DNA of 58,006 nt. Origin: Roseburia sp. (GTDB lineage Bacteria > Bacillota > Clostridia > Lachnospirales > Lachnospiraceae). A program made the position numbers and the translations under genes. Each line of letters starts with the position of its first letter. Within the stretch, counting starts at the first letter, position 1. A model generated the notes under the pieces. It did not search any database. It was not told the DNA's origin and saw only the letters and a program-made list of their open reading frames with translations. The stretch spans positions 1 through 58,006 of the forward strand of contig JAMPIG010000010.1 of assembly GCA_023662875.1 (NCBI GenBank), written 5' to 3'. Shown here one piece after another: positions 1 to 58,006 of the stretch.

Positions 1-1217
1 ACGCCAGAGATACAAGCGCCAAAATCCGGGCGGTCAAGCGGTCCACATTCAAGGCTGGAAAGTATATCGGCGCCTACGCTCCATTCGGCTACCAGAAAAG
101 CCCGGAGGACAAGCACATTCTTGTTCCCGACCCGGCCACCGCTCCCATTGTGAAGCGTATCTTCGACCTTCGCTGTCAGGGTTTCGGCTATCGGAAGATT
201 GCCGCCGTTCTGAATGGCGATAAAATCCTGACGCCCCGTGACTACTACTATTTGCAGGCCGGAAACCCAAACCCCAGAGGTGAGACGCCGTTCTGGAACG
301 ATATAACGGTCAAGGTCATCCTCCAAAATGAGGTGTACCTCGGCCATACGGTCCAGAACAAAACGGGCAATGTCTCCTATAAAATCCACAAGCAGGTGAG
401 CAAGCCCCGGACGGAGTGGATACGGGTGGAGGGTACACATGAGCCGCTGATTTCTCAGGAGGTCTGGGATTTGGTGCGGAGCATCGAACAGAACCAGCGG
501 CGAAACCGGACAGCGAAAGACGGGACTGTGCATCTCTTTTCGGGCATCCTCGTCTGTATGGATTGCGGCTCAGTCATGCGTCATCAGGGGAACTACCACA
601 AGTGCAAGGACGGTTCCCCGGTCAAGTCCACCTATGAAAGCTATCTGTGCAATCGGTACTGCTCCAGCGGGAAAGGCACTTGCACCGCCCACACAATGAA
701 CCAGCGCGTTTTGATTGAAGTCGTACTGGCAGACATCCGCATGAAAGCGGAATGGGCGAGGAATGACCCCGCCGCGCTGGTCGCGCAAATCCAGACCCAG
801 CGCAGAGCGGCATCCGCCGAGCAAATGAAGCAGACCAGACTGACACTGACCGCCATTGAGAAGCGGCTTGCGGAGTTGGGAAAGCTCGTCCAGGCAATTT
901 ACGAGGACAAGGTGATGGGACGCATCCCGGAGACTGTGTGCATCCAGCTTATGAACCAGTACGAGGCCGAACGTGCCGAGAAGCTGGAGCAGAAAGCCCG
1001 CTTGTCCAGCGAACTGGAAACCTACCAGCAGGAAACAGATGATGTCCAGCAGTGGATGAGCATTATCCGCGAGTACACCAAGCTGGAGGAATTGGACCGC
1101 CCCACGCTCCTGCGGCTTATCAAGAAAATCGAGGTTGGGGATAAGAAGGTCGAGGACGGGCGCACATTCAGGGACATCCGCATCCACTACAACTTTGTCG
1201 GGTATATCGAAGCCTGA
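1..1217 (+). CDS. Large serine site-specific recombinase, 5' end outside window
   Basis: The frame is open from the window edge, so the N-terminal resolvase domain with the catalytic serine is missing here. What is visible is the recombinase domain (AYAPFGYQKSP through GYRKIAAVLN), then a zinc-ribbon (CMDCG ... YLCNRY ... GKGTC), a long charged coiled coil, and a C-terminal segment ending DIRIHYNFVGYIEA like the DUF4368 tail of TnpX/TndX-type recombinases. Such enzymes excise and integrate mobilisable elements, and their gene normally lies at the very end of the element. A GTG at 150 is an internal codon, not the start. The next gene, on the other strand, is an ABC permease that looks cut off, which fits insertion into it. 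Family assignment is firm; the element type is inferred. Confidence 0.9.
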   Translation, partial: ARDTSAKIRAVKRSTFKAGKYIGAYAPFGYQKSPEDKHILVPDPATAPIVKRIFDLRCQGFGYRKIAAVLNGDKILTPRDYYYLQAGNPNPRGETPFWNDITVKVILQNEVYLGHTVQNKTGNVSYKIHKQVSKPRTEWIRVEGTHEPLISQEVWDLVRSIEQNQRRNRTAKDGTVHLFSGILVCMDCGSVMRHQGNYHKCKDGSPVKSTYESYLCNRYCSSGKGTCTAHTMNQRVLIEVVLADIRMKAEWARNDPAALVAQIQTQRRAASAEQMKQTRLTLTAIEKRLAELGKLVQAIYEDKVMGRIPETVCIQLMNQYEAERAEKLEQKARLSSELETYQQETDDVQQWMSIIREYTKLEELDRPTLLRLIKKIEVGDKKVEDGRTFRDIRIHYNFVGYIEA

Positions 1218-1320
1218 CATGAAAAACCCTGGTTTCCGACCGGGGTACATACCAATCACAACCGTTTCGCCGGTTGCCAATATGCACATCCTTCTTTATG
1301 CAAGGTTGACTGATAATAGA
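1..1320. mobile_element. Right end of an integrative element (approximate)
   Basis: Two things support an element end here: the recombinase gene stops at 1217, and the convergent FtsX permease loses family-like sequence near 1315 and ends in unrelated codons at 1256. The 100 bp between contain short hairpins (ACCC/GGGT around 1226-1247 and AACCG/CGGTT around 1259-1275). The other end lies left of the window. The exact crossover cannot be placed without an empty site for comparison. Confidence 0.6.
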
Positions 1321-3667
1321 GAACAAAATGAATGATCAGGCTTACCGGCAATGCCAATACAAGCGCTTTTATTCCGTATAGGGCAGCCTCCAAAAGCAAC
1401 ATGCGGTTCAGTCCTTTTGTCGTCATTCCGACAGAACGCAACACCGCAAATTCACTCCGCCGCACATAAATCGTATCGGACATGGTATTGCACACGTTCA
1501 ATCCAATCATAAGGATCATCAGCACGGCAAAAATACAAACCGATAACTTCAGGATCAAATAAATCTGTCTCATATTTTCCGTTGCCGCCGCCACATCCAT
1601 CGTCTGAAAATATCCCATGTCAGTCAGACACTCCGCAGTTTCCCTGTGCTGTGATGTGCTGATATTCACATAGACATAGGTATCATTATCCAGCATCCAA
1701 TCAAAACAGGACAGCGGTAAAACCAATATGGCCCGGTCACGGACAAAGAGGGACTGATATTTTGCATTTTCTCCGTTTATTACATCCTGAACGATAATCT
1801 CCGGAAGCTTTGCTTCGTCCAAATCGAGGCGCAGCGAGGCACCGCTTTCGATCCTGAACGGAGAACCGGCCACCACGCTTTTTTGGGATACTCCGTAATT
1901 TCCGGTTGCAGCGTTAATCAAAATTCCACGATTTGACGCCGGATCACAGGCAGACGCATCAAAGTCATTTTCCCTGCAAAGCTCCGCAAAATGCTCCTGA
2001 TCCAAACCCACCGCATAAATTTCAGCCATATTTTCATCGCTGAAATATCCGATCATATCCGGATTGATTTGCGTCTTTTCCACTGTTGTTGTCAGGTATC
2101 TCGCCAGATACCAGGAGATATCCGCAGATATGTTTTCGCCCGAAAGTCCCTTTATCGCTTCCGGCAGTTCCTTATATTGCAAAACCGTAATGACGTCTGT
2201 GTAACGGGAACCGTCCTCCCGCATATCCATCGAAACCTGATAAGTCATAAAGTCCGCCAGGCTATACAAAGATAAGCCGATTACTACCGCCAAAAAGACG
2301 GAACCTGTAATCGCCCGGAAACGCTTTGGATTCCGACGGATATTTCTGGAAGCCAATGCCCCGTAAACGCCAAATACAACAGACGCCAATCCCTTATGCG
2401 GCAGTTTTTTCTTCTTTACCCGATAGATGTTCGACTGCCGTATCACCTCAATTACCGTTACTTTTCCTGCCATCCGTCCCGGCGCTGCGCTTGCAAAAAT
2501 CAGGGCTGTCATCCCGGACGCTGCGCAGAGCAGTAAGATCCATACAGGGAAGCGTAAGGTCAGCCGAATCGAGCCAACCGCAAAAGCAGTCTGAAATGTC
2601 TGACGAATCAATAACAGCACAAGGAAAGCCAGACCAATCCCGGCAATCAATCCCATGGGAATCCCTACAACGCCCAGAAAGAACGCTTCCAACCGTATGC
2701 TGGCTCTTTTTTGCTTTTTTGTCGCTCCTATGCTGGAAAGTATCCCTAATTGTTTTATTCTTTCCTGCAAGGAAATCGACAGCACATTACTGATCATGGC
2801 CGCAGAGACTGCGCAGAGCAGCAAAATAATACACACGACCGACAAAAACAGCTTTCGCATTCCTTTCCCTGCCGTGACTCCGTAATAGAAAAGCAATGCG
2901 GAATGAAAGGATGATACCTGCCCGCCTATGTCAGCCGCATTCTTTTCTGCAAGCTCATATACTGCTTTGGAAATCTCTCCCACTTTCACATACGCCGTTA
3001 AGTTTTGTGCCGTACTTGTCAGATCGACGCCTGTAAACGCATTAAAATTTCCTGCCACCTCCGAACCGCTTATGTCGGACAGAATACCGACAATTAACCA
3101 GGTTCTCTCCTGCGCTGGGTGAAAGCTCTCGCGGCTTCCCATGTAATTTGTCAACCCATACAGCACCGCATCTATTTCATCCCATATCCTCGAACCGACA
3201 GAAAGAGTAATCGTTTCTCCGACAGAAAACGACAAATCATTCTTTTCCAAAAAACTTTCCGTTAAGACAATCTCGTTCTCATTTGCCGGATAACAGCCTT
3301 GAAGAAGATACTGTGTGAGCGCAAAATTTTCGATAAATGACCGGTCAACCCCTGCGATTGCAAGAAGAGATTTATTCGATTTCTCTCCGTAAAAGCTGTT
3401 TCCCACAAAAGAGAGCAACGAAACATCTTCTACATCCTCTTTCTTCTTTAAGCTTTCCGCCTGCTGCAGGGATAAATTTTCAATGCTGTATTCGTAGTCT
3501 CCGCCATACGCTTTCTCCTTTGTCTGCAAAAATTCCAGCATGGACCAGGAACCGCATAGAACAGCCGTCATCATCCCAACCGATAAAATAATGGTAAGTA
3601 TTGTAAGCAGGGTTCTCTTTTTGTTCATCTTCAACCCGCGGAGCGTAAGTGTGTAGATCACTTCCAT
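1256..3667 (-). CDS. FtsX/MacB-type ABC transporter permease, C-terminus apparently replaced by element sequence
   Basis: An 803-residue permease with an N-terminal membrane anchor, an extracytoplasmic region, a first FtsX domain (about residues 275-390, motif LQERIKQLGILSSIGATKKQ), a second extracytoplasmic region, and a second FtsX domain from about 700 (VRRSEFAVLRSVGMTTKGLNR). It is translationally coupled to the ATPase upstream by a TAATG overlap. The second FtsX domain should end with a further transmembrane helix. Here the reading frame passes LIIHFVLYYQ and then runs through polar codons (HKEGCAYWQPAKRL) into a stop inside the recombinase-proximal sequence. The last helix is therefore missing, and the transporter is probably impaired unless the element excises. 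Confidence 0.85.
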   Translation of the reverse strand: MEVIYTLTLRGLKMNKKRTLLTILTIILSVGMMTAVLCGSWSMLEFLQTKEKAYGGDYEYSIENLSLQQAESLKKKEDVEDVSLLSFVGNSFYGEKSNKSLLAIAGVDRSFIENFALTQYLLQGCYPANENEIVLTESFLEKNDLSFSVGETITLSVGSRIWDEIDAVLYGLTNYMGSRESFHPAQERTWLIVGILSDISGSEVAGNFNAFTGVDLTSTAQNLTAYVKVGEISKAVYELAEKNAADIGGQVSSFHSALLFYYGVTAGKGMRKLFLSVVCIILLLCAVSAAMISNVLSISLQERIKQLGILSSIGATKKQKRASIRLEAFFLGVVGIPMGLIAGIGLAFLVLLLIRQTFQTAFAVGSIRLTLRFPVWILLLCAASGMTALIFASAAPGRMAGKVTVIEVIRQSNIYRVKKKKLPHKGLASVVFGVYGALASRNIRRNPKRFRAITGSVFLAVVIGLSLYSLADFMTYQVSMDMREDGSRYTDVITVLQYKELPEAIKGLSGENISADISWYLARYLTTTVEKTQINPDMIGYFSDENMAEIYAVGLDQEHFAELCRENDFDASACDPASNRGILINAATGNYGVSQKSVVAGSPFRIESGASLRLDLDEAKLPEIIVQDVINGENAKYQSLFVRDRAILVLPLSCFDWMLDNDTYVYVNISTSQHRETAECLTDMGYFQTMDVAAATENMRQIYLILKLSVCIFAVLMILMIGLNVCNTMSDTIYVRRSEFAVLRSVGMTTKGLNRMLLLEAALYGIKALVLALPVSLIIHFVLYYQSTLHKEGCAYWQPAKRL

Positions 3668-4347
3668 TACCGAATCACCTCATCCCTCGCCAGCGTCCCG
3701 TCCTGAATCTCCAAAAGGCGGTCAGCCTGCATTGCAACTTCCCTGTCATGGGTAATCAGGATAATCGTCTGTTTATAGGCACGGTTCGATTTTTTTAAAA
3801 GCTCCATAATATCCTGTGCGTTTTTCGTATCAAGATTTCCCGTCGGTTCATCCGCCAACACAATGGCCGGGGCGTTGATCAGCGCCCGCCCAATAGATGC
3901 CCGCTGCTGCTGTCCGCCGGACAACTGGCTCGGAAGATGCTTTCTTCTTTTGACTAATCCCAACGCCTTCAGCAATTCTGCCAGCCGTTCCCTGTTGACT
4001 CGCTTACCGTCCAATTTTACGGGCAGGCAGATATTTTCCTCCACCGTCAAAACAGGAATCAGATTATAAAACTGATAGATCAGGCCTACCTGCCGCCTTC
4101 TGAAAATTGCCAACGCCTCCTCATCCTGTTCGTATACATCTTCACCGTTCACAAAAACCTTGCCCTCTGTCGGCCTGTCAATCCCTCCCAAAATATGAAG
4201 CAGCGTCGATTTTCCGGAGCCGGACGCCCCGATCACCGCTATAAACTCCCCCTTTTCAACGGAAAAGGAAACGTTTTTCAAGGCCTGAACCGGAACTTCC
4301 CCGGTATCATAGGTCTTACTGATATTTTCAACTCTTAAAATCTCCAT
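3667..4347 (-). CDS. ABC transporter ATP-binding protein (LolD/SalX type)
   Basis: A 226-residue ATPase starting MEILRVENISKTYDTG behind a GGAGGAG ribosome site; longer readings upstream lack one. Walker A is GASGSGKST, the Q-loop lies at YQFYNL, the signature is LSGGQQQR and Walker B is VLADEPTGNLD, followed by the H-loop LITHD. It would energise the permease encoded immediately downstream (TAATG overlap). The order regulator, kinase, ATPase, permease is that of Vex/Bce-like modules that sense or expel peptide antibiotics. The substrate cannot be read from sequence. Confidence 0.93.
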   Translation of the reverse strand: MEILRVENISKTYDTGEVPVQALKNVSFSVEKGEFIAVIGASGSGKSTLLHILGGIDRPTEGKVFVNGEDVYEQDEEALAIFRRRQVGLIYQFYNLIPVLTVEENICLPVKLDGKRVNRERLAELLKALGLVKRRKHLPSQLSGGQQQRASIGRALINAPAIVLADEPTGNLDTKNAQDIMELLKKSNRAYKQTIILITHDREVAMQADRLLEIQDGTLARDEVIR

Positions 4348-4395
4348 GCCATCTCCTCCTATACCCCATGACTGCAAATCTAACGGCGTGCAGAT

Positions 4396-4438
4396 AGTAT
4401 AGCGTTTCCATGTGACTGGTTTCTGACTTTTTTCTAAC
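4396..4438 (-). promoter_or_regulatory. Probable response-regulator-controlled promoter of the ABC genes
   Basis: On the minus strand a TATACT -10 box (4396-4401) is preceded not by a good -35 but by three direct repeats spaced exactly 11 bp: TGACT at 4413, TGACT at 4424 and TAACA at 4435 (plus-strand reading). Tandem 10-11 bp repeats over the -35 position are typical of OmpR-family regulators, and such a regulator is encoded just upstream. The binding is inferred. Confidence 0.5.
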
Positions 4439-4458
4439 AAAAACGTCACATAAAAAGA

Positions 4459-4478
4459 ACTGTGCCATTTTACACAGT
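4459..4478 (-). terminator. Hairpin terminator overlapping the kinase stop codon
   Basis: ACTGTG/CACAGT arms flank an 8-nt loop. On the minus strand the hairpin is followed by TTCTTTTTAT. It would separate the regulator-kinase pair from the ABC genes, fitting a separate promoter in the 120-bp gap. Confidence 0.5.
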
Positions 4479-5477
4479 CCCCTGATAAAAGCAAATTGTA
4501 AATTTTGCGCCGCCCAAATCTCCGTTTTCCGCATAGATTGTTCCGTTTTCATTTTTAATAATCGTTTTTGCCAAGGCAAGTCCGATGCCCGCGCCGTTTA
4601 CGCTTCTGTGATTGCTCTGGTAGAAACGCTCAAAAATATGCGGCAGATCCTTTTTCGTAAAACCGGAGCCGTTATCTGTAATTACCAATTCCGTCAATAA
4701 CGGTCTGCTGTGCGCGGCAATTTCTATTTTTCCGCCTGCGGGCGTATGTTCAATGCAGTTCTTCAAAATATTGCCGACAGCCTGTGCCGTCCATTCCAAA
4801 TCAGCGCTGATTACTGCGCTATCCGGAATATCTGCAACGATCTCCTGTTCCTTCAATTCTGCGGAAATCGCCAAAGGACGAAGTGCCTGAGCGACAATAT
4901 CATTGACGCAAACCTTCTGAAAATCCAGTGAGACTGCCCCCGCATCAAACCGGGATATTTTAAGTAAGGTTGTAATCAGCCACTCCATTCTTGACAACAG
5001 CACGACCTGCTCCTGCGCGAGCGCAAGCCTCTGCTTTTCGCTGACCTGTTCCCCGGAAAGCGACGCGCTTAACAGGTTAAGCGATGTCAGGGGCGTTTTT
5101 AACTGATGTGAAATATCCGCCAGAGCGTCGGCCAGATAGCTTTTTTCCCTCTTCAGGCTTTCCGCCTGCTCCGACAAACGCACCGTCATTTTCGCCAATT
5201 CATCCTGCAGCACATATAGCTCGCCTTCCTGATATTTTTGAAAACTGACCGTCTCATTGCCATGGAGAACCCTGTCTATATCCGCGCTAAGCTCCGCTAT
5301 TTTTCGATAGCGCCTGTAAGTAAAGATAAGAGAAATCATACAGAGCGACAAACAGGCGGCAATCACGGGCAAACCGTAGAGCCCTGCCGTCAGACATCCG
5401 GCAAGGCCCCATAGAACCGATATCGCCACGCACACTACGAACTGGCATTTTACTTCTTTATTTCTCCAGAAACTCAT
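4470..5477 (-). CDS. Sensor histidine kinase of the ABC-associated two-component pair
   Basis: A 335-residue kinase with two N-terminal transmembrane helices (about 12-30 and 35-53) and almost no extracellular loop, then a HAMP-like linker and a HisKA domain with the phospho-accepting His at about residue 124 (DISHQLKTPLTS). The HATPase domain shows N (ILKNCIEHT), G1 (DNGSGF), F (HIFERFYQ) and G2 (GAGIGLAL) boxes. The short-loop architecture is usual for intramembrane-sensing kinases that rely on a partner ABC transporter to detect peptide antibiotics. It directly follows the response regulator gene (stop and start adjacent at 5478/5477). A truncated permease would be expected to compromise sensing. 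Confidence 0.9.
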   Translation of the reverse strand: MSFWRNKEVKCQFVVCVAISVLWGLAGCLTAGLYGLPVIAACLSLCMISLIFTYRRYRKIAELSADIDRVLHGNETVSFQKYQEGELYVLQDELAKMTVRLSEQAESLKREKSYLADALADISHQLKTPLTSLNLLSASLSGEQVSEKQRLALAQEQVVLLSRMEWLITTLLKISRFDAGAVSLDFQKVCVNDIVAQALRPLAISAELKEQEIVADIPDSAVISADLEWTAQAVGNILKNCIEHTPAGGKIEIAAHSRPLLTELVITDNGSGFTKKDLPHIFERFYQSNHRSVNGAGIGLALAKTIIKNENGTIYAENGDLGGAKFTICFYQGTV

Positions 5478-6158
5478 TTACTCACCCACCTTATATCCGA
5501 GCCCCCTCACCGTAACCAAAATCTCAGGGTTCTGCGGATCTTCCTCTATTTTGTCACGCAGACGTTTCATATAGACTGTCAGTGTATTGTCATTGATAAA
5601 TTCTCCGCTCGCATCCCAGATCAGTTCAAGCAGGTTCCGTCTTGAAAATACGACCCCCTGATTTTGCATGAAAATCAGCAAAAGCCGATACTCCAATGCG
5701 GAAAGATGAAGCTCCTTATCTTTTTTTCTGACCACCGCCTTTTTCGTGTCAACCGAAATGTCCCTGCAGACTAAAATTTCCTTTTTCCCGTTTTTTTCAT
5801 TTGTCCGACGTAATACCGTATGTATTCTGGCAAGAAGCTCCCTGGGACGGAAGGGTTTGCTGATATAATCGTCCGCCCCAAGCTCAAGCCCGGTCACAAC
5901 ACTGTATTCATCGTCACAGGCAGTCAAGAAAATAACCGGAATATTGGTCTGTTTCTTAATCGCGGAACATATCGCAAAGCCGTTTCCGTCGGACAATGCA
6001 ATATCCAGCAGCACAAGATCAAAGCTTGCCGTACTGATTTTCTCGATCGCGCCAAGCTGCCCGTCTACGCTTTCAACCAGACAATCCTCGCTTTGTAAAA
6101 AGACAGTCAGGGAAGAAACGATACTCTTATCGTCCTCAACCAATAATATCCTTATCAT
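5478..6158 (-). CDS. OmpR-family response regulator
   Basis: 226 residues. The receiver domain has the acidic pair ED at 8-9, the phosphorylation Asp at about 52 (LVLLDIALSDG), T/A at about 81 and Lys at 102. The C-terminal winged helix ends in the usual LVTVRGLGYKVGE. It is the first gene of the module and probably controls the ABC promoter at 4396-4438, where 11-bp direct repeats occur. A 107-bp gap separates it from the AraC gene upstream. Confidence 0.93.
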   Translation of the reverse strand: MIRILLVEDDKSIVSSLTVFLQSEDCLVESVDGQLGAIEKISTASFDLVLLDIALSDGNGFAICSAIKKQTNIPVIFLTACDDEYSVVTGLELGADDYISKPFRPRELLARIHTVLRRTNEKNGKKEILVCRDISVDTKKAVVRKKDKELHLSALEYRLLLIFMQNQGVVFSRRNLLELIWDASGEFINDNTLTVYMKRLRDKIEEDPQNPEILVTVRGLGYKVGE

Positions 6159-6265
6159 ATCTGTTTTTCTCCCATCGAAAGCAAAATAACGCTTTATGCG
6201 CTCGTTCCAGCTTTTTTTCTTCGCCGTAAGGGAATAAATTCGCCCGGCGCTCTTCCGCGTAAAGG

Positions 6266-7438
6266 TTACCGCGTCCTCTGCCGGTAGCTCTGGGGCGTCT
6301 CCCCCGTCAGCCTCCGGAATACGGACTGAAAATAGCTCTGGGACGAATAGGAAAGGGCCGCGGCGATATCGGCGATCGACATCTCCGTAAAGGTTAAAAG
6401 CTCCTTCGCCGTCAGAACCTTCTGCCCTGCGATATAGGCGGGCAGAGTCATCCCCGTCTCCCGATGAAAACAGGAGGAAAGATACTCCTTGGAAAGATGA
6501 ACCTCCTCCGCCAGCTCCCCTGCCGTCAGCTTTTTCTGAATATTGCGGCGGATATAGCGGATCGCCTTCCGGACATGCGGATTGGAGGACTGCGGATTGA
6601 CAGCCCGGTCAACCTGCTCGCTGTAATAGACGGCAATCTCCCTGTTCTGATTAAGACGCATCAGCTCATTCGTTGTCCGGCAGCCTTCGATCTGCCGAAG
6701 ATAAGCCGCGCCAATCCGATGACTGATCTCCGGCTCCAGCCCTCCGGAGATGGCCGCGCGCTGGCAAAGCGAATTTAAAATAATCAGCGCGTTTTTCTGC
6801 TGGCGTATCGCCGTTTCCGCAAGCTCCGGCATACTGCCGGGATAGGCCGCCATCCGTCGTATCTGATCCGGCATCCCGTACTGTACATAATATAAAATCC
6901 TCTTTTCGTAGTCCGCCGCAGCCCTGTCGTCATACGCCGCAGCCCCGCCGCCCCGGTGAAGCTCCCTGTGCATCTCCCGGTTCGGGGAATCCGGCAGCGT
7001 TTCGCGGATTTCCTGATTTACCATCCCGTAAAGCAACAGCAGAAGCCGGATAAACTTTTCCGTACTGCAGGCCTCGCAGGCATTCAGGTACAGGGTAACC
7101 TCCCGAAGATCGCCTTCCAGCAGAAACGGTTCGCCTGCAGAAAGGATCCGTTCCAGATCCTGCTCCCGGAGTCTGTCTGCGCGCACCGGCCCGGCAAAAA
7201 CGGTTTCACCGGAGAACTTATTGATCACCCGCCCAAAGAGAAGTCTCTCCTCCGTCAGGACATAACAGGGATTCTCCTCCCGCCCCTCTGTCAGGGGAAC
7301 CCAAGGCGATACCATATCTACGGAAACTGGATACGGCGCGAAGGCATAAAGGCAGGCCTCCCCCCGGTACAGTGCAAGCGGAACGGACGTCAGAGCGGAT
7401 AGCTGCATCAATTCGTGTCGCTGAAGTTCCTGATCCAT
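6266..7438 (-). CDS. AraC-family transcriptional regulator
   Basis: 390 residues. The C-terminal 100 residues form a double helix-turn-helix of the AraC/XylS type (LTAGELAEEVHLSKEYLSSCFHRETGM, then SIADIAAALSYSSQSYFQSVFRRLTG). The N-terminal 280 residues are an uncharacterised effector or oligomerisation region. It is transcribed divergently from the GH78 rhamnosidase gene at 7819, with a 380-bp shared intergenic region, so control of that gene is the natural guess. Its own leader contains two copies of a 39-bp palindromic repeat. It could alternatively be the activator of the 21-bp-spaced operators further right; the sequence does not decide this. Confidence 0.9.
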   Translation of the reverse strand: MDQELQRHELMQLSALTSVPLALYRGEACLYAFAPYPVSVDMVSPWVPLTEGREENPCYVLTEERLLFGRVINKFSGETVFAGPVRADRLREQDLERILSAGEPFLLEGDLREVTLYLNACEACSTEKFIRLLLLLYGMVNQEIRETLPDSPNREMHRELHRGGGAAAYDDRAAADYEKRILYYVQYGMPDQIRRMAAYPGSMPELAETAIRQQKNALIILNSLCQRAAISGGLEPEISHRIGAAYLRQIEGCRTTNELMRLNQNREIAVYYSEQVDRAVNPQSSNPHVRKAIRYIRRNIQKKLTAGELAEEVHLSKEYLSSCFHRETGMTLPAYIAGQKVLTAKELLTFTEMSIADIAAALSYSSQSYFQSVFRRLTGETPQSYRQRTR

Positions 7439-7621
7439 GGCTCATTCCTTTCGTGTTTTCCATTCTGTGTTTTCCGTTCCTGTTTCCTGCGCGCTTTCTG
7501 CTCGCGTTTCCCTTCCGCGATTTCCTCTCGCGTCCCATCCGTGATGTGATCTCGCGCTTTCCCATATGTCTTATGTCCGCATCTTCCTGCCTCTTTCCGA
7601 CAGAAATCATATTATTTTACG

Positions 7622-7700
7622 ATTTTTATTCAGCCTTAGGATTTTATGATAGCCCTTGGATAATAAAATCCGCCTTAGGATTTTATTATATTACTTAAAA
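7622..7700. repeat. Two copies of the 39-bp palindromic repeat
   Basis: CTTAGGATTTTAT begins units at 7635 and 7674, 39 bp apart. Each unit pairs GGATTTTAT(T/G)AT with an ATAATAAAATCC arm. The same unit with the same period occurs about 4.5 times at 49965-50140. On the minus strand the array carries TATAAT and lies upstream of the AraC gene. The rest of the 380-bp gap (7701-7818) is AT-rich and ends with the AAGGAGG site of the rhamnosidase gene. Confidence 0.85.
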
Positions 7701-7818
7701 AATTGAAATACAAGTTCGACCGCCGGGGGTAAAATAAAAGGCAGCAAGGTTTCTTACAAAATAAAGGAAACAGCATTATCTTAAAATATCTGTAAAACGG
7801 GAATCCAAGGAGGTAAAC

Positions 7819-10455
7819 ATGAAAGCAATCCGATTAAAAACCGAATATATGACAAATCCCCGGGGGATCGATATCCCGCGTCCCCGGCTTACCTGGCTCT
7901 GTCAGGACGGCCTTTCCCAGACGGCTTATGAAATCAGTGCCTGGGACGAAAGCGGAACCCTCTGGGAGAGCGGTAAGGTATCCGGCTCCCGGATGGCTGC
8001 GTTTTACGGCGCGGAGCCAAAAAGCCGTCAGACCGTCTTCTGGAAGCTCCGCCTTTGGGACGAGAAGGATCAGCCCGGCCCCTGGAGCGAAACCGCCTTC
8101 TTTGAGACGGGACTTCTGGAGCGGAAGGATTTTATTGCCCGCTGGATCGATCCCGAGCCCGACCGGGATCCCGAGGCGCACAAGCCCGCCAGCTACCTGC
8201 GGAAGCGCTTTTCGATCGAAGAGGACTTCCGGCGGGCGCGGCTGTACATCTCCTGCCACGGCCTCTACGAGGCTCACCTCAACGGGAAGCGGGCAGGAAA
8301 TTTTGTCCTGGCGCCCGGCGTATCCAGCTATGCGCAGCGCCTTGCCTATCAGACCTATGACGTGACGGAGCTGCTTTGCCCCGGCGATAACGAGGTGCAG
8401 GTAATTTTGGGCGACGGCTGGTATCGGAGCTGCTCCGGCGTAGACGGAGACCGGAACCTCTTCGGCAAGGATGTCGCGCTCTGGTTTCAGCTGGAGCTGG
8501 ACGGCAGGGCGGTCTGCCTCTCGGACGAGAGCTGGGAGGCCTCCCAGGAAGGGCCTTTGCGGGAAAACGATATGCAGCAGGGCGAAATCTACGACGGAAG
8601 AATCCGGGAGATCGGCGGCTGGCATCCTGTCCGGATCGCTCCCTTCGGCACGGACAATCTCTGCGCCTCCAACTGCGTACCGATTCTGGAGCAGGAACGC
8701 TTTCCGGGCAGACTCTTTACCACGCCAGACGGAGCTACCGTGATCGACTACGGCCAGAACCTGGCCGGTTATATCGAACTTACCGTGAACGCCCGGGAGG
8801 GAGATACCCTCGTCCTGACTCACGGAGAGACTCTGGACGAAAACGGAAACTTTACCCAGGAGAATTTTCAGGATCGCGACCGCCACAAGGAGGGCGGAAC
8901 CCGTCAGCAGGTGGTTTATACCTGCCGAGAAGGTCTGAATCACTATAAAACCCGCTTCTCCATCTGGGGCTTCCGTTACGCGAAGCTGGAAACCAACGCC
9001 GACTTAAGCGAGGCTTCCTTCACCGCGATCGCGGTCTACTCCGAGATGGAACGCCTGGGTCGCTTTGCCTGCGGCAATCCGCTGGTGGAACGGCTGGTGG
9101 AAAATACCGTATGGAGCATGAAATCCAATTTCTGCGACGTGCCTACGGACTGCCCTACCCGGGAGCGGGCCGCCTGGACCGGCGATATGGGCATTTTCGC
9201 GGAAACCGGACTGTACCTGGCCGACTGCTATCCCGTAATCCGGAAATGGCTGGGGGAATGCCGCCTGAACCAGTACCCGGACGGCAAGGTAGCCAATATC
9301 GCCCCGAAAAACAACCGTCCCACCTTTACGACAGAGCTGCTGGCCGGATCTGTCGGCTGGGGCGATGCCTCGATCCTGGTTCCGTGGGCGCTGTACGACC
9401 GCTTCGACGACCTGCGGATTCTGGAGGAAAACGCGGACATGATGCGCAGATGGTACGCTTATCTGGAGAGCCGGGCCGGGCAGAAGACTTCTCCGACAGA
9501 AAGCCTGAACCCGGACAACATCCCGGAGCAGTACCGCGCCATGCTGGCCAATCTGCCAAAGGAGGCGCTGGCGGAAATGATGAAAAAATTCGCCCCTCCG
9601 GCACAGGAGGAGAATCCCTGGGCGGAATATGCGATCGAGACCGGAACTGACTACGGCGAATGGTGCGAGCCGGATACCTCCTCGATCCAGAACATGGGCA
9701 AGCCCCAGAGCAAGGTTGCCACAGCCTATTACGCGAAATCCGGCGGGATGCTGGCGGAAATCTCCGGGCTGCTGAACGACCCGGAAGGAACAGAACGCTA
9801 CGCCCGGATCAGCGAGGGCGCGAAGCGAGCCTTCCGCTTTCTGGCGGCAAAAGACGGTCGAATCCGTTCGGATCGGCAGGCGGAGTATGTCCGGGCGATC
9901 TCCTTCGACCTGCTGAGCGAGGAGGAAAAAAGGCAGGCGGCGGCGGATCTGAACGACCTGGTCATCCGCTGCGGCTATCACCTGAATACCGGCTTCCTCT
10001 CCACCCCGCAGCTCTGCCCTGTGCTGGCGGACTACGGCTACACCGAAACCGCCTACCGCCTCCTGCTGCAGGATACCTGTCCGAGCTGGCTCTACGCGGT
10101 TCAAAAGGGCGCTACCACCATCTGGGAAAACTGGGACGGCGTCAATGAGAAGGGGGAGGTAAAGGCTTCCCTGAATCATTATTCCTACGGCGCGGTCTGC
10201 GGTTGGCTGTTTTCCGGCGTCTGCGGGATCCGGGTAACGGGCTCCCGCATTCAGATCGCTCCCCGGCCTCATCCCCTCTTAGGACGCGCGGAGGCCAGCT
10301 ACCTGTCTCCTCTGGGCGAAATCGTCAGCGGCTGGCAATACGGCGAGGACGGAAAGCTCACCTTCCACATTCAGATTCCGGCAAACGCGGAGGCTGAGCT
10401 ATCGCTGCCGGACGGACGCCGCGAAGCGCTTACGGCGGGAGAATACTGGTTTTGA
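7819..10455 (+). CDS. GH78 alpha-L-rhamnosidase
   Basis: 878 residues with AAGGAGG seven bases before the ATG. N-terminal beta-sandwich domains (about 1-300) precede the (alpha/alpha)6 barrel (about 430-790). The catalytic region has the GH78 signature DCPTRERAAWTGDMG around residue 440, and the distal acidic site TTIWENWD lies near 770, followed by SLNHYSYGAVCGW typical of the family. There is no signal peptide, so it hydrolyses terminal alpha-L-rhamnose from imported glycosides in the cytoplasm. It stands alone, divergent from an AraC gene. GC is noticeably higher than in the AT-rich upstream gap. Family assignment is strong; the natural substrate is unknown. Confidence 0.93.
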   Translation: MKAIRLKTEYMTNPRGIDIPRPRLTWLCQDGLSQTAYEISAWDESGTLWESGKVSGSRMAAFYGAEPKSRQTVFWKLRLWDEKDQPGPWSETAFFETGLLERKDFIARWIDPEPDRDPEAHKPASYLRKRFSIEEDFRRARLYISCHGLYEAHLNGKRAGNFVLAPGVSSYAQRLAYQTYDVTELLCPGDNEVQVILGDGWYRSCSGVDGDRNLFGKDVALWFQLELDGRAVCLSDESWEASQEGPLRENDMQQGEIYDGRIREIGGWHPVRIAPFGTDNLCASNCVPILEQERFPGRLFTTPDGATVIDYGQNLAGYIELTVNAREGDTLVLTHGETLDENGNFTQENFQDRDRHKEGGTRQQVVYTCREGLNHYKTRFSIWGFRYAKLETNADLSEASFTAIAVYSEMERLGRFACGNPLVERLVENTVWSMKSNFCDVPTDCPTRERAAWTGDMGIFAETGLYLADCYPVIRKWLGECRLNQYPDGKVANIAPKNNRPTFTTELLAGSVGWGDASILVPWALYDRFDDLRILEENADMMRRWYAYLESRAGQKTSPTESLNPDNIPEQYRAMLANLPKEALAEMMKKFAPPAQEENPWAEYAIETGTDYGEWCEPDTSSIQNMGKPQSKVATAYYAKSGGMLAEISGLLNDPEGTERYARISEGAKRAFRFLAAKDGRIRSDRQAEYVRAISFDLLSEEEKRQAAADLNDLVIRCGYHLNTGFLSTPQLCPVLADYGYTETAYRLLLQDTCPSWLYAVQKGATTIWENWDGVNEKGEVKASLNHYSYGAVCGWLFSGVCGIRVTGSRIQIAPRPHPLLGRAEASYLSPLGEIVSGWQYGEDGKLTFHIQIPANAEAELSLPDGRREALTAGEYWF

Positions 10456-10614
10456 CTGCCGCCTTTGAAAAAGGATGCCAGACATAGAGCCATTCTGTGA
10501 TGTTTGCAGAGCGGCTCTTACCGTATCTGGAAAGCGTTACATAACGTGAAAAATCGCAAGAAATGATAATACAACCGGGGTCTCAGGTAGTATAATAAGC
10601 CTGTCGGAGAGAAA

Positions 10615-10704
10615 AAGCTTTTCGGAATACGGATGAAGAAGCCTCCTCGCTGGATGCTCGAAACCGCGCCGGGGGAAGCTTTTCCGAATACGGATGGAGA
10701 AGCC
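10615..10704. repeat. 29-bp direct repeat upstream of the AraC-GyrI gene
   Basis: Copies at 10615-10643 and 10676-10704 (AAGCTTTTC/CGAATACGG core, then ATG(A/G)AGAAGCC) differ at two positions and start 61 bp apart. They fill most of the leader between a possible TATAAT box (10591-10596) and the start at 10731. The rest of the 275-bp gap shows a weak AGAGCC/GGCTCT hairpin after the rhamnosidase gene. Confidence 0.7.
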
Positions 10705-10730
10705 GCTAAAGCGGTCAGGCAGGAGGCGGA

Positions 10731-11618
10731 ATGAATAATCTACAATTGGTGGAAAAGGTATTGTATTATATTGACGACCACCTGGCGGATGGAATGGAAT
10801 TTGAAAATCTGGCGAAGCATTTCGGGTATTCGCCCTTTCATTTTCACAGGATTTTTTCCGCGGTGACCGAGCAGACCATGATGGAATACATCCGAAAGCG
10901 CAGGCTTACCATCGCGCATCAAAGGCTGTGTAAAACCCGGGAAAACGTGGCGGAGATCTGCTACAGCGTCGGCTTTCACAGCATACAGACCTTTAACCGG
11001 GCCTTTAAGGAGACCTTCGGGATGACGCCCCTGCAGGCAAGGGATCGCAAGGCGTTTATTACCTACCGGGACATTCCCACGATTGTGTCAGGATATCTCA
11101 AGAAGGTAGAGCTGGAGGGCGTTTACGCGATAAATCCGCAATTCGTCGAAAAAGACGAGTTTATCATTGCCGGTTACCGTAAGCACACGAAGGACGGCTT
11201 TCACGTCATCGGAGAAGCTTGGCATGAGTTGAAACAGCATTGGGATGATATCCAAAGGAAAGACGAAAGGGTAATGTACGGGTTTGAGGATTATTCTGAG
11301 GATTACCGCGCCGATCCCCCCGCTTTTTATTACATGGCGGCGGTGGAGGTAGGTCGGGAAACCAAGCTGCTGGCCGGAATGAGCCGGAAAGTAATCCCCA
11401 AAGCGGAATACGCCGTATTTACGGTGAACGGAAACAACGCGAACGGGGAGATCGGGCAGGCATTTCACTATATTTATCATGTCTGGCTGCCAAATTCCGA
11501 GTACTGCATGGACGAAAGGATTCTGGCGGATTTCGAATACTATGACGAGCGGTGGGACTGCCAGACCGGGGCAGCGCAGGCGGATATTTATATTCCGGTA
11601 CGGAAGCTGGAGGGATAA
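10731..11618 (+). CDS. AraC-family regulator with GyrI-like effector-binding domain
   Basis: 295 residues. The first 100 form the AraC DNA-binding domain (FENLAKHFGYSPFHFHRIFSAV, then NVAEICYSVGFHSIQTFNRAFKETFGMTP). The remainder is a GyrI/SOUL-type small-molecule-binding domain (FIIAGYRKH, EYAVFTVNG, DIYIPVRK). This is the Rob/SoxS-like arrangement used to sense small hydrophobic compounds. The GNAT gene begins 3 bp after its stop, so the two form an operon. The ligand is unknown. Confidence 0.9.
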   Translation: MNNLQLVEKVLYYIDDHLADGMEFENLAKHFGYSPFHFHRIFSAVTEQTMMEYIRKRRLTIAHQRLCKTRENVAEICYSVGFHSIQTFNRAFKETFGMTPLQARDRKAFITYRDIPTIVSGYLKKVELEGVYAINPQFVEKDEFIIAGYRKHTKDGFHVIGEAWHELKQHWDDIQRKDERVMYGFEDYSEDYRADPPAFYYMAAVEVGRETKLLAGMSRKVIPKAEYAVFTVNGNNANGEIGQAFHYIYHVWLPNSEYCMDERILADFEYYDERWDCQTGAAQADIYIPVRKLEG

Positions 11619-11620
11619 CG

Positions 11621-12205
11621 ATGGCGTTTAGCGATTTGTTTCAGGAATTTCAACCGTTCCGGGTGGACAGAGATATTTTTTTAAGACAGCACGAGCCCGA
11701 AGGGGACGCAAGACCTTTTTGGGAAATCTATAGCGACGAGGAAAATTTCGAGTATTACGCAGGCTATCGAAAGCCCGGCCCCTGGGAGGAAGAAAGCACG
11801 ATACGCGCGGTCGCAAGCAGGGTAAAGGGATTCAAAGGGAAGCGCGAATATTCCTGGGTGATCACCTTTCGCGGAGAAGTAGCCGGTCAAATACAGCTGT
11901 TCAATTTTACCAATCACAATACCTGCGCGGAGGTAGGGTATTTTGTAAAAAGAGAGTATTGGAATCAGGGCATCAATACGAAGGTCTTAAAAGCCGTGTG
12001 CAAATTCGGCTTCGAGGTCATGGGCTTTGAGCGAATTGAAGCCATGGCGCATGTCGACAACATCGGCTCCAACCGAACGCTGCAGAAAGCGGGCTTTACG
12101 CGGGAGGGAACGATGCGGAAGCGCTTTTATCGACAGGAGAAAGCGGAGGACGGTAATATGTATGCTATCGTAAGGGGGGATCTCACCGCGAATCCCCCCG
12201 CTTAA
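11621..12205 (+). CDS. GNAT family N-acetyltransferase
   Basis: 194 residues starting MAFSDLFQEFQ, three bases after the regulator stop. It has the RimJ/RimL-type fold: IQLFNFTNHNTCAEVGYFVKREYWNQG for the central strands and acetyl-CoA loop, and ERIEAMAHVDNIGSNRTLQKAGF for the C-terminal motif. It probably acetylates a protein N-terminus or a small amine. Co-transcription with an AraC-GyrI sensor suggests modification of a compound that the sensor detects; this is inference. A GGGGGGAT/ATCCCCCC hairpin spans its last codons (about 12175-12200). Confidence 0.87.
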   Translation: MAFSDLFQEFQPFRVDRDIFLRQHEPEGDARPFWEIYSDEENFEYYAGYRKPGPWEEESTIRAVASRVKGFKGKREYSWVITFRGEVAGQIQLFNFTNHNTCAEVGYFVKREYWNQGINTKVLKAVCKFGFEVMGFERIEAMAHVDNIGSNRTLQKAGFTREGTMRKRFYRQEKAEDGNMYAIVRGDLTANPPA

Positions 12206-12294
12206 ACTGTCGTTCGAGATCGTTGAGGCGAAAAACGCGCAGAAAACAGCCACAGAAAACGGTTTGAAAAGTTCGAAAATTTCTATAGTTTGTA

Positions 12295-12323
12295 TTGTAA
12301 TTGTATGCCGGATAGGTTAAAAT
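12295..12323 (+). promoter_or_regulatory. Sigma-A-like promoter of the AAA-ATPase gene
   Basis: TTGTAA (12295-12300), a 17-bp spacer, then TAAAAT (12318-12323). It is placed about 35 bp before the gene start and inside the 150-bp gap after the GNAT gene. Confidence 0.5.
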
Positions 12324-12361
12324 CAAGAAGGAGAAGAACCGGAACAGGCGGAGGTGGGATG

Positions 12362-14068
12362 ATGCGGAAAGCGTTGCCAATCGGGATCGAAAACTTTGAA
12401 GACATGGTGCGATCCGGCTATTATTATGTGGATAAAACATTGTTTCTGAAAGAACTGCTGGACTTGAAGGGCAAGGTAAATTTGTTTACCCGTCCCAGGC
12501 GTTTCGGGAAAACACTGAATCTGAGTATGCTCCGATACTTTTTTGAAGATACCGGAGATGCGGAAAAGAACCGGAAAAACAAGGAGCTTTTCCACGGCCT
12601 GAAAATTATGGAGGCGGGCGAGGACTATACGGCTCAGATGGGTCTGTATCCGGTGATAAATCTGACCTTAAAGTCAGCGAAGCAGGATAGCTATGCCCTT
12701 GCGTATTACATGATACAGACGGCAGTCAGCACGGAATTCGAGCGACACAGAAGTATGGTGGAAAGCGGAAAAGCCAGCCTTTCTCCAAAGGAATATGAGC
12801 AATATACCGCAATCGCGGAGGGAAGAGCGGAGGAAAAGGATATCCGGAATTCTCTGCAGCTATTCAGTCGCTGTATGCACAAGATTACCGGCAAAAATAC
12901 CGTCATCCTGCTCGACGAATATGATGTTCCTCTGGAAAATGCGTACTTCAGCGGATTTTATACGGAGATGGTGAGCTTTATCCGCTCCCTGTTTGAGTCC
13001 GCCTTAAAGACCAACGATTATCTGCAGTTTGCGGTGATTACAGGCTGTCTGCGTATTTCAAAAGAGAGCATTTTTACTGGTTTGAATCATCTGAGGATTA
13101 TTTCTGTGCTTGATAAAAAATACAGCGAGCACTTTGGCTTCACAGAGGCGGAAGTACTGCAGATGATGAACTATTATGGCGCAGAGAGCCGTTTCCCGAC
13201 CATGAAGGAATGGTATGACGGCTATGCATTTGGAAATACAGAGGTTTACAATCCATGGAGCGTAATAAATTATCTGTATGACCTTTCCGCAGATATCGAC
13301 GCGTTTCCGCGCCCTTACTGGATCAATACCAGCTCCAATGACATTATAAAGGATTTAATTGGGAGGGCGGACAGAGATACCAAGGGGCAGATTGAAACGC
13401 TCTTAACCGGCGGAACGCTGGATATTCAGGTACATGAAGAGGTTACCTATGAGGATATGCGCGGCAGCGGCGAAAACCTGTGGAATTTTCTATATTTTAC
13501 CGGGTATCTGACGAAGCAAAAAGAATATTTTAAGGAAACGGCAGTGTTTTTACAGGTGAGAATCCCGAATACAGAGGTCAGGACAATTTACCGGAATACA
13601 ATATTGGGCTGGTTTCGCCAAAGGATAGAAAAGCAGGATTTTCGGGATTTATACCGCGCCATGGAGGAAGGCAACGCTGAAAAAATGCGGGATATCTTGA
13701 ACGAGCAGCTTTTTGGCACGATCAGCTTCTATGACAGCGCCGAAAACTTTTATCACGGGTTTTTAACCGGAATTTTAAGTCAAAGCGAAAACTATCTGGT
13801 GAAATCCAATCGGGAGTCCGGGAACGGGAGGTCTGACATTATGGTGAGAAGTCCGTCCCTGCGGGGCAGATCCTTTATTCTGGAGCTGAAGGTATCCGCC
13901 TGCATCGACGACCTGGACGCCGACGCGGACAAAGCGCTGGAGCAGATCTACCTAAAAAAATATACGGACGAACTGCGCGCGGAAGGGTATCGCAGGACGG
14001 ACTGTTATGGAATTTCCTTTTACCGAAAGGACTGCGAGGTTCGGTTCGGAGGAGCCGCCGGGGCCTGA
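12362..14068 (+). CDS. AAA-ATPase-like protein with C-terminal PD-(D/E)XK nuclease domain
   Basis: 568 residues. Start chosen at the second of two adjacent ATGs (12359/12362), seven bases after GGAGG. The N-terminal AAA-ATPase-like domain opens with [22 protein letters not shown], carries a P-loop variant RPRRFGKT and a Walker B-like VILLDEYD. The C-terminal part has GNGRSDIMV and FILELKV, the D...(E)XK signature of the DUF1703 nuclease-like domain. This PF09820/PF08011 pair is expanded in gut Clostridia and Bacteroidetes; its role is unproven, with defence or mobile DNA functions often suspected. It has its own promoter and is followed by a strong terminator. Confidence 0.9.
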
Positions 14069-14090
14069 AAACAATGCTTTTCTACCTTTT

Positions 14091-14117
14091 CCCCGCCCGT
14101 CCAGGGCGGGGTTATTA
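14091..14117 (+). terminator. Rho-independent terminator
   Basis: CCCCGCCC (14091-14098) pairs with GGGCGGGG (14104-14111) around a 5-nt loop, followed by TTATTAT. It lies 23 bp after the ATPase stop. Confidence 0.85.
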
Positions 14118-14216
14118 TACTCTACAGGAATCTTCGTTCCCTTTTATCCGGCGACGGCATCTCCGCGAAGCACAAATTCGATCATCCGTGCGCCGGTTTT
14201 AACCGCACCGCCAGCT

Positions 14217-15119
14217 TTATTCCCACTCTAACGTCATGTACTCCGTGCGCAGATACCCTTCGCCCCAGGGCTGCAGGAAGCTGATGTACTCCTCTCCTCT
14301 GGCGCAGATTTCCCGTTTCACTCCGTCTTCCGTCCCCGGCCTCTCCACGATCAGGTAGGCGGTATCCCCTGGGATTCGCAGCTTCGGCTCCTGCGCCGAA
14401 AAGATCTGCTCCAGCTGCTCTCCCGACATCCGGCGGAGCACATTGTTCTCCTCGTCCAGAAAGAGAATATTTACCGGTCTGTCCGCCTCGGTGCAGACAA
14501 TCTTTATCGTAAACTCCGTCTTCTCCCCTGTTTTCTTCCCATCCCGGGTTTCCGTTCTTTCTTCGGAAATAGCGGAGGACATGGACGCCCCTGCGGTCAG
14601 CTCCGACGTCAGCCCCGGTCCGGTGCGCAGATAAATCTCTCCCCCCGCCGTCTGGTAAACCCGGTTCAGGTAAAAGCTTCCCTGCCCTCCGGGCTCTACA
14701 TAAACCGTCGTCTCCATCGAGCTCAGCTCATCTCCCGCGACGATCTCACTGTACCCGAAAATCTCGTCGGTAAAATTGTACCCCGCTTCCTCCCCGGAGC
14801 CCTCGTTCCGAAGCCTGACCTCATAAATTCCATAGCCCTCCACGCCCGGGAAGGTCACGCTGGGATGCCCTTCCTCCCATCGGATTTCCCCGGGAATCCT
14901 GCCGGGCTCCTCCTCAAGGCTTACTTCTCCCTTCCAGTTCACCGTCAGCTCCGCCGTCCCAGTCTCCAGATACTCCCTGGTCAGGAACACTCCCGCCAGC
15001 CGGTCTTCCCCGGTCTCAAGCTCCTCCCTCGCCAGGCTGCAGCCGCCGAGCAGCGCCGCCCCCAAAAGGCAGATTGCCAGACTGAAAATCCTCTTTTCCC
15101 AAGAACGTCCGTTTTTCAT
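14217..15119 (-). CDS. Putative lipoprotein of unknown function
   Basis: 300 residues from the ATG at 15119 (MKNGRSWEKRIF). Earlier in-frame starts would put about 40 polar residues before the signal peptide. A lipobox LLGGCS follows a hydrophobic stretch (about 12-27), so the mature protein should be lipid-anchored outside the membrane. The body is rich in Glu, Gly and beta-type sequence, with no domain I can name. It convergently faces the AAA-ATPase gene. The 300 bp upstream hold two AAGAGG hairpins and no gene. Confidence 0.75.
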   Translation of the reverse strand: MKNGRSWEKRIFSLAICLLGAALLGGCSLAREELETGEDRLAGVFLTREYLETGTAELTVNWKGEVSLEEEPGRIPGEIRWEEGHPSVTFPGVEGYGIYEVRLRNEGSGEEAGYNFTDEIFGYSEIVAGDELSSMETTVYVEPGGQGSFYLNRVYQTAGGEIYLRTGPGLTSELTAGASMSSAISEERTETRDGKKTGEKTEFTIKIVCTEADRPVNILFLDEENNVLRRMSGEQLEQIFSAQEPKLRIPGDTAYLIVERPGTEDGVKREICARGEEYISFLQPWGEGYLRTEYMTLEWE

Positions 15120-15268
15120 TCCGCTCACCAACCCTTTCCTTTCCACCATCATTTTCCCATTCCGAAGAATCTTTCCGAAATAATTCTGATTTTCTATACG
15201 GAATCTCTTTCCGCCATGCCACCAACGACGGCACAAACCAATCCCACGGAACCATTCGGTTCCGGGAA

Positions 15269-15312
15269 GAATCGCTTCCCAAAGAGGTGGGCTATGCCCC
15301 CTCTTGCGATTC
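15269..15312. repeat. AAGAGG hairpin, copy 1
   Basis: An AAAGAGGTGGGC arm pairs with GCCCCCTCTT around TAT, extended by GAATCGC/GCGATTC outer arms. Related hairpins lie at 15348-15376 and 20413-20438. Confidence 0.7.
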
Positions 15313-15347
15313 TTTAGTGTGTAATTTAGATTTTCTTAGCGGGCGTA

Positions 15348-15376
15348 CTAAAGAGGTGTGTTACACACCCTCTTGG
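15348..15376. repeat. AAGAGG hairpin, copy 2
   Basis: AAAGAGGTGTG pairs with CACACCCTCTT and is followed by TGGCATTC, as in copy 3 at 20413. A second hairpin, GGCGAA/TTCGCC, follows at about 15387-15402. The position is downstream of the small HTH gene, so it may act as its terminator. Confidence 0.65.
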
Positions 15377-15422
15377 CATTCTTCGAGGCGAATTCGTTCG
15401 CCTTGTATAACTTAGAAAATCT

Positions 15423-15641
15423 TTACACACTTTCCAGCTCCCCGTCAAATTTCAGAATATCCCCCACGTCGCACTGCAGATAATAGCAGATCTTGTTGAC
15501 GGTTCCGAAGCGGACGCCCCTTGCTTTCCCGCTGCGCAGGATCGACAGATTCGCCTCTGTGATCCCTACCAGCGCGCACAACTCCTTCGAGGTCATATGC
15601 CGCTCCTTTAAAACATCATCCAGATAAACTCGGATCGCCAT
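15423..15641 (-). CDS. Small XRE/Cro-type HTH regulator (YozG-like)
   Basis: 72 residues, essentially one helix-turn-helix (MTSKELCALVGITEANLSIL, then FGTVNKICYYLQCDVGDIL). It begins 9 bp after the stop of the membrane protein gene, so the two form an operon. Small regulators of this type typically accompany a multi-pass membrane protein (often DUF2975) in Clostridia. Two identical-design palindromes upstream of the operon (16547-16607) are its likely autoregulatory operators. Confidence 0.9.
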   Translation of the reverse strand: MAIRVYLDDVLKERHMTSKELCALVGITEANLSILRSGKARGVRFGTVNKICYYLQCDVGDILKFDGELESV

Positions 15642-15650
15642 AGCCGCCTC

Positions 15651-16529
15651 CTAGATAAAAAGATCGTTGTCTTCCTTCAGCCTGCTGCCCTCCAGATAGA
15701 GCCCGGACAGGATCAGGATACCCAACAGAATAACCGTTTCCCGCAGCGGGAAGGTCAGGGTAAAGCTGCTGCTGTAAAGCTTTCTTCCGAACAGAAGCTG
15801 CAGCAGGTTCATCCCCAGATTGGCGAACAGTACCGCCGCCAGGAAACGGGCGCTAAGCCTTTTTATCAATTCTACCCTCCTCCGGCTTTTTTCGCTGAAG
15901 CCGTCCGTCCCGCCGTCCCGCAGCAGCCCCAGAACCACGCTCCACAGGGCCAGCTCCAACGCCTCCGGCAGCAGCGTGCAGAAAATCTGCAGCAGCAAAA
16001 AGGCATAGCTCAGCTCCAATCCGCCCTGGGACGCCATCGTATTTCCGGCTTTTACCGTGTCGTATTTTTCCGTAAATTCCCCCGCGCCCTTAAGAAACAG
16101 TCCCGCCGCCGACAGAAAAGTATAGACCAGCAGCACAACCCTCGCCTCCCGGAAAAGCCTGCGCCTTTCCCAGCCCTCATACCCGCTCAGGAACCGCAAC
16201 AGAAACCAGGTCAGGAGCGCGCTGTCGATCGTCAGGGCAAAGGCGCACTTTCCCGCCTCTCCCAGGCCGACCGGGAACAGCTTCTTCTCCAGATAAGTCG
16301 GATTGATAAAAAACCAGAGCCCCGTCAGCAGGAGCACCGCGATCAAAAGCAGCAGCCAGTCCGCCTTCCGATTCCGTTTTTGAAGCAGCAGCCAGGCCAG
16401 CAGCGCCAGCGGGGAGAGCCCCGCCGCCAGATAGAAAACCCAGGCTGCCAAGTTCCCCGCCCCGCCGGACAGGGAAAGCCTTCTCAGCATATTTCCCAGC
16501 TGCTCCCAGGGAAAGGTCAGATAATTCAT
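15651..16529 (-). CDS. Multi-pass membrane protein co-transcribed with an HTH regulator
   Basis: 292 residues with about seven predicted hydrophobic segments (around 25-48, 57-72, 90-113, 130-150, 175-205, 232-255 and 268-285). It has no motif I recognise. The partner gene encodes a 72-residue HTH protein, an arrangement also seen for DUF2975 proteins, but this protein is about twice their usual length. Function unknown. Confidence 0.75.
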   Translation of the reverse strand: MNYLTFPWEQLGNMLRRLSLSGGAGNLAAWVFYLAAGLSPLALLAWLLLQKRNRKADWLLLLIAVLLLTGLWFFINPTYLEKKLFPVGLGEAGKCAFALTIDSALLTWFLLRFLSGYEGWERRRLFREARVVLLVYTFLSAAGLFLKGAGEFTEKYDTVKAGNTMASQGGLELSYAFLLLQIFCTLLPEALELALWSVVLGLLRDGGTDGFSEKSRRRVELIKRLSARFLAAVLFANLGMNLLQLLFGRKLYSSSFTLTFPLRETVILLGILILSGLYLEGSRLKEDNDLFI

Positions 16530-16546
16530 CCCGCATTCTCCTTTCT

Positions 16547-16607
16547 ATTATTGTTTTTCGATAATTTTTCTTTAAGCATAACAGCAAAATTATTGTTTGT
16601 CAATAAT
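16547..16607 (-). promoter_or_regulatory. Pair of operator-like palindromes before the membrane/HTH operon
   Basis: ATTATTG-N5-CGATAAT at 16547-16565 and ATTATTG-N5-CAATAAT at 16589-16607. The second is a perfect inverted repeat extended to AAAATTATTG/CAATAATTTT. Their starts are 42 bp apart, four helical turns, just upstream of the start at 16529. The expected binder is the HTH protein at 15423-15641. Confidence 0.65.
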
Positions 16608-16736
16608 TTTTATATCTTGCAAACAACCGACGGATTTTATACAATTATAATATGTTCCAGAATCAACCGAATCCACAGCAGGCTGATACAGGGTTAAGCT
16701 TCACGGCTTCACTGGATTACGACGCACCCTCGCGGA

Positions 16737-16783
16737 AACAATAGAATTCACGCTTCGCGAGAATTCTATTGTCATGAATAAAA
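16737..16783. repeat. Dispersed 45-bp palindrome family, copy P1
   Basis: Perfect 11-bp arms CAATAGAATTC (16739-16749) and GAATTCTATTG (16761-16771) flank a CGCTTCGCG-type loop, then GTCATGAATAAAA. Related copies lie at 37778-37860 (two), 50270-50317 and, partly, 52101-52124. The ATG in its conserved tail creates a false upstream start for the permease gene. Confidence 0.85.
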
Positions 16784-16821
16784 ACTTATTATCGAAAACA
16801 AAACGCAAAGGAGAACCCGCC

Positions 16822-17979
16822 ATGAAATATCTGCGCCATATCGCCGCTTTTTTCAAAAAGGAAACCGTGCTCTGTATCGCCGCCCTGCTGGCGGCGCTCT
16901 CGGCCTTTTTCGTGCCGCCTTCCGCAGAATATCTCTCTTATCCGGACTACCGGGTGCTGGCGCTGCTGTTCTGCCTGATGCTGGTGGTGGCCGGGCTGCA
17001 GAGCATCGGCGTCTTCCGCTTTCTGGGCGAGCGGCTCCTCGTCCGGGTTCACACCGCGAGGCAGTTGGCCCTCCTCCTGACGATGCTCTGCTTCTTCTCC
17101 GCCATGCTGATTACGAACGATGTAGCGCTGCTGACCTTCGTTCCCTTCGGGATCATGGTGCTTTCCATGGCGGGGCTGGAGGAGCTGCTGATTCCGGTGA
17201 TCGTCCTCCAGACCATCGCCGCGAATCTGGGCAGTATGTTGACGCCGATCGGAAATCCGCAGAATCTCTACCTTTATTCCGCTTTTTCACTCGCTCCAGG
17301 CGCTTTCCTGCTGCATATGTTTCCCCTGACCGCCCTCTCCGCCCTGCTGTTAATCCTCAGTATCCTGCTTTTAAAAGAGCGGCCCTTGGGCAGACTGCCG
17401 GAATCCTCCGAAGCTCCGGCAAACGGAAAGCTGCCCGCTCCGGGAAAGCTGACGATCTACCTGCTGCTGTTTGCGGTGTGCCTGCTCTGTGTCGCCCGTG
17501 TTCTGCATTGGGCCGTTATGCTGGCAATCCTGTTTGTCGTCGTCTTTCTCCTGGATCGCGGCCTTTTCCGGAAAGCGGACTATTTTCTGCTCCTCACCTT
17601 CCTCTGCTTTTTCGTCTTTATCGGAAATGTGGAGCGGATCCCCGCCATCGCGGATTTCCTGCGTTCCTTTATCCGCGGCAGGGAGCTTCTTCTGGGCGCG
17701 CTGTTTTCCCAGGGGATCAGCAACGTCCCTGCCGCCATCCTGCTGTCCGGCTTTACGGACGCCGCCGGGTCCCTGCTCTACGGCGTCAATGTCGGCGGTC
17801 TCGGTACGTTGATCGCCTCCTTGGCCAGCGTGATTTCCTACCGGCTCTACGGCGCGGAAAAAGGCACCTCAAAGGGTGCCTACCTCAAGGTCTTTACCTT
17901 GTATAACCTTGTCTTTCTCCTGATTCTGTACGCTGCGGCCGCGCTTTTGCTCCGCTCCGGCCTGCTGAGTCTGTTCTGA
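16822..17979 (+). CDS. Anion/citrate-type permease of the ArsB/NhaD/SLC13 superfamily
   Basis: 385 residues with about eleven hydrophobic segments. The start at 16822 follows AAAGGAGA; an ATG at 16774 comes from a repeat. The duplicated family signatures are visible: MLITNDVALLTFVPFG and ANLGSMLTPIGNPQN in the first half, and GISNVPAAILLSGF with LGTLIASLASVISY in the second. These are the N-D-V/N-V-P and G-N-P-Q motifs of ion-transporter superfamily members. It exports or imports an inorganic or dicarboxylate anion coupled to a cation; the substrate cannot be told. It appears monocistronic. Confidence 0.88.
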   Translation: MKYLRHIAAFFKKETVLCIAALLAALSAFFVPPSAEYLSYPDYRVLALLFCLMLVVAGLQSIGVFRFLGERLLVRVHTARQLALLLTMLCFFSAMLITNDVALLTFVPFGIMVLSMAGLEELLIPVIVLQTIAANLGSMLTPIGNPQNLYLYSAFSLAPGAFLLHMFPLTALSALLLILSILLLKERPLGRLPESSEAPANGKLPAPGKLTIYLLLFAVCLLCVARVLHWAVMLAILFVVVFLLDRGLFRKADYFLLLTFLCFFVFIGNVERIPAIADFLRSFIRGRELLLGALFSQGISNVPAAILLSGFTDAAGSLLYGVNVGGLGTLIASLASVISYRLYGAEKGTSKGAYLKVFTLYNLVFLLILYAAAALLLRSGLLSLF

Positions 17980-18080
17980 GGAAGCGCCGTATGCGCCTCG
18001 CTCATGTTTCTGCTTCACGCCAGCCAGCTAAATGTGTTCTGAGAAAATACTGTATGCCGCGGTTCTGTTTCCGTTTCACA
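17972..18080. repeat. Diverged ~47-bp direct duplication at the 3' end of the permease gene
   Basis: TGTTCTGAG begins copies at 17972 and 18034; both then share GTATGC, GTTTC and TTCAC at similar offsets. The first copy includes the permease stop codon. Confidence 0.5.
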
Positions 18081-18089
18081 TTGGCCTCT

Positions 18090-19157
18090 TCACCCCTCCA
18101 ACACCAGCCCGTGGGCGATTCCGGGAACGCTCTTCCCCTCGTTGAAGCTGGTCTTGCTGAGCAGAGCGCCCGTCGGCATAAAGAGCACCCTCTTCCAGTT
18201 TCTCTCCTCCAGCTGCTTCAGGATATAGGCGGACAGCGTTACCGCGCTGCATCCGCAGCCGCTGCCTCCCGCATGAGTATCTTGGGAATCTCCGTCATAG
18301 ATTTCGATACCGCAGTCCATGTGCTGTAAAGAAATATCATATCCCCTTTCCTGCATCAGGTCGATTAGCACTCTCTGTCCCACCTTGCCCAGGTCTCCCG
18401 TTATAATCTTGTCGTAATCCTCCGGTTGACTGCTAAAGTCAGCAAAGTGCTGCTCCAAAGTAGAGGCGGCAGCCGGTGCCATGCAGGCTCCCATATTCAT
18501 GGAATCCTTCAGACCGTAATCCACGATCTTCCCCACTGTCATCCCTGTAATGCGCGCCCTTGGACGTCTGGGCGGAGCGCTGACGCCCCCTTCTCCTTGC
18601 AGATAATCCTGAAGCGCCGCCTCGTTCCCCAACACAAAAGCGCCGCTTCCCGTCACCGTCCAGCTGGCGGACAGAGGCCGCTGATTGCCGTATTCCAGCG
18701 GAAAGCGGAACTCCTTCTCCGCGCTGGCAAAATGGCTGGACGTCACACAGACCACCCTGTCCGCAAAGCCGCCTGCAATACTCATAGTCCCCAGGGCAAG
18801 CGACTCCCCGCAGGTAGAACAGGCCCCGTACAGCCCAAAGACCGGGATCTGGTAGGTTGATATACCAAAGGAAGTCGCTATTGATTGACCAAGAAGGTCA
18901 CCCGCAAAGACAAAGGACACATCCTCAGGCATCAGACCCGACTTGGTCAACGCCAGGTTGACCGCCTCCCTCTGTAGCTTGCTCTCCGCCTCCTCCCAGG
19001 TTCCGCAGCCGAACATATCGTCCTCTCCCACCGTATCAAACAGCAGTCCCAGCGGCCCCTGCCCCTCCTTTGTCCCTACAATGCTTCCGCTGTTTAAAAT
19101 ATAGACCGGCTGCTCCGGCTTCACACTGGCTCTGCCCAACATCTGATTTTTACTCAT
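18090..19157 (-). CDS. spoVAD: Stage V sporulation protein AD
   Basis: 355 residues from MSKNQMLGRASV behind a GGAGG site. Thiolase-fold protein with the SpoVAD landmarks GSIVGTKEGQGPLG, the pseudo-active-site segment FGLYGACSTCGESLALG, SSHFASAEKEFRFPLEYGNQ, the GGSGCGCSAV loop and a C-terminal LLSKTSFNEGKSVPGIAHG. In Bacillus it is part of the SpoVA channel that moves Ca-dipicolinic acid into the spore. Here it stands alone; spoVAC and spoVAE, its usual neighbours, are not adjacent. Its presence argues for a spore-former. The longer reading from 19190 lacks a ribosome site. Confidence 0.95.
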   Translation of the reverse strand: MSKNQMLGRASVKPEQPVYILNSGSIVGTKEGQGPLGLLFDTVGEDDMFGCGTWEEAESKLQREAVNLALTKSGLMPEDVSFVFAGDLLGQSIATSFGISTYQIPVFGLYGACSTCGESLALGTMSIAGGFADRVVCVTSSHFASAEKEFRFPLEYGNQRPLSASWTVTGSGAFVLGNEAALQDYLQGEGGVSAPPRRPRARITGMTVGKIVDYGLKDSMNMGACMAPAAASTLEQHFADFSSQPEDYDKIITGDLGKVGQRVLIDLMQERGYDISLQHMDCGIEIYDGDSQDTHAGGSGCGCSAVTLSAYILKQLEERNWKRVLFMPTGALLSKTSFNEGKSVPGIAHGLVLEG

Positions 19158-19238
19158 AAATAAATTCCTCCGGATTTCTGGCTTTTCCATCCAGTATCTC
19201 TATCCGAAGGAATTTTTATTCATTCCGCCTTCCAAAAA

Positions 19239-20288
19239 CTACTCCGCCGTATCCTCCACCACATACACATAGCTCGAAACCACATAGAGCACGTTACCGT
19301 CATACTCGACTCTGGACCAGCCGGAATCCTCGCTGATGCCCGTGCGGCGTATGACCACGCCGTAATCCAGGGCGCAGTGTACCGTAGCGTTTCCCTCCGA
19401 GGTGCTGGGCTCCAGGCGCAGATTCACATGTATTTTAGGGGAAACCCTGTCGTCGCAGTCCGTAAAAATGATGGTTCTGCCGTCCTTTGTACTGACTCTG
19501 TTGGCGTCCGGCACGGCGACGGGCGGCTGATAGTTCAGATCCTCGGTCAGATACCTGCTGACCGCGTACAGCGTCCGGCCGTTGTATTCTATCCTGGACC
19601 ATCCGGTATCCTCGTTGACTCCGGTTCTGGCTAAGACCTCCCCGTTCACCGCCTGAGTCACAATATTGTCCGCCTCCAGCGTACTCGGAGCGGAGCGAAG
19701 ATTGATGACCTCCTTGGGCGTCACTGAATCCTGACATTCCGCAAAGGTCATAAGTTCATTCGCCGCGCCCTGCTCCGAAGCGCCGTTATCAGTCTCCTCC
19801 GCTGCGGACGCCTCCGTTTCCCCTTCCGACGCCGACCCGGAAGCGTCTCCCGATTCCGATTCGCCGCTTCCGCCGGAAAGCGGCCCGGGATCCGGCTCCC
19901 CGCTTCCGCTGGAGGACGCCCCGGATTCCGGCTCCCCGCTTCCGCCGGAGGACATCCCGGATTCCGGCTCCCCGCTTCCGCTGGAGGACGCCCCGGATTC
20001 CGGCTCCCCGCTTCCGCTGGAGGACGCCCCGGATTTCGGCTCCCCGCTTCCGCCGGAAGAATTCTCCACGTCCTCCCGGGAAATTCCGTCCGCCTCGTCC
20101 AACATGGCCTCTCCCGTCTGTTCCGGGGCAGGATTCCCCTCCCCCCGGTCACGATGGATCGCGCTCCACAAAACCACGGCGAAAATCACGGCGAGAACTA
20201 TAATTCCCAGAAAAGCAAGCGCTTTTATCTCCGGCTTCACCGGCCTGCCTTCCGAATTCAATTCCTCATAATCTGCGTCAAGCTTCAT
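19239..20288 (-). CDS. Membrane-anchored protein with repetitive linker and two SH3 domains
   Basis: 349 residues: a cytoplasmic head of about 22, one transmembrane helix (about 26-46), then an acidic Ser/Gly/Glu/Pro linker built of 12-residue units (GSGEPESGASSS) at about 78-150, then two bacterial SH3 domains. The SH3 domains are near-duplicates: VINLRSAPST...TGWSRIEYNGRTLYAVSRYL and VNLRLEPST...SGWSRVEYDGNVLYVVSSYV. Such proteins usually bind peptidoglycan; the linker would span the wall. It lies between spoVAD and trpS with no evident functional link. There is no catalytic domain. Confidence 0.85.
   Translation of the reverse strand: MKLDADYEELNSEGRPVKPEIKALAFLGIIVLAVIFAVVLWSAIHRDRGEGNPAPEQTGEAMLDEADGISREDVENSSGGSGEPKSGASSSGSGEPESGASSSGSGEPESGMSSGGSGEPESGASSSGSGEPDPGPLSGGSGESESGDASGSASEGETEASAAEETDNGASEQGAANELMTFAECQDSVTPKEVINLRSAPSTLEADNIVTQAVNGEVLARTGVNEDTGWSRIEYNGRTLYAVSRYLTEDLNYQPPVAVPDANRVSTKDGRTIIFTDCDDRVSPKIHVNLRLEPSTSEGNATVHCALDYGVVIRRTGISEDSGWSRVEYDGNVLYVVSSYVYVVEDTAE
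19858..20060 (-). repeat. 36-bp in-frame minisatellite in the SH3 protein gene
   Basis: GGCTCCCCGC recurs at 19894, 19930, 19966, 20002 and 20038, exactly 36 bp apart. It encodes a 12-residue linker unit; edge copies have diverged. Copy number could vary between strains without breaking the frame. Confidence 0.92.
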
Positions 20289-20412
20289 CTTCCTACCTCA
20301 TATACTTGCTTATAAACACATATCCGTCTGTATTTGAAATTTCCTTTTCCAACTTCCCGTTATCATTCGTGGTTCGAAGCTCTCTTCTCATATTGATACC
20401 CCATGTCCCTTC

Positions 20413-20490
20413 ATAAGAGGGTGGGTAAGCCCCCCTCTTTGGCATCAATTCAATATTTGCCTTCCAATACCAGACCTGCAGGTCTGACAT
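20413..20490. repeat. AAGAGG hairpin copy 3 and adjoining palindrome
   Basis: AAGAGGGTGGG/CCCCCCTCTT (about 20414-20438) followed by TGGCAT as in copy 2. Next come CCAAT/ATTGG arms enclosing the perfect palindrome CAGACCTGCAGGTCTG (about 20470-20485). This fills the 260-bp gap after trpS, where no convincing gene is seen; it may serve as terminator. Confidence 0.6.
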
Positions 20491-20547
20491 TGGAAGTTTA
20501 CCTCCGTACTTATATCCCTTTGTGTGCTTTGGCGCGCATATCAATCA

Positions 20548-21645
20548 TTAGTACGAAAGATTTCCCTCATACTTCTCCTTCTGCATCCGAATCAGCTCCG
20601 CATCCTCAAAATAATTGATCCTCATAGCGCTCTTTACCCTGGATAAGGTCTCTGCCGCCACCTCCCGGGCCGACTCGCTTCCCTGTCTCAGCACCTCATA
20701 CACGGCGGGAATATCCTTTTCCAGCTCTTTCCTGCGGGCGCGTATGGGATCCAGCGTCTCCTGCATAATATTGTTCAGGAACTTCTTCACCTTTACGTCG
20801 CCCAGACCGCCTCTCTGGTAATGCTCCTTCAGCTCCTCCAGACCAGCGTACTCCGGCAGATACCGCTCGAAATGCTCCGTCCTGCAGAAGGCGTCCAGAT
20901 AGGTAAACACCGTATTTCCCTCCAGATGGCCGGGATCGCTGACCTGTAAATGCAGCGGATCCGTGTACATGCTCATAATCTTTGTCCTGACCTCGTCCGC
21001 CGTATCCGAAAGATAGATACAGTTGCCCAGGGATTTACTCATCTTCGCCTTTCCGTCCGTCCCGGGCAGCCGCCTGCAGGCGTCGTTCTCCGGCAGAAGC
21101 GCCGAAGGCTCTACCAGCACCGGCGCGTAAACCGTATTAAACTTATGCACAATCTCCCTCGCCTGCTCGATCATCGGCAGCTGGTCGTCCCCCACCGGAA
21201 CCGTAGTCGCCTGAAAGGCTGTAATATCCGCCGCCTGGCTGATCGGGTAGGTAAAAAAGCCCACCGGGATACTGGCCTCAAAATTCCGCATCTGAATCTC
21301 ATTCTTTACCGTGGGATTCCTCTGCAGCCGGGCTACCGTGACCAGATCCATATAATAGAACGTCAGCTCGCAAAGCTCCGGTATCTGGGACTGAATGAAC
21401 AGGGTCGATTTCGCCGGATCCAGCCCGCAGGACATATAGTCCAGCGCCACCTCGATAATATTCTGGCGCACCTTCTCCGGATTTTCAATGTTGTCCGTCA
21501 GCGCCTGAGCGTCGGCGATCATAATATAGGTGCTCTTATATTCCCCCGAATTCTGCAGTTCTACCCGTCTGCGCAGGGATCCCACATAATGCCCCACATG
21601 CAGTCTCCCCGTCGGGCGGTCCCCTGTCAAAATGATTTTATCCAT
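20548..21645 (-). CDS. trpS: Tryptophan--tRNA ligase
   Basis: 365 residues from [19 protein letters not shown], preceded by an AAAGG site; upstream in-frame codons lack support. Class I synthetase signatures are present: the HIGH-like [10 protein letters not shown] and the KMSKS loop [23 protein letters not shown] and [13 protein letters not shown] match bacterial TrpRS. It charges tRNA-Trp in the cytoplasm. The fold is complete, and no T-box leader was recognised in the roughly 200 bp upstream. Confidence 0.96.
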
Positions 21646-21855
21646 GTTTTTACCATACCTTTCCAATTTACAAATTTTTTTCCGTCCCGATTTTCCGAGC
21701 CTTCCATCCCGTCTTTTCCGGAAACCGCACGACTCTCCCCAACGCACGTATGTCCGGCGTTACATTACAATCCCCTGCCCTCCGGGCGTAACCCGGAGCC
21801 TATTCCTGCGGCGCCCGGCCCGCTTTCCCGGCACGAGGATCGCATTTTTCCGGCT

Positions 21856-22938
21856 TCACCCCTCATAATCCTCGATCCGCCACTCGTCCAGCCAGTCGAT
21901 ATAAACCATCCCCAGCGGATGCTCCTCATCCGGATCCGCAAAGCGGAGGGGCAGCCAGACATAATCCGCAATCGACGTATTGTCCGCCGCATCCGCGGGA
22001 TGCTCCCTCCGGATTCGCTCCAGCGCGCTCTTATCCGCCTCCGGATCAAACATCATCTCAAACATCCCGGCATATTCCTCGTACTTTTGATCCATGTGGC
22101 CGGGAAGCCACCTGTCCGCGCAGGCGATATAGAGATCCTTCTTCCCCGGAACCTTGAACACCGAGGAAATCTGCGAATGGTAAGAGGTATTGCTCGGATC
22201 TCCCGGATGGGGGTTGCCCAGCACCGTATAAGGGCCGTGCCAGGTATCCGCCACGGCGATCTCCGAAGGATTAGGCAGGTATCCCGTCGTCCCGCTGGTC
22301 ACAAGGTAATGCTTGTTTCTGCGCATGAAATGAGCCGTAGCCTCCCGGACGTAGGGCGGATAGGGATGAGGGAAGTGCGTGCTGTAGAAGCCCGTCACGT
22401 CTGTATAATCCTCCGTCAGATCGGCGCAGATCGTCTCCGAATGCACCCGCTCAAAATAATAATAAGCCTTCCCGTCCGGCGCTACCGCAAGGTCAAAGTC
22501 CCCCGCCGACATATTTAAGGGCCGCAGTCCCTGCCGCACCTTCGTATAAGGCCCCAGAAAGCGATCCGCCGTCAGGACGGTCTCCGTCTGCTCTCCGTTC
22601 CTCTGCATGATTTTCAGCCAGGCCACGTATTTTCCGGTACGGGCGTTGTAAATAATATGAGGCCGGTCCATCATGGAAGAGGGATGCAGCGGCGAGTCCG
22701 GATCCTCCGGCTCCGGCGGAATAATCAGTCCCATATCCTCCCAGTTATAAAGATCCTTCGAGGCGTAAGCCCGGACGCCCCAATGCCAGATTCCGTTCTT
22801 CCCGTCGGTCTTCTCCTTGTTTTCCCCGTAAAAATAATAGGTTCCGTCCAGATAGATCACAGACCCTCCGTGAGCCTGGATCCTCTCTCCCTTCGTATCC
22901 AGCCAGACCTGCCCCGGCCGGAAGCAATCATATGCCAT
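21856..22938 (-). CDS. GH43 family glycosidase (resembling exo-beta-1,3-galactanases)
   Basis: 360 residues starting MAYDCFRPGQVWLDTKG behind GAGGAGGAAAGG. A five-bladed propeller fold is suggested by repeated D-G-x-Y-Y-F-Y type strands. IQAHGGSVIYLDGTYYFYGENKEK resembles the first blade of GH43 subfamily 24 exo-beta-1,3-galactanases, and VREATAHFMRRNKHYLVTSG could supply the acid residue. No signal peptide. Subfamily assignment is from memory of motifs and is less sure than the family. It is followed by trpS and preceded by an SGNH hydrolase gene in the same direction across a 224-bp gap, so it sits at the end of the carbohydrate locus. Confidence 0.8.
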   Translation of the reverse strand: MAYDCFRPGQVWLDTKGERIQAHGGSVIYLDGTYYFYGENKEKTDGKNGIWHWGVRAYASKDLYNWEDMGLIIPPEPEDPDSPLHPSSMMDRPHIIYNARTGKYVAWLKIMQRNGEQTETVLTADRFLGPYTKVRQGLRPLNMSAGDFDLAVAPDGKAYYYFERVHSETICADLTEDYTDVTGFYSTHFPHPYPPYVREATAHFMRRNKHYLVTSGTTGYLPNPSEIAVADTWHGPYTVLGNPHPGDPSNTSYHSQISSVFKVPGKKDLYIACADRWLPGHMDQKYEEYAGMFEMMFDPEADKSALERIRREHPADAADNTSIADYVWLPLRFADPDEEHPLGMVYIDWLDEWRIEDYEG

Positions 22939-23162
22939 CTTCCTTTCCTCCTCTTTTCCTTTTCCGCAGCCGACGCCCGCCTGCCATATTCCGCACTCAC
23001 AGGCGGGCGGCGGATGCTCCTGTGAAGACTGTGCCGCACGTCGGCACTTGGCGGCTGTCCTTTGGCCGCCTACGTGTCCGCTACGTGCGGCCCCCAAGCG
23101 CAAGCGTGTCTGAACAGGAGCAGCCGCCGCCCGCCGGAAGCCGCGCCCGCCGGAAGCCGCAC

Positions 23163-23834
23163 TCAGTCGCCGCCCGCCGCTCTGTGCCCGTAGTCGAAAT
23201 CACACTTCTCCAGGAAGGCCCTCGCCATCAGCGTAGCGCCCACCCGGTTGGGATGAACCCTGTCCCAGGCGATAAAGGCGGAATGACGGATCCGGCAGTA
23301 ATCCTCGTAGACCTGCTGGAAATTCACGAAAATGCAGCCGTGCTTCTCCGCCAGTCTTTCGCAGATTGCCACATACTCGTCCATCCTCCGGCGCATCCTG
23401 TCCTCCCGGTTGGGCTCCATATAATAGGGCGAGAGCAGAAAAATTCCCTTCACCTTCCCCTTTACCGCCAGAATCATCTTCTCGACGTTCCGCTCGTACT
23501 CCTCCGGCTGCACCTGACAATCCGGCATGGCGGGAGAGTCAAACTGCCGCCAGACGTCGTTGATCCCGATGCAGATCGAAACCCAGTCCGGCTTCAGATC
23601 CACAACGTCCCTCTGGAAACGCTCCAGCAAGTCCCGGCTGGTGTTCCCGGAGATCCCGGAGTTTGTAACCCGGATATTCCGCTCCGGATAAAACGCCGCC
23701 AGCATATTATCCACAATCCGCACATAGCCCGTCCCCAGACTCTCGAAGAGCCCCTCTCCCACAGGCTGGGCGCTCCCCATATCCGTCACCGAATCTCCCG
23801 CAAACACAATCCGATCCATATCCTCAAAAATCAT
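23163..23834 (-). CDS. SGNH/GDSL-type esterase
   Basis: 223 residues; start at 23834, seven bases after AAGGAGG. Block I has the nucleophile in VFAGDSVTDMG, block II has Gly in NSGISGNTSRDLL, block III has Asn in ICIGINDVW, and block V has the Asp-His pair in WDRVHPNRVG. The family removes acetyl groups from plant glycans such as rhamnogalacturonan or xylan. No signal peptide is present, so it acts inside the cell. Its neighbours support a role in deacetylating imported oligosaccharides. Confidence 0.9.
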   Translation of the reverse strand: MIFEDMDRIVFAGDSVTDMGSAQPVGEGLFESLGTGYVRIVDNMLAAFYPERNIRVTNSGISGNTSRDLLERFQRDVVDLKPDWVSICIGINDVWRQFDSPAMPDCQVQPEEYERNVEKMILAVKGKVKGIFLLSPYYMEPNREDRMRRRMDEYVAICERLAEKHGCIFVNFQQVYEDYCRIRHSAFIAWDRVHPNRVGATLMARAFLEKCDFDYGHRAAGGD

Positions 23835-23994
23835 ACCATACCTCCTTCCCCGCCTCCGGCGGGATTCTTCTGAAAAATTTACCTCATCGGTCATTCAGAC
23901 CCTGCCGCATCATTCCTCTTTCGCTGGCTGATCGAAGGAATCTCCCGGCAGCTTACTGACTTTGCGAGCTAAACTCGCTTTTTATAATATCAGA

Positions 23995-24027
23995 AAACCG
24001 GCAGCTATACAAGATAACCGCCGGTTT
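23995..24027. terminator. Bidirectional terminator after the repeat-lipoprotein gene
   Basis: AAACCGGC (23995-24002) pairs with GCCGGTTT (24020-24027); T-runs lie on both sides (TTTTTCTT to the right, TTTTCTGATATT on the minus strand). A second small hairpin GCGAG/CTCGC precedes it at 23964-23978. Confidence 0.75.
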
Positions 24028-24082
24028 TTCTTCTCATCAAATTGTACCGCTTGCCGCAGGCAACGCCTGCAAACGCAGCACA

Positions 24083-25573
24083 TTATTCCGCAGCCGCCAG
24101 AACCAGCTCCGCGTCGATCACGCCTACCGCTTCGCTCGCCAGATAATACTTCAGAACCGCGCCCGCGTCGCCAAACTCGGAAACCAACTCGCCCGCGTTG
24201 TCAAACTGGAAGGTAAAGACAAAGTTATCCATCGTCCAGGTTCCCTGGTCGATATCCATACCCGTACCGAGAACGTCCGCATGTACGATAACGCTTCCGT
24301 CGCTGTAAAGCGTCCCGGTTACGTCCGCCGTCAGATTCTCTCCCATAGGTGCCTGACCGGCCATGGTATACTCGGGAGACGGCGCGCTGCTGGCCGCGAA
24401 GCTGATGACCAGCTCCGTATCCACCTCGCCCAGCACCTCGCTGGAAACCACATATTTCAGGACAGCTCCGGCCTCTCCCAGCTCCGATGCCAGCTCGCCC
24501 GCGTTCTTAAACTGGAAGCTGACGGTATAACCGTCCTCGCCCATGCTCCAGGTTCCCTCGTCCAGCGGGAACTCCGAACCGAAGGCGGAAGCGATTACCG
24601 TTACGCTGCCGTCGTCATACAGCTTGCCGATCACGTCCGCGTCCACTTCCTGCCCGGGGATCGGCGCGGTTCCGATCATCTCCAGCATTGCCTGAGGCCC
24701 GGAATCGGCGGTATTGATCATATTGATTCCCGCTCCGCCCTCCGGAGTATAAACGCCCGCGGACTCGTCCGCGGAGACAGCGATCACCGCCGCCGTATCG
24801 GAGTCGGAATCCGGCGTCAGGGTATATTCATAACCGTCCGCGGCCTCCGCCATAGACCAGGTTCCCTCTACCATCATATCCACCATATCCAGATATCTTC
24901 CGTTGTGATACAGGGTCAGGGTCGAGGTAACTTCCTCCGCCGCCACAAAGTCGAGATAAGGCTGGCCTACCTCCCCTTCATAGGTTCCCAGATACTTGGA
25001 AGCGGGATCCGCGTCATGATAGAAGAAGCAGTTTTCCGCGCCGGTTCCGGCAATCGGACTGTCGTTGTAAAGGATGCCGCCGTCAAAGCCGCAGGCTCCC
25101 AGCTCGTTGCCGTCAAAGTCGTAGAAGGTAACGGTATAGGCCGCCGTTCCCTCCGTATAGTTCGGAGGATCCGCCAACCCGTCCTCCCGGGTCGCCGTAC
25201 ATTTATAGGCCATATCCTTCTGTTCCACGGTATAAGTACCTACATAGGTGATCTGGTTCCAGGCAAAGCCCGCATAGAAGACAGCGCCTAAAACAGGCTG
25301 CTCCGGATAAAAGTGGAAGAACGCGCACATATCGTCCATTCCCTCAACCGGGTAAGTAAAGGAGTAATACCCTTCCGTAATCATTTCCAGCGGGTCAGTG
25401 GACGCCGCGGGCTGCTCCGGCTGGGTCGACTCCTGGACGGGCTCCATGCTTTCCACAGGATTCTCCGAAGAAGGCTCCGACTCGCCGGGCGCGGACTGGC
25501 CGCCGCAGCCTGCCAGCAGGGAAACGCAAAGCAGGGCGCTCGTCAACAATGCTAAAATCTTTTTTCCTTTCAT
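24083..25573 (-). CDS. Secreted lipoprotein with tandem beta-domain repeats, part of the sugar regulon
   Basis: 496 residues from MKGKKILALL behind CGGAGG. Lipobox LLAGCG, then a Ser/Glu/Pro/Gln-rich linker to about residue 65. The body contains at least two clearly homologous repeats of about 85 residues at the C-terminus (ADVIGKLYDDGSVTVIAS...ELVISFAA and ADVTGTLYSDGSVIVHAD...ELVLAAAE) and a weaker third earlier (TLTLYHNGRYLDMV...GTWSM). Each repeat includes a GTWSM/GTWTM strand and NAGEL.SE.G.AGAVLKY. I do not recognise the family. Its own promoter carries the same paired half-sites as the ABC and glycosidase operons, so a cell-surface role in glycan capture is a reasonable guess. Confidence 0.8.
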   Translation of the reverse strand: MKGKKILALLTSALLCVSLLAGCGGQSAPGESEPSSENPVESMEPVQESTQPEQPAASTDPLEMITEGYYSFTYPVEGMDDMCAFFHFYPEQPVLGAVFYAGFAWNQITYVGTYTVEQKDMAYKCTATREDGLADPPNYTEGTAAYTVTFYDFDGNELGACGFDGGILYNDSPIAGTGAENCFFYHDADPASKYLGTYEGEVGQPYLDFVAAEEVTSTLTLYHNGRYLDMVDMMVEGTWSMAEAADGYEYTLTPDSDSDTAAVIAVSADESAGVYTPEGGAGINMINTADSGPQAMLEMIGTAPIPGQEVDADVIGKLYDDGSVTVIASAFGSEFPLDEGTWSMGEDGYTVSFQFKNAGELASELGEAGAVLKYVVSSEVLGEVDTELVISFAASSAPSPEYTMAGQAPMGENLTADVTGTLYSDGSVIVHADVLGTGMDIDQGTWTMDNFVFTFQFDNAGELVSEFGDAGAVLKYYLASEAVGVIDAELVLAAAE

Positions 25574-25615
25574 AATAAACCTCCGTCTCAAGATTTTCCT
25601 TTTCAGGATAGGTTC

Positions 25616-25679
25616 ATTATGACATTTTCCGCCGAAAAATTATCCCCCCAAATCCGATTCAAAATCCCACAAATCCGAC
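25616..25679 (-). promoter_or_regulatory. Regulon operator-promoter O1 (lipoprotein gene)
   Basis: Plus-strand half-sites AAATCCGAT at 25650 and AAATCCGAC at 25671, 21 bp apart; on the minus strand they read CGGATTT. A CATAAT box (25616-25621) lies 28 bp beyond the proximal half-site. The start codon is about 43 bp further. The operator partly overlaps the stop of the solute-binding protein gene upstream. Confidence 0.8.
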
Positions 25680-27220
25680 TATTCTTCCCTCTGCAAATCA
25701 TACTGCCGCTGCTTTTCGCGGATGATCTCGTCCATCCCGGCCATCTTCAGCTGCAGAAGGAACTCCTGATACAGGGGATCGACCTCCGCACTGCCGCTCT
25801 CCAACAGGGGCACGTACTTCTCCGTCACCTTCCGCACCGCCGCCAGCTCCCCGCTGACCGGCTCCGTATCGAAGGAAAAATCCAAGGCCTCCTCCCGGTT
25901 TCGCAGAGCCTCCTGTTCGTAAGTCCGCTTCCGCTCTATCGTCTCCGGCGAATCGAAGGTGTACATCCTTCTTCTGTCCCCGTAAAGATACAGGGGATTA
26001 TAATAACCCGTCGTACTCCGATAGACGCCGTAGGGATAGCCGATCCGCCCGGTCTCCACGTCCAGCACCACATAATGCCTGCTGGCAATCCCGTACTGGA
26101 TCAGATTGGCGATCCTTTCGTCCGTGTACATCAGGTTCAGGAACCTCATAGCCGCCTCCGGATTCCCGCTGGTAACGGGAATCGTCCAGAAGCCGCTCCT
26201 GGAATTCCCGGCTTCCAGGACGACTGGACTGGTTCGCAGGCAAATCGTTTTCTCCCCGAAAATCTCCTCCTGACTATATCCTGGCGAGCTGGCCCAGGGA
26301 TAGGAAAGAACAAGCCCTTCTGCAATCAGCTCCTCCTGATAGGCGTCCGTAAACGCCGCGTCCGGATAGATATAACCCGCCTTGTAGCAGTCTCTCAGCC
26401 AATACAGGTACGCGAGATATTCCTGAGACTCATAATAATCCGCCACCAGGCCCTCCTCCGTCAGGATACCGGAGACCGGATCCCCTCCCAGCCCGCTCCG
26501 GGGGCCGCCGTAATAAGTCCAGGCGGAAGAGGTATTCCCCGCCGTGATCTGACCTAAGGGATAGCTGTCCGGGTAGAGCTCCTTGCATCTTTGAAAGAAC
26601 TCTCCCAGCTCCTCCAGGGTATAAACATGCTTTTCCCCGTAATCCAGCCCGGCCTTTTCCGCCAGGGATTCCGCCACCCAGAGACCCACGCCGCTTCCGG
26701 CATAATCCGGAATTACCGACACACCGTAAGCCTCCCCCCTGACGACAGCCCCTTCGGTCAGACGGATGCCCTCCTCCGCAAATCCCAAAAGCTCCTGCCC
26801 CTCTTTCTCCAGCAGCCCGTCCAGAGGATACAGCATCTTCTGGTTGACGTAGGTCGTGATATCCTGATAGTTCAGCATCATCAGGTCGATTCGCTCCCCC
26901 CGGCTGATCCAGAGGGGGTATTCCGTAAACGCCTCCGAAGCGCCTGCCACCCGGAATTCGATCTCCACCCCGATCTCCTCGACGCTGATCCGGTTGATCT
27001 CCTCCGTCACCTCCTCCAGATCCCGAATCGAGCTGGTCGGCATCGTCTGGTAGGTCACAATCAGGCGCTCCGCCGCCTCATAGGATGAAGGCGCATCCTC
27101 CGAGGACGGCGTCTCCGCGTCTTCCCTCTGCCCCCCCTGACAGCCGGTCAGAAAAAGGGCAGTTGAAAGCAGGCAGAAGCAGGCTTTCCCATATCTTCGG
27201 AGCTTCTCTCTTCTTCTCAA
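25679..27220 (-). CDS. Extracellular solute-binding lipoprotein (family 1, DUF3502-like C-terminus)
   Basis: 513 residues if translation starts at the TTG at 27220, seven bases after GGAGG and overlapping the kinase stop as TTGA. This gives MRRREKLRRYGKACFC with a lipobox FLTGCQ. The upstream in-frame extension to 27622 is only the kinase's repeat region read in another frame. The mature protein has periplasmic-binding-protein features (LIVTYQTMP, GVEIEFRVAG, IDLMMLNYQDITTYV) and a C-terminal MAGMDEIIREKQRQYDLQ as in DUF3502 oligosaccharide-binding proteins. It is coupled to the YesM-type kinase, so it may deliver ligand to the kinase rather than, or besides, to a transporter. Confidence 0.85.
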   Translation of the reverse strand: MRRREKLRRYGKACFCLLSTALFLTGCQGGQREDAETPSSEDAPSSYEAAERLIVTYQTMPTSSIRDLEEVTEEINRISVEEIGVEIEFRVAGASEAFTEYPLWISRGERIDLMMLNYQDITTYVNQKMLYPLDGLLEKEGQELLGFAEEGIRLTEGAVVRGEAYGVSVIPDYAGSGVGLWVAESLAEKAGLDYGEKHVYTLEELGEFFQRCKELYPDSYPLGQITAGNTSSAWTYYGGPRSGLGGDPVSGILTEEGLVADYYESQEYLAYLYWLRDCYKAGYIYPDAAFTDAYQEELIAEGLVLSYPWASSPGYSQEEIFGEKTICLRTSPVVLEAGNSRSGFWTIPVTSGNPEAAMRFLNLMYTDERIANLIQYGIASRHYVVLDVETGRIGYPYGVYRSTTGYYNPLYLYGDRRRMYTFDSPETIERKRTYEQEALRNREEALDFSFDTEPVSGELAAVRKVTEKYVPLLESGSAEVDPLYQEFLLQLKMAGMDEIIREKQRQYDLQREE

Positions 27221-29373
27221 TTCCGCGCCTCCTCTCCCGGTTTCTCCTCTGTCTTCCTTGATTCCTGCTTCGCCTTCCCGGTTTTCTCCTCTGTCCTTCC
27301 GGAGTCCTCCTCCGGCTTCCCGGTTTTCTCCTCTGTCCTTCCGGAGTCCTTCTCCGGTTTCCCGGTTTTCTCCTCTGTCCTTCTGGAGTCCTTCTCCGCC
27401 TTCCCGGTTTTCTCCTCTGTCCTTCCGGAGTCCTCCTCCGCCTTCCCGGTTTTCTCCTCTGTCCTTCCGGAGTCCTTCTCCGCCTTCCCCGGCAGCTCCC
27501 GCAGCCCGCCGTCCTCCTCCAGGAACGGCAGATCCAGCCAGACCTGCGTCCCCTGGTTCGGACTGCTGACAAGATTCATGGACGCGTTCCCGCCGTAAAA
27601 GACCTCCAGCCTTCTTCTGCAATTCCAGACGCCGATGTGCTCCTTCCCCATCCTGTCCCGGTAAATCTCTCCCTTCTGCAGGCGTTCCAGAATCTCCGGC
27701 TTAATGCCCCGCCCTGTGTCGCAGACCGAGATCAGAAGCCTCTCCTCCTGACGCCGGATGTTGATCAGTACCTCGATGGTTCCCCCGGGAATCAGCGCGT
27801 ATTTCATGGCGTTCTCCACGAAATTCTCAATCAGAAGCGGCGGCACCAGCGCCTCCTCGCAGTCCGGCTGTATGTTATAGGCGCTGGTAAAGGCTCCCGG
27901 AAAGCGGATCTTCTGGATTCCCACATAATTCTCCACAAACTCCATCTCCTTCCGAAGCGGCACAAACCGATCCGTCTCCTTCAGGGAATAGCGGAAATAC
28001 TCCACCAGCAGCAGGGAATACTCCTGAATGCACTGATAATTCCGGGACTGCGCCAAACTGTAAATCATATTAAAGGAATTGAGCAGCATATGCGGATTTA
28101 CCTGAAGCCGCAGATTGTTCAGCTGGGCCTGGAACATCCTGGCGTCCTTCTCCTTCGACAGCCCAAGCTCCGCCGCCATGCGGTTAAAGCTCCGGTACAG
28201 GAAGACGAACTCCTCGCTCTCCCGCTTATCCCACTTCTCAATCCGGTATTCCAGATGCTCCCGCTCCAGCTCCTGCATCCCGTAATAGAGCGCGCCCAAG
28301 GCGTTCAGCACCCGCTTCCGAAGCGCCTTCCAGAGGAAAAACGCCAGCAGGACGGAGCCCAGGGACAGCAGCAGCAAAACCCAGTACAACACGGGAACCC
28401 TGCTCTGATAGCTTTGGTTCTCCGTCCGGATTCCTACCCGCAGATCCATCCCGTCCGCCTGCCAGAAAATATTTTCGCCGAGAATACTCCGCTCAAAAAG
28501 GCTCTCCCAATCTCTCCCCGGAACCAGCCGGAACCTCCCGTCCCGGAAAGTATATATCGTCCCCCCGCTCTCCAGATAGACCGGATTCTCCGACCAAAGG
28601 CCGGAGCTTCCCAGCGTCTCAATCTCCTGCTCCAGATCCAACAGAAAGCCCACGTCGTAGTTCGTGTATTCGTACTGCCTGCAGAGGAAACGCCGTCCCG
28701 CCAGGGAGCGGATCCGCCAGACTCCGGAGCTTTCCGCGGATGCGTTCTCCGGCGGACTGTTTTCTGCGCCGCCCTCCTTCGACGGATTTCCCGCAGAATC
28801 ATTTCCTGCGGCAGCTTCCTTCGGAGCGCTTCCCTCAGAAACTTCTCTCAATCCGCTCTCCGGCGCAATATCCCCCGCCGCGGTTTCCGCTCCCCGAATA
28901 CTGTCTTCATACTCCGCCCGAATCTCCCGCTTCAGCGCTTCGATCCAGGAGGCCTGGTACTGACCGGCGCTGTAACGGGCCAATACCCTGCCGCTCTTCC
29001 GGTCGATCAGACAGGCTGCTCCTGCCATACCGGAGGTCTCTCCCAGCTCCTTCAGCCTCCCCAGCATCTCGATCTCCGCCAGAGGGTCGCTGTCGGAGGC
29101 CAGGGTCAGCTCCGTCATATAGCTGACCAGAAAGTCCGAATAGCCCTCCTCCAGCCTTTCCAGCCCCAGCGTCACCCGGCTCATGGCCGTATCCAGCTCC
29201 CGCTGATAAGCGTCCCGAATCTGCCCGGAGGCCTGGAAAAAGATGACCCCGCTTACCAGGATCGCCAGCAGATTCACCGGCAGGAAGGTCACCGTGACCA
29301 GATAGGCCAGCCGGACGGAAAGCGTATTCCATTTTCCCCGTTTTTTTCCGAGCCGCCGCCCCTTTTCCGCCAT
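27217..29373 (-). CDS. YesM-type sensor histidine kinase with repetitive C-terminal tail
   Basis: 718 residues from the ATG at 29373, eight bases after AGGAGG. A transmembrane helix at about 23-45, a large extracellular sensor region (about 46-325), a second helix (about 330-352), a HAMP-like linker, then a His_kinase domain with phospho-acceptor in LRLQVNPHMLLNSFN, and an HATPase domain (LLIENFVENAMKYAL, CDTGRGI). After the normal end (about WLDLPFLEEDGG) comes a tail of about 95 residues made of 14-residue units such as EDSGRTEEKTGKAE. YesM kinases pair with a YesN AraC-type regulator, normally adjacent; none is present here. It lies between ABC permease genes and a binding-protein gene. 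Confidence 0.88.
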   Translation of the reverse strand: MAEKGRRLGKKRGKWNTLSVRLAYLVTVTFLPVNLLAILVSGVIFFQASGQIRDAYQRELDTAMSRVTLGLERLEEGYSDFLVSYMTELTLASDSDPLAEIEMLGRLKELGETSGMAGAACLIDRKSGRVLARYSAGQYQASWIEALKREIRAEYEDSIRGAETAAGDIAPESGLREVSEGSAPKEAAAGNDSAGNPSKEGGAENSPPENASAESSGVWRIRSLAGRRFLCRQYEYTNYDVGFLLDLEQEIETLGSSGLWSENPVYLESGGTIYTFRDGRFRLVPGRDWESLFERSILGENIFWQADGMDLRVGIRTENQSYQSRVPVLYWVLLLLSLGSVLLAFFLWKALRKRVLNALGALYYGMQELEREHLEYRIEKWDKRESEEFVFLYRSFNRMAAELGLSKEKDARMFQAQLNNLRLQVNPHMLLNSFNMIYSLAQSRNYQCIQEYSLLLVEYFRYSLKETDRFVPLRKEMEFVENYVGIQKIRFPGAFTSAYNIQPDCEEALVPPLLIENFVENAMKYALIPGGTIEVLINIRRQEERLLISVCDTGRGIKPEILERLQKGEIYRDRMGKEHIGVWNCRRRLEVFYGGNASMNLVSSPNQGTQVWLDLPFLEEDGGLRELPGKAEKDSGRTEEKTGKAEEDSGRTEEKTGKAEKDSRRTEEKTGKPEKDSGRTEEKTGKPEEDSGRTEEKTGKAKQESRKTEEKPGEEARN
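27239..27487 (-). repeat. 42-bp in-frame minisatellite in the kinase gene
   Basis: Six units of 42 bp, each containing TTCTCCTCTGTCCTTC and GGAGTCC(T/C)(T/C)CTCCG; the leftmost is diverged. Each encodes 14 highly charged residues of the kinase tail. Confidence 0.92.
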
Positions 29374-29452
29374 GTCTTCCCCCTCCTGTTCCTTCATTAT
29401 ATTTTATGGCGTTCCCTTTCGCAATCTTTTTCCGAAACTTTCCGGATACTTC

Positions 29453-29481
29453 AAAACGGCGCAGCCTCCGCCGCGCCGTTT
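29453..29481 (-). terminator. Terminator after the ABC permease genes
   Basis: AAAACGGCGC (29453-29462) pairs with GCGCCGTTT (29473-29481); the minus strand continues TTTTGAAG. It separates the transporter operon from the kinase gene. Confidence 0.7.
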
Positions 29482-29493
29482 CGCTATTTATAC

Positions 29494-30417
29494 TTATCCT
29501 TTAATTCCTCCCGCGATGACGCCCTTTTCCAGCTTATCCTGGAAGAAGGGGAAGAGAATCACGATGGGCAGGGTCGCCGCCACGATAACGGCGTACCGGA
29601 TCAGGTATCTGCTGTAGTCCGGGTTGGAGGACTGCAGAAAATTCTCGTTGTTCGCCGTGATCTCCTTGATGTAGAGCTGCAGCGGCCAGAGGTTTCTCTT
29701 GTTGGGCACATAGATCGACGCCTGCAGCCAGGAGTTCCACTGCCCTACCACACTGTTCAGGATGATGACGGAGCCAAGGTTCATCGCCTGGGGCAGCATG
29801 ATCTGGCTCATGGTGCGGAAGTGTCCCGCGCCGTCGATCCGGGCCGCCTCGTACATCTCCCTTGGAACCGAGTTAAAGGCGTTCATCATCATGACCATGA
29901 ACATGGCGTTGGTGCATCCCGGGATAATCAGCGCCAGACGGGTTCCCACCCAGCCCAGCTTCCGGATCACCATATAGGTCGGCACCATCCCGCCGCCGAA
30001 GAGCATGGTAACCATCATCGCCATAATCATGACGGTCTTCAGCCTGGTATCCCGGCTCATGGCGTAGCCTGCGGTACAGGCGATGAAAAAGCCCAGGGCC
30101 GTGGAGGAGACCGTATAAAGAATCGTGTTGAGATATCCGGTGATAATACTGCTGTCCTTGAAAATGTGCCGGTAGCCCGCCAGGGTAAAGCCCCCCTGGG
30201 GCAGCCAGGCCACTCCCTCGTGGGTCATCAGGATCTTCCCGTCCGAGAAGGAGGACATCAGTACATGCCACATAGGCACCAGGCTGCAGAAGGCCACCAG
30301 GGCGCAGAGCAGAATCACGATAATATCTACGATTCTGTCCCCGACGCTGGGATGCTCCACCATGGAGGAGACTCTGTTGTCGTCGTTCACATCGATTTTT
30401 TTCTTTCTCAAGCTCAT
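29494..30417 (-). CDS. Carbohydrate ABC transporter permease (LplC/YtcP type)
   Basis: 307 residues with six transmembrane helices and the cytoplasmic EAA loop EMYEAARIDGAGHFRTMSQIMLPQA at about 195-220, which contacts the ATPase. It ends in the characteristic YPFFQDKLEKGVIAGGIKG-like tail. This is one of two permeases of a family 1 oligosaccharide importer. The ATPase is not encoded here; such systems commonly share an MsmX-type ATPase encoded elsewhere. The gene follows its partner with a 14-bp gap. Confidence 0.94.
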   Translation of the reverse strand: MSLRKKKIDVNDDNRVSSMVEHPSVGDRIVDIIVILLCALVAFCSLVPMWHVLMSSFSDGKILMTHEGVAWLPQGGFTLAGYRHIFKDSSIITGYLNTILYTVSSTALGFFIACTAGYAMSRDTRLKTVMIMAMMVTMLFGGGMVPTYMVIRKLGWVGTRLALIIPGCTNAMFMVMMMNAFNSVPREMYEAARIDGAGHFRTMSQIMLPQAMNLGSVIILNSVVGQWNSWLQASIYVPNKRNLWPLQLYIKEITANNENFLQSSNPDYSRYLIRYAVIVAATLPIVILFPFFQDKLEKGVIAGGIKG

Positions 30418-30431
30418 GTTCTCCTCCTTTC

Positions 30432-31382
30432 CTAGAACAGGGAATTGCCGTCGCCGACCTTTTTACTTAAGGCGTTGGAGCCGACCAGCAGCACAGTACT
30501 CACAACAGACTGGAACAGGCCCGAGGCCGCGGAGAGACTGTAATTGTTTCCTCCTCCGCCGAAGGCCAGCCGATAAGTATAGGTATATACCGTATCCGCC
30601 ACATTATAGGTGGAGGGCATATAAAGAAGCAGGATATTGTCGTAGCCTGTGGAAAAGCTCAGGCCGATATTCAGGACGAACATCATGACGATGGTCGGCA
30701 TAATGCAGGGGAGAGTAATCTTCACCATTCTCTGCAGCCGGGAGGCCCCGTCGATAGCCGCGGCCTCGTGCAGGTCGCCGTTCACCGTTGCTATAGCCGC
30801 CACATACATGATGGAGCCCCAGCCGATCCCCTGCCAGACGCCCATCAGGACATAGATGATCCAGAAGACCGGGATCTTATCGTTGGCAAACCAGTTCTGG
30901 TTTTCCGCCCCGAATTTCGTCAGCAGCATGGTCAGCGGGCCGTCCTTCGACAAAAACTCGGTAAACAGGGCGCAGACCACGACCGCCGCCACAAAGTTCG
31001 GCAGATAGGAGCAGGTCTGCACCGTCCTCTTATATCGCTTGCTCTTCAGCATACTGAGCAGGAAAGCAAAGAGGATGGGGAACACAAAGCCGATAGTCGC
31101 CTTGATCACCGCGATACAGACCGTATTCCGCAGGGCGATGGGAAAATCCCCGCCTGTAAAAAGGATTACGAAATTTGTCATGCCGACCCACTTACTGCCG
31201 AAGAACCCCTTCCGCACCTCGTAATCCTCGAAGGCCATAACGATACCGAACATGGGGAAATAATGCAGTACAACGGTCATGACAAAGGCCGGCAGGAACA
31301 TCAGGTATACGGTTCCGTTTCTCTTGAAATCCTGTTTCCAAGACAGCTTCCTGGGCTTAAACACATCTCTTCCCTTCGCCAT
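30432..31382 (-). CDS. Carbohydrate ABC transporter permease (LplB/YteP type)
   Basis: 316 residues, six transmembrane helices, EAA loop DLHEAAAIDGASRLQRMVKITLPCI at about 210-235, and the family N-terminus LSWKQDFKRNGTVYLMFLPAF. It forms the membrane channel with the LplC-type partner downstream. In Bacillus subtilis YteP/YtcP/YtcQ imports rhamnogalacturonan pieces, which would fit the rhamnosidases here; that match is by analogy only. Confidence 0.94.
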   Translation of the reverse strand: MAKGRDVFKPRKLSWKQDFKRNGTVYLMFLPAFVMTVVLHYFPMFGIVMAFEDYEVRKGFFGSKWVGMTNFVILFTGGDFPIALRNTVCIAVIKATIGFVFPILFAFLLSMLKSKRYKRTVQTCSYLPNFVAAVVVCALFTEFLSKDGPLTMLLTKFGAENQNWFANDKIPVFWIIYVLMGVWQGIGWGSIMYVAAIATVNGDLHEAAAIDGASRLQRMVKITLPCIMPTIVMMFVLNIGLSFSTGYDNILLLYMPSTYNVADTVYTYTYRLAFGGGGNNYSLSAASGLFQSVVSTVLLVGSNALSKKVGDGNSLF

Positions 31383-31397
31383 AGGTCTACTCCTTTC

Positions 31398-33176
31398 CTA
31401 TCCGATAAAAGGATTTGCGTCGATGTAGGGCTGCAGCAGGTCGGTGATCTTCTGATAGTTGAACTTTTTCAGCATGGTACACCAGGTATTCCAGTCCTCA
31501 TCGTTGTCAATATCCGTGACGCCCTTGATAAACTCGTAGGTATGCTGCTCCATATAATTCAGCACCTTCGTCTGGGTATCCGTGATCGTCTTCGAATCCT
31601 CGCTGGTCAAGTTGGAAAAGGCGTCGCTGCCCCAGATCTGACCCTTGTTGATATACTTTACCCAAAGCTCCAGGCTGTGCTCGTAGGTCTCCGCGTAGCC
31701 TTCGTCTACGCTGCTGACCAGGGTCAGTCCTGGAATCTTATCCGCGCAGGTCGCGATCATCAGTCCGCCCGCGTCGTTTACAATCGCGTCCACCTTCTTA
31801 TAACGCCCGTCCTCACCCATGGTATAGGTTCCGCCGCCAATTCCGTTCTTTTCATAGAAGGAGGTATCCAATCCCGCTTCCTCCATCTGTGCCGGGGTCG
31901 CTCCCAGCGTACGGATCACCGCTCCCTCCTCGGAATAAAGATAATCCAGCATACTCAACAGGGGGCCGAGATCCTTCTCCTGGGCTCCATCCATCACCAA
32001 AAATCCTGTACCCGTCAGTCCGGTGGCCGCCTGGGTCGCCCAGGGCTCTATGTTCTTACATTCCGCCGTCCCGTAGACGTCGTTGATAGGCCACGCGCAG
32101 CCAGCCACATAGATTCCCTCGGTATAGCCGCCGTCGTGCAGATCCAACCGGCCGCCCAACTCGCCCTGGGTGCCGATCCACATGCCGATCTTGCCCAGAC
32201 GCTTGTTGGTATCGTCAATGGCGTAGAAGATGTCGCTGGTTCTCTCGTTGAAATCCTGATCCAGCCAGCCCTTCTCGTACCAGTTGTTCAGGCACTGCAG
32301 ATAGGCTCTCATGAACTCGGAGTCGCCGCCGAAGCGCACCTGGTCGTCGGAACCCTTATACCAGACGGGGATTGCCTCACCGAAGCAGGAGCAGAGGCCG
32401 CCGGACCACATATAGCCGGGATAATAGATACTGGTGCAGTAGGAATCTGTAATCCCCAGATCCGCCAGGGCCGTCTCAAAGATCCCGAACATCCATTCCC
32501 AGTCGCTGATATAGACAGGATCCGTATTCCCGCTGGGAAATACGACGTCGTCCACCCAGCTGTCTACGTCCGCGGGATCCGTATAACCCCCGGTAAAGTC
32601 CGCCCCGGTCTGGGGATTCTTTCCGTATTTTACAATCCAATCCCTGCGGTACATGGTGCCGGAAAAGTAATAGGGATAATCCTCGTTGACTCCGTTGATC
32701 ACCAGAATCTTATCCTCACCGTCAATATTGAATACGCATTTACTTCTCACTGCCTCGTTCGTCTCGATGAAATGATAATAATTCGGCATATACTGCTTGA
32801 CCAGATCGGTCAGATCGAGAATGCTCTCCGCTTCCAGCATAAGAGGCGGCGCTTCCGCTACCGAGTTTTGCATCAGCGTAGGGAAGTCTCCCGTCGCCAT
32901 CATGGTCTCGTAGTTGTTCTGCTGTCCGCCCGCCGGGGGAACCTGGAACTCCAAGGAGATCGTATCCCCGTTCTCCCCCCAGGTCTTGCTCAGCAGGTAC
33001 TGAATCGTCGGATTATCCGCATAATCCGTATAATAGGACGCGTCCTGCGCATTATAAAGCCAGACCGTATAGGTATGATCCGCCGAGGCGCTGCTCGCCG
33101 AATCCCCGCAGCCCGCCAGGGAAAGCGTCATGAGACCGCACGCCGCAGCCATTGCAAATTTTCGGAACCCTTTCAT
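31398..33176 (-). CDS. Extracellular solute-binding lipoprotein of the oligosaccharide ABC importer
   Basis: 592 residues. Signal peptide with lipobox LSLAGCG, then a Ser-rich linker and a large family 1 binding protein (YTVWLYNAQDAS, TISLEFQVPPAGG, GTMYRRDWIVKYGKNP). The C-terminal KFNYQKITDLLQPYIDANPFIG is usual for LplA/YtcQ proteins. It is the first gene of the transporter operon, 15 bp before the LplB-type gene, and is preceded by regulon promoter O2. It captures the oligosaccharide outside the membrane. Confidence 0.93.
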   Translation of the reverse strand: MKGFRKFAMAAACGLMTLSLAGCGDSASSASADHTYTVWLYNAQDASYYTDYADNPTIQYLLSKTWGENGDTISLEFQVPPAGGQQNNYETMMATGDFPTLMQNSVAEAPPLMLEAESILDLTDLVKQYMPNYYHFIETNEAVRSKCVFNIDGEDKILVINGVNEDYPYYFSGTMYRRDWIVKYGKNPQTGADFTGGYTDPADVDSWVDDVVFPSGNTDPVYISDWEWMFGIFETALADLGITDSYCTSIYYPGYMWSGGLCSCFGEAIPVWYKGSDDQVRFGGDSEFMRAYLQCLNNWYEKGWLDQDFNERTSDIFYAIDDTNKRLGKIGMWIGTQGELGGRLDLHDGGYTEGIYVAGCAWPINDVYGTAECKNIEPWATQAATGLTGTGFLVMDGAQEKDLGPLLSMLDYLYSEEGAVIRTLGATPAQMEEAGLDTSFYEKNGIGGGTYTMGEDGRYKKVDAIVNDAGGLMIATCADKIPGLTLVSSVDEGYAETYEHSLELWVKYINKGQIWGSDAFSNLTSEDSKTITDTQTKVLNYMEQHTYEFIKGVTDIDNDEDWNTWCTMLKKFNYQKITDLLQPYIDANPFIG

Positions 33177-33211
33177 AAGAACCCTCCTTGTTTTCGTCTT
33201 TTGATAAATTC

Positions 33212-33274
33212 ATTATAAAAGAAATTTTTTCAAAAAACTTTATGAAATCCGATTAGAACTACAACAAATCCGAC
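33212..33274 (-). promoter_or_regulatory. Regulon operator-promoter O2 (ABC importer operon)
   Basis: Half-sites AAATCCGAT at 33245 and AAATCCGAC at 33266 (plus strand), 21 bp apart. TATAAT on the minus strand at 33212-33217, exactly 27 bp after the proximal half-site; no good -35. The start codon is 35 bp downstream. The rest of the 240-bp gap holds an AAGGAACGC/GCGTTCCTT hairpin at about 33309-33329. Confidence 0.88.
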
Positions 33275-33417
33275 CTTGTCGGAGAAATAGTCCGCGCTGC
33301 GGCTCGGAAAGGAACGCTTCGCGTTCCTTCGAAATATCTTCGGGAAACCGGAAGAATTCCAAGTAACAGCCCGGAAGCCCCTAACGGGGCGGAACTCTTG
33401 AGCTGTAAAGAAAATCT

Positions 33418-35682
33418 CTATCCTTCCGAGACAATAACCCTCGCCCGGGCCAGATTCTTGATCTGGGTATAGGGCTCCTCCCGGTCGCCGTCCCGCTGAC
33501 TCTTTACAAAAGCGGTGGCGAAGTAGGTTCCGGGCTTGTCGTAGCGGGTCGTCACCGTCGCCGTCCCGGCCTGCAGGCCTTCGGCCGTAACATAATTCTT
33601 CAGCTCGCCCGGTACTCTCTGGGAGCGTCCCTGGGACAGGAAATCCTTGTAATCCCCGCCCTTGTCCCGGCTGGCCCAGGTGCCGAACATGGGATCCGAG
33701 AAGGAGAACTGCAGCTCCGTCACCTGACCCGCTCCCTCCGGAACCTCCGCCACCGCGGTCAGGGTCACCGGCTCGCCCGGCTTGACATGAGCGCAGGTCT
33801 GTCCGTTGACCGTTAGAGTCACTACGGGCTGGAGTCCTCTCCTCTCCTTCGCCGTCCCGGCGATCCGGACGCAGCCGCCCTCCATCTCGTAACAGGAGGA
33901 CGGTCTGGGCTCGACGCCCCGCTCCACCCAATCGCTAAGATCCAGCAGCGCCTGCTTTAAACCTCCCAGATAATTGACGATCATATCCGTATCCAGGCTG
34001 GAGACGTCCCCGTGTAGACATCTCTCGTAATAATAAATTCGAAAATCCTCCTCGCTGCCCTTGGCCCTGCGCACCGCGCTCCGATACCAGTCGCCGCACC
34101 AGGGGCAGGTAGACTCATCCATCAGGGACTGGGTCAGGATCACCTTGCCCTGAATCGTTCCCTCCTGTACCGTGCCGGTGCCGCAGAAGCCGGGCCCCAT
34201 GATCTTTTCCCGCTGGGGGATAGCCGGCGTGCCGTCCTCCCTCCGAAACTGATCCCAGGCATGGAACGAGGGATCCGGCGGAACCTGATGACGATAGTAG
34301 GACTGCACTGCAATATAGTCCGAGTTATCCAGCGTCAGGACATCCCCAGGCTGCACGGATTTTAAAACCGCCTCCATATCGTCCATTCCATAGCTCATCC
34401 CAATCGTAATTCCGTTCCCCCGGATCTCGCCCAGCAGCATGGTCTTGCCCACAGCCGCCCCGGTCTCAAAGCCGATGGTCACGCCCTTCAGATAAAGATC
34501 CTCCCCCCGGGGAACCTCCTCCAGCTCGATCCAGGCTCCGCCTCCGTCCGCCAGAGCCTTCTTCCAGGCGGTATCCACGCCGTTGGTATATTCCTCCTCC
34601 TTCGCTCCATCCGTCTGATCCAGTCCTTCGGCTCCCTGCGCTGTTCCTCCCGAAAGATCGGTTTGACCTGCTTTTTCCGTGTTTTTCGCGAGATCACTCT
34701 GCCCAGTTCTTTCCGTTCCTGATCTTTCCTCTCCTGTGGTCTGACCTTTCTCTTCCGGCTTCTCCCCGGGCAGATGCACCCCGACTACCTTACTCTTAAA
34801 CTGCAGCCTGTCCCGGAGGGCGTTGCTGCCCGGCTCCGCGCCAAGATACCCCGGCTTCTCCCAGAAGTCCCGGAAGTACTCCGGATCGCTCATGCGGATC
34901 CCCGGCATCAATACTGGCAGGGAACCGTCGTCCCAGCGACCCGCCGCCTCCATAAACCAGGCCTGGGGCGGAAAGCCCATCAGCGTAATCTCCCGCAGCA
35001 TCTTCGCCTCGTCCTCCGTCAGCCCCTCATACATATCCCCGCTGCCGCCCGCATCCAGCGCGTCCACAATCTTCCCCACCGCGTGGCGCAGCGTCCTCAT
35101 CCCCTGTACATGAAGGGTGATGGTGTTGGGCAGGGAATAGGGCGAGCCGATGACAAAGGGACAAGCCCCGTCCCATGCGTTCGTGTTCTCGATACAGGCG
35201 ATGGACTTATAACCTCCGCCGCTGCCGCCGAACACATAGCCGTAAGGGCGGGAACAGCCGTAATACTCCTCCGCCACCTTCCGGGAATACTCCGCTGCCG
35301 CCGCGCTGGACTTCCAGAGCTTATGCGGCTCCGGATGACCTCCGAAGGCGCTGACGGACTCCATATTCGTCTCCACAAAGTAAGCCCCATTCTTCAGGCA
35401 GAAGGCAATCGTATCGTCCTCCCCCTTCCTGCCCAGGGACGCCACCTCCTCGTCCGGCCCCGGGAACGGGCAGAGGTACTGGTAAAAGCGCCCTCGGAAG
35501 CTCTGCTTCTCCGGGAAGCAGAATACAAACTTCGCCCCGGTTCCCTCAAAGCCGCCGTGAACATAACGGAAGGGAAGCCTGCCCCCGTCCGGCAGCTCCC
35601 GCTCCCGCATCTCGTCCTCATCGATGTAGGGTCTTGCGTAATACGAATCCTTCTTCGCGTCGTAAATTACCTTTTCGCTCAT
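33418..35682 (-). CDS. Large alpha/beta-hydrolase-fold protein, tannase/esterase-like
   Basis: 754 residues, no signal peptide. An alpha/beta-hydrolase segment has the nucleophile elbow VFGGSGGGYKSIA at about 175, preceded by strands FVFCFPEKQSF and AYFVETN. Possible acid and base are in CPWCGDWYRSA and YYERCLHGD at about 565-590. A hydrophilic, probably disordered insert of about 60 residues (Thr/Glu/Gly-rich, about 305-365) interrupts the hydrolase part. The C-terminal 120 residues look like a beta-sandwich (VTLTVNGQTCAHVKPGEPVTL...GTYFATAFV). I cannot assign a family firmly; a tannase or feruloyl-esterase-like role is the best guess. It is a single-gene unit under promoter O3, which ties it to the glycan regulon. 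Confidence 0.7.
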   Translation of the reverse strand: MSEKVIYDAKKDSYYARPYIDEDEMRERELPDGGRLPFRYVHGGFEGTGAKFVFCFPEKQSFRGRFYQYLCPFPGPDEEVASLGRKGEDDTIAFCLKNGAYFVETNMESVSAFGGHPEPHKLWKSSAAAAEYSRKVAEEYYGCSRPYGYVFGGSGGGYKSIACIENTNAWDGACPFVIGSPYSLPNTITLHVQGMRTLRHAVGKIVDALDAGGSGDMYEGLTEDEAKMLREITLMGFPPQAWFMEAAGRWDDGSLPVLMPGIRMSDPEYFRDFWEKPGYLGAEPGSNALRDRLQFKSKVVGVHLPGEKPEEKGQTTGEERSGTERTGQSDLAKNTEKAGQTDLSGGTAQGAEGLDQTDGAKEEEYTNGVDTAWKKALADGGGAWIELEEVPRGEDLYLKGVTIGFETGAAVGKTMLLGEIRGNGITIGMSYGMDDMEAVLKSVQPGDVLTLDNSDYIAVQSYYRHQVPPDPSFHAWDQFRREDGTPAIPQREKIMGPGFCGTGTVQEGTIQGKVILTQSLMDESTCPWCGDWYRSAVRRAKGSEEDFRIYYYERCLHGDVSSLDTDMIVNYLGGLKQALLDLSDWVERGVEPRPSSCYEMEGGCVRIAGTAKERRGLQPVVTLTVNGQTCAHVKPGEPVTLTAVAEVPEGAGQVTELQFSFSDPMFGTWASRDKGGDYKDFLSQGRSQRVPGELKNYVTAEGLQAGTATVTTRYDKPGTYFATAFVKSQRDGDREEPYTQIKNLARARVIVSEG

Positions 35683-35846
35683 CCTTCCTCCTGTCTGCGC
35701 GCCGATGCGCGCTACTCGCAGCCGGGCAAACCGTTTTCACCTGCTCCGGGCCGGCGTCTCCGTTATCGTTTCCTGGTTTTCCTTTGCATCAGCCAAGCGC
35801 ACACTTCACGCTCCTTGTCCTGCTTCGCAGGATATTTGCTCGTTAT

Positions 35847-35909
35847 ATTGTAACTGACTTTCTTACGCGGCGCATTACGGAATCCGCCCGAAACTATCAC
35901 AAATCCGAC
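35847..35909 (-). promoter_or_regulatory. Regulon operator-promoter O3 (esterase-like gene)
   Basis: Half-sites GAATCCGCC at 35880 and AAATCCGAC at 35901 (plus strand), 21 bp apart. TACAAT on the minus strand at 35847-35852, exactly 27 bp after the proximal half-site. The proximal half-site has the most mismatches of the five, and the leader is about 155 nt. Confidence 0.82.
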
Positions 35910-36000
35910 CTCTTATCCTCCGATGAGCGCAGTCACAAAGACGACTTTTCAAAAAACGGTTCCTTTTTTCCGCCCAATGACGCAACCTGAAAAAAACTCT

Positions 36001-36029
36001 TGTTCGTTCTCCCGATATCCTTTATACTG
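36001..36029 (+). promoter_or_regulatory. Promoter of the DUF853 ATPase gene
   Basis: TTGTTC (36001-36006), a 17-bp spacer and TATACT (36024-36029); the CAGGAGGGG ribosome site follows at about 36049. Confidence 0.55.
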
Positions 36030-36064
36030 GTAGTAACAATCTAATCAACAGGAGGGGCTTTACC

Positions 36065-37738
36065 ATGTATTATAACGATCAAATCTGGATCGGCGATGCG
36101 GACGGGGAAAAAATCTGCATTCTGCCGAAAATGGCGAACCGGCACGGCCTGATCGCAGGCGCTACCGGCACCGGCAAGACCGTCACGCTGAAGGTTCTGG
36201 CGGAATCCTTCAGCGACGCGGGCGTACCGGTCTTTCTGGCGGACGTCAAGGGCGACCTGGCCGGTATGTGCCGTCCCGGTCAGGACAGCGCGGATATGCA
36301 GGAACGCATCGCGCGCTTCGGCCTGAACCAATGCGGTTTTTCCTACCAGTCCTACCCCAGCGTATTCTGGGATGTCTACGGGAAAATGGGGATTCCTCTG
36401 CGCACCACCGTCTCCGAGATGGGGCCGATTCTCCTGGGACGGCTGATGGACTTAACCCCCGCCCAGACCGACGTCCTGAATATCGCCTTCAAGATTGCCG
36501 ACGATAACAGCCTTCTGCTCATCGACACAAAGGATCTGAAGGCCATACTGCAGTACATCGGCGAAAACGCGGCGGATTTCAGCATGGAATACGGCAATAT
36601 CCCCAAGCAGAGCGTAACCACCATCATCCGGCACGTGGTCGCGCTGGAATCCAAGGGCGCGGAGGAGTTTTTCACGGAACCCGCCATGAATATCGCCGAC
36701 TGGTTCGCCCTGGGCGCGGGCGGCAAGGGCGCGATCAATATCCTGGACTGCCGCGAGCTGGTCAACGATCCCACGATGTACTCCATCTTCCTGCTCTGGA
36801 TGCTGTCCGAGCTGTTCGAGACCCTCCCCGAGATCGGCGATCCGGCCAAGCCTCGCATGGTGTTCTTCTTCGACGAGGCGCATCTGCTCTTTGACAGCGT
36901 AACGAAAACCCTACAGGAAAAGATCGAGCAGATCGTAAAGCTGATCCGCTCCAGAGGCGTCGGCATCTACTTTATCACCCAGGCACCCAAGGATATTCCG
37001 GACGGCGTTTTAAGCCAGCTTGGCAATAAGATCCAGCACGCCCTGCGCGCCTATACTCCCGCCGACGAAAAGGGCATCAAGGCGGCTGCCGCCTCCTTCC
37101 GAACCAACCCGGCCTTCGATACCAAGACCGTCCTTTCCGAGCTGGGCACCGGGGAAGCGCTGGTCTCCGTCCTGGACGAGGGCGGCATCCCGACCATCGT
37201 AAAGCGCTGCCGTATTCTCCCGCCCCAGAGCCTTATGGGGCCGATTCCGGACGAGGAAAAAAAGCGGGAGGTTCTGATGAATAACCTCTACCTTCGCTAT
37301 AAGGACGCCCAGGATCCCGACAGCGCCTATGAATTCTTGCAGCGGAAGCGCCAGCAGGACGTTCTGGAGCTGGAGCGCTTAAAGCAGGAGGAGGACGCCC
37401 GCAAGGCGGCGGAGAAAGAACAGGCCGCTGCGGAAAAGGCTGCCGAAAGGGAGCGGATCGCAGCCGAGAAGGCCGCGGAAAAAGAGCGGATCGCAGCCGA
37501 GAAGGCCGCGGAAAAGGAAAGGCTTGCCGCGGAAAAAGCCGCCCAAAAGGAAGCGGAAAAGAAACAGCAGGCGATCAAATCCGGCATCAAGAGCGTAGCC
37601 GGAACCGCCGCGGGCACCATCGGCCGCGAGGTCGGAAATACCCTGGGGAAGACGATCGGCGGCTCCTTCGGCAAGAAGCTGGGCGGCAACGTAGGCGCGC
37701 AGCTGGGCCGAAGCATCCTTGGAACATTCTTGAAATAA
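36065..37738 (+). CDS. DUF853/HerA-like ATPase with Ala-Glu-Lys coiled-coil region
   Basis: 557 residues. Walker A GATGTGKT at about residue 33, then LADVKGDLAGM and the conserved Walker B-type FFFDEAHLLFD, with the sensor region GVGIYFITQAPKDIPD, as in the YjgR/DUF853 group of HerA-FtsK-like P-loop proteins. Residues about 440-510 are a charged helix of near-repeats (AAEKAAEKERI), and the last 50 are glycine-rich (GREVGNTLGKTIGGSFGKKLGG). The function is unknown in all species. It is the only plus-strand gene in the glycan locus, has its own promoter and lacks the regulon operator, so it is probably unrelated to it. Confidence 0.9.
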   Translation: MYYNDQIWIGDADGEKICILPKMANRHGLIAGATGTGKTVTLKVLAESFSDAGVPVFLADVKGDLAGMCRPGQDSADMQERIARFGLNQCGFSYQSYPSVFWDVYGKMGIPLRTTVSEMGPILLGRLMDLTPAQTDVLNIAFKIADDNSLLLIDTKDLKAILQYIGENAADFSMEYGNIPKQSVTTIIRHVVALESKGAEEFFTEPAMNIADWFALGAGGKGAINILDCRELVNDPTMYSIFLLWMLSELFETLPEIGDPAKPRMVFFFDEAHLLFDSVTKTLQEKIEQIVKLIRSRGVGIYFITQAPKDIPDGVLSQLGNKIQHALRAYTPADEKGIKAAAASFRTNPAFDTKTVLSELGTGEALVSVLDEGGIPTIVKRCRILPPQSLMGPIPDEEKKREVLMNNLYLRYKDAQDPDSAYEFLQRKRQQDVLELERLKQEEDARKAAEKEQAAAEKAAERERIAAEKAAEKERIAAEKAAEKERLAAEKAAQKEAEKKQQAIKSGIKSVAGTAAGTIGREVGNTLGKTIGGSFGKKLGGNVGAQLGRSILGTFLK

Positions 37739-37777
37739 GCGTTTATCTGCGAAATGCTTCGAAGAATTTTTTCCCGA

Positions 37778-37860
37778 ACAACAGAATTCCTGCTTTGCAG
37801 GAATTCGATTGACAGGAACAATAGAACTCACGCTTCGCTGGAATTCGATTGACATGAATA
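37778..37860. repeat. Dispersed palindrome family, copies P2a and P2b in tandem
   Basis: P2a (37778-37816) has ACAGAATTCCTGC/GCAGGAATTC arms. P2b (37817-37860) has CAATAGAACTC and GAATTCGATTG arms and ends ACATGAATAA, abutting the terminator stem at 37860. Both match P1 at 16737. Confidence 0.85.
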
Positions 37861-37899
37861 ACGGGCCGACGGCATTCTGCAAAATGCCGTCGGCCCGTT
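37860..37899. terminator. Long perfect hairpin terminator
   Basis: 17-bp perfect arms (37860-37876 and 37883-37899, AACGGGCCGACGGCATT and its complement) with a 6-nt loop. It serves the DUF853 gene on one side and the glycosidase-remnant operon on the other. Confidence 0.9.
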
Positions 37900-37914
37900 A
37901 TCATCTTATTCGCC

Positions 37915-38088
37915 AGCTCCCGCCAGTGATGATAGTGGTCACAGGCAGTATGGCAGATCTCATTTTTATTCATTTTCCCCTTGGGCATATTATCCCAGAT
38001 GCCGGGAGCGCGTCCGTCTTCGTCCCAAGCCCTTCCGCCTGTGCGGCGGCGCTGGCTGCACTCTCATCGAAATTTGGGGAAATTCCAT
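37915..38088 (-). pseudogene. 5' remnant of a GH1 beta-glucosidase gene
   Basis: The ATG at 38088 overlaps the stop of the nucleoside-hydrolase-like gene (TAATG) and follows GAGGAGGG. The reading starts MEFPQ, then across frames gives ESAASAAAQAEG and AWDEDGRAPGIWDNMP...ACDHYHHWRE. These are the opening motifs of GH1 enzymes (compare FGVATSAAQVEGG and the IWDVF and FYHRWRDDI segments of the intact GH1 at 39190). At least one frameshift and the loss of everything after about 60 codons make it non-functional. It was once translationally coupled in this operon. Confidence 0.75.
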
Positions 38089-39140
38089 TACTCTACCCTC
38101 CTCGCAGCCGTCCCATAGCACAATCGCAGCTTTGAAAACAAATCCGACAAAGTCAGCCGCGCGTCCACGCTGTCGTACACCCGTATCAGCTTGCTGTCCG
38201 CCCTCGGAGTGTATGTATAATCGTCGTTGATATAGGGCGCATGCTCCATGTGGTAGCACGGAAGCGCGGAATTTTGCAGAAGCACGGAAACCGTCGGATT
38301 ATCCCCGATGCTCCAGATTTCTCCATGCGGGAAATCTCCCGGCGTCATGCCCATTTTTTCGTTAAATGTCAACATCTCGTCGCAAAGATACGCGCCAATC
38401 TCCCCGCAGGGGGCAATTTTGTCTACCAGCTCCGACAGGGAAAACTCCATCGTAACATACACGTTGACGGGGATCTGCCAGATTTCCATCGGGCTGTTGA
38501 AGAGAACCCTGGCCGCCAGAATGTCCTGCTTCAGATTGAACTCGTCGCCGCCCTCCGGGTATTTCCCTCCGCCGATCCAGATCGCAATCACCTTGTCCAC
38601 AATCGACGGCTCCTTCAAGTAGGCAATGGCCAAATCCGTCAGACATCCCTGTAATGCCACATATAGCGGCCTGTCATCCTTCTTCCTGGCCTGCTGGATA
38701 ATAAAGTCCGCGCCCTCGCTTTCCGGTAAATCCTCCGCCTTGTCCGACTGCAGTTCGATGACGCTGCCCCGGAGCATCGGCACATCGTCGATCTCCGCCA
38801 GCTTCAGGATTTTTAAGCCCTCCTGATAGCTTTTTTCCATGGACTGGCACCGGGGCGTGGTCATAGATTGCTTCTCCTCGTCCTGCTGCATCATCGCCCT
38901 TTCAAACTCTTCCGGGCTCATCCCCCGCTGCTTTGCCACCATGGGCAGCAAAACGCCCATCACCCACTCGTTATGTCCGGCGATGATGCCCTCCACCTCC
39001 TCGGAGGGGGTCAGCAGATGATGCATAATCGCGAACGGATCGTCCGCCTCATTGCAGATATCCGTATGCACGATGACGCGTTTTCTTTTTTTCTCCGGCA
39101 CGGTGAAGCGCAGCCGCTGTAGTATTTCTTCTCGTTTCAT
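38088..39140 (-). CDS. Nucleoside-hydrolase-like protein
   Basis: 350 residues from MKREEILQRL, seven bases after AAGGAGG. The N-terminal RVIVHTDICNEADDPFAIMHHL is a variant of the calcium-binding DTDxGxDDxxAL motif of the inosine/uridine-preferring hydrolases, with Asn-Glu-Ala-Asp-Asp in place. Later segments (YVALQGCLTDLAIAYL, VIAIWIGGGKYPEGGDEFNLKQDILAARVLF) keep the family's central acidic loop. Similar DUF1593-like proteins occur in polysaccharide loci, so the substrate may be a glycoside rather than a nucleoside. It follows the GH1 gene by about 50 bp, in the O4 operon. Confidence 0.82.
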   Translation of the reverse strand: MKREEILQRLRFTVPEKKRKRVIVHTDICNEADDPFAIMHHLLTPSEEVEGIIAGHNEWVMGVLLPMVAKQRGMSPEEFERAMMQQDEEKQSMTTPRCQSMEKSYQEGLKILKLAEIDDVPMLRGSVIELQSDKAEDLPESEGADFIIQQARKKDDRPLYVALQGCLTDLAIAYLKEPSIVDKVIAIWIGGGKYPEGGDEFNLKQDILAARVLFNSPMEIWQIPVNVYVTMEFSLSELVDKIAPCGEIGAYLCDEMLTFNEKMGMTPGDFPHGEIWSIGDNPTVSVLLQNSALPCYHMEHAPYINDDYTYTPRADSKLIRVYDSVDARLTLSDLFSKLRLCYGTAARRVE

Positions 39141-39189
39141 GTTCATACCTCCTTGCGCGCTCCGCGCGCATACCAATCAATAGTCGCCC

Positions 39190-40554
39190 CTAAAGGGTTC
39201 CATTCTTATGCTGCCCCGCGATAAAGTCCCGATACCACAGGGCGCTGTCCTTGCAGATTCTCTCCTGGGTTTCAAAATCAACATGCACAATACCGTAACG
39301 ATCGGAAAAGCCCAGGCACCATTCCCAGTTATCCAGCAGGGACCATAAGTAATAGCCCCGAATATCCGCACCCTCCTCGATCGCTTTGGAAATCCAGTAT
39401 AAAAATCCTTCTACGTATCTTATTCTTTCCTGGTCATGGATTCCGCCGTCCTCCGTCACCGCTTCCCCGCAGTTATGGGTTCCATTCTCCGTGACATAAA
39501 TCGGGATATCCAGATGATAGTCCTTTTTCAGGATTTGGACGGCATCGTACACCGCTTTGGGATAATATTCCGCGCCATTATCCAGATAATTACCGCCGGT
39601 ATGCTTCCTTACCTCTTTCTTCAGCAGTTCCGCATCCGCGCAATCCACTACACGATTGTAGCAATTCAGCCCGAAAAAGTCAATCGGCGCGGAAATATTC
39701 CGCATGTCGTCCTCCATCATGACCGGCATACAGTTTTCCTTCTTCATGTAATCCAGAAGCGCGTCTGTATAAGCGCCGTTAAAGATCGGATTCAGATAAG
39801 ATCGATAGGCCTTCTCGTTTTCCAGCTCGGCAATCGCGACATCCTCCGCGTTGTCCGGGCGCAGCGGATGGTGGTTCCAGATATCCACCACAATACCGAT
39901 TTTAGATCCCTTCGGGTTCTCCTGCCGGAAACGCTCCACGCCTTCCCCATGGGCCAGAAGGACATGATGATTTGCCTGCCGCCCAAACGCCTCGCCTCTT
40001 CTCCCGGGCGCAAAGCCTCCCTGACCATACCCCACATAGGTTGCAATGGGCTCGTTGATTGTCGTCCAAAGCGGGACGCTCTCCCCCAGCTCGCGGAAGA
40101 TACAGGACGCATATTCCCCATACCACTTCACAACCTCCCTGTTCAGCCATCCGCCTTCCCTCTCCAGCTCATAGGGCAGATCCCAGTGATATAATGTGGC
40201 GTTGGGTGTGATATCCGCATTGTGAAGCCCGTCGATCAGGCGCTTGTAAAAGTCCAGTCCTTTTTGATTGATCCGCCCCTTCCCCTCGGGCATGACGCGG
40301 GACCATGAAATCGAAAAGCGGAAAGACTCCACGTTCAGGCTTTTCATCAGCTCAATGTCGTCCCGCCATCTGTGATAGAAATTACATCCCGCATCCGGTC
40401 TTGTACCATCGGCGATCGCCCCGGGTATCCTGGAAAAGACATCCCAGATCGATAAGCCCCTTCCGTCGTCCCGCATACCGCCTTCCACCTGCGCCGCGCT
40501 TGTGGCGACGCCAAAGAGGAAATCCTTCGGAAATTTCATTTTTTTATCGCACAT
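39190..40554 (-). CDS. GH1 beta-glucosidase or 6-phospho-beta-glucosidase family enzyme
   Basis: 454 residues. (beta/alpha)8 enzyme with acid/base Glu in TTINEPIATYVGYGQGGFAPG (about 165), nucleophile Glu in IYVTENGTHN (about 360) and the C-terminal GYYLWSLLDNWEWCLGFSDRYGIVHVD. The aglycone-site residues fit a beta-glucosidase acting on unphosphorylated sugars better than a 6-phospho type, but this is not certain. The start may be at 40554 or five codons later (40539): AAGGAG directly abuts the first ATG. No signal peptide. It is the first gene under promoter O4. Confidence 0.93.
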   Translation of the reverse strand: MCDKKMKFPKDFLFGVATSAAQVEGGMRDDGRGLSIWDVFSRIPGAIADGTRPDAGCNFYHRWRDDIELMKSLNVESFRFSISWSRVMPEGKGRINQKGLDFYKRLIDGLHNADITPNATLYHWDLPYELEREGGWLNREVVKWYGEYASCIFRELGESVPLWTTINEPIATYVGYGQGGFAPGRRGEAFGRQANHHVLLAHGEGVERFRQENPKGSKIGIVVDIWNHHPLRPDNAEDVAIAELENEKAYRSYLNPIFNGAYTDALLDYMKKENCMPVMMEDDMRNISAPIDFFGLNCYNRVVDCADAELLKKEVRKHTGGNYLDNGAEYYPKAVYDAVQILKKDYHLDIPIYVTENGTHNCGEAVTEDGGIHDQERIRYVEGFLYWISKAIEEGADIRGYYLWSLLDNWEWCLGFSDRYGIVHVDFETQERICKDSALWYRDFIAGQHKNGTL

Positions 40555-40621
40555 CTCCTTCGTCCCTTTCTTCTGCCGCTTGTTCTCTTTCGATGTTCGA
40601 TCAGTCCGTTGACCTGATACT

Positions 40622-40684
40622 ATCTTATCAAGCCGAAAAAATTCTGAATCTCAGAAATCCGATTAGAATTATGGCAAATCCGCC
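40622..40684 (-). promoter_or_regulatory. Regulon operator-promoter O4 (GH1 operon)
   Basis: Half-sites AAATCCGAT at 40655 and AAATCCGCC at 40676 (plus strand), 21 bp apart. TAAGAT on the minus strand at 40622-40627, exactly 27 bp after the proximal half-site. It lies in the gap between the GH78 stop and the GH1 start. Confidence 0.87.
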
Positions 40685-40691
40685 TTCCTGA

Positions 40692-43034
40692 CTACTCCTT
40701 CCAGATATTTTTCCCCTCATGCAGAGGGATCACTCTATCCTGGCATATCACGGCGATACCGCTTGCATTTTGGGGCAGCGTCACCTGATATGCAATCTCC
40801 TTCTCTCTGCGCCTGTAGGAAAATTCCAGCATTCCCTGCCTTATCTCCACACGTCCCGAAAGATTCGGAAGCGCTTCTATTTCCTTAAAATGCGGCTCTA
40901 TCCGCACCGTCCCGTCCCGATCTGTGTGCACGCCGGCAATCGCGCAGACCATCTCATACATAGGCAGCGAGCTCCACGCATGGCATTCACTCCGGGAAGT
41001 GTACTCCGGAACCTCCGGACAGGTGGTGCAGTGCTCGTCCAGCAGCTCTATCCATCGGCGCAGGCTCCGATATGTCAGCCCGTATTCCCCCGCCGCTTCA
41101 CAGGCGCGAAACAGCTCATACGACGTAGAGAAGCTGCAGGGAATGATTTCTCCACGTCCTGAGACTGCCCCTTCTCCAAAGGCCGCCCGCATCACCTTCG
41201 CCGCCTCTTCCTTTCCGCACATGCCGCACAATACCGCCCAGCTTTGGGCGTGCTGGGAATACTCTTCAAATTCCGGCCCCTCCCGGTATAGGCATCTTGC
41301 TTCGTTATAGCATACCCTCTGTACGGTTTCTGTAATCGTCTTCTTTCTGCGACGATACTCCTCCGCCATCCCCGCCCTTCCCACAGACTCGCAGATACAG
41401 GCGGCCTGCTCCAGGGCGTAGGCGTACATCAGATTGATGATGGTGGAAGGGCCACGCTCCAGCGCATTGGGAGCTCCCCCGTGGGAGGCCCATGCCTGCT
41501 GCCAGTCCACAAAGGGCCAATACCCGATCTGCCCCACCAATCCGTACTTTTCTTCCCGATGGGAATCATAGTAGGTCAGGATATCATCCACATCTCCCAG
41601 ATATTTCCGGATTTCTTCCACGTCATTTGTATGATCGACGTACTCATTTATCATGAAGATATAGTAAAGAGAAAAGGTGGATATCATCTGGGGAAAGGCG
41701 CTGGGGGCCTTCCCCTGTATCAAACCGCAGGGGTGCCTGGAGCAGTGGAACTCCCACATTGCCTTTTTCACCAGCTCAATGTCTCCGCCGGACGCATAGG
41801 TAAACAGCGCCTGAAGTCTGGTATCCATAGGATACTGCATCTGCTCCCAGAAGGGGCAGTCCATATATCCGTCCATCATGCAGTTTTCCAACGTCCGAAG
41901 ACAGATGTCCCAAAGCCCCTTTACCCACGCCGCGCTGGAGGAAACCTGATTGACTGCCTGAAGCGGATAACCTGCCTTCCGGATAGCGGGAAGCTCGATT
42001 TCCGCCGCCTCGTCCGCCGTCTCCACATCCATGCGCAAAAAACGGATCGTCCGATACCAGAAGGGCTCGTATACCAGCTCCCTCCCGCTCAGAATCAGGG
42101 AATCCGTCTGCGGATTGCCGTACATTTTTCCCTGGATAAAGTCGTCCCGCTTTACCTGTTTTTCTTCCTGATAAAACTTTTCAAAGCAATGAATGGCAAC
42201 CCTGCAGTTTTTCCCGCCGGAAAAACCGAAACGCAGGTAACCGTTGCAAAGCGCTTCGGAGGTAAATAAAAACTGCCTGCGTTCATGAGGTTCAACCCTG
42301 CATGTCCCTCCGGAAAAAAACGCGCTTCCCATTTCCCGCAGGACGGTTGGTTCCTCCTCCTTCAGCAGCGGAATCGGGCGCGGATACAAGTGCAGCTTGT
42401 CCATCAGGCCCACCGCCTGCCGGAACCCGTCATGGGCGGCCGGAACCCTTACCTCCGCCGCCCTCCATCCCTCCTCCGCAAAATCCGATTTTTTCCAATC
42501 CAAATCTGTCCGGTTACAGTCGATCTGCTCCGACATTGCCCCCATAAATTCGTTTTTATCGCTTCCCTTTACCAGGGAAAAGCTGTCCTCCAGCCATACC
42601 TTCCATTGACCAACTCCCGTCGTCAGGTCGGCCAGAATTTCTCCCCTGCCGTCTGTCACCGCGGCGTCCACCGCCAGCAGATGCTCCCTGAAATGAGATA
42701 CCACGCTGTAGAGCGCCGCCCTCTCGTCCGCGCCGTCCACAACGCTCTCCTCGTCGAACAGAAGCACCTGAACCGCCAACACATTTTTCCCCTGACGAAG
42801 ATTAGGGCTCAAGTCCACCGTGTCGTAATAAGTATACCATTTATCGCCGCGGCAGGGCCCCGACAGAACCGGCTCTTCATTCACCCAGAGCCGATAGCGC
42901 GAATTGGCGGAGATGCCCGCCACGCATTTCCCCGGCTCCGACAGATGAAACGTCGTCCTGTAATACGCAAATTTTCCGTTGAGATTTTGTCCCTTTCCTT
43001 CCGGCAAGGCAATCCAACCGGCTTTTTCCCACAT
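40692..43034 (-). CDS. GH78-like alpha-L-rhamnosidase
   Basis: 780 residues. N-terminal sandwich domains (ANSRYRLWVNEEPVLSGP, NVLAVQVLLFDEES) are followed by the (alpha/alpha)6 barrel. The catalytic region DGYMDCPFWEQMQYPMDTRLQALF corresponds to the DCP-x-RE...D motif of GH78, with WEQ replacing the more usual acidic triplet. ECHAWSSLPMYEM and the C-terminal sandwich follow. No signal peptide. It is the last intact gene of the operon from O5, separated from GH3 by an SGNH remnant. It differs strongly from the 7819-10455 enzyme, so the two probably cut different linkages. Confidence 0.85.
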   Translation of the reverse strand: MWEKAGWIALPEGKGQNLNGKFAYYRTTFHLSEPGKCVAGISANSRYRLWVNEEPVLSGPCRGDKWYTYYDTVDLSPNLRQGKNVLAVQVLLFDEESVVDGADERAALYSVVSHFREHLLAVDAAVTDGRGEILADLTTGVGQWKVWLEDSFSLVKGSDKNEFMGAMSEQIDCNRTDLDWKKSDFAEEGWRAAEVRVPAAHDGFRQAVGLMDKLHLYPRPIPLLKEEEPTVLREMGSAFFSGGTCRVEPHERRQFLFTSEALCNGYLRFGFSGGKNCRVAIHCFEKFYQEEKQVKRDDFIQGKMYGNPQTDSLILSGRELVYEPFWYRTIRFLRMDVETADEAAEIELPAIRKAGYPLQAVNQVSSSAAWVKGLWDICLRTLENCMMDGYMDCPFWEQMQYPMDTRLQALFTYASGGDIELVKKAMWEFHCSRHPCGLIQGKAPSAFPQMISTFSLYYIFMINEYVDHTNDVEEIRKYLGDVDDILTYYDSHREEKYGLVGQIGYWPFVDWQQAWASHGGAPNALERGPSTIINLMYAYALEQAACICESVGRAGMAEEYRRRKKTITETVQRVCYNEARCLYREGPEFEEYSQHAQSWAVLCGMCGKEEAAKVMRAAFGEGAVSGRGEIIPCSFSTSYELFRACEAAGEYGLTYRSLRRWIELLDEHCTTCPEVPEYTSRSECHAWSSLPMYEMVCAIAGVHTDRDGTVRIEPHFKEIEALPNLSGRVEIRQGMLEFSYRRREKEIAYQVTLPQNASGIAVICQDRVIPLHEGKNIWKE

Positions 43035-43039
43035 ATCAG

Positions 43040-43212
43040 TTTTCCTCTTTTCTGTAACATTCCCCCGGTATACTCTCCAACTGCCTTATTTCCTTCCCGG
43101 TTCGGGTGTACGCCATCGCCAAACCATTCGTCGTATCCCGCCGTAAACGTATGCAGGCCGATTAACGGAAGCTTTTTTCCGCCGCCATTTTTTAACCATT
43201 TTCCGATACCCG
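43040..43212 (-). pseudogene. 3' remnant of an SGNH esterase gene
   Basis: Between the GH3 stop and the GH78 start, one frame reads KWLKNGGGKKLPLIGLHT, then FTAGYDEWFGDGVHPNREGN and KAVGEYTGGMLQKRGK. DGVHPNREG is block V of SGNH hydrolases with the catalytic Asp and His (compare WDRVHPNRVG in the intact gene at 23163). The preceding four fifths of the gene, including the nucleophile, are gone. The last GH3 codons (TIGRVSENG) may already come from the fusion. Confidence 0.75.
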
Positions 43213-45600
43213 TCCGATGGTGTAAAACTTCCTGCTCTTTCCGGAAATCACCTTATCCTCCCTGATCTTAAAGGAACCCGTCAGGCGGATATCGTCGGCC
43301 GCAGCGCCCACCATGACGGTGAATGCGCCCTTCTCGATCTTCCACTCATGCTCCTTCTTCCGGGTCAGGAAAGCGGTCTGGCTGGGATCCAGGGCAAAGG
43401 AGACTGATCTTTTTTCGCCGGGGGCAAGCGAAACCCTGGCGAAGCCGTAAAGCTCCAGATTGGGGCGCACCATGGACGCCGCCTCGTCCCGCAGGAACAG
43501 GTAGGGAATCTCCACAGCCTCCATCTTCCCTGTATTCTCGATGTCCACGGAAACCGTCACTGCCTGGTCAGGATCGCATTCCGCCTTGTCGATGCAAAGG
43601 TTGGAATAGACAAAGTCCGTATAGTGCAGGCCGTGGCCGAAGTAGTACCGGGGCGCATGGGAGCCGTCCACATAGTTGGTAAAGCCGATGCTCCTGGCCT
43701 GGGTCGTACCGGAGCCGAAGGGCTGATAATAGTACACCGGAATCTGGCCCGCGTTCGCCGCGACGCAGACAGGCAGCTTCCCGCTGGGACTGACCTTCCC
43801 GAGGAGCACGTCGGCGATGGCCTCCGCACCGGCCTCCGACGGACACCAGCACTCCAAAATCGCCGCCAGCTTCTCATCGGCGATGTCGCTGGAAACAGGT
43901 CGTCCGGAGAAATGCAGCCCCACCATAGGCTTACCCAGCTTTGCGGCCTCCTCGATAAACGCTTCCTGACACTGGGGCAGACCGATATCCATGGTATCGA
44001 TGCCCTCGCCCACGGTGCAGATGGATCCGCTGCCCCATTTCCCGCCTAAGGTCAACAGAATCAGATCCGCGTCCCTGGCAATTTCCAGCGCCTCCGCAAA
44101 ATGGGAGGTATCGGCACCATACTTGGGATACCCGAAGGCGCAGCGGATTTCCGCGTCCGGCATCCGGGCGGTCAGCTCTTCCAGGAGACTGCGGCAGCCC
44201 GGCTTCTGATGCTTCAGTACCGCGTCGAAGGGAGCCTGCTCGTCGTCCTGTACCTGGGTGCCGGGGACGAGGATGTTCTCCGGGCGGTCTGTCTTGTCGG
44301 ACTGGCCTACGCCCGCCATGGAGTTGGTAGCGGCAAGGAGGGCCGTAGCCATATCCATATGGGTATAGCCGCCGAACAGATACCGGGCATTATCGGCGTG
44401 GCAGCCGATCACAGCGATTTTTTTCACATCCGGGCGTATGGGCAGCACATCCTCGTTTTTCAGCAACACAAGAGACTCCCGGGCGGAGGCCAGGGTAAGC
44501 TCCCGGTTCTCCCGCTCGTCAAAAATCTGCTGAATCCTCTCAACGTCCATAGCAAAGGGATCCTCGAACAACCCCATGCGGAACTTCGCGGTCAATACCC
44601 GCAGACAAGCCTGATCTAACAGCGCCATATCCGCCGTACCGTCCTTGAACTGCCGGGCAAATTCCTTGGAATTAAAGCACTGGGGCATGGGCAGCTCCTG
44701 ATCCATCCCCGCCTCCAAAGCCATCAGCCCCACCTCGGTCAGGGACTCCCCCACATGGTCAAACTCATAGGCGTTAGAGATTCCGCCGTAATCGGAGAAC
44801 ACACAGCCGTCAAAGCCCATTTCCTCCCGAAGGATCTCCGTCAGGTAATAGCGGGAGAGGGAGAAAGGCTCCCCGTTCACCGCGCAGTAGCAGGGCATCA
44901 CGCCCCGAAGATCCGCTTCCGCAATAGCGGCCTGGAAGGGCTTTCCAAAGGTCTGCAGATGATCCCGGTCGCAGAGATCCGCATTCGCTCCGTGGATACC
45001 GCCGGAGGACGCATGGAAGCCGTAGAAATGCTTGGCCACCGCGTCCGCCCGCTTACCGGCTATCTCCGGCTTCTGGAGCCCCCTCGTAAAGGCGGAACCC
45101 ATCGCGCTGACGAGAGTCGGATCCTCGCCATAGCTCTCGCCGCAGCGTCCCATCCTGGGGTCCCTCGCCACATCCAGCACCGGTGCCAGGATATGGGTAA
45201 TCCCACAGGCCAACTCCTGCCTGGCCACCATTTCCCCCAGCTTCTCCTCCAGCTCCACATCAAAGGAGGAACCGCGGCTTACGCCGGAGGGGAGGGAAGT
45301 GCTGCCCTGGACAAAGCTGCCGCACAGGCCCTCCATATGGAAGATAGCAGGGATGTGATGGGGGCTGCGCTCCATGATGTCCTTCTGCAGCCTGCGCTGC
45401 CATGCTGCCACCTCCTCCAGGGACTTCATATCCCGGGTACACAGGCAGCTGATCTCGCCCATGCCGTTTTGCAGAAAGGGCAGCATCCGGTCGTACAGTC
45501 CCTCTATGTACATGATCCCGCCAATCTGGGCCACCTTTTCGTCCACGCTCATATCATCCAGCAGCGCTTGCGCTTTTTCTCTGCATTCTTCGTTTGTCAT
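43192..45600 (-). CDS. GH3 beta-glycosidase
   Basis: 802 residues. TIM-barrel domain with PAIFHMEGLCG, APVLDVARDPRMGRCGESYGEDP and the nucleophile Asp in DGCVFSDYGGI (about 275). The (alpha/beta)6 sandwich domain follows (LVLLKNEDVLPI, VAVIG-like IAVIGCHADNARYLFGGY), with a C-terminal fibronectin-like domain (YLFLRDEAASM...FTVMVGAAADDIRLTGSF). Beta-glucosidase or beta-xylosidase activity is expected; residues deciding between them cannot be judged by eye. No signal peptide. It follows GH2 by 31 bp. Confidence 0.93.
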   Translation of the reverse strand: MTNEECREKAQALLDDMSVDEKVAQIGGIMYIEGLYDRMLPFLQNGMGEISCLCTRDMKSLEEVAAWQRRLQKDIMERSPHHIPAIFHMEGLCGSFVQGSTSLPSGVSRGSSFDVELEEKLGEMVARQELACGITHILAPVLDVARDPRMGRCGESYGEDPTLVSAMGSAFTRGLQKPEIAGKRADAVAKHFYGFHASSGGIHGANADLCDRDHLQTFGKPFQAAIAEADLRGVMPCYCAVNGEPFSLSRYYLTEILREEMGFDGCVFSDYGGISNAYEFDHVGESLTEVGLMALEAGMDQELPMPQCFNSKEFARQFKDGTADMALLDQACLRVLTAKFRMGLFEDPFAMDVERIQQIFDERENRELTLASARESLVLLKNEDVLPIRPDVKKIAVIGCHADNARYLFGGYTHMDMATALLAATNSMAGVGQSDKTDRPENILVPGTQVQDDEQAPFDAVLKHQKPGCRSLLEELTARMPDAEIRCAFGYPKYGADTSHFAEALEIARDADLILLTLGGKWGSGSICTVGEGIDTMDIGLPQCQEAFIEEAAKLGKPMVGLHFSGRPVSSDIADEKLAAILECWCPSEAGAEAIADVLLGKVSPSGKLPVCVAANAGQIPVYYYQPFGSGTTQARSIGFTNYVDGSHAPRYYFGHGLHYTDFVYSNLCIDKAECDPDQAVTVSVDIENTGKMEAVEIPYLFLRDEAASMVRPNLELYGFARVSLAPGEKRSVSFALDPSQTAFLTRKKEHEWKIEKGAFTVMVGAAADDIRLTGSFKIREDKVISGKSRKFYTIGRVSENG

Positions 45601-45631
45601 GATATAACCTCCTGTTTTTTTTACCCTGTTT

Positions 45632-48169
45632 TCATTCCCTTACCGCTGCAATATCGATTTCCGTCTCCTGGCTCATGCCCGCTTCCCCTTCTATCCGCAA
45701 AAGCGCCTTCCCGGGCCTGTCGGTACTTCGAATCACGGCGTAAGCGCATCCCCTGTACGTCGTAAACTCCCCTGCCGCATAGCTCTCCGCCGTAATCGGA
45801 TTCCCCGAGCCGAAACCGGCAAGAATGGCTTCTCCGACGACGGACGCCTTCAGATGATGCGCAGCGTCCGGAACCCTTCTTCCCTCTCGGTCTACAATCT
45901 CCACCAGGGCATAGGCGAGACTATATCGATCTGCGATGATCTGCGTCTTATCCGCCGTAATTTTCAGGGCATATGCCTCCCCCGCGGTCACAAGCCGGTC
46001 TCTTGACACCTCCTGACCATCCGTATAGCTGACCGCCGTCACTTCCCCGGGCTCGTACTCTGTCTCAAACACAAAAGTCAAAGGCATATCGTCTATACAG
46101 AGAGCCTCTCCCTGCTTCTTCCTGCCCACGATTTTCCCGTTCACGGACAGTTCCACCTCTTCCGCCCTGCTGAAGACCAGGAGCTGTGTCATCTTTCCTT
46201 CCGCGCCCTTCCAATTCCAGCTCCTCTGACAGGAAGGAAAACCCCAGTTGCTGAGTATTTCCTTTTTCCCGTAATTCGCCGGGTCATAGGAAAACAGATA
46301 AGTTTGATCGGAGCCAAAAACGACGCTCCTGTAATTTCCCTGGGGCAGAATCATGCCCCCGATATCAATATCCCCGCAGTTTGCCAGCCTGCTGGGAAAC
46401 TGGGAGGGCTCGGAAGCGACACCGTTGGCTCCCCGCTTCATTCTGGGGTCGTCCGGCTCAACGAACAAGGCTTTTCCAATACCGGCTTCCCCGATATAGT
46501 CCCACGCCGTCCAGGTAAAATCCCCGATTATATAGGGCTGCTTCTCCACCATAGGCCATCTCTTCCCGATTTCCTTCGGGTAATTTTCCGACCCAAGGAT
46601 CACCCGCTCCGGGTACATCTCGTGATCCCTGGGATACTTATCCTCCATGTAATTATAGCCCACAATATCCAGTCCGTTCGTAAAGGCTTCCGACATTTCC
46701 TCCCAGCTGTCGTCTTCCTTTCCCCCGTCCACATTCTGCAGGGAATCGACTCCTTCTTTCATGTGCTGTACCATCTTGCGCAGATTTTCCGCCATCAGGC
46801 AATCGTCAAGCCCGTTCCAGTAGGTACAGATTCCATTGCTGACAGGTCGGCTTCGATCCAGCAGCTTCACCTTTTCCGCAAGCCTTGTGGCCAGCGTATA
46901 GCCGTGGTTTAAGCCGCCGCGTTCCACAATCTCATTTCCGGTGGACCAGATGATCACCGCAGGGTGATTTCTGTCCCTCTTGACAAAGGCGGTCAGGTCT
47001 TCCTCCCAGTCTGCGTCAAAATACTGGTTGTAATCCCCCGGCTGCTTGCCCATTCCCCAAGCGTCGAAGGCTTCCGCAAATACATACATGCCAAGCCTGT
47101 CGCATACCTCCAGCAGAATCTTCGATGGCGGGTTGTGGGTGGTGCGGATCGCGTTAAACCCGATTTCTTTCATCTTGCTGATGCGGCGCACCTCCGCGTC
47201 ATAAAGGGAAACCGCGCCGATCACGCCATTGTCATGATGCACGCAGCCGCCCTTTAATTTTACCTGTTCCCCATTGATCAAGAGTCCATTCTGCACATCC
47301 GCGCTGATGCTTCTGATTCCGAACAAAACGGAATCCTCATCCGCCGTTTTCTCTTCCGACTCCACAAAATGAGTCTTGAAAACGCCGATATCCGTCACTT
47401 TTGCCGCAAGGCGATACAGCTGGGGATCGTCCGCCCTCCAGAGCTTTGGCTGCTGCACGGTCAGGGCAAGATAGGCGGTCTCGGTGGTTCCTGCGTCAAT
47501 CTGTATTTTGGACTGCCGTTTCACCACAGTCTCTCCGGTTTCCTCTTTCACGAGCGAGACCTCCACGATTGCCATATGGTCCTCCCCGGTGGTATTGCGT
47601 ACTTCCACCTCTGTATTCAGGAACGCTGCAACCGCCTCCCCTTTCTCATTACAGGAAATTCTTTTCGTATAGCCGTAGATGCCGTCATTTACAATATGTA
47701 TTTTGGGAGTATGAAGCAGCTCCACCGACCGGATGATTCCCGCCCCTGTATACCAACGCGCATTGGGCTGCATACTGGGATTCACGGTTACCGTCACCTG
47801 ATTTGTCTCCCCGCAAAAGACATAGGAAGTAATGTCCAGACAAAACGGAGTATAGCCACAGTGATGGAGCGCCGCTTTCCCGCCGTTCACTTCTACCGTG
47901 GCATTCATCATCACCCCGTCAAACCGCAGAAAAATCCTGTCCTGTTCCCATTCCTTCGGTATCTCCAGCTTTTTCTTATAATGAGCGGTCAAGGCCGTGT
48001 AATAACCGCTGGCAGCTCCGGCAGGGGCATCCTCCCTCACTTCCGTCCCAATCATGTAATCATGGGGCAAATTTACCGTAATCCCCTGCCCCTGGCCTAA
48101 AAAATCACTGTACGGGTTTGGCGTCCCGTTTTCGAACCTCCAATTTTCGTCGATATTCTGTACTCTCAT
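45632..48169 (-). CDS. GH2 beta-galactosidase-family enzyme
   Basis: 845 residues from MRVQNIDENWRFENG after GGAGG. Sugar-binding domain, immunoglobulin-like domain, then a TIM barrel with acid/base Glu in VIIWSTGNEIVERGG (about 410) and nucleophile Glu in VILGSENYPKEIG (about 525). GDFTWTAWDYIGEAGIGK and a DUF4982-like domain (LLVFSRAEEVELSVNGKIVGRKK) plus a C-terminal Ig-like domain match the shorter beta-galactosidases of gut bacteria. Intracellular. It is the second gene of the operon from O5. Confidence 0.93.
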   Translation of the reverse strand: MRVQNIDENWRFENGTPNPYSDFLGQGQGITVNLPHDYMIGTEVREDAPAGAASGYYTALTAHYKKKLEIPKEWEQDRIFLRFDGVMMNATVEVNGGKAALHHCGYTPFCLDITSYVFCGETNQVTVTVNPSMQPNARWYTGAGIIRSVELLHTPKIHIVNDGIYGYTKRISCNEKGEAVAAFLNTEVEVRNTTGEDHMAIVEVSLVKEETGETVVKRQSKIQIDAGTTETAYLALTVQQPKLWRADDPQLYRLAAKVTDIGVFKTHFVESEEKTADEDSVLFGIRSISADVQNGLLINGEQVKLKGGCVHHDNGVIGAVSLYDAEVRRISKMKEIGFNAIRTTHNPPSKILLEVCDRLGMYVFAEAFDAWGMGKQPGDYNQYFDADWEEDLTAFVKRDRNHPAVIIWSTGNEIVERGGLNHGYTLATRLAEKVKLLDRSRPVSNGICTYWNGLDDCLMAENLRKMVQHMKEGVDSLQNVDGGKEDDSWEEMSEAFTNGLDIVGYNYMEDKYPRDHEMYPERVILGSENYPKEIGKRWPMVEKQPYIIGDFTWTAWDYIGEAGIGKALFVEPDDPRMKRGANGVASEPSQFPSRLANCGDIDIGGMILPQGNYRSVVFGSDQTYLFSYDPANYGKKEILSNWGFPSCQRSWNWKGAEGKMTQLLVFSRAEEVELSVNGKIVGRKKQGEALCIDDMPLTFVFETEYEPGEVTAVSYTDGQEVSRDRLVTAGEAYALKITADKTQIIADRYSLAYALVEIVDREGRRVPDAAHHLKASVVGEAILAGFGSGNPITAESYAAGEFTTYRGCAYAVIRSTDRPGKALLRIEGEAGMSQETEIDIAAVRE

Positions 48170-48253
48170 CTCATCCTCCCACTTCTTACAAGTTTTTAAA
48201 CTTCCTCGCAAACAATATCGCCTGTAAAACAGGTTTTTCATCCCTCCGGAGAT

Positions 48254-49882
48254 CTAATGCAGGCAAAAGCTTCTGAAATCCAGACTTCCCTTCCCGCGGA
48301 ACGTAAAATACAGGGCTCCTTCCCCGTCCGGGATCCTCACATCGCCCTCCGCTTCCCGCCACGCTGCGCTGGCAGGGCCGGTTGGAGCGCTCTCTGCCGC
48401 ATGGAAAGCGGTCGAGAGGCTTCCCTTTACTATGTTGCAAAAACCGACCGGGGTAGTCTCCTCCGCCGAGTCGGAAGCGATCGGAATCCTCCCCAGCACC
48501 TCGCCGCCGGGCGTCGTCCGTATCTCAAGCACGCCCTCCGCTTCCCCGCGTACCTCCGCCGATATTTTCCGCAAACAGTCAAACCGAAAATATTTATATC
48601 CGGCGGTAGAGCCGTCCCGCAGATTCTTCACATATTGAAAAGGAATCTTCTCATCCTCCTCCAAAAGCTCCGCCGTCGGCTCTCTGTCCGGGATATCCTG
48701 GGTCAGGTAGGGATAATCCATCTTCATCGCCAGCGGGTGGGAAAAGGCCGCTCCCTTCGCCGACGTCAGATGACAGCAGATCCGGGCCGGATACCTGCCC
48801 CTCCCCTCCAGCGGCCCGCCGTTTAAACCGCAGGAGGTCACCTCCGCCTGGGCAATCCGCCCCTCCTTGTCAAAGAAAATCTTTTCCGCGCAGCCCTGCC
48901 TGCTGAAGTTTGTCCGGTTCGTCTGCCTGTGGTAAAATACATACCACCGCCCGTCCGCACATTCGATACCGCCATGGGTATTTCCCAGACAGTTCACTGC
49001 CTCCTTGTCTGTCCTCCCATCCAGAAAGACGTCCCCGATATCTACCAATGTCCCGCCGTACCGGTAATCGGCGTCCGGGCGGCTGCTTACCGCGTAGCAC
49101 AACTCATGGCTTTGCACCGAGGAATAGACAAAATAATAGACCCCGTTTACCTTCCGGATAGAGCTGGCTTCAAAAAACTCGTGTCCTTCAAATCCTGTCC
49201 CCTCGCTGTCAAAGACATCCGGCAGCAGCTTCCTTGGTTCCTCCGCCAGCGTCACCATATCCGGCCTAAGCCGCATCACCTGGCTCCCCTGCTTTCCCCG
49301 GCCAGCCTCCTTTTTCATGGGCGCGTTGCCGGAATACAGGTAAATCTGTCCGTCGTCGTCAACAAAAACGCCCGGATCAAACTGCGCCAGATCCTTTTCC
49401 CCCGCGCCCAGAATCGTACCGTCCCCGTGGCGTACAAGTCCCAGAAATTCATATTTCCCAGCCGGGCTGTCACATACGGCCACCCCAATCTCCGGCAGAA
49501 AATCCAGACAGTAATACAGATAATACCTGCCGTCCGGCCCCCTGACCACATCCGGGGCCCACATGGCATGAACTCCCCTGGGATTTAAGTCCTCCTCGGA
49601 TTCGGGTTCAATCCCGAACAGTAATGTCTGCGCCGGTGCATCCTCCGATATGCTCTGGTTTCGGGGATCCTGCTCCTTCCGATAAATGACGCCCTCGTAC
49701 CGCCATTTTGTCAGATCGTGCACATCCGCCGAATAGCAGACATAGTCGTTCAGGCAGAAGCCCGCTCCCCGGAAACGATCATGACTGCCGTACAGGTACA
49801 GCCGGCCGTCAAACACATGCGGCTCCCCGTCCGGAACGTACTCAAAGGAGGGCATATAAGGGTTAAAAACCTGTTTTTTCAT
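48254..49882 (-). CDS. GH43-family glycosidase with C-terminal beta-sandwich
   Basis: 542 residues. The five-bladed propeller begins NPYMPSFEYVPDGEPHVFDGRLYLYGSHD, where the Asp of PDGEP is the likely general base. YLYYCLDFLPEIGVAVCDSP and the acid Glu in GHEFFEASSIRKVNGVYYFVYSS follow, and the C-terminal 200 residues are a sandwich module. This resembles GH43 enzymes acting on arabinose- or xylose-bearing side chains. No signal peptide. It is the first gene under O5; its leader of about 240 nt contains the 39-bp repeat array. Confidence 0.92.
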   Translation of the reverse strand: MKKQVFNPYMPSFEYVPDGEPHVFDGRLYLYGSHDRFRGAGFCLNDYVCYSADVHDLTKWRYEGVIYRKEQDPRNQSISEDAPAQTLLFGIEPESEEDLNPRGVHAMWAPDVVRGPDGRYYLYYCLDFLPEIGVAVCDSPAGKYEFLGLVRHGDGTILGAGEKDLAQFDPGVFVDDDGQIYLYSGNAPMKKEAGRGKQGSQVMRLRPDMVTLAEEPRKLLPDVFDSEGTGFEGHEFFEASSIRKVNGVYYFVYSSVQSHELCYAVSSRPDADYRYGGTLVDIGDVFLDGRTDKEAVNCLGNTHGGIECADGRWYVFYHRQTNRTNFSRQGCAEKIFFDKEGRIAQAEVTSCGLNGGPLEGRGRYPARICCHLTSAKGAAFSHPLAMKMDYPYLTQDIPDREPTAELLEEDEKIPFQYVKNLRDGSTAGYKYFRFDCLRKISAEVRGEAEGVLEIRTTPGGEVLGRIPIASDSAEETTPVGFCNIVKGSLSTAFHAAESAPTGPASAAWREAEGDVRIPDGEGALYFTFRGKGSLDFRSFCLH

Positions 49883-49964
49883 CGCACTCTATCCTTTCCC
49901 GCGCTTTCCCGCGCCGATTCCCTTATTCTGTATCTGTCGCCTCACACAGAAAAAAGCCGCCTCA

Positions 49965-50140
49965 GATTGGATTCTATTATAGCTCTTGGATAATAGAATC
50001 CTGTCTTGGATTCTATTATAGCCCTTAGATAATAAAATCAGCTCTTGGATTTTATTATAGCCCTTAGATAATAAAATCAGCTCTTGGATTTTATTATAGC
50101 CCTTAGATAATAAAATCGGCTTTCCGATTTTATTATAGCA
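49965..50140 (-). repeat. 39-bp palindromic tandem repeat array in the GH43 operon leader
   Basis: Units start at 49967, 50006, 50045 and 50084 with a partial fifth at 50123, exactly 39 bp apart. Each has GATT(T/C)TATTAT and ATAATA(A/G)AATC arms around AGC(C/T)CTT(A/G)G. On the minus strand every unit carries GCTATAAT; the first such box (50132-50137) is the -10 of promoter O5. The 477-bp gap 49883-50359 otherwise holds only O5, P3 and a terminator. Confidence 0.92.
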
Positions 50141-50194
50141 GAAACAAGATAAAGAGCATCCTGCAAATCCGATTGAAACTATCACAAATCCAGC
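50132..50194 (-). promoter_or_regulatory. Regulon operator-promoter O5 (GH43-GH2-GH3-GH78 operon)
   Basis: Half-sites AAATCCGAT at 50165 and AAATCCAGC at 50186 (plus strand), 21 bp apart. TATAAT on the minus strand at 50132-50137, exactly 27 bp after the proximal half-site and inside the last 39-bp repeat unit. Confidence 0.88.
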
Positions 50195-50269
50195 CAATCC
50201 GTATTTTACCTGCCAAAAGACAGACAGCGACGTGAAACCAACTGCATATGCCGGATTCATTACCGCGAA

Positions 50270-50317
50270 GCAATAGAACTCACGCCTCGCAAGAATTCTA
50301 TTGGCATGAATAAAAAA
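50270..50317. repeat. Dispersed palindrome family, copy P3
   Basis: CAATAGAACTC (50271-50281) and GAATTCTATTG arms around ACGCCTCGCAA, followed by GCATGAATAAAA that runs into the terminator stem at 50318, just as P2b does. Confidence 0.85.
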
Positions 50318-50354
50318 ACCGGAAGTCCTTATGCAAAAAACACTGACTTCCGGT
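50318..50354 (-). terminator. Terminator of the barnase-like gene
   Basis: ACCGGAAGTC (50318-50327) pairs with GACTTCCGGT (50345-50354); on the minus strand TTTTTTTATTC follows. Confidence 0.9.
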
Positions 50355-50359
50355 AAAAA

Positions 50360-51061
50360 TTATTCCTCCCCATACAACAGAGTAAAGGTTTCGTAATGAT
50401 CCTCTGTATAATAGATCAGCCCGTCGTTGGAATAGACGATACGCTTTGCTCCCCTGCCTCTCGCCCCCAGCGTATCGATATCGCACTCATGATACTCCCG
50501 GCCTTCCGCCTTCGGCAGATTGCCCTCATAATTTCCGAAATAATCGCCTCCGATACACATACCCGGCGCGTATGGCTCCAGGGAGCCGCCTTCCCATCCC
50601 AGCTCCTGGGCCTCCTTTTTGGTGATAAAATTATCCGGCAGCTCTTCATAAGTATAGAGGTACAGCGCCACATCCTCCATGGAGGTATAGACGCCGTACT
50701 CGTCCAGCTCCGCCCCCGGGCCCGCCGGATCGTTGGCGTCCTCCAGCGCAGGCTTTTCATCCCTCTGGAAGGATCCGAATTCCTCGGAAGAATCCGTAAC
50801 GCTGGACTCGCTTTGTCCCCAGGAATCCGTGTCGTTCGACTCGCCTTGTCCCCAGATTTGATCCCAGTCCGTTCCGACCGACTCTTCCTCACGGACAGCC
50901 TCGCCCGAATACCCGTAATTCTCTTCTCCGAAGGAGCCTTCTCCACAGCCTGTATACAGGAGCAGGCTGGCCGCCATGACAAGCAGACCGGATAAATACC
51001 TCTTCTTTTTTGTTATCTCCTCTGTTCCTGACCGCCTCAATATTTGTAAAATGCTTCTCAT
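50360..51061 (-). CDS. Barnase-family secreted ribonuclease, lipoprotein form
   Basis: 233 residues from MRSILQILRR after GGGAG. A hydrophobic segment ends in the lipobox LLLYTGCGEG, followed by an acidic, Ser/Asp/Gln-rich linker to about residue 110. The C-terminal 110 residues match barnase: LPDNFITKKEAQELGW, then APGMCIGGDYFGNYEGNLP, then HECDID, AKRIVYSNDGLIYYTEDHYETF. The catalytic Glu (YHECDID), Arg (AKRIVYS) and His (TEDHYETF) and the Lys of FITKKEA are all kept, so activity on RNA is expected outside the cell. No barstar-like inhibitor gene is seen beside it. It probably scavenges RNA or acts against neighbours. Confidence 0.88.
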   Translation of the reverse strand: MRSILQILRRSGTEEITKKKRYLSGLLVMAASLLLYTGCGEGSFGEENYGYSGEAVREEESVGTDWDQIWGQGESNDTDSWGQSESSVTDSSEEFGSFQRDEKPALEDANDPAGPGAELDEYGVYTSMEDVALYLYTYEELPDNFITKKEAQELGWEGGSLEPYAPGMCIGGDYFGNYEGNLPKAEGREYHECDIDTLGARGRGAKRIVYSNDGLIYYTEDHYETFTLLYGEE

Positions 51062-51106
51062 AAAAATTCTCCCGCCAAAATGTACTTCCTGCACCGAAAA
51101 ACGGCC

Positions 51107-51821
51107 TTATGCAAGGGAGCGATCCAGAGTCTCTTTCCTGGACATAAACTCCCGGATACTGTCCGCCTTCGCTGCAAGCTTATGATATCGCTTCAGCAAT
51201 CCAATATCCTCTGTTTTCGCCAGCTCCTGCTGCAGCAAATCCGGAATCTCGCCATACTCTTCGAGAAGCTCCAGAATATTTTCGACGGTATTCTCCCTCG
51301 CCGTTCTCTCCGCTGTCTCCCTCTCGACTCTCTCCGCTGTCTCCCTCTCAATTCTCTCTGTCATTTCCTTCCTGACTTCTTCTTCCATCTCTTTCCGAAA
51401 ATCTTTCTTCAAATACCAGATATACTCTTCAAAATCCATAAACTTATCCCTCACCTCCGGTTTCGCCTTCACCCGGCTGACATAACCGTGAAGCTCGCGC
51501 GTAACGTCGTCCACTGCGTTTTCCTCCGTGCTCTGTCGGAAATAACGCAGCAGCGTCGCAAGCTCCTCTCTGCCACCCTTCTTTCCTTCCGTATAGAAAT
51601 AAATGAACTGCAGGCCGTCAGGATATTCCAGACTTTCTTCCTCCTCACAGCCGTTCCGGATTGTATAAAGCATACGATCATAGCCGAACAGATCAAAGTT
51701 CAGAATCGTGATCACATACAGATCCGGCAGCGCGGAATAATTCCGGTCTCCTCTCCTCAGGTGCCTCGCATCGATCGTCCAGGCAGTTCATTTCTTCCAG
51801 TGTTTTCGTCGTGTATCCCAT
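51107..51821 (-). pseudogene. Rpn/PDDEXK_2-family nuclease gene with internal deletion
   Basis: The ATG at 51821 follows AAGGAGG and a perfect promoter. The opening MGYTTKTLEEMNCLDD is that of PD-(D/E)XK transposase-like (Rpn) proteins. The family-like sequence then jumps into another frame, TIDARHLRRGDRNYSALPDLYVI, continuing as an open frame to 51107 (LNFDLFGYDRMLYTIRN..., long Glu/Arg coiled coil with repeats like RIERETAERVE). About 100 residues carrying the nuclease core are missing between the two parts and the frames do not match. The 3' frame alone can be read from 51715 as 202 residues, but that start has no ribosome site. Confidence 0.75.
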
Positions 51822-52076
51822 ATAACCTCCTTCTTCGGCAGGCTCGTGGGGAAAGCGTCTCTTCGCGACGCTCTGGCTGCGACGAAACCTCCCGCATCAG
51901 AATGCGGAAAGAGCCTATAGCAAACCTGCCGACCTTTCAATTTTTGGATGTGAAAATGTCGGCGGAACGCCATAGACGATCTGTATGAAACAGTCGATTA
52001 GATTTTCACATATGCCCTTTGAATAAGCGTATTTTCATTATCGAATTTGGATAATAGAAAATACAAAGTAATTTCT

Positions 52077-52104
52077 ATTATAGCAATCATTTTGTATTTG
52101 TCAA
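52077..52104 (-). promoter_or_regulatory. Consensus sigma-A promoter of the Rpn-type gene
   Basis: On the minus strand TTGACA (52099-52104), a 16-bp spacer and TATAAT (52077-52082). The -10 lies at the edge of a degenerate 39-bp-type palindrome (TATTATAG...GGATAATA, 52049-52084). The 300-bp gap 51822-52120 otherwise shows a GCGTC/GACGC hairpin and TGTGAAAAT/ATTTTCACA arms but no gene. Confidence 0.75.
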
Positions 52105-52124
52105 CAGTAGAATTCATGCTTTAC
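52101..52124. repeat. Dispersed palindrome family, partial copy P4
   Basis: AACAGTAGAATTCATGCTTTACGG matches the left arm and loop of P1-P3; the right arm is absent. It lies at the 3' end of the DUF4230 gene. Confidence 0.55.
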
Positions 52125-52780
52125 GGTTCCTCAAATTGCACCTTAATCTGATACTCTCCCACATCGTAGGAGCCGCGCATAAAATTTTCCACCAATATTC
52201 TCGCGTTGGCCCGCGCCTTCTCCAGAAGACCGTCCTCCACGGCCTTCCGCTCCTCCTCGTTCTTCAGATCCGCAAAGGAATCCGCCACGTCCGTCACCCG
52301 GATGGGATTAAAGATATTATTCTTCTCATCGTAAAGCTGAAAGCTGTCCTGATCCACATCCGTGTTAAAGACCGTTGCCTCCGGCAGCGTGACGGTTATG
52401 GTTTTCGCCTGGTCATCCTTCTCCACCAGGATCTCCGTAAAGTCAATTCCCGCGGTGATAACGCCGTCGTAGCTATAGATGAAGCTCGACGAAGTAAAGG
52501 GAATCGTAAAGCCGTTAATTTCCCGGGAATTTTCCACCTGTTCCACATGCGTAAAATGATATTCCGCCGTGCAGAGCTTTCCGATATTTTCCATACCGGA
52601 ACGAATCGTTTCGCCGGAGATCGTAATCTCTTTCTCCACAATCGTCTGCACCGGAACCTCGCGGATAACCTCTACCGTCTCCACATGCCTGCTGTCATAA
52701 AACCTCGTCGCGGCAAATACGCCCAGGCAGAGCAGTACGGTTATAGCAATATTCCTTAACTGTTTGAGCAGCTTCTTCAT
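52121..52780 (-). CDS. DUF4230 domain membrane-anchored protein
   Basis: 219 residues: an N-terminal transmembrane helix (about 10-26), then a domain typical of DUF4230 (GKLCTAEYHFTHVEQVE, YDGVITAGIDFTEILVEKD, KTITVTLPEATVFNTDVD, C-terminal VENFMRGSYDVGEYQIKVQFEEP). The family is widespread in Firmicutes and of unknown function, and is located outside the membrane. Its start overlaps the stop of the isomerase-like gene (ATGA), so the two are co-translated. Confidence 0.9.
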   Translation of the reverse strand: MKKLLKQLRNIAITVLLCLGVFAATRFYDSRHVETVEVIREVPVQTIVEKEITISGETIRSGMENIGKLCTAEYHFTHVEQVENSREINGFTIPFTSSSFIYSYDGVITAGIDFTEILVEKDDQAKTITVTLPEATVFNTDVDQDSFQLYDEKNNIFNPIRVTDVADSFADLKNEEERKAVEDGLLEKARANARILVENFMRGSYDVGEYQIKVQFEEP

Positions 52781-53616
52781 CCGATTTCCTCATATTTCCT
52801 CAGAATGTATTCCTTCGCCTGCTGATTGTTTTCCGGCTTCGTATCCTCCAGGGTAGCGTGGATATAGGGTTTTCTCGTCTTCATAAAGCGCAGGATCTCC
52901 GTGTAATCCATTATGCCCTGTCCGCAGCCCACGGAAATCATCTTCCCGTTCTCCACCCGGAAATCCTTCAGGTGAACCATGGCAATATCCGGCCCCAGCA
53001 GCTCGATGGCCTCCCGGAACACCGCGTCCCTGTCCTGATAATTAGCCATATCCAGCAGATTGACCGGGTCAAAGATGATCTGCAGATTCGGGGACGCAAT
53101 CTCATCCAGCACCTTTCTGGCCTGCACCGGATTCCAGACAATGTGACGGTACACCGGCTCGATGGCAAAAACCACTCCCATCTGCTCCGCATACCTTACG
53201 ATGGGCTTCAGATTTCGGATGAACAGCTGCAGCGCCTCCTCCGTGTGGCACTCCGGCGCAAAGGAATAGGTCTCGTTGGGCGCGCCGGTCTCCGTTCCCA
53301 CCACGCCGCAGCCCAGCCAGGAGGCAAAGCGGATATGCGCCAGATAGCGGTGTACAATTCCCGCCAGCTTCTCCGGATTGGGATTCGCCAGATTCAGGTA
53401 GCAGCCCAGAACGGCGATATCCACCTGGTTTTTCGCGAATATGTTTTTGATATACATCGCCAGCCCTGGCGTCAGCGCCTCATCCGTCGTGGGGAACTCG
53501 TCGATGACCTTCGCCAGAGCAAGATGCCCGCAGGCGAAGCCCAGGTTATGTACGTCCGCAATCCGCTCCTCAAAGGGGAGCTTTGTCGTGTCATGTAATC
53601 TGATTCCTAACTGCAT
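52777..53616 (-). CDS. Xylose isomerase-like TIM-barrel sugar phosphate isomerase/epimerase
   Basis: 279 residues; AP-endonuclease-2-like barrel. GCYLNLANPN, FAIEPVYRHIVWNP, LQIIFDPVNLLDM and MVHLKDFRVENGKMISVGCGQGIMDY supply the metal-binding Glu, Asp, His and the last Glu-containing strand (HATLEDTKPENN). It acts in the cytoplasm on a sugar or sugar acid; the substrate cannot be told. No regulon operator lies upstream, so it is not clearly part of the glycan locus. Confidence 0.9.
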   Translation of the reverse strand: MQLGIRLHDTTKLPFEERIADVHNLGFACGHLALAKVIDEFPTTDEALTPGLAMYIKNIFAKNQVDIAVLGCYLNLANPNPEKLAGIVHRYLAHIRFASWLGCGVVGTETGAPNETYSFAPECHTEEALQLFIRNLKPIVRYAEQMGVVFAIEPVYRHIVWNPVQARKVLDEIASPNLQIIFDPVNLLDMANYQDRDAVFREAIELLGPDIAMVHLKDFRVENGKMISVGCGQGIMDYTEILRFMKTRKPYIHATLEDTKPENNQQAKEYILRKYEEIG

Positions 53617-53711
53617 TTTGATCCCTCCTGCGTTTTCTTTTTTCCTTTACGGAAAGTATTCTTCCTTAACTGCTTTGTTAACAAGAATTTTACAGCCGTT
53701 TTCCCGCTCGT

Positions 53712-54149
53712 CTATGGTAAATTTAATAATTTTTGAAAGATTTTTTGTCCTTGTACTTCCATGATTTGCGCATATCCGCATTTTTCATAAAAACCAACCG
53801 CGTTATCTGCTGCTCCCAAAGTAATATACTTAAATCTCATTTCCCTCGCATTGTTTTCAAATTGTGTCATTAAGGAACGCGTAATGCCTCTTTTTCGAAA
53901 ATCGGGATGACACGCAACACAACCGCACACAAGACTATCTTCATTCTCGGCTCTTCCTAAAACAAGTGATAGGATTTGATTGCCATCCTGCGCATAGAGC
54001 ATAAGCTTACTAAATTCACGCATCCTGTTTTTCCATGCTTCATAACAATACAATTCGCTTTGCGCCGTCGCCTGTCCTAAAATATCATAACACAATTTTA
54101 AAACTTTAGACAATTCGTCTTCATTCTCTATGTGTTTTATTTTATACAT
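53712..54149 (-). CDS. GNAT family N-acetyltransferase
   Basis: 145 residues from MYKIKHIENEDELSKV after AGGAGC. The acetyl-CoA loop is CVACHPDFRKRGITRSLMTQF and the C-terminal strand is YITLGAADNAVGFYEKCGYAQIMEV. AT-richer than its neighbours. Target unknown. The longer upstream reading to 54386 lacks support. Confidence 0.87.
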   Translation of the reverse strand: MYKIKHIENEDELSKVLKLCYDILGQATAQSELYCYEAWKNRMREFSKLMLYAQDGNQILSLVLGRAENEDSLVCGCVACHPDFRKRGITRSLMTQFENNAREMRFKYITLGAADNAVGFYEKCGYAQIMEVQGQKIFQKLLNLP

Positions 54150-54579
54150 TCCTGCTCCTCTTGTAAATACCACGATTGCTCCGCAATCACGGTATGGATG
54201 GCCATTCGGCCGTTTCCAGCCCTGAATAAGGACATTATACCATGAGCGCAGAAAATCAAGCGGCTGCGAAGCAGACATTTGATTTTCAAGCCATGCACTG
54301 CGGTATAATGCGCCGCGTATGCGGCGGCAAGACAGCGTATGCTGGCTTGAATTCTGCGAATGCAGAATTATTATAACACAAAACAACCCGTACGAAAAGA
54401 ACTGATTGAAAATTCGGCGAGCCGGGACTTATAATAAAAGGGAGCGAGTAAAAGCTTCCGGATACAGCGTTCCGAAAGCTTTGTCCGCAACCTGCAGTTG
54501 CGGCGATTCCAATTAAAATTGGTAGAATATCCTCCCCGGAACAGATATACTGAATGCAAACAAAAAGGAGGACGAACCT
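54150..54579. other. 430-bp gene-free gap with hairpins
   Basis: No gene is supported. It contains GAAAATCAA/TTGATTTTC arms (about 54264-54300), a GCGCCGC/GCGGCG hairpin (about 54310-54330) and the perfect AATTCTGC/GCAGAATT hairpin at about 54352-54371. A possible TATACT box lies at 54546 before the zinc-ribbon gene, whose AAGGAGG site follows. Confidence 0.6.
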
Positions 54580-54858
54580 ATGGAACAGACAAAGACTGAG
54601 GCGGAATTGAGAATCTGCCAGAGCTGCGGGATGGCGCTTACCTCAGAAAGCGATCTCGGCCCAAACGCGGACGGAAGCAAAAGTCAGGAATACTGCCGCT
54701 ACTGCTTTTCCGGCGGATCCTTTTTAAAGGACGAGACGCTGGAGGAGATGGTGGAAAGCTGCATCCCGTTTTCCCTGAAGGCGGGCGAATACCCGGATCA
54801 GGAAACGGCAAGATTGGGACTGACTAAGCAGCTGAAAATGTTAAAGCGGTGGGCCTGA
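54580..54858 (+). CDS. Small zinc-ribbon protein
   Basis: 92 residues. CQSCGMAL ... EYCRYCFSGG gives two CxxC knuckles as in the PF12674-type putative zinc-ribbon proteins. The rest is helical (LEEMVESCIPFSLKAGE). The family often accompanies small regulators or enzymes in Firmicutes; its function is unknown. An HTH-glyoxalase fusion gene follows about 100 bp downstream. Confidence 0.87.
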   Translation: MEQTKTEAELRICQSCGMALTSESDLGPNADGSKSQEYCRYCFSGGSFLKDETLEEMVESCIPFSLKAGEYPDQETARLGLTKQLKMLKRWA

Positions 54859-54956
54859 TATACGCCGCGCATCCTCCTGCCTCCGTGCTTCCGCTTTTCG
54901 AAGGCGGCAGAGGCGAGATATCTCGATCGACTGCAAAACGGCAAAGGGGTATAACC

Positions 54957-55547
54957 ATGGGAATTGGCGCAAGGATTCAGAAATTGAGAATTGACAACGG
55001 TCTGACCCAGGAACAGCTGGCGGAAAAAATGAACGTGTCGAGGCAGTCCGTCTCCAAATGGGAGATGGATCAGTCGGTTCCCGACACGGAAAAAATCGTT
55101 CAGATGAGCCGTCTGTTTTCGACGCCCACAGACCGGATTCTGCTGGACGAGGCGGAAATCAGGCGCAATGACCCGCAGCAGCTTCACCTGGGCAGCATTT
55201 ACCTGATTGTACGGGATTTTGAAAAAGCCATTGCCTTTTATGAAAAGCTGTTATCTATGACCGTCTCCACCCGAAACTGCGGCAACCGATTCGCGGAATT
55301 TTACTTTGACAACAAGTGTCTGGCGCTGATGAACGAAGAAAACCTGATCGGACATCACTACTCGGAGGGCGACTATAAATTTGTTCTGAATTTCTGGGTG
55401 GAGGATCTGCGGAAGGAATACGACCGCCTGAAAAAATTGGATCTCGGGGAGATGACCGAGATCCAAAAGGTACACGAGGGCTATTACTATTTTCATCTGT
55501 GGGACGAGGATCAGAATGTGATTGAGATCACGGGGGGCGTCAATTAG
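54957..55547 (+). CDS. HTH (XRE) regulator fused to a glyoxalase/VOC domain
   Basis: 196 residues from [15 protein letters not shown] after AAAGGGG. Residues 1-65 are a canonical HTH ([28 protein letters not shown]). Residues 75-196 form a vicinal-oxygen-chelate domain ([22 protein letters not shown] ... [19 protein letters not shown]). Such a fusion suggests a sensor where the VOC fold binds a small ligand, in the manner of bleomycin-type binding proteins. No ligand can be named. The preceding GTATAACC spacer supports this start over 54849. Confidence 0.9.
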
Positions 55548-55694
55548 GCTTTCGATCGTCCTCCGGGACATCGTTTTCCAAAGCACGAAGCACTCTGGCA
55601 GGCACGCCGCCCACCACACAGTTATCCGGCACATCCTTTGTCACCACCGCGCCTGCGGCTACGATCACGTTATTGCCTGTTCCGTCATACTCAT
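55540..55694 (-). pseudogene. 3' remnant of a hexapeptide acetyltransferase gene
   Basis: The minus strand reads [20 protein letters not shown], then [20 protein letters not shown] up to a stop at 55540. This is the last coil and C-terminus of maltose/galactoside O-acetyltransferases. Stops precede it at about 55695 and the rest of the gene is absent. It overlaps the end of the HTH-VOC gene. Confidence 0.8.
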
Positions 55695-56383
55695 TCTTTC
55701 ACAGCTCCTTTTCTTATCATTTTTTCTATTTTGGCGGCTTCCTCCGCGGAAAAAATCCTGCTTAAGTGCTGCTTTATCCTTTCCAGGGAATCCTCCGGCT
55801 CCCTTTGATAGACCTGTTTTGAGAAAGCCTCCCCAAACCGATACTCCGGCGTTTCATACCGCGCGACGCCCCATCCGTAGACGCTTCCGTACTTATCCTT
55901 CTGATACTCAAAATCACTGATCAGTATATACCCCTGCATCTGTAGTCGGGTGATAATGGAATCAAATCCCTTATTTCCGCCTTTTCTGAAATCTCCCTGC
56001 TTTTTCAGATCCTTTGACAGTACAGAACCTTTTTTCTCAACGATCTCGAATACCTGCTTATCCGTATGCCTCGCCAAGCCGTCGTCATAAAGGGCGTCAA
56101 AATCATAGCCGTTCCTGCGGAAATTGGCAAAATCAGGAAACCACTCCCTGCTGATGAATCCCGCCCTTCCGCGGAAGAATTTCCCATAGGCGCAGTCCGC
56201 CCCAGCGATGACTCTCCCTTTCCACTCCCATGCCCCTTCACCCTGTTCCGGGAACCAATATTCCCTCGCAATGCACTCCTCCAGAGAAAATCCTTCCGTC
56301 TCATTTTGAAAGAAGGGCAGGAAGCCTGTCTGACTTATCAGCTCTATAAGAGTTTCCGGAGACGTTACTTTCATCAGTTTCAT
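55691..56383 (-). CDS. AlkZ-related winged-helix protein
   Basis: 230 residues. [64 protein letters not shown] and a winged-helix segment ([48 protein letters not shown]) match the group annotated as AlkZ-related, which shares a fold with the DNA-crosslink glycosylase YcaQ but is smaller. Its role is unproven. It begins with an ATGA overlap with an upstream orphan reading frame. Confidence 0.75.
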
Positions 56384-56475
56384 TCTTCTACGGTATCTCC
56401 TTTCCAGTTATCCGCTGCAGCCTGCCCCAGACAGCGCCTGTACGTTTCCTTCCGGGTCTTCAGGAAAACCGTTCC
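56380..56475 (-). pseudogene. Orphan C-terminal coding remnant coupled to the AlkZ-related gene
   Basis: An open frame reads TVFLKTRKETYRRCLGQ, then [13 protein letters not shown] and a TGA that overlaps the next ATG. It lacks its own start and is out of frame with the AbiEi-like remnant upstream. It looks like the tail of a lost gene; I do not recognise the family. Confidence 0.4.
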
Positions 56476-56600
56476 AGTCCCTTTTCCTTTACATATTTTG
56501 CCAGAAACGCCTTGGATATATTATTATCAGCTGCCGCATTCGATAACAGATATCCATTATTACTCTCTGTCAATTGCTGTAGAATATCATTTTTATCCAT
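56460..56600 (-). pseudogene. N-terminal remnant of an AbiEi-type antitoxin
   Basis: 46 codons from MDKNDILQQLTESNNGYLLS, after GAGGTG, form the winged-HTH start of AbiEi-family type IV antitoxins (SNAAADNNISKAFLAKYVKEKGLERFS), where intact proteins continue with RV..GLY. It stops immediately after this segment. No AbiEii toxin gene follows. A long palindrome sits just upstream. Confidence 0.65.
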
Positions 56601-56612
56601 AAAATGCACCTC

Positions 56613-56658
56613 TTTACTTTCTCGCTTAAATTGTATTTCATTTAAGCAAGAAAGTAAA
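56613..56658. promoter_or_regulatory. Long operator-like palindrome before the AbiEi remnant
   Basis: 19-bp arms (56613-56631, TTTACTTTCTCGCTTAAAT, and 56640-56658) with a single mismatch and an 8-bp centre. AbiEi antitoxins repress their own promoters by binding inverted repeats. Confidence 0.7.
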
Positions 56659-56701
56659 TGCAAAATTTTTCCAGTCTAAAGACTTCTTCCCGCCATACGA
56701 C

Positions 56702-56737
56702 AACCGGCCGCAGAATATTCTCATTCCGCAGCCGGTT
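56702..56737. terminator. Hairpin terminator
   Basis: AACCGGC (56702-56708) and GCCGGTT (56731-56737), extended by partially paired CGCAG/CCGCA, followed by TTCATCTTATT. Confidence 0.6.
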
Positions 56738-56763
56738 TCATCTTATTAGCGCTCCGCTTCCAA

Positions 56764-56885
56764 CTACCTGTTTTCACGGATCAGCTCGTCCACTCCGGCA
56801 AATTCAAAGGCATCCCCCTCCTGTCCTTCGATGGAAACATTTTCCAGCACTAATCTTGTCACGTTTCTCGCGTAAAGTCCCCTCC
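56764..56885 (-). pseudogene. C-terminal remnant of a right-handed beta-helix (GH28-like) protein gene
   Basis: The minus strand reads GLYARNVTRLVLENVSIEGQ, then EGDAFEFAGVDELIRENR and a TAG at 56764. The N-V-x-x-L-x-L-E-N-V-x-I-x-G pattern is a beta-helix coil as at the C-terminus of polygalacturonase-type GH28 enzymes. Nothing recognisable precedes it. Family assignment is tentative. Confidence 0.5.
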
Positions 56886-56891
56886 TTTGGC

Positions 56892-56948
56892 TTGACACAT
56901 AATAAAAATTCCGGTAATATTAAATTGTATGTTAGTTAACTGACATAC
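56892..56948 (+). promoter_or_regulatory. Promoter and operator of the HTH gene pair
   Basis: TTGACA (56892-56897), 17-bp spacer, TAATAT (56915-56920). A 22-bp palindrome at 56927-56948 (GTATGTTAGTT then AACTGACATAC, one mismatched pair) sits over the expected transcription start, ideal for autorepression. Confidence 0.85.
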
Positions 56949-56962
56949 AGAAAGGACTTTAA

Positions 56963-57379
56963 ATGGAGGCAACGCAGGATCTCAATATACTACATACAAT
57001 ACAAAAGAACCAATACAGCTTTGGGCAATCCCTGCGTTATATACGCGTTACGCAAGGCTTATCCCTGCGCAAAATTGCCAGAGCCGTCAGCATGACTCCC
57101 ACCTATATCAGCGATATTGAGAGAGGTAACAGCCGACCGCCGGATTCCGTCCTTTTAGGGAAACTGATCCAAGCTTTGACTCTGGATCAGGCATCTGATG
57201 GAATACGGGACTATCTGTATGATCTGGCCGCCAGGGAGCGAGGCGAAGTGTCCGGCGATATTGTGGAGTACATCATGGCTCAGGCCGAATTGCGCAAACT
57301 CATCCGTCTGGCGCGGCAAAGAGAAAATGATAAAGAAATCTGGCAGGACTGCATCAGCAGGCTGCAGCAGTCCTACTAA
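56963..57379 (+). CDS. XRE-family HTH regulator
   Basis: 138 residues after AAAGGAC. HTH at about 20-75 (FGQSLRYIRVTQGLSLRKIARAVSMTPTYISDIERGNSRPPD) followed by a helical C-terminus (VEYIMAQAELRKLIRLARQREND). Repressor-type regulators of this size are common in mobile elements and next to ImmA-type peptidases. A palindrome over its promoter and a related half-sized one after its stop suggest that it regulates itself and the next gene. Confidence 0.9.
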   Translation: MEATQDLNILHTIQKNQYSFGQSLRYIRVTQGLSLRKIARAVSMTPTYISDIERGNSRPPDSVLLGKLIQALTLDQASDGIRDYLYDLAARERGEVSGDIVEYIMAQAELRKLIRLARQRENDKEIWQDCISRLQQSY

Positions 57380-57382
57380 ATA

Positions 57383-57396
57383 TATGTTCTGACATA
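57383..57396 (+). promoter_or_regulatory. Second, smaller operator between the two HTH genes
   Basis: TATGTTCTGACATA is palindromic except for its centre and repeats the outer half-sites TATGT and ACATA of the 56927-56948 palindrome. Confidence 0.6.
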
Positions 57397-57511
57397 CTAT
57401 ATGTAGCGATTGAATTAACCTGTGGTACATGATAAAATGAAGAAACAGGTTTGAAAAAAAGAGATTTGGAAAATATAAAACGATACTCATTAATACGGCT
57501 GGAGGATGGCA

Positions 57512-57877
57512 ATGAGCGAAAAGAGCAGAATATTTGGCAATAATTTACAGGTTTTCCTGAAAGAAAAAGGATTAAAGCCCGAGCATCTTGCGGAACAGCT
57601 TGGATATTCCGCCCGGGAAATACGCCGCGTCATGGACGCCCGCCTGTTCCTTGCCATGGAGGAAAGGCAGGAAATAGCCAATGCCTTAAATGTTACGTTG
57701 GATTCCTTCTATCAGGTTCAGGATAATAAGACCTACGAAAGAGCCGGCTGTCTGGAATGCAGAGGAGAATTTTCCAATCCGGAGCACAAAAAGAAAGTTC
57801 TCGACCTGTTTGATATCTATTGCGATGTGCAGGAGCTGCTGGCCGAGGAAGGGCTAAAGATGCTATGCACAAAGTAG
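57512..57877 (+). CDS. HTH-domain protein
   Basis: 121 residues from MSEKSRIFGNNLQVF; the ATG six codons' worth of bases earlier at 57506 directly abuts GGAGG, so 57512 has the better spacing. HTH at about 8-62 (LKPEHLAEQLGYSAREIRRVMDARLFLAMEERQEIANALNVTLDSF). The C-terminal half has a CxxC-like GCLECRGEF and a helix (VLDLFDIYCDVQELLAEEG). Function unknown; presumably works with the repressor upstream. Confidence 0.8.
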   Translation: MSEKSRIFGNNLQVFLKEKGLKPEHLAEQLGYSAREIRRVMDARLFLAMEERQEIANALNVTLDSFYQVQDNKTYERAGCLECRGEFSNPEHKKKVLDLFDIYCDVQELLAEEGLKMLCTK

Positions 57878-57960
57878 ACATTCCGGCAGACTGTTCAGGA
57901 GAAACATCCTATGCCCTGGCAAAAAGCTTGGAGATCTCACCTTGGGAGGATATAGATTGA
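57865..57960 (+). CDS. Possible short coding sequence overlapping the HTH gene
   Basis: 31 codons from MHKVDIPADCSGETSYALAK to EDID, in another frame and overlapping the HTH gene stop by 13 bp. HTH genes like this are often followed by coupled ImmA-type peptidases, but this frame stops early and has no peptidase motif. No gene is seen in the last 46 bp of the window. Confidence 0.3.
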   Translation: MHKVDIPADCSGETSYALAKSLEISPWEDID

Positions 57961-58006
57961 AAAATAAGACTTAGCAGCCTAAAAAAGGGCGCACTAATAC
58001 AAGGAA

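What the first reader, a model, noticed from the sequence alone, without database searches (positions are those of the whole stretch)
25616..50194. One promoter architecture shared by five sugar-utilisation transcription units
O1 (25616-25679), O2 (33212-33274), O3 (35847-35909), O4 (40622-40684) and O5 (50132-50194) each have two half-sites, CGGATTT on the transcribed strand, starting exactly 21 bp apart. A -10 hexamer (CATAAT, TATAAT, TACAAT, TAAGAT, TATAAT) lies 28, 27, 27, 27 and 27 bp after the proximal half-site, with no good -35. The spacer also keeps a TGATAGTTTC-like core. Two helical turns between direct repeats next to the -35 position is the hallmark of an AraC-type activator. Every hit is upstream of a unit start and none was found upstream of the non-carbohydrate genes, so this is a local regulon with a measurable rule.
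Basis: partly seen in the sequence, partly recalled or inferred. Interest (0 to 1): 0.9.

Follow-up and report, generated by a model that had tools for sequence, protein, structure and literature searches.

The report
Glycan regulon with a relocated regulator
Five sugar-breakdown promoters in this bacterium share one precisely spaced DNA switch, and the protein that most likely works it is a sensor-controlled activator whose gene has moved away from its partner sensor to another place in the genome.

Summary
The five promoter sites are real. In the 3.72 Mb draft genome a relaxed pattern finds these five plus six weak hits, all six inside ORFs. Three relatives of the same genus carry the element before homologous genes: 21 bp between half-sites, then 27-28 bp to the -10 box. 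The AraC-type reading holds, and a likely regulator can be named. The cluster encodes a YesM-type sensor kinase and a sensor-like lipoprotein but no response regulator between them. In relative G039, and in G134 and L127, a compact receiver-AraC response regulator sits next to the kinase. In this genome its closest relative stands alone on another contig, beside a P-type ATPase gene, with a sigma70-like promoter. Kinase and regulator show matching patterns of relatedness across 34 systems (r 0.97 for this genome). Regulators at least 53% identical to it go with CGGATTT-like pairs; seven less similar loci lack that pair, though two of them keep the geometry with other letters (TGGATTT, TGGAATA). 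Direct-repeat activators of this class are known, for example in Caldicellulosiruptor. New here are the regulon, the regulator's separation from its kinase, and evidence for a shared 21-bp geometry with changing letters. Binding and activation are inferred, not shown.

The parts
25616..25677 (-). Operator-promoter O1: half-sites at 25677-25671 and 25656-25650 (21 bp apart), -10 CATAAT at 25621-25616, gap 28 bp
   Evidence: homologous site in G510 with a 27-bp gap
24083..25573 (-). Target of O1: lipoprotein, no Pfam family (ATG at 25573)
33212..33272 (-). Operator-promoter O2: CGGATTT pair, 27 bp, TATAAT
   Evidence: footprint conserved in G510 and G026
31398..33176 (-). O2 unit, gene 1: lipoprotein taken as the solute-binding protein from its place before two permeases (no Pfam hit)
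30432..31382 (-). O2 unit, gene 2: sugar-type ABC permease (PF00528)
   Evidence: gap to gene 1 15 bp
29494..30417 (-). O2 unit, gene 3: sugar-type ABC permease (PF00528)
   Evidence: gap 14 bp
27217..29397 (-). Probable O2 unit, gene 4: YesM-type sensor kinase (PF06580 + HATPase_c), 96-bp gap to gene 3; C-terminal tail encoded by a 42-bp tandem repeat at 27235-27489
   Evidence: best solved relative 6swj histidine kinase
25679..27220 (-). Probable O2 unit, gene 5: second solute-binding lipoprotein (SBP_bac_1/DUF3502), start codon overlapping the kinase stop; candidate sensor subunit. In G039 a response-regulator gene lies between kinase and this gene
35847..35907 (-). Operator-promoter O3: CGGATTT/CGGATTC pair, 27 bp, TACAAT
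   Evidence: G026 counterpart
33418..35682 (-). Target of O3: 754-aa protein of a family without a Pfam model, weakly esterase-like in predicted fold
40622..40682 (-). Operator-promoter O4: CGGATTT pair, 27 bp, TAAGAT
39190..40554 (-). O4 unit: GH1 beta-glucosidase
38088..39176 (-). O4 unit: nucleoside-hydrolase-like protein
   Evidence: gap 13 bp
50132..50192 (-). Operator-promoter O5: TGGATTT/CGGATTT pair, 27 bp, TATAAT (overlaps a palindromic repeat by 4 bases)
48254..49882 (-). O5 unit: GH43
45632..48241 (-). O5 unit: GH2
   Evidence: gap 12 bp
43192..45600 (-). O5 unit: GH3
   Evidence: gap 31 bp
40692..43034 (-). Probable end of the O5 unit: rhamnosidase-like (Bac_rhamnosid6H); 157-bp gap, so an own promoter is possible

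Best explanation
The five sites are operators of one activator: a 266-aa AraC-type response regulator encoded at G000:C123:15102-15902, outside the window, working with the YesM-type kinase at 27217-29397. Most likely chain: a sugar ligand is sensed outside the cell by the kinase (perhaps through the lipoprotein at 25679-27220), the kinase phosphorylates the regulator, and two regulator monomers sit on the direct repeats. The distal monomer contacts CGGATTT plus the TAGTTTC-like core. The proximal one contacts CGGATTT with its second contact over the missing -35 element, so it stands in for the -35 box and recruits sigma70 polymerase to the -10 box 27-28 bp away. The kinase probably lies in a regulated unit (feedback), while the regulator has a sigma70-like promoter of its own. 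Shown: sites, spacing, specificity, conservation, the regulator's lineage match and its displacement. Inferred: binding, phosphotransfer, activation, ligand.
For: Sites specific in the whole genome. Same element before homologous genes in G026 (3 sites), G510 (4) and, diverged, G039 (2), with 21 bp and 27-28 bp. In the O2 promoter of three species and the O3 promoter of two, the operator stands out from poorly conserved flanks. In G039 a REC-AraC regulator lies between kinase and second lipoprotein; it is also next to the kinase in G134 and L127. Its best relative in this genome is on C123 (59-60% to G039; 79% G510; 81% G026, partial), with REC and AraC domains and TTGTGC-17-TAAAAT upstream. 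In G510 and G026 it directly follows a GH43 gene. Kinase and regulator identity profiles of this genome correlate at 0.969 over 33 other systems; overall r 0.865, n 34. CGGATTT-like pairs occur in systems with regulators at least 53% identical (G510, G026, G039, L127; G134 with 22-bp spacing; G110 as CCGATTT) and in 0 of 7 less similar loci scanned by matrix. In G481 the transporter, kinase and regulator genes and two of its four recognisable operators are damaged.
Against: No binding, expression or start-site data. Sites, kinase, transporter and regulator co-occur, so the tie to the regulator is not independent of shared descent. A less similar regulator (46%, G026:C2) goes with TGGATTT pairs, only one letter off. 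For O1 the flanks are also conserved between this genome and G510, so that comparison adds little. No site was found before the regulator gene itself in this genome. G134 has 22 bp between half-sites; the G026:C81 site has a poor -10 (GAGAAT). The relaxed pattern is noisy in relatives: 4 to 14 hits per genome in 8 of 8, and it misses the G039 and G134 sites. The genome is a draft of 151 contigs, so the true distance between C11 and C123 is unknown beyond the contig ends. 29 other AraC-type hits exist in the genome.
Confidence: 0.82

Rival explanations
1. A free-standing AraC protein encoded in the window (6266-7438 or 10731-11618) or elsewhere in the genome binds the sites and senses a cytoplasmic sugar; the kinase serves another regulator.
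For: Two AraC-type genes lie in the window and 30 AraC hits lie in the genome. Single-component AraC regulators in C. bescii also have tandem-repeat sites upstream of promoters (PMC8579813, passages read).
Against: The 6266-7438 protein has no ortholog in G510, G026 or G039 (best 36%, partial), though these carry the sites. 10731-11618 is a GyrI-type protein with an N-terminal HTH; its orthologs were not searched. The C123 regulator is the one shown to track kinase and motif; the other AraC proteins were not put through the same comparison.
Confidence: 0.12
2. The sites belong to a LytTR-type response regulator, another usual partner of PF06580 kinases that also binds direct repeats about 21 bp apart (recalled).
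For: Kinase family and 21-bp repeat spacing are compatible (recalled; for the kinase family).
Against: No LytTR protein appeared among the proteins scanned against Pfam; related systems have REC-AraC regulators beside the kinase instead. CGGATTT does not resemble the LytTR consensus as recalled. A whole-genome LytTR scan was not made.
Confidence: 0.02
3. The repeats are remnants of a copied promoter block spread with the genes rather than sites under selection.
For: All five are in one 25-kb region.
Against: The 27-bp stretch differs between the five sites while half-sites, spacing and -10 are kept, and they are kept across species; some are damaged where the cluster decays.
Confidence: 0.03

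Closest known systems
CuaDSR three-component system of Ruminiclostridium cellulolyticum (PMC5663094, PMC10384115)
   Same: Solute-binding protein, kinase and AraC-type regulator controlling a sugar ABC transporter and its enzyme; CuaR activates the region upstream of cuaA in E. coli (PMC5663094 passages read; PMC10384115 start of abstract in a listing)
   Different: There the regulator is in the kinase operon, which is constitutive; the words repeat and motif do not occur in that text. Here the regulator is apart and an operator is proposed
AraC-type two-component regulators of Caldicellulosiruptor bescii, e.g. BxgRS (PMC8579813)
   Same: Tandem repeats with large spacers upstream of promoter elements, predicted activators for three of five such systems (passages and one section read)
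   Different: Spacings are in figures and supplements not seen; described as local or cognate regulators in the passages read
XuaDSR and XydSR regulons of R. cellulolyticum (PMC12175519, PMC3572039)
   Same: Two-component regulators of hemicellulose genes, XuaDSR acting at a genomic distance
   Different: The XuaDSR authors could not identify conserved binding sites; the XydR paper lists shared repeats of several spacings but names no consensus
Solved kinase 6swj and regulator domains 6swf/6swb/6swi (labelled Histidine kinase and Two-component response regulator; recalled as a Geobacillus sugar-sensing pair)
   Same: Best solved-structure match of this kinase; 6swf and 6swb are the best of this regulator
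   Different: Sequence-level relatives only

Membership tests
Promoters activated by AraC-family proteins next to -35 | Two direct half-sites about two helical turns apart | tested here: met
   21 bp in 5 of 5
Promoters activated by AraC-family proteins next to -35 | Proximal site abuts or overlaps a weak or absent -35 | tested here: met
   27-28 bp gap to -10; best -35 2-4 of 6
Promoters activated by AraC-family proteins next to -35 | Bound by an AraC-family protein that activates | not testable with these tools
   Candidate only: C123 regulator
YesM/YesN-type carbohydrate two-component system | PF06580-type sensor kinase | tested here: met
YesM/YesN-type carbohydrate two-component system | Response regulator with receiver and AraC-type DNA-binding domain | tested here: met
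   C123 protein: PF00072 + PF12833/PF00165
YesM/YesN-type carbohydrate two-component system | Kinase and regulator encoded side by side (usual, not strictly defining) | tested here: not met
   Apart in this genome and G510, on different contigs in G026; adjacent in 29 of 34 systems compared
YesM/YesN-type carbohydrate two-component system | Controls a sugar ABC transporter | tested here: inconclusive
   O2 precedes a lipoprotein and two permeases; regulation not measured
Three-component (CuaDSR-like) system | Membrane-anchored sugar-binding sensor acting with the kinase | tested here: inconclusive
   Lipoprotein gene overlaps the end of the kinase gene; function untested
LytTR-type regulon | LytTR-domain regulator in the cluster | tested here: not met
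   None among the proteins scanned; genome not scanned

The most novel reading that the evidence does not exclude
Compact receiver-AraC regulators of sugar-sensing systems share one promoter geometry (21-bp direct repeats a short, nearly fixed distance before a bare -10 box) while the half-site letters change with the regulator lineage. Regulons of many uncharacterised Firmicutes systems, including ones whose regulator has drifted away from its kinase, could then be read from sequence by geometry alone.
Probability: 0.5. Interest if true: 0.72.

Novelty: new variant of a known kind. Interest (0 to 1): 0.56.

Why it matters
Two-component systems with AraC-type regulators govern plant-glycan use in Firmicutes, and binding sites are undefined for several studied ones; a 2025 study of XuaDSR reports being unable to find conserved sites (PMC12175519, discussion read). 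A spacing rule that holds when the letters change is directly testable there. The split pair also warns that looking only beside the kinase for its regulator can fail, and gives a natural series: regulator next to the kinase (G039), after a glycosidase gene (G510, G026), alone (this genome), and damaged along with its cluster (G481).

Tried and rejected
Window AraC protein 6266-7438 as regulator: disfavoured for lack of orthologs.

Agnostic repeat scan over promoters of 57 regulator loci: no peak at 21 bp; spacings 20 and 22 had more counts (45 and 21 against 14). Only when restricted to binding-protein-like promoters does 21 stand out, clearly for the near set, and not for the wider set at 8 of 9 matches (2 of 44; other spacings mean 0.40, maximum 2). 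The restriction was made after the first negative, so it is a second look. The set (43 promoters in 37 of 56 loci) included loci of the window's own clade; one search left them out.

My parse of AraC loci mishandled minus-strand loci; I used only its plus-strand results and replaced the key one by direct searches.

The strict family-wide search matched only this genome; it missed G134 and G110, which were in the draw and have diverged sites. The letters are therefore narrow in range.

The predicted structure of the O3 product is of low confidence (mean pLDDT 68.7) and its matches are weak; no function is claimed.

Site counts use 15 sites (5 here, 3 G026, 4 G510, 2 G039, 1 L127). Left out: G134 (22-bp spacing), G110 (CCGATTT), G026:C81 (poor -10), and the G481 sites.

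Full report
WHAT WAS CHECKED. The five sites are as described, on the minus strand, with half-sites 21 bp apart and -10 boxes 28, 27, 27, 27 and 27 bp after the proximal half-site. Three of five pairs are CGGATTT on both sides; O3 and O5 each have one changed end base. Leave-one-out matrices recover each site at 27.0-38.6 bits against at most 16.3 for other window positions. In the 3.72 Mb assembly the exact pair occurs three times, all here. With up to three mismatches in 18 fixed bases there are 11 hits: the five sites and six others, and those six are inside ORFs by a simple ORF caller. The reversed control pattern gives none.

TARGETS. O1 precedes a lipoprotein gene. O2 precedes a lipoprotein (taken as the binding protein), two sugar-type permeases, then after a 96-bp gap a PF06580 sensor kinase and a second, recognisable binding lipoprotein. 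O3 precedes a 754-aa protein. O4 precedes GH1 and a nucleoside-hydrolase-like gene. O5 precedes GH43, GH2, GH3 and probably a rhamnosidase-like gene.

RELATIVES. Of 61 genomes of the genus (own included), 32 match with up to two mismatches; besides this one only G026 shows several close sites, and the other 30 have one to three scattered one- or two-mismatch hits that were not checked one by one. Of 397 family genomes (own included) searched with a strict pattern, only this one matches. A kinase search over 138 genus genomes led to the cluster in G510 and G039 as well. Sites: G026:C24 three (27 bp to TATACT, TATACT, TATAAT), G510:C56 four (27-28 bp), G039:C14 two diverged ones (27 bp). In the aligned O2 promoters of three species operator and -10 stand out from the flanks; in O3 (two species) the operator does; in O1 (two species) the flanks are conserved too. 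Over 15 sites both half-sites are near invariant in their first six bases. The core of the distal unit is kept (A, T, T at positions 13, 15, 16 in 15 of 15), while the same offsets in the proximal unit, which fall on the -35 region, are not (10, 8 and 5 of 15). That is what a pair of two-contact AraC monomers would give if the second contact of the proximal one overlaps the -35 region (inference from the AraC family, recalled).

A three-mismatch search of eight relatives gave 4 to 14 hits in each, with 0 to 4 in the reversed control. The G510 and G026 cluster sites are at the top of their genomes' lists; the G039 and G134 sites are missed. So this pattern is sharp in this genome and noisy elsewhere.

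THE REGULATOR. No response-regulator gene lies between kinase and second lipoprotein in the window or in G510; the G026 contig ends in the kinase gene. In G039 a 271-aa receiver-AraC protein sits exactly there. Its best match in this genome is at C123:15102-15902, 266 aa. It lies between a P-type ATPase gene and an opposite-strand gene without Pfam family, with TTGTGC-17-TAAAAT about 57 bp before its start codon. In G510 and G026 the ortholog directly follows a GH43 gene. The G510 contig C107 begins, by eye, with the rest of the lipoprotein gene that ends contig C56, so the regulator there is probably still in the glycan cluster. In G481 transporter, kinase and lipoprotein genes appear in fragments, the kinase core is missing from the matched pieces, and the regulator lacks most of its receiver domain. 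Of its four recognisable operators one has slipped to 22 bp (with a good -10), one has lost its -10, and two keep 21 bp and a -10. Over 34 systems chosen by regulator similarity, kinase-core and regulator identities correlate at 0.865; for this genome the two profiles correlate at 0.969. Kinase and regulator are adjacent in 29 of the 34; the exceptions are this genome, G510, G026, G110 and L130.

MOTIF FOLLOWS REGULATOR LINEAGE, WITH A CAVEAT. Systems with regulators at least 53% identical to the C123 protein carry CGGATTT-like pairs: L127 (27 bp), G134 (22-bp spacing, 27 bp) and G110 (CCGATTT, 28 bp) besides those above. Seven less similar loci scanned with the same matrix (L217, L218, L091, L089, L090, L092, L126) have no convincing match: top score 16.6, against 19.5-27.4 for G039, G110, G026:C81 and L127 and 36.9-45.5 for the 12 sites that built the matrix; G134 is missed by the fixed spacing. 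Two of the seven have other letters at the same geometry: TGGATTT in G026:C2 (two sites) and TGGAATA in G238. TGGATTT is only one base from CGGATTT, so the boundary between lineages is not sharp.

IS THE GEOMETRY GENERAL? In 27 loci outside the clade, 22 binding-protein-like promoters were tested without assuming letters. A 9-base repeat with at least 8 matches at 21 bp, placed before a good -10, occurs in 5 of 22; at the 20 other spacings from 12 to 32 the mean is 0.15 and the maximum 1. At 7 of 9 it is 6 of 22 (mean 1.05, maximum 4). In the 340 other promoters of these loci 21 bp is milder: 4 (mean 0.60, maximum 2) at 8 of 9, and 14 at 7 of 9, where spacing 20 has 15. The register relative to -10 varies by about 5 bp among the five, so the 21-bp period is better supported than the exact 27. 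In a wider Firmicutes set of 57 loci it is 2 of 44 (others mean 0.40, maximum 2), not distinct; at 7 of 9 it is 6 of 44 (mean 1.15, maximum 5). A broader first scan showed no peak.

LITERATURE. AraC-type two-component regulators with tandem repeats upstream of promoters, as predicted activators, are described for Caldicellulosiruptor bescii (PMC8579813; passages and one section). CuaDSR is the closest worked example of the anatomy (PMC5663094, passages; PMC10384115, start of abstract in a listing). The XuaDSR authors report no conserved sites (PMC12175519; passages and discussion); the XydR paper lists shared repeats but no consensus (PMC3572039; passages). For pneumococcal YesN no clear repeat motif was found (PMC11034029; passages). 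As far as titles, abstract starts and the passages read show, the searches gave no paper with this motif or a stated 21-bp/27-bp rule; two searches returned nothing. Most subscription papers, and all figures and supplements, were out of view.

VERDICT. A real regulon of a known kind, with an unusual separation of regulator from kinase and a spacing rule that deserves a bench test. Shown: sites, specificity, conservation, lineage match, displacement. Inferred: binding, phosphorylation, activation, and the sugar, which the enzymes suggest is a branched plant glycan or glycoside.

Noticed in passing
49967-50139 and 7661-7688: A palindrome TAATARAATC-N8-GATTYTATTA forms a 39-bp tandem array directly after O5; the genome holds 72 such palindromes (one mismatch allowed, reversed control 0). 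In the part listed they often stand in arrays of exactly 39-bp period, and the two arms change together (A/T or G/C). Function unknown.
   Followed up: partly
27235-27489: The sensor kinase ends in a charged tail encoded by 6.1 copies of a 42-bp tandem repeat, about where G039 starts its response-regulator gene.
   Followed up: no
33418-35682: The 754-aa O3 product belongs to a large family without a Pfam match here (2104 hits among 8000 scored candidates) with a GGSGGG motif; the low-confidence model weakly resembles MHETase and feruloyl esterase.
   Followed up: partly
L266 (G481:C109), L265 (G481:C66) and L214 (G481:C20): A relative carries the glycan cluster in fragments together with a regulator lacking most of its receiver domain and partly degraded operators: a natural case of a regulon in decay, unless the draft assembly is at fault.
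   Followed up: partly
50360-51094: A ribonuclease domain (PF00545) at the C-terminus of a protein beside the regulon; its context was not studied.
   Followed up: no
L088 (G039:C14), about 42921 of the contig, minus strand: A 21-bp repeat with other letters (GAAATTT), 27 bp before TACAAT, upstream of a gene resembling glucosamine-6-phosphate deaminase by eye.
   Followed up: no
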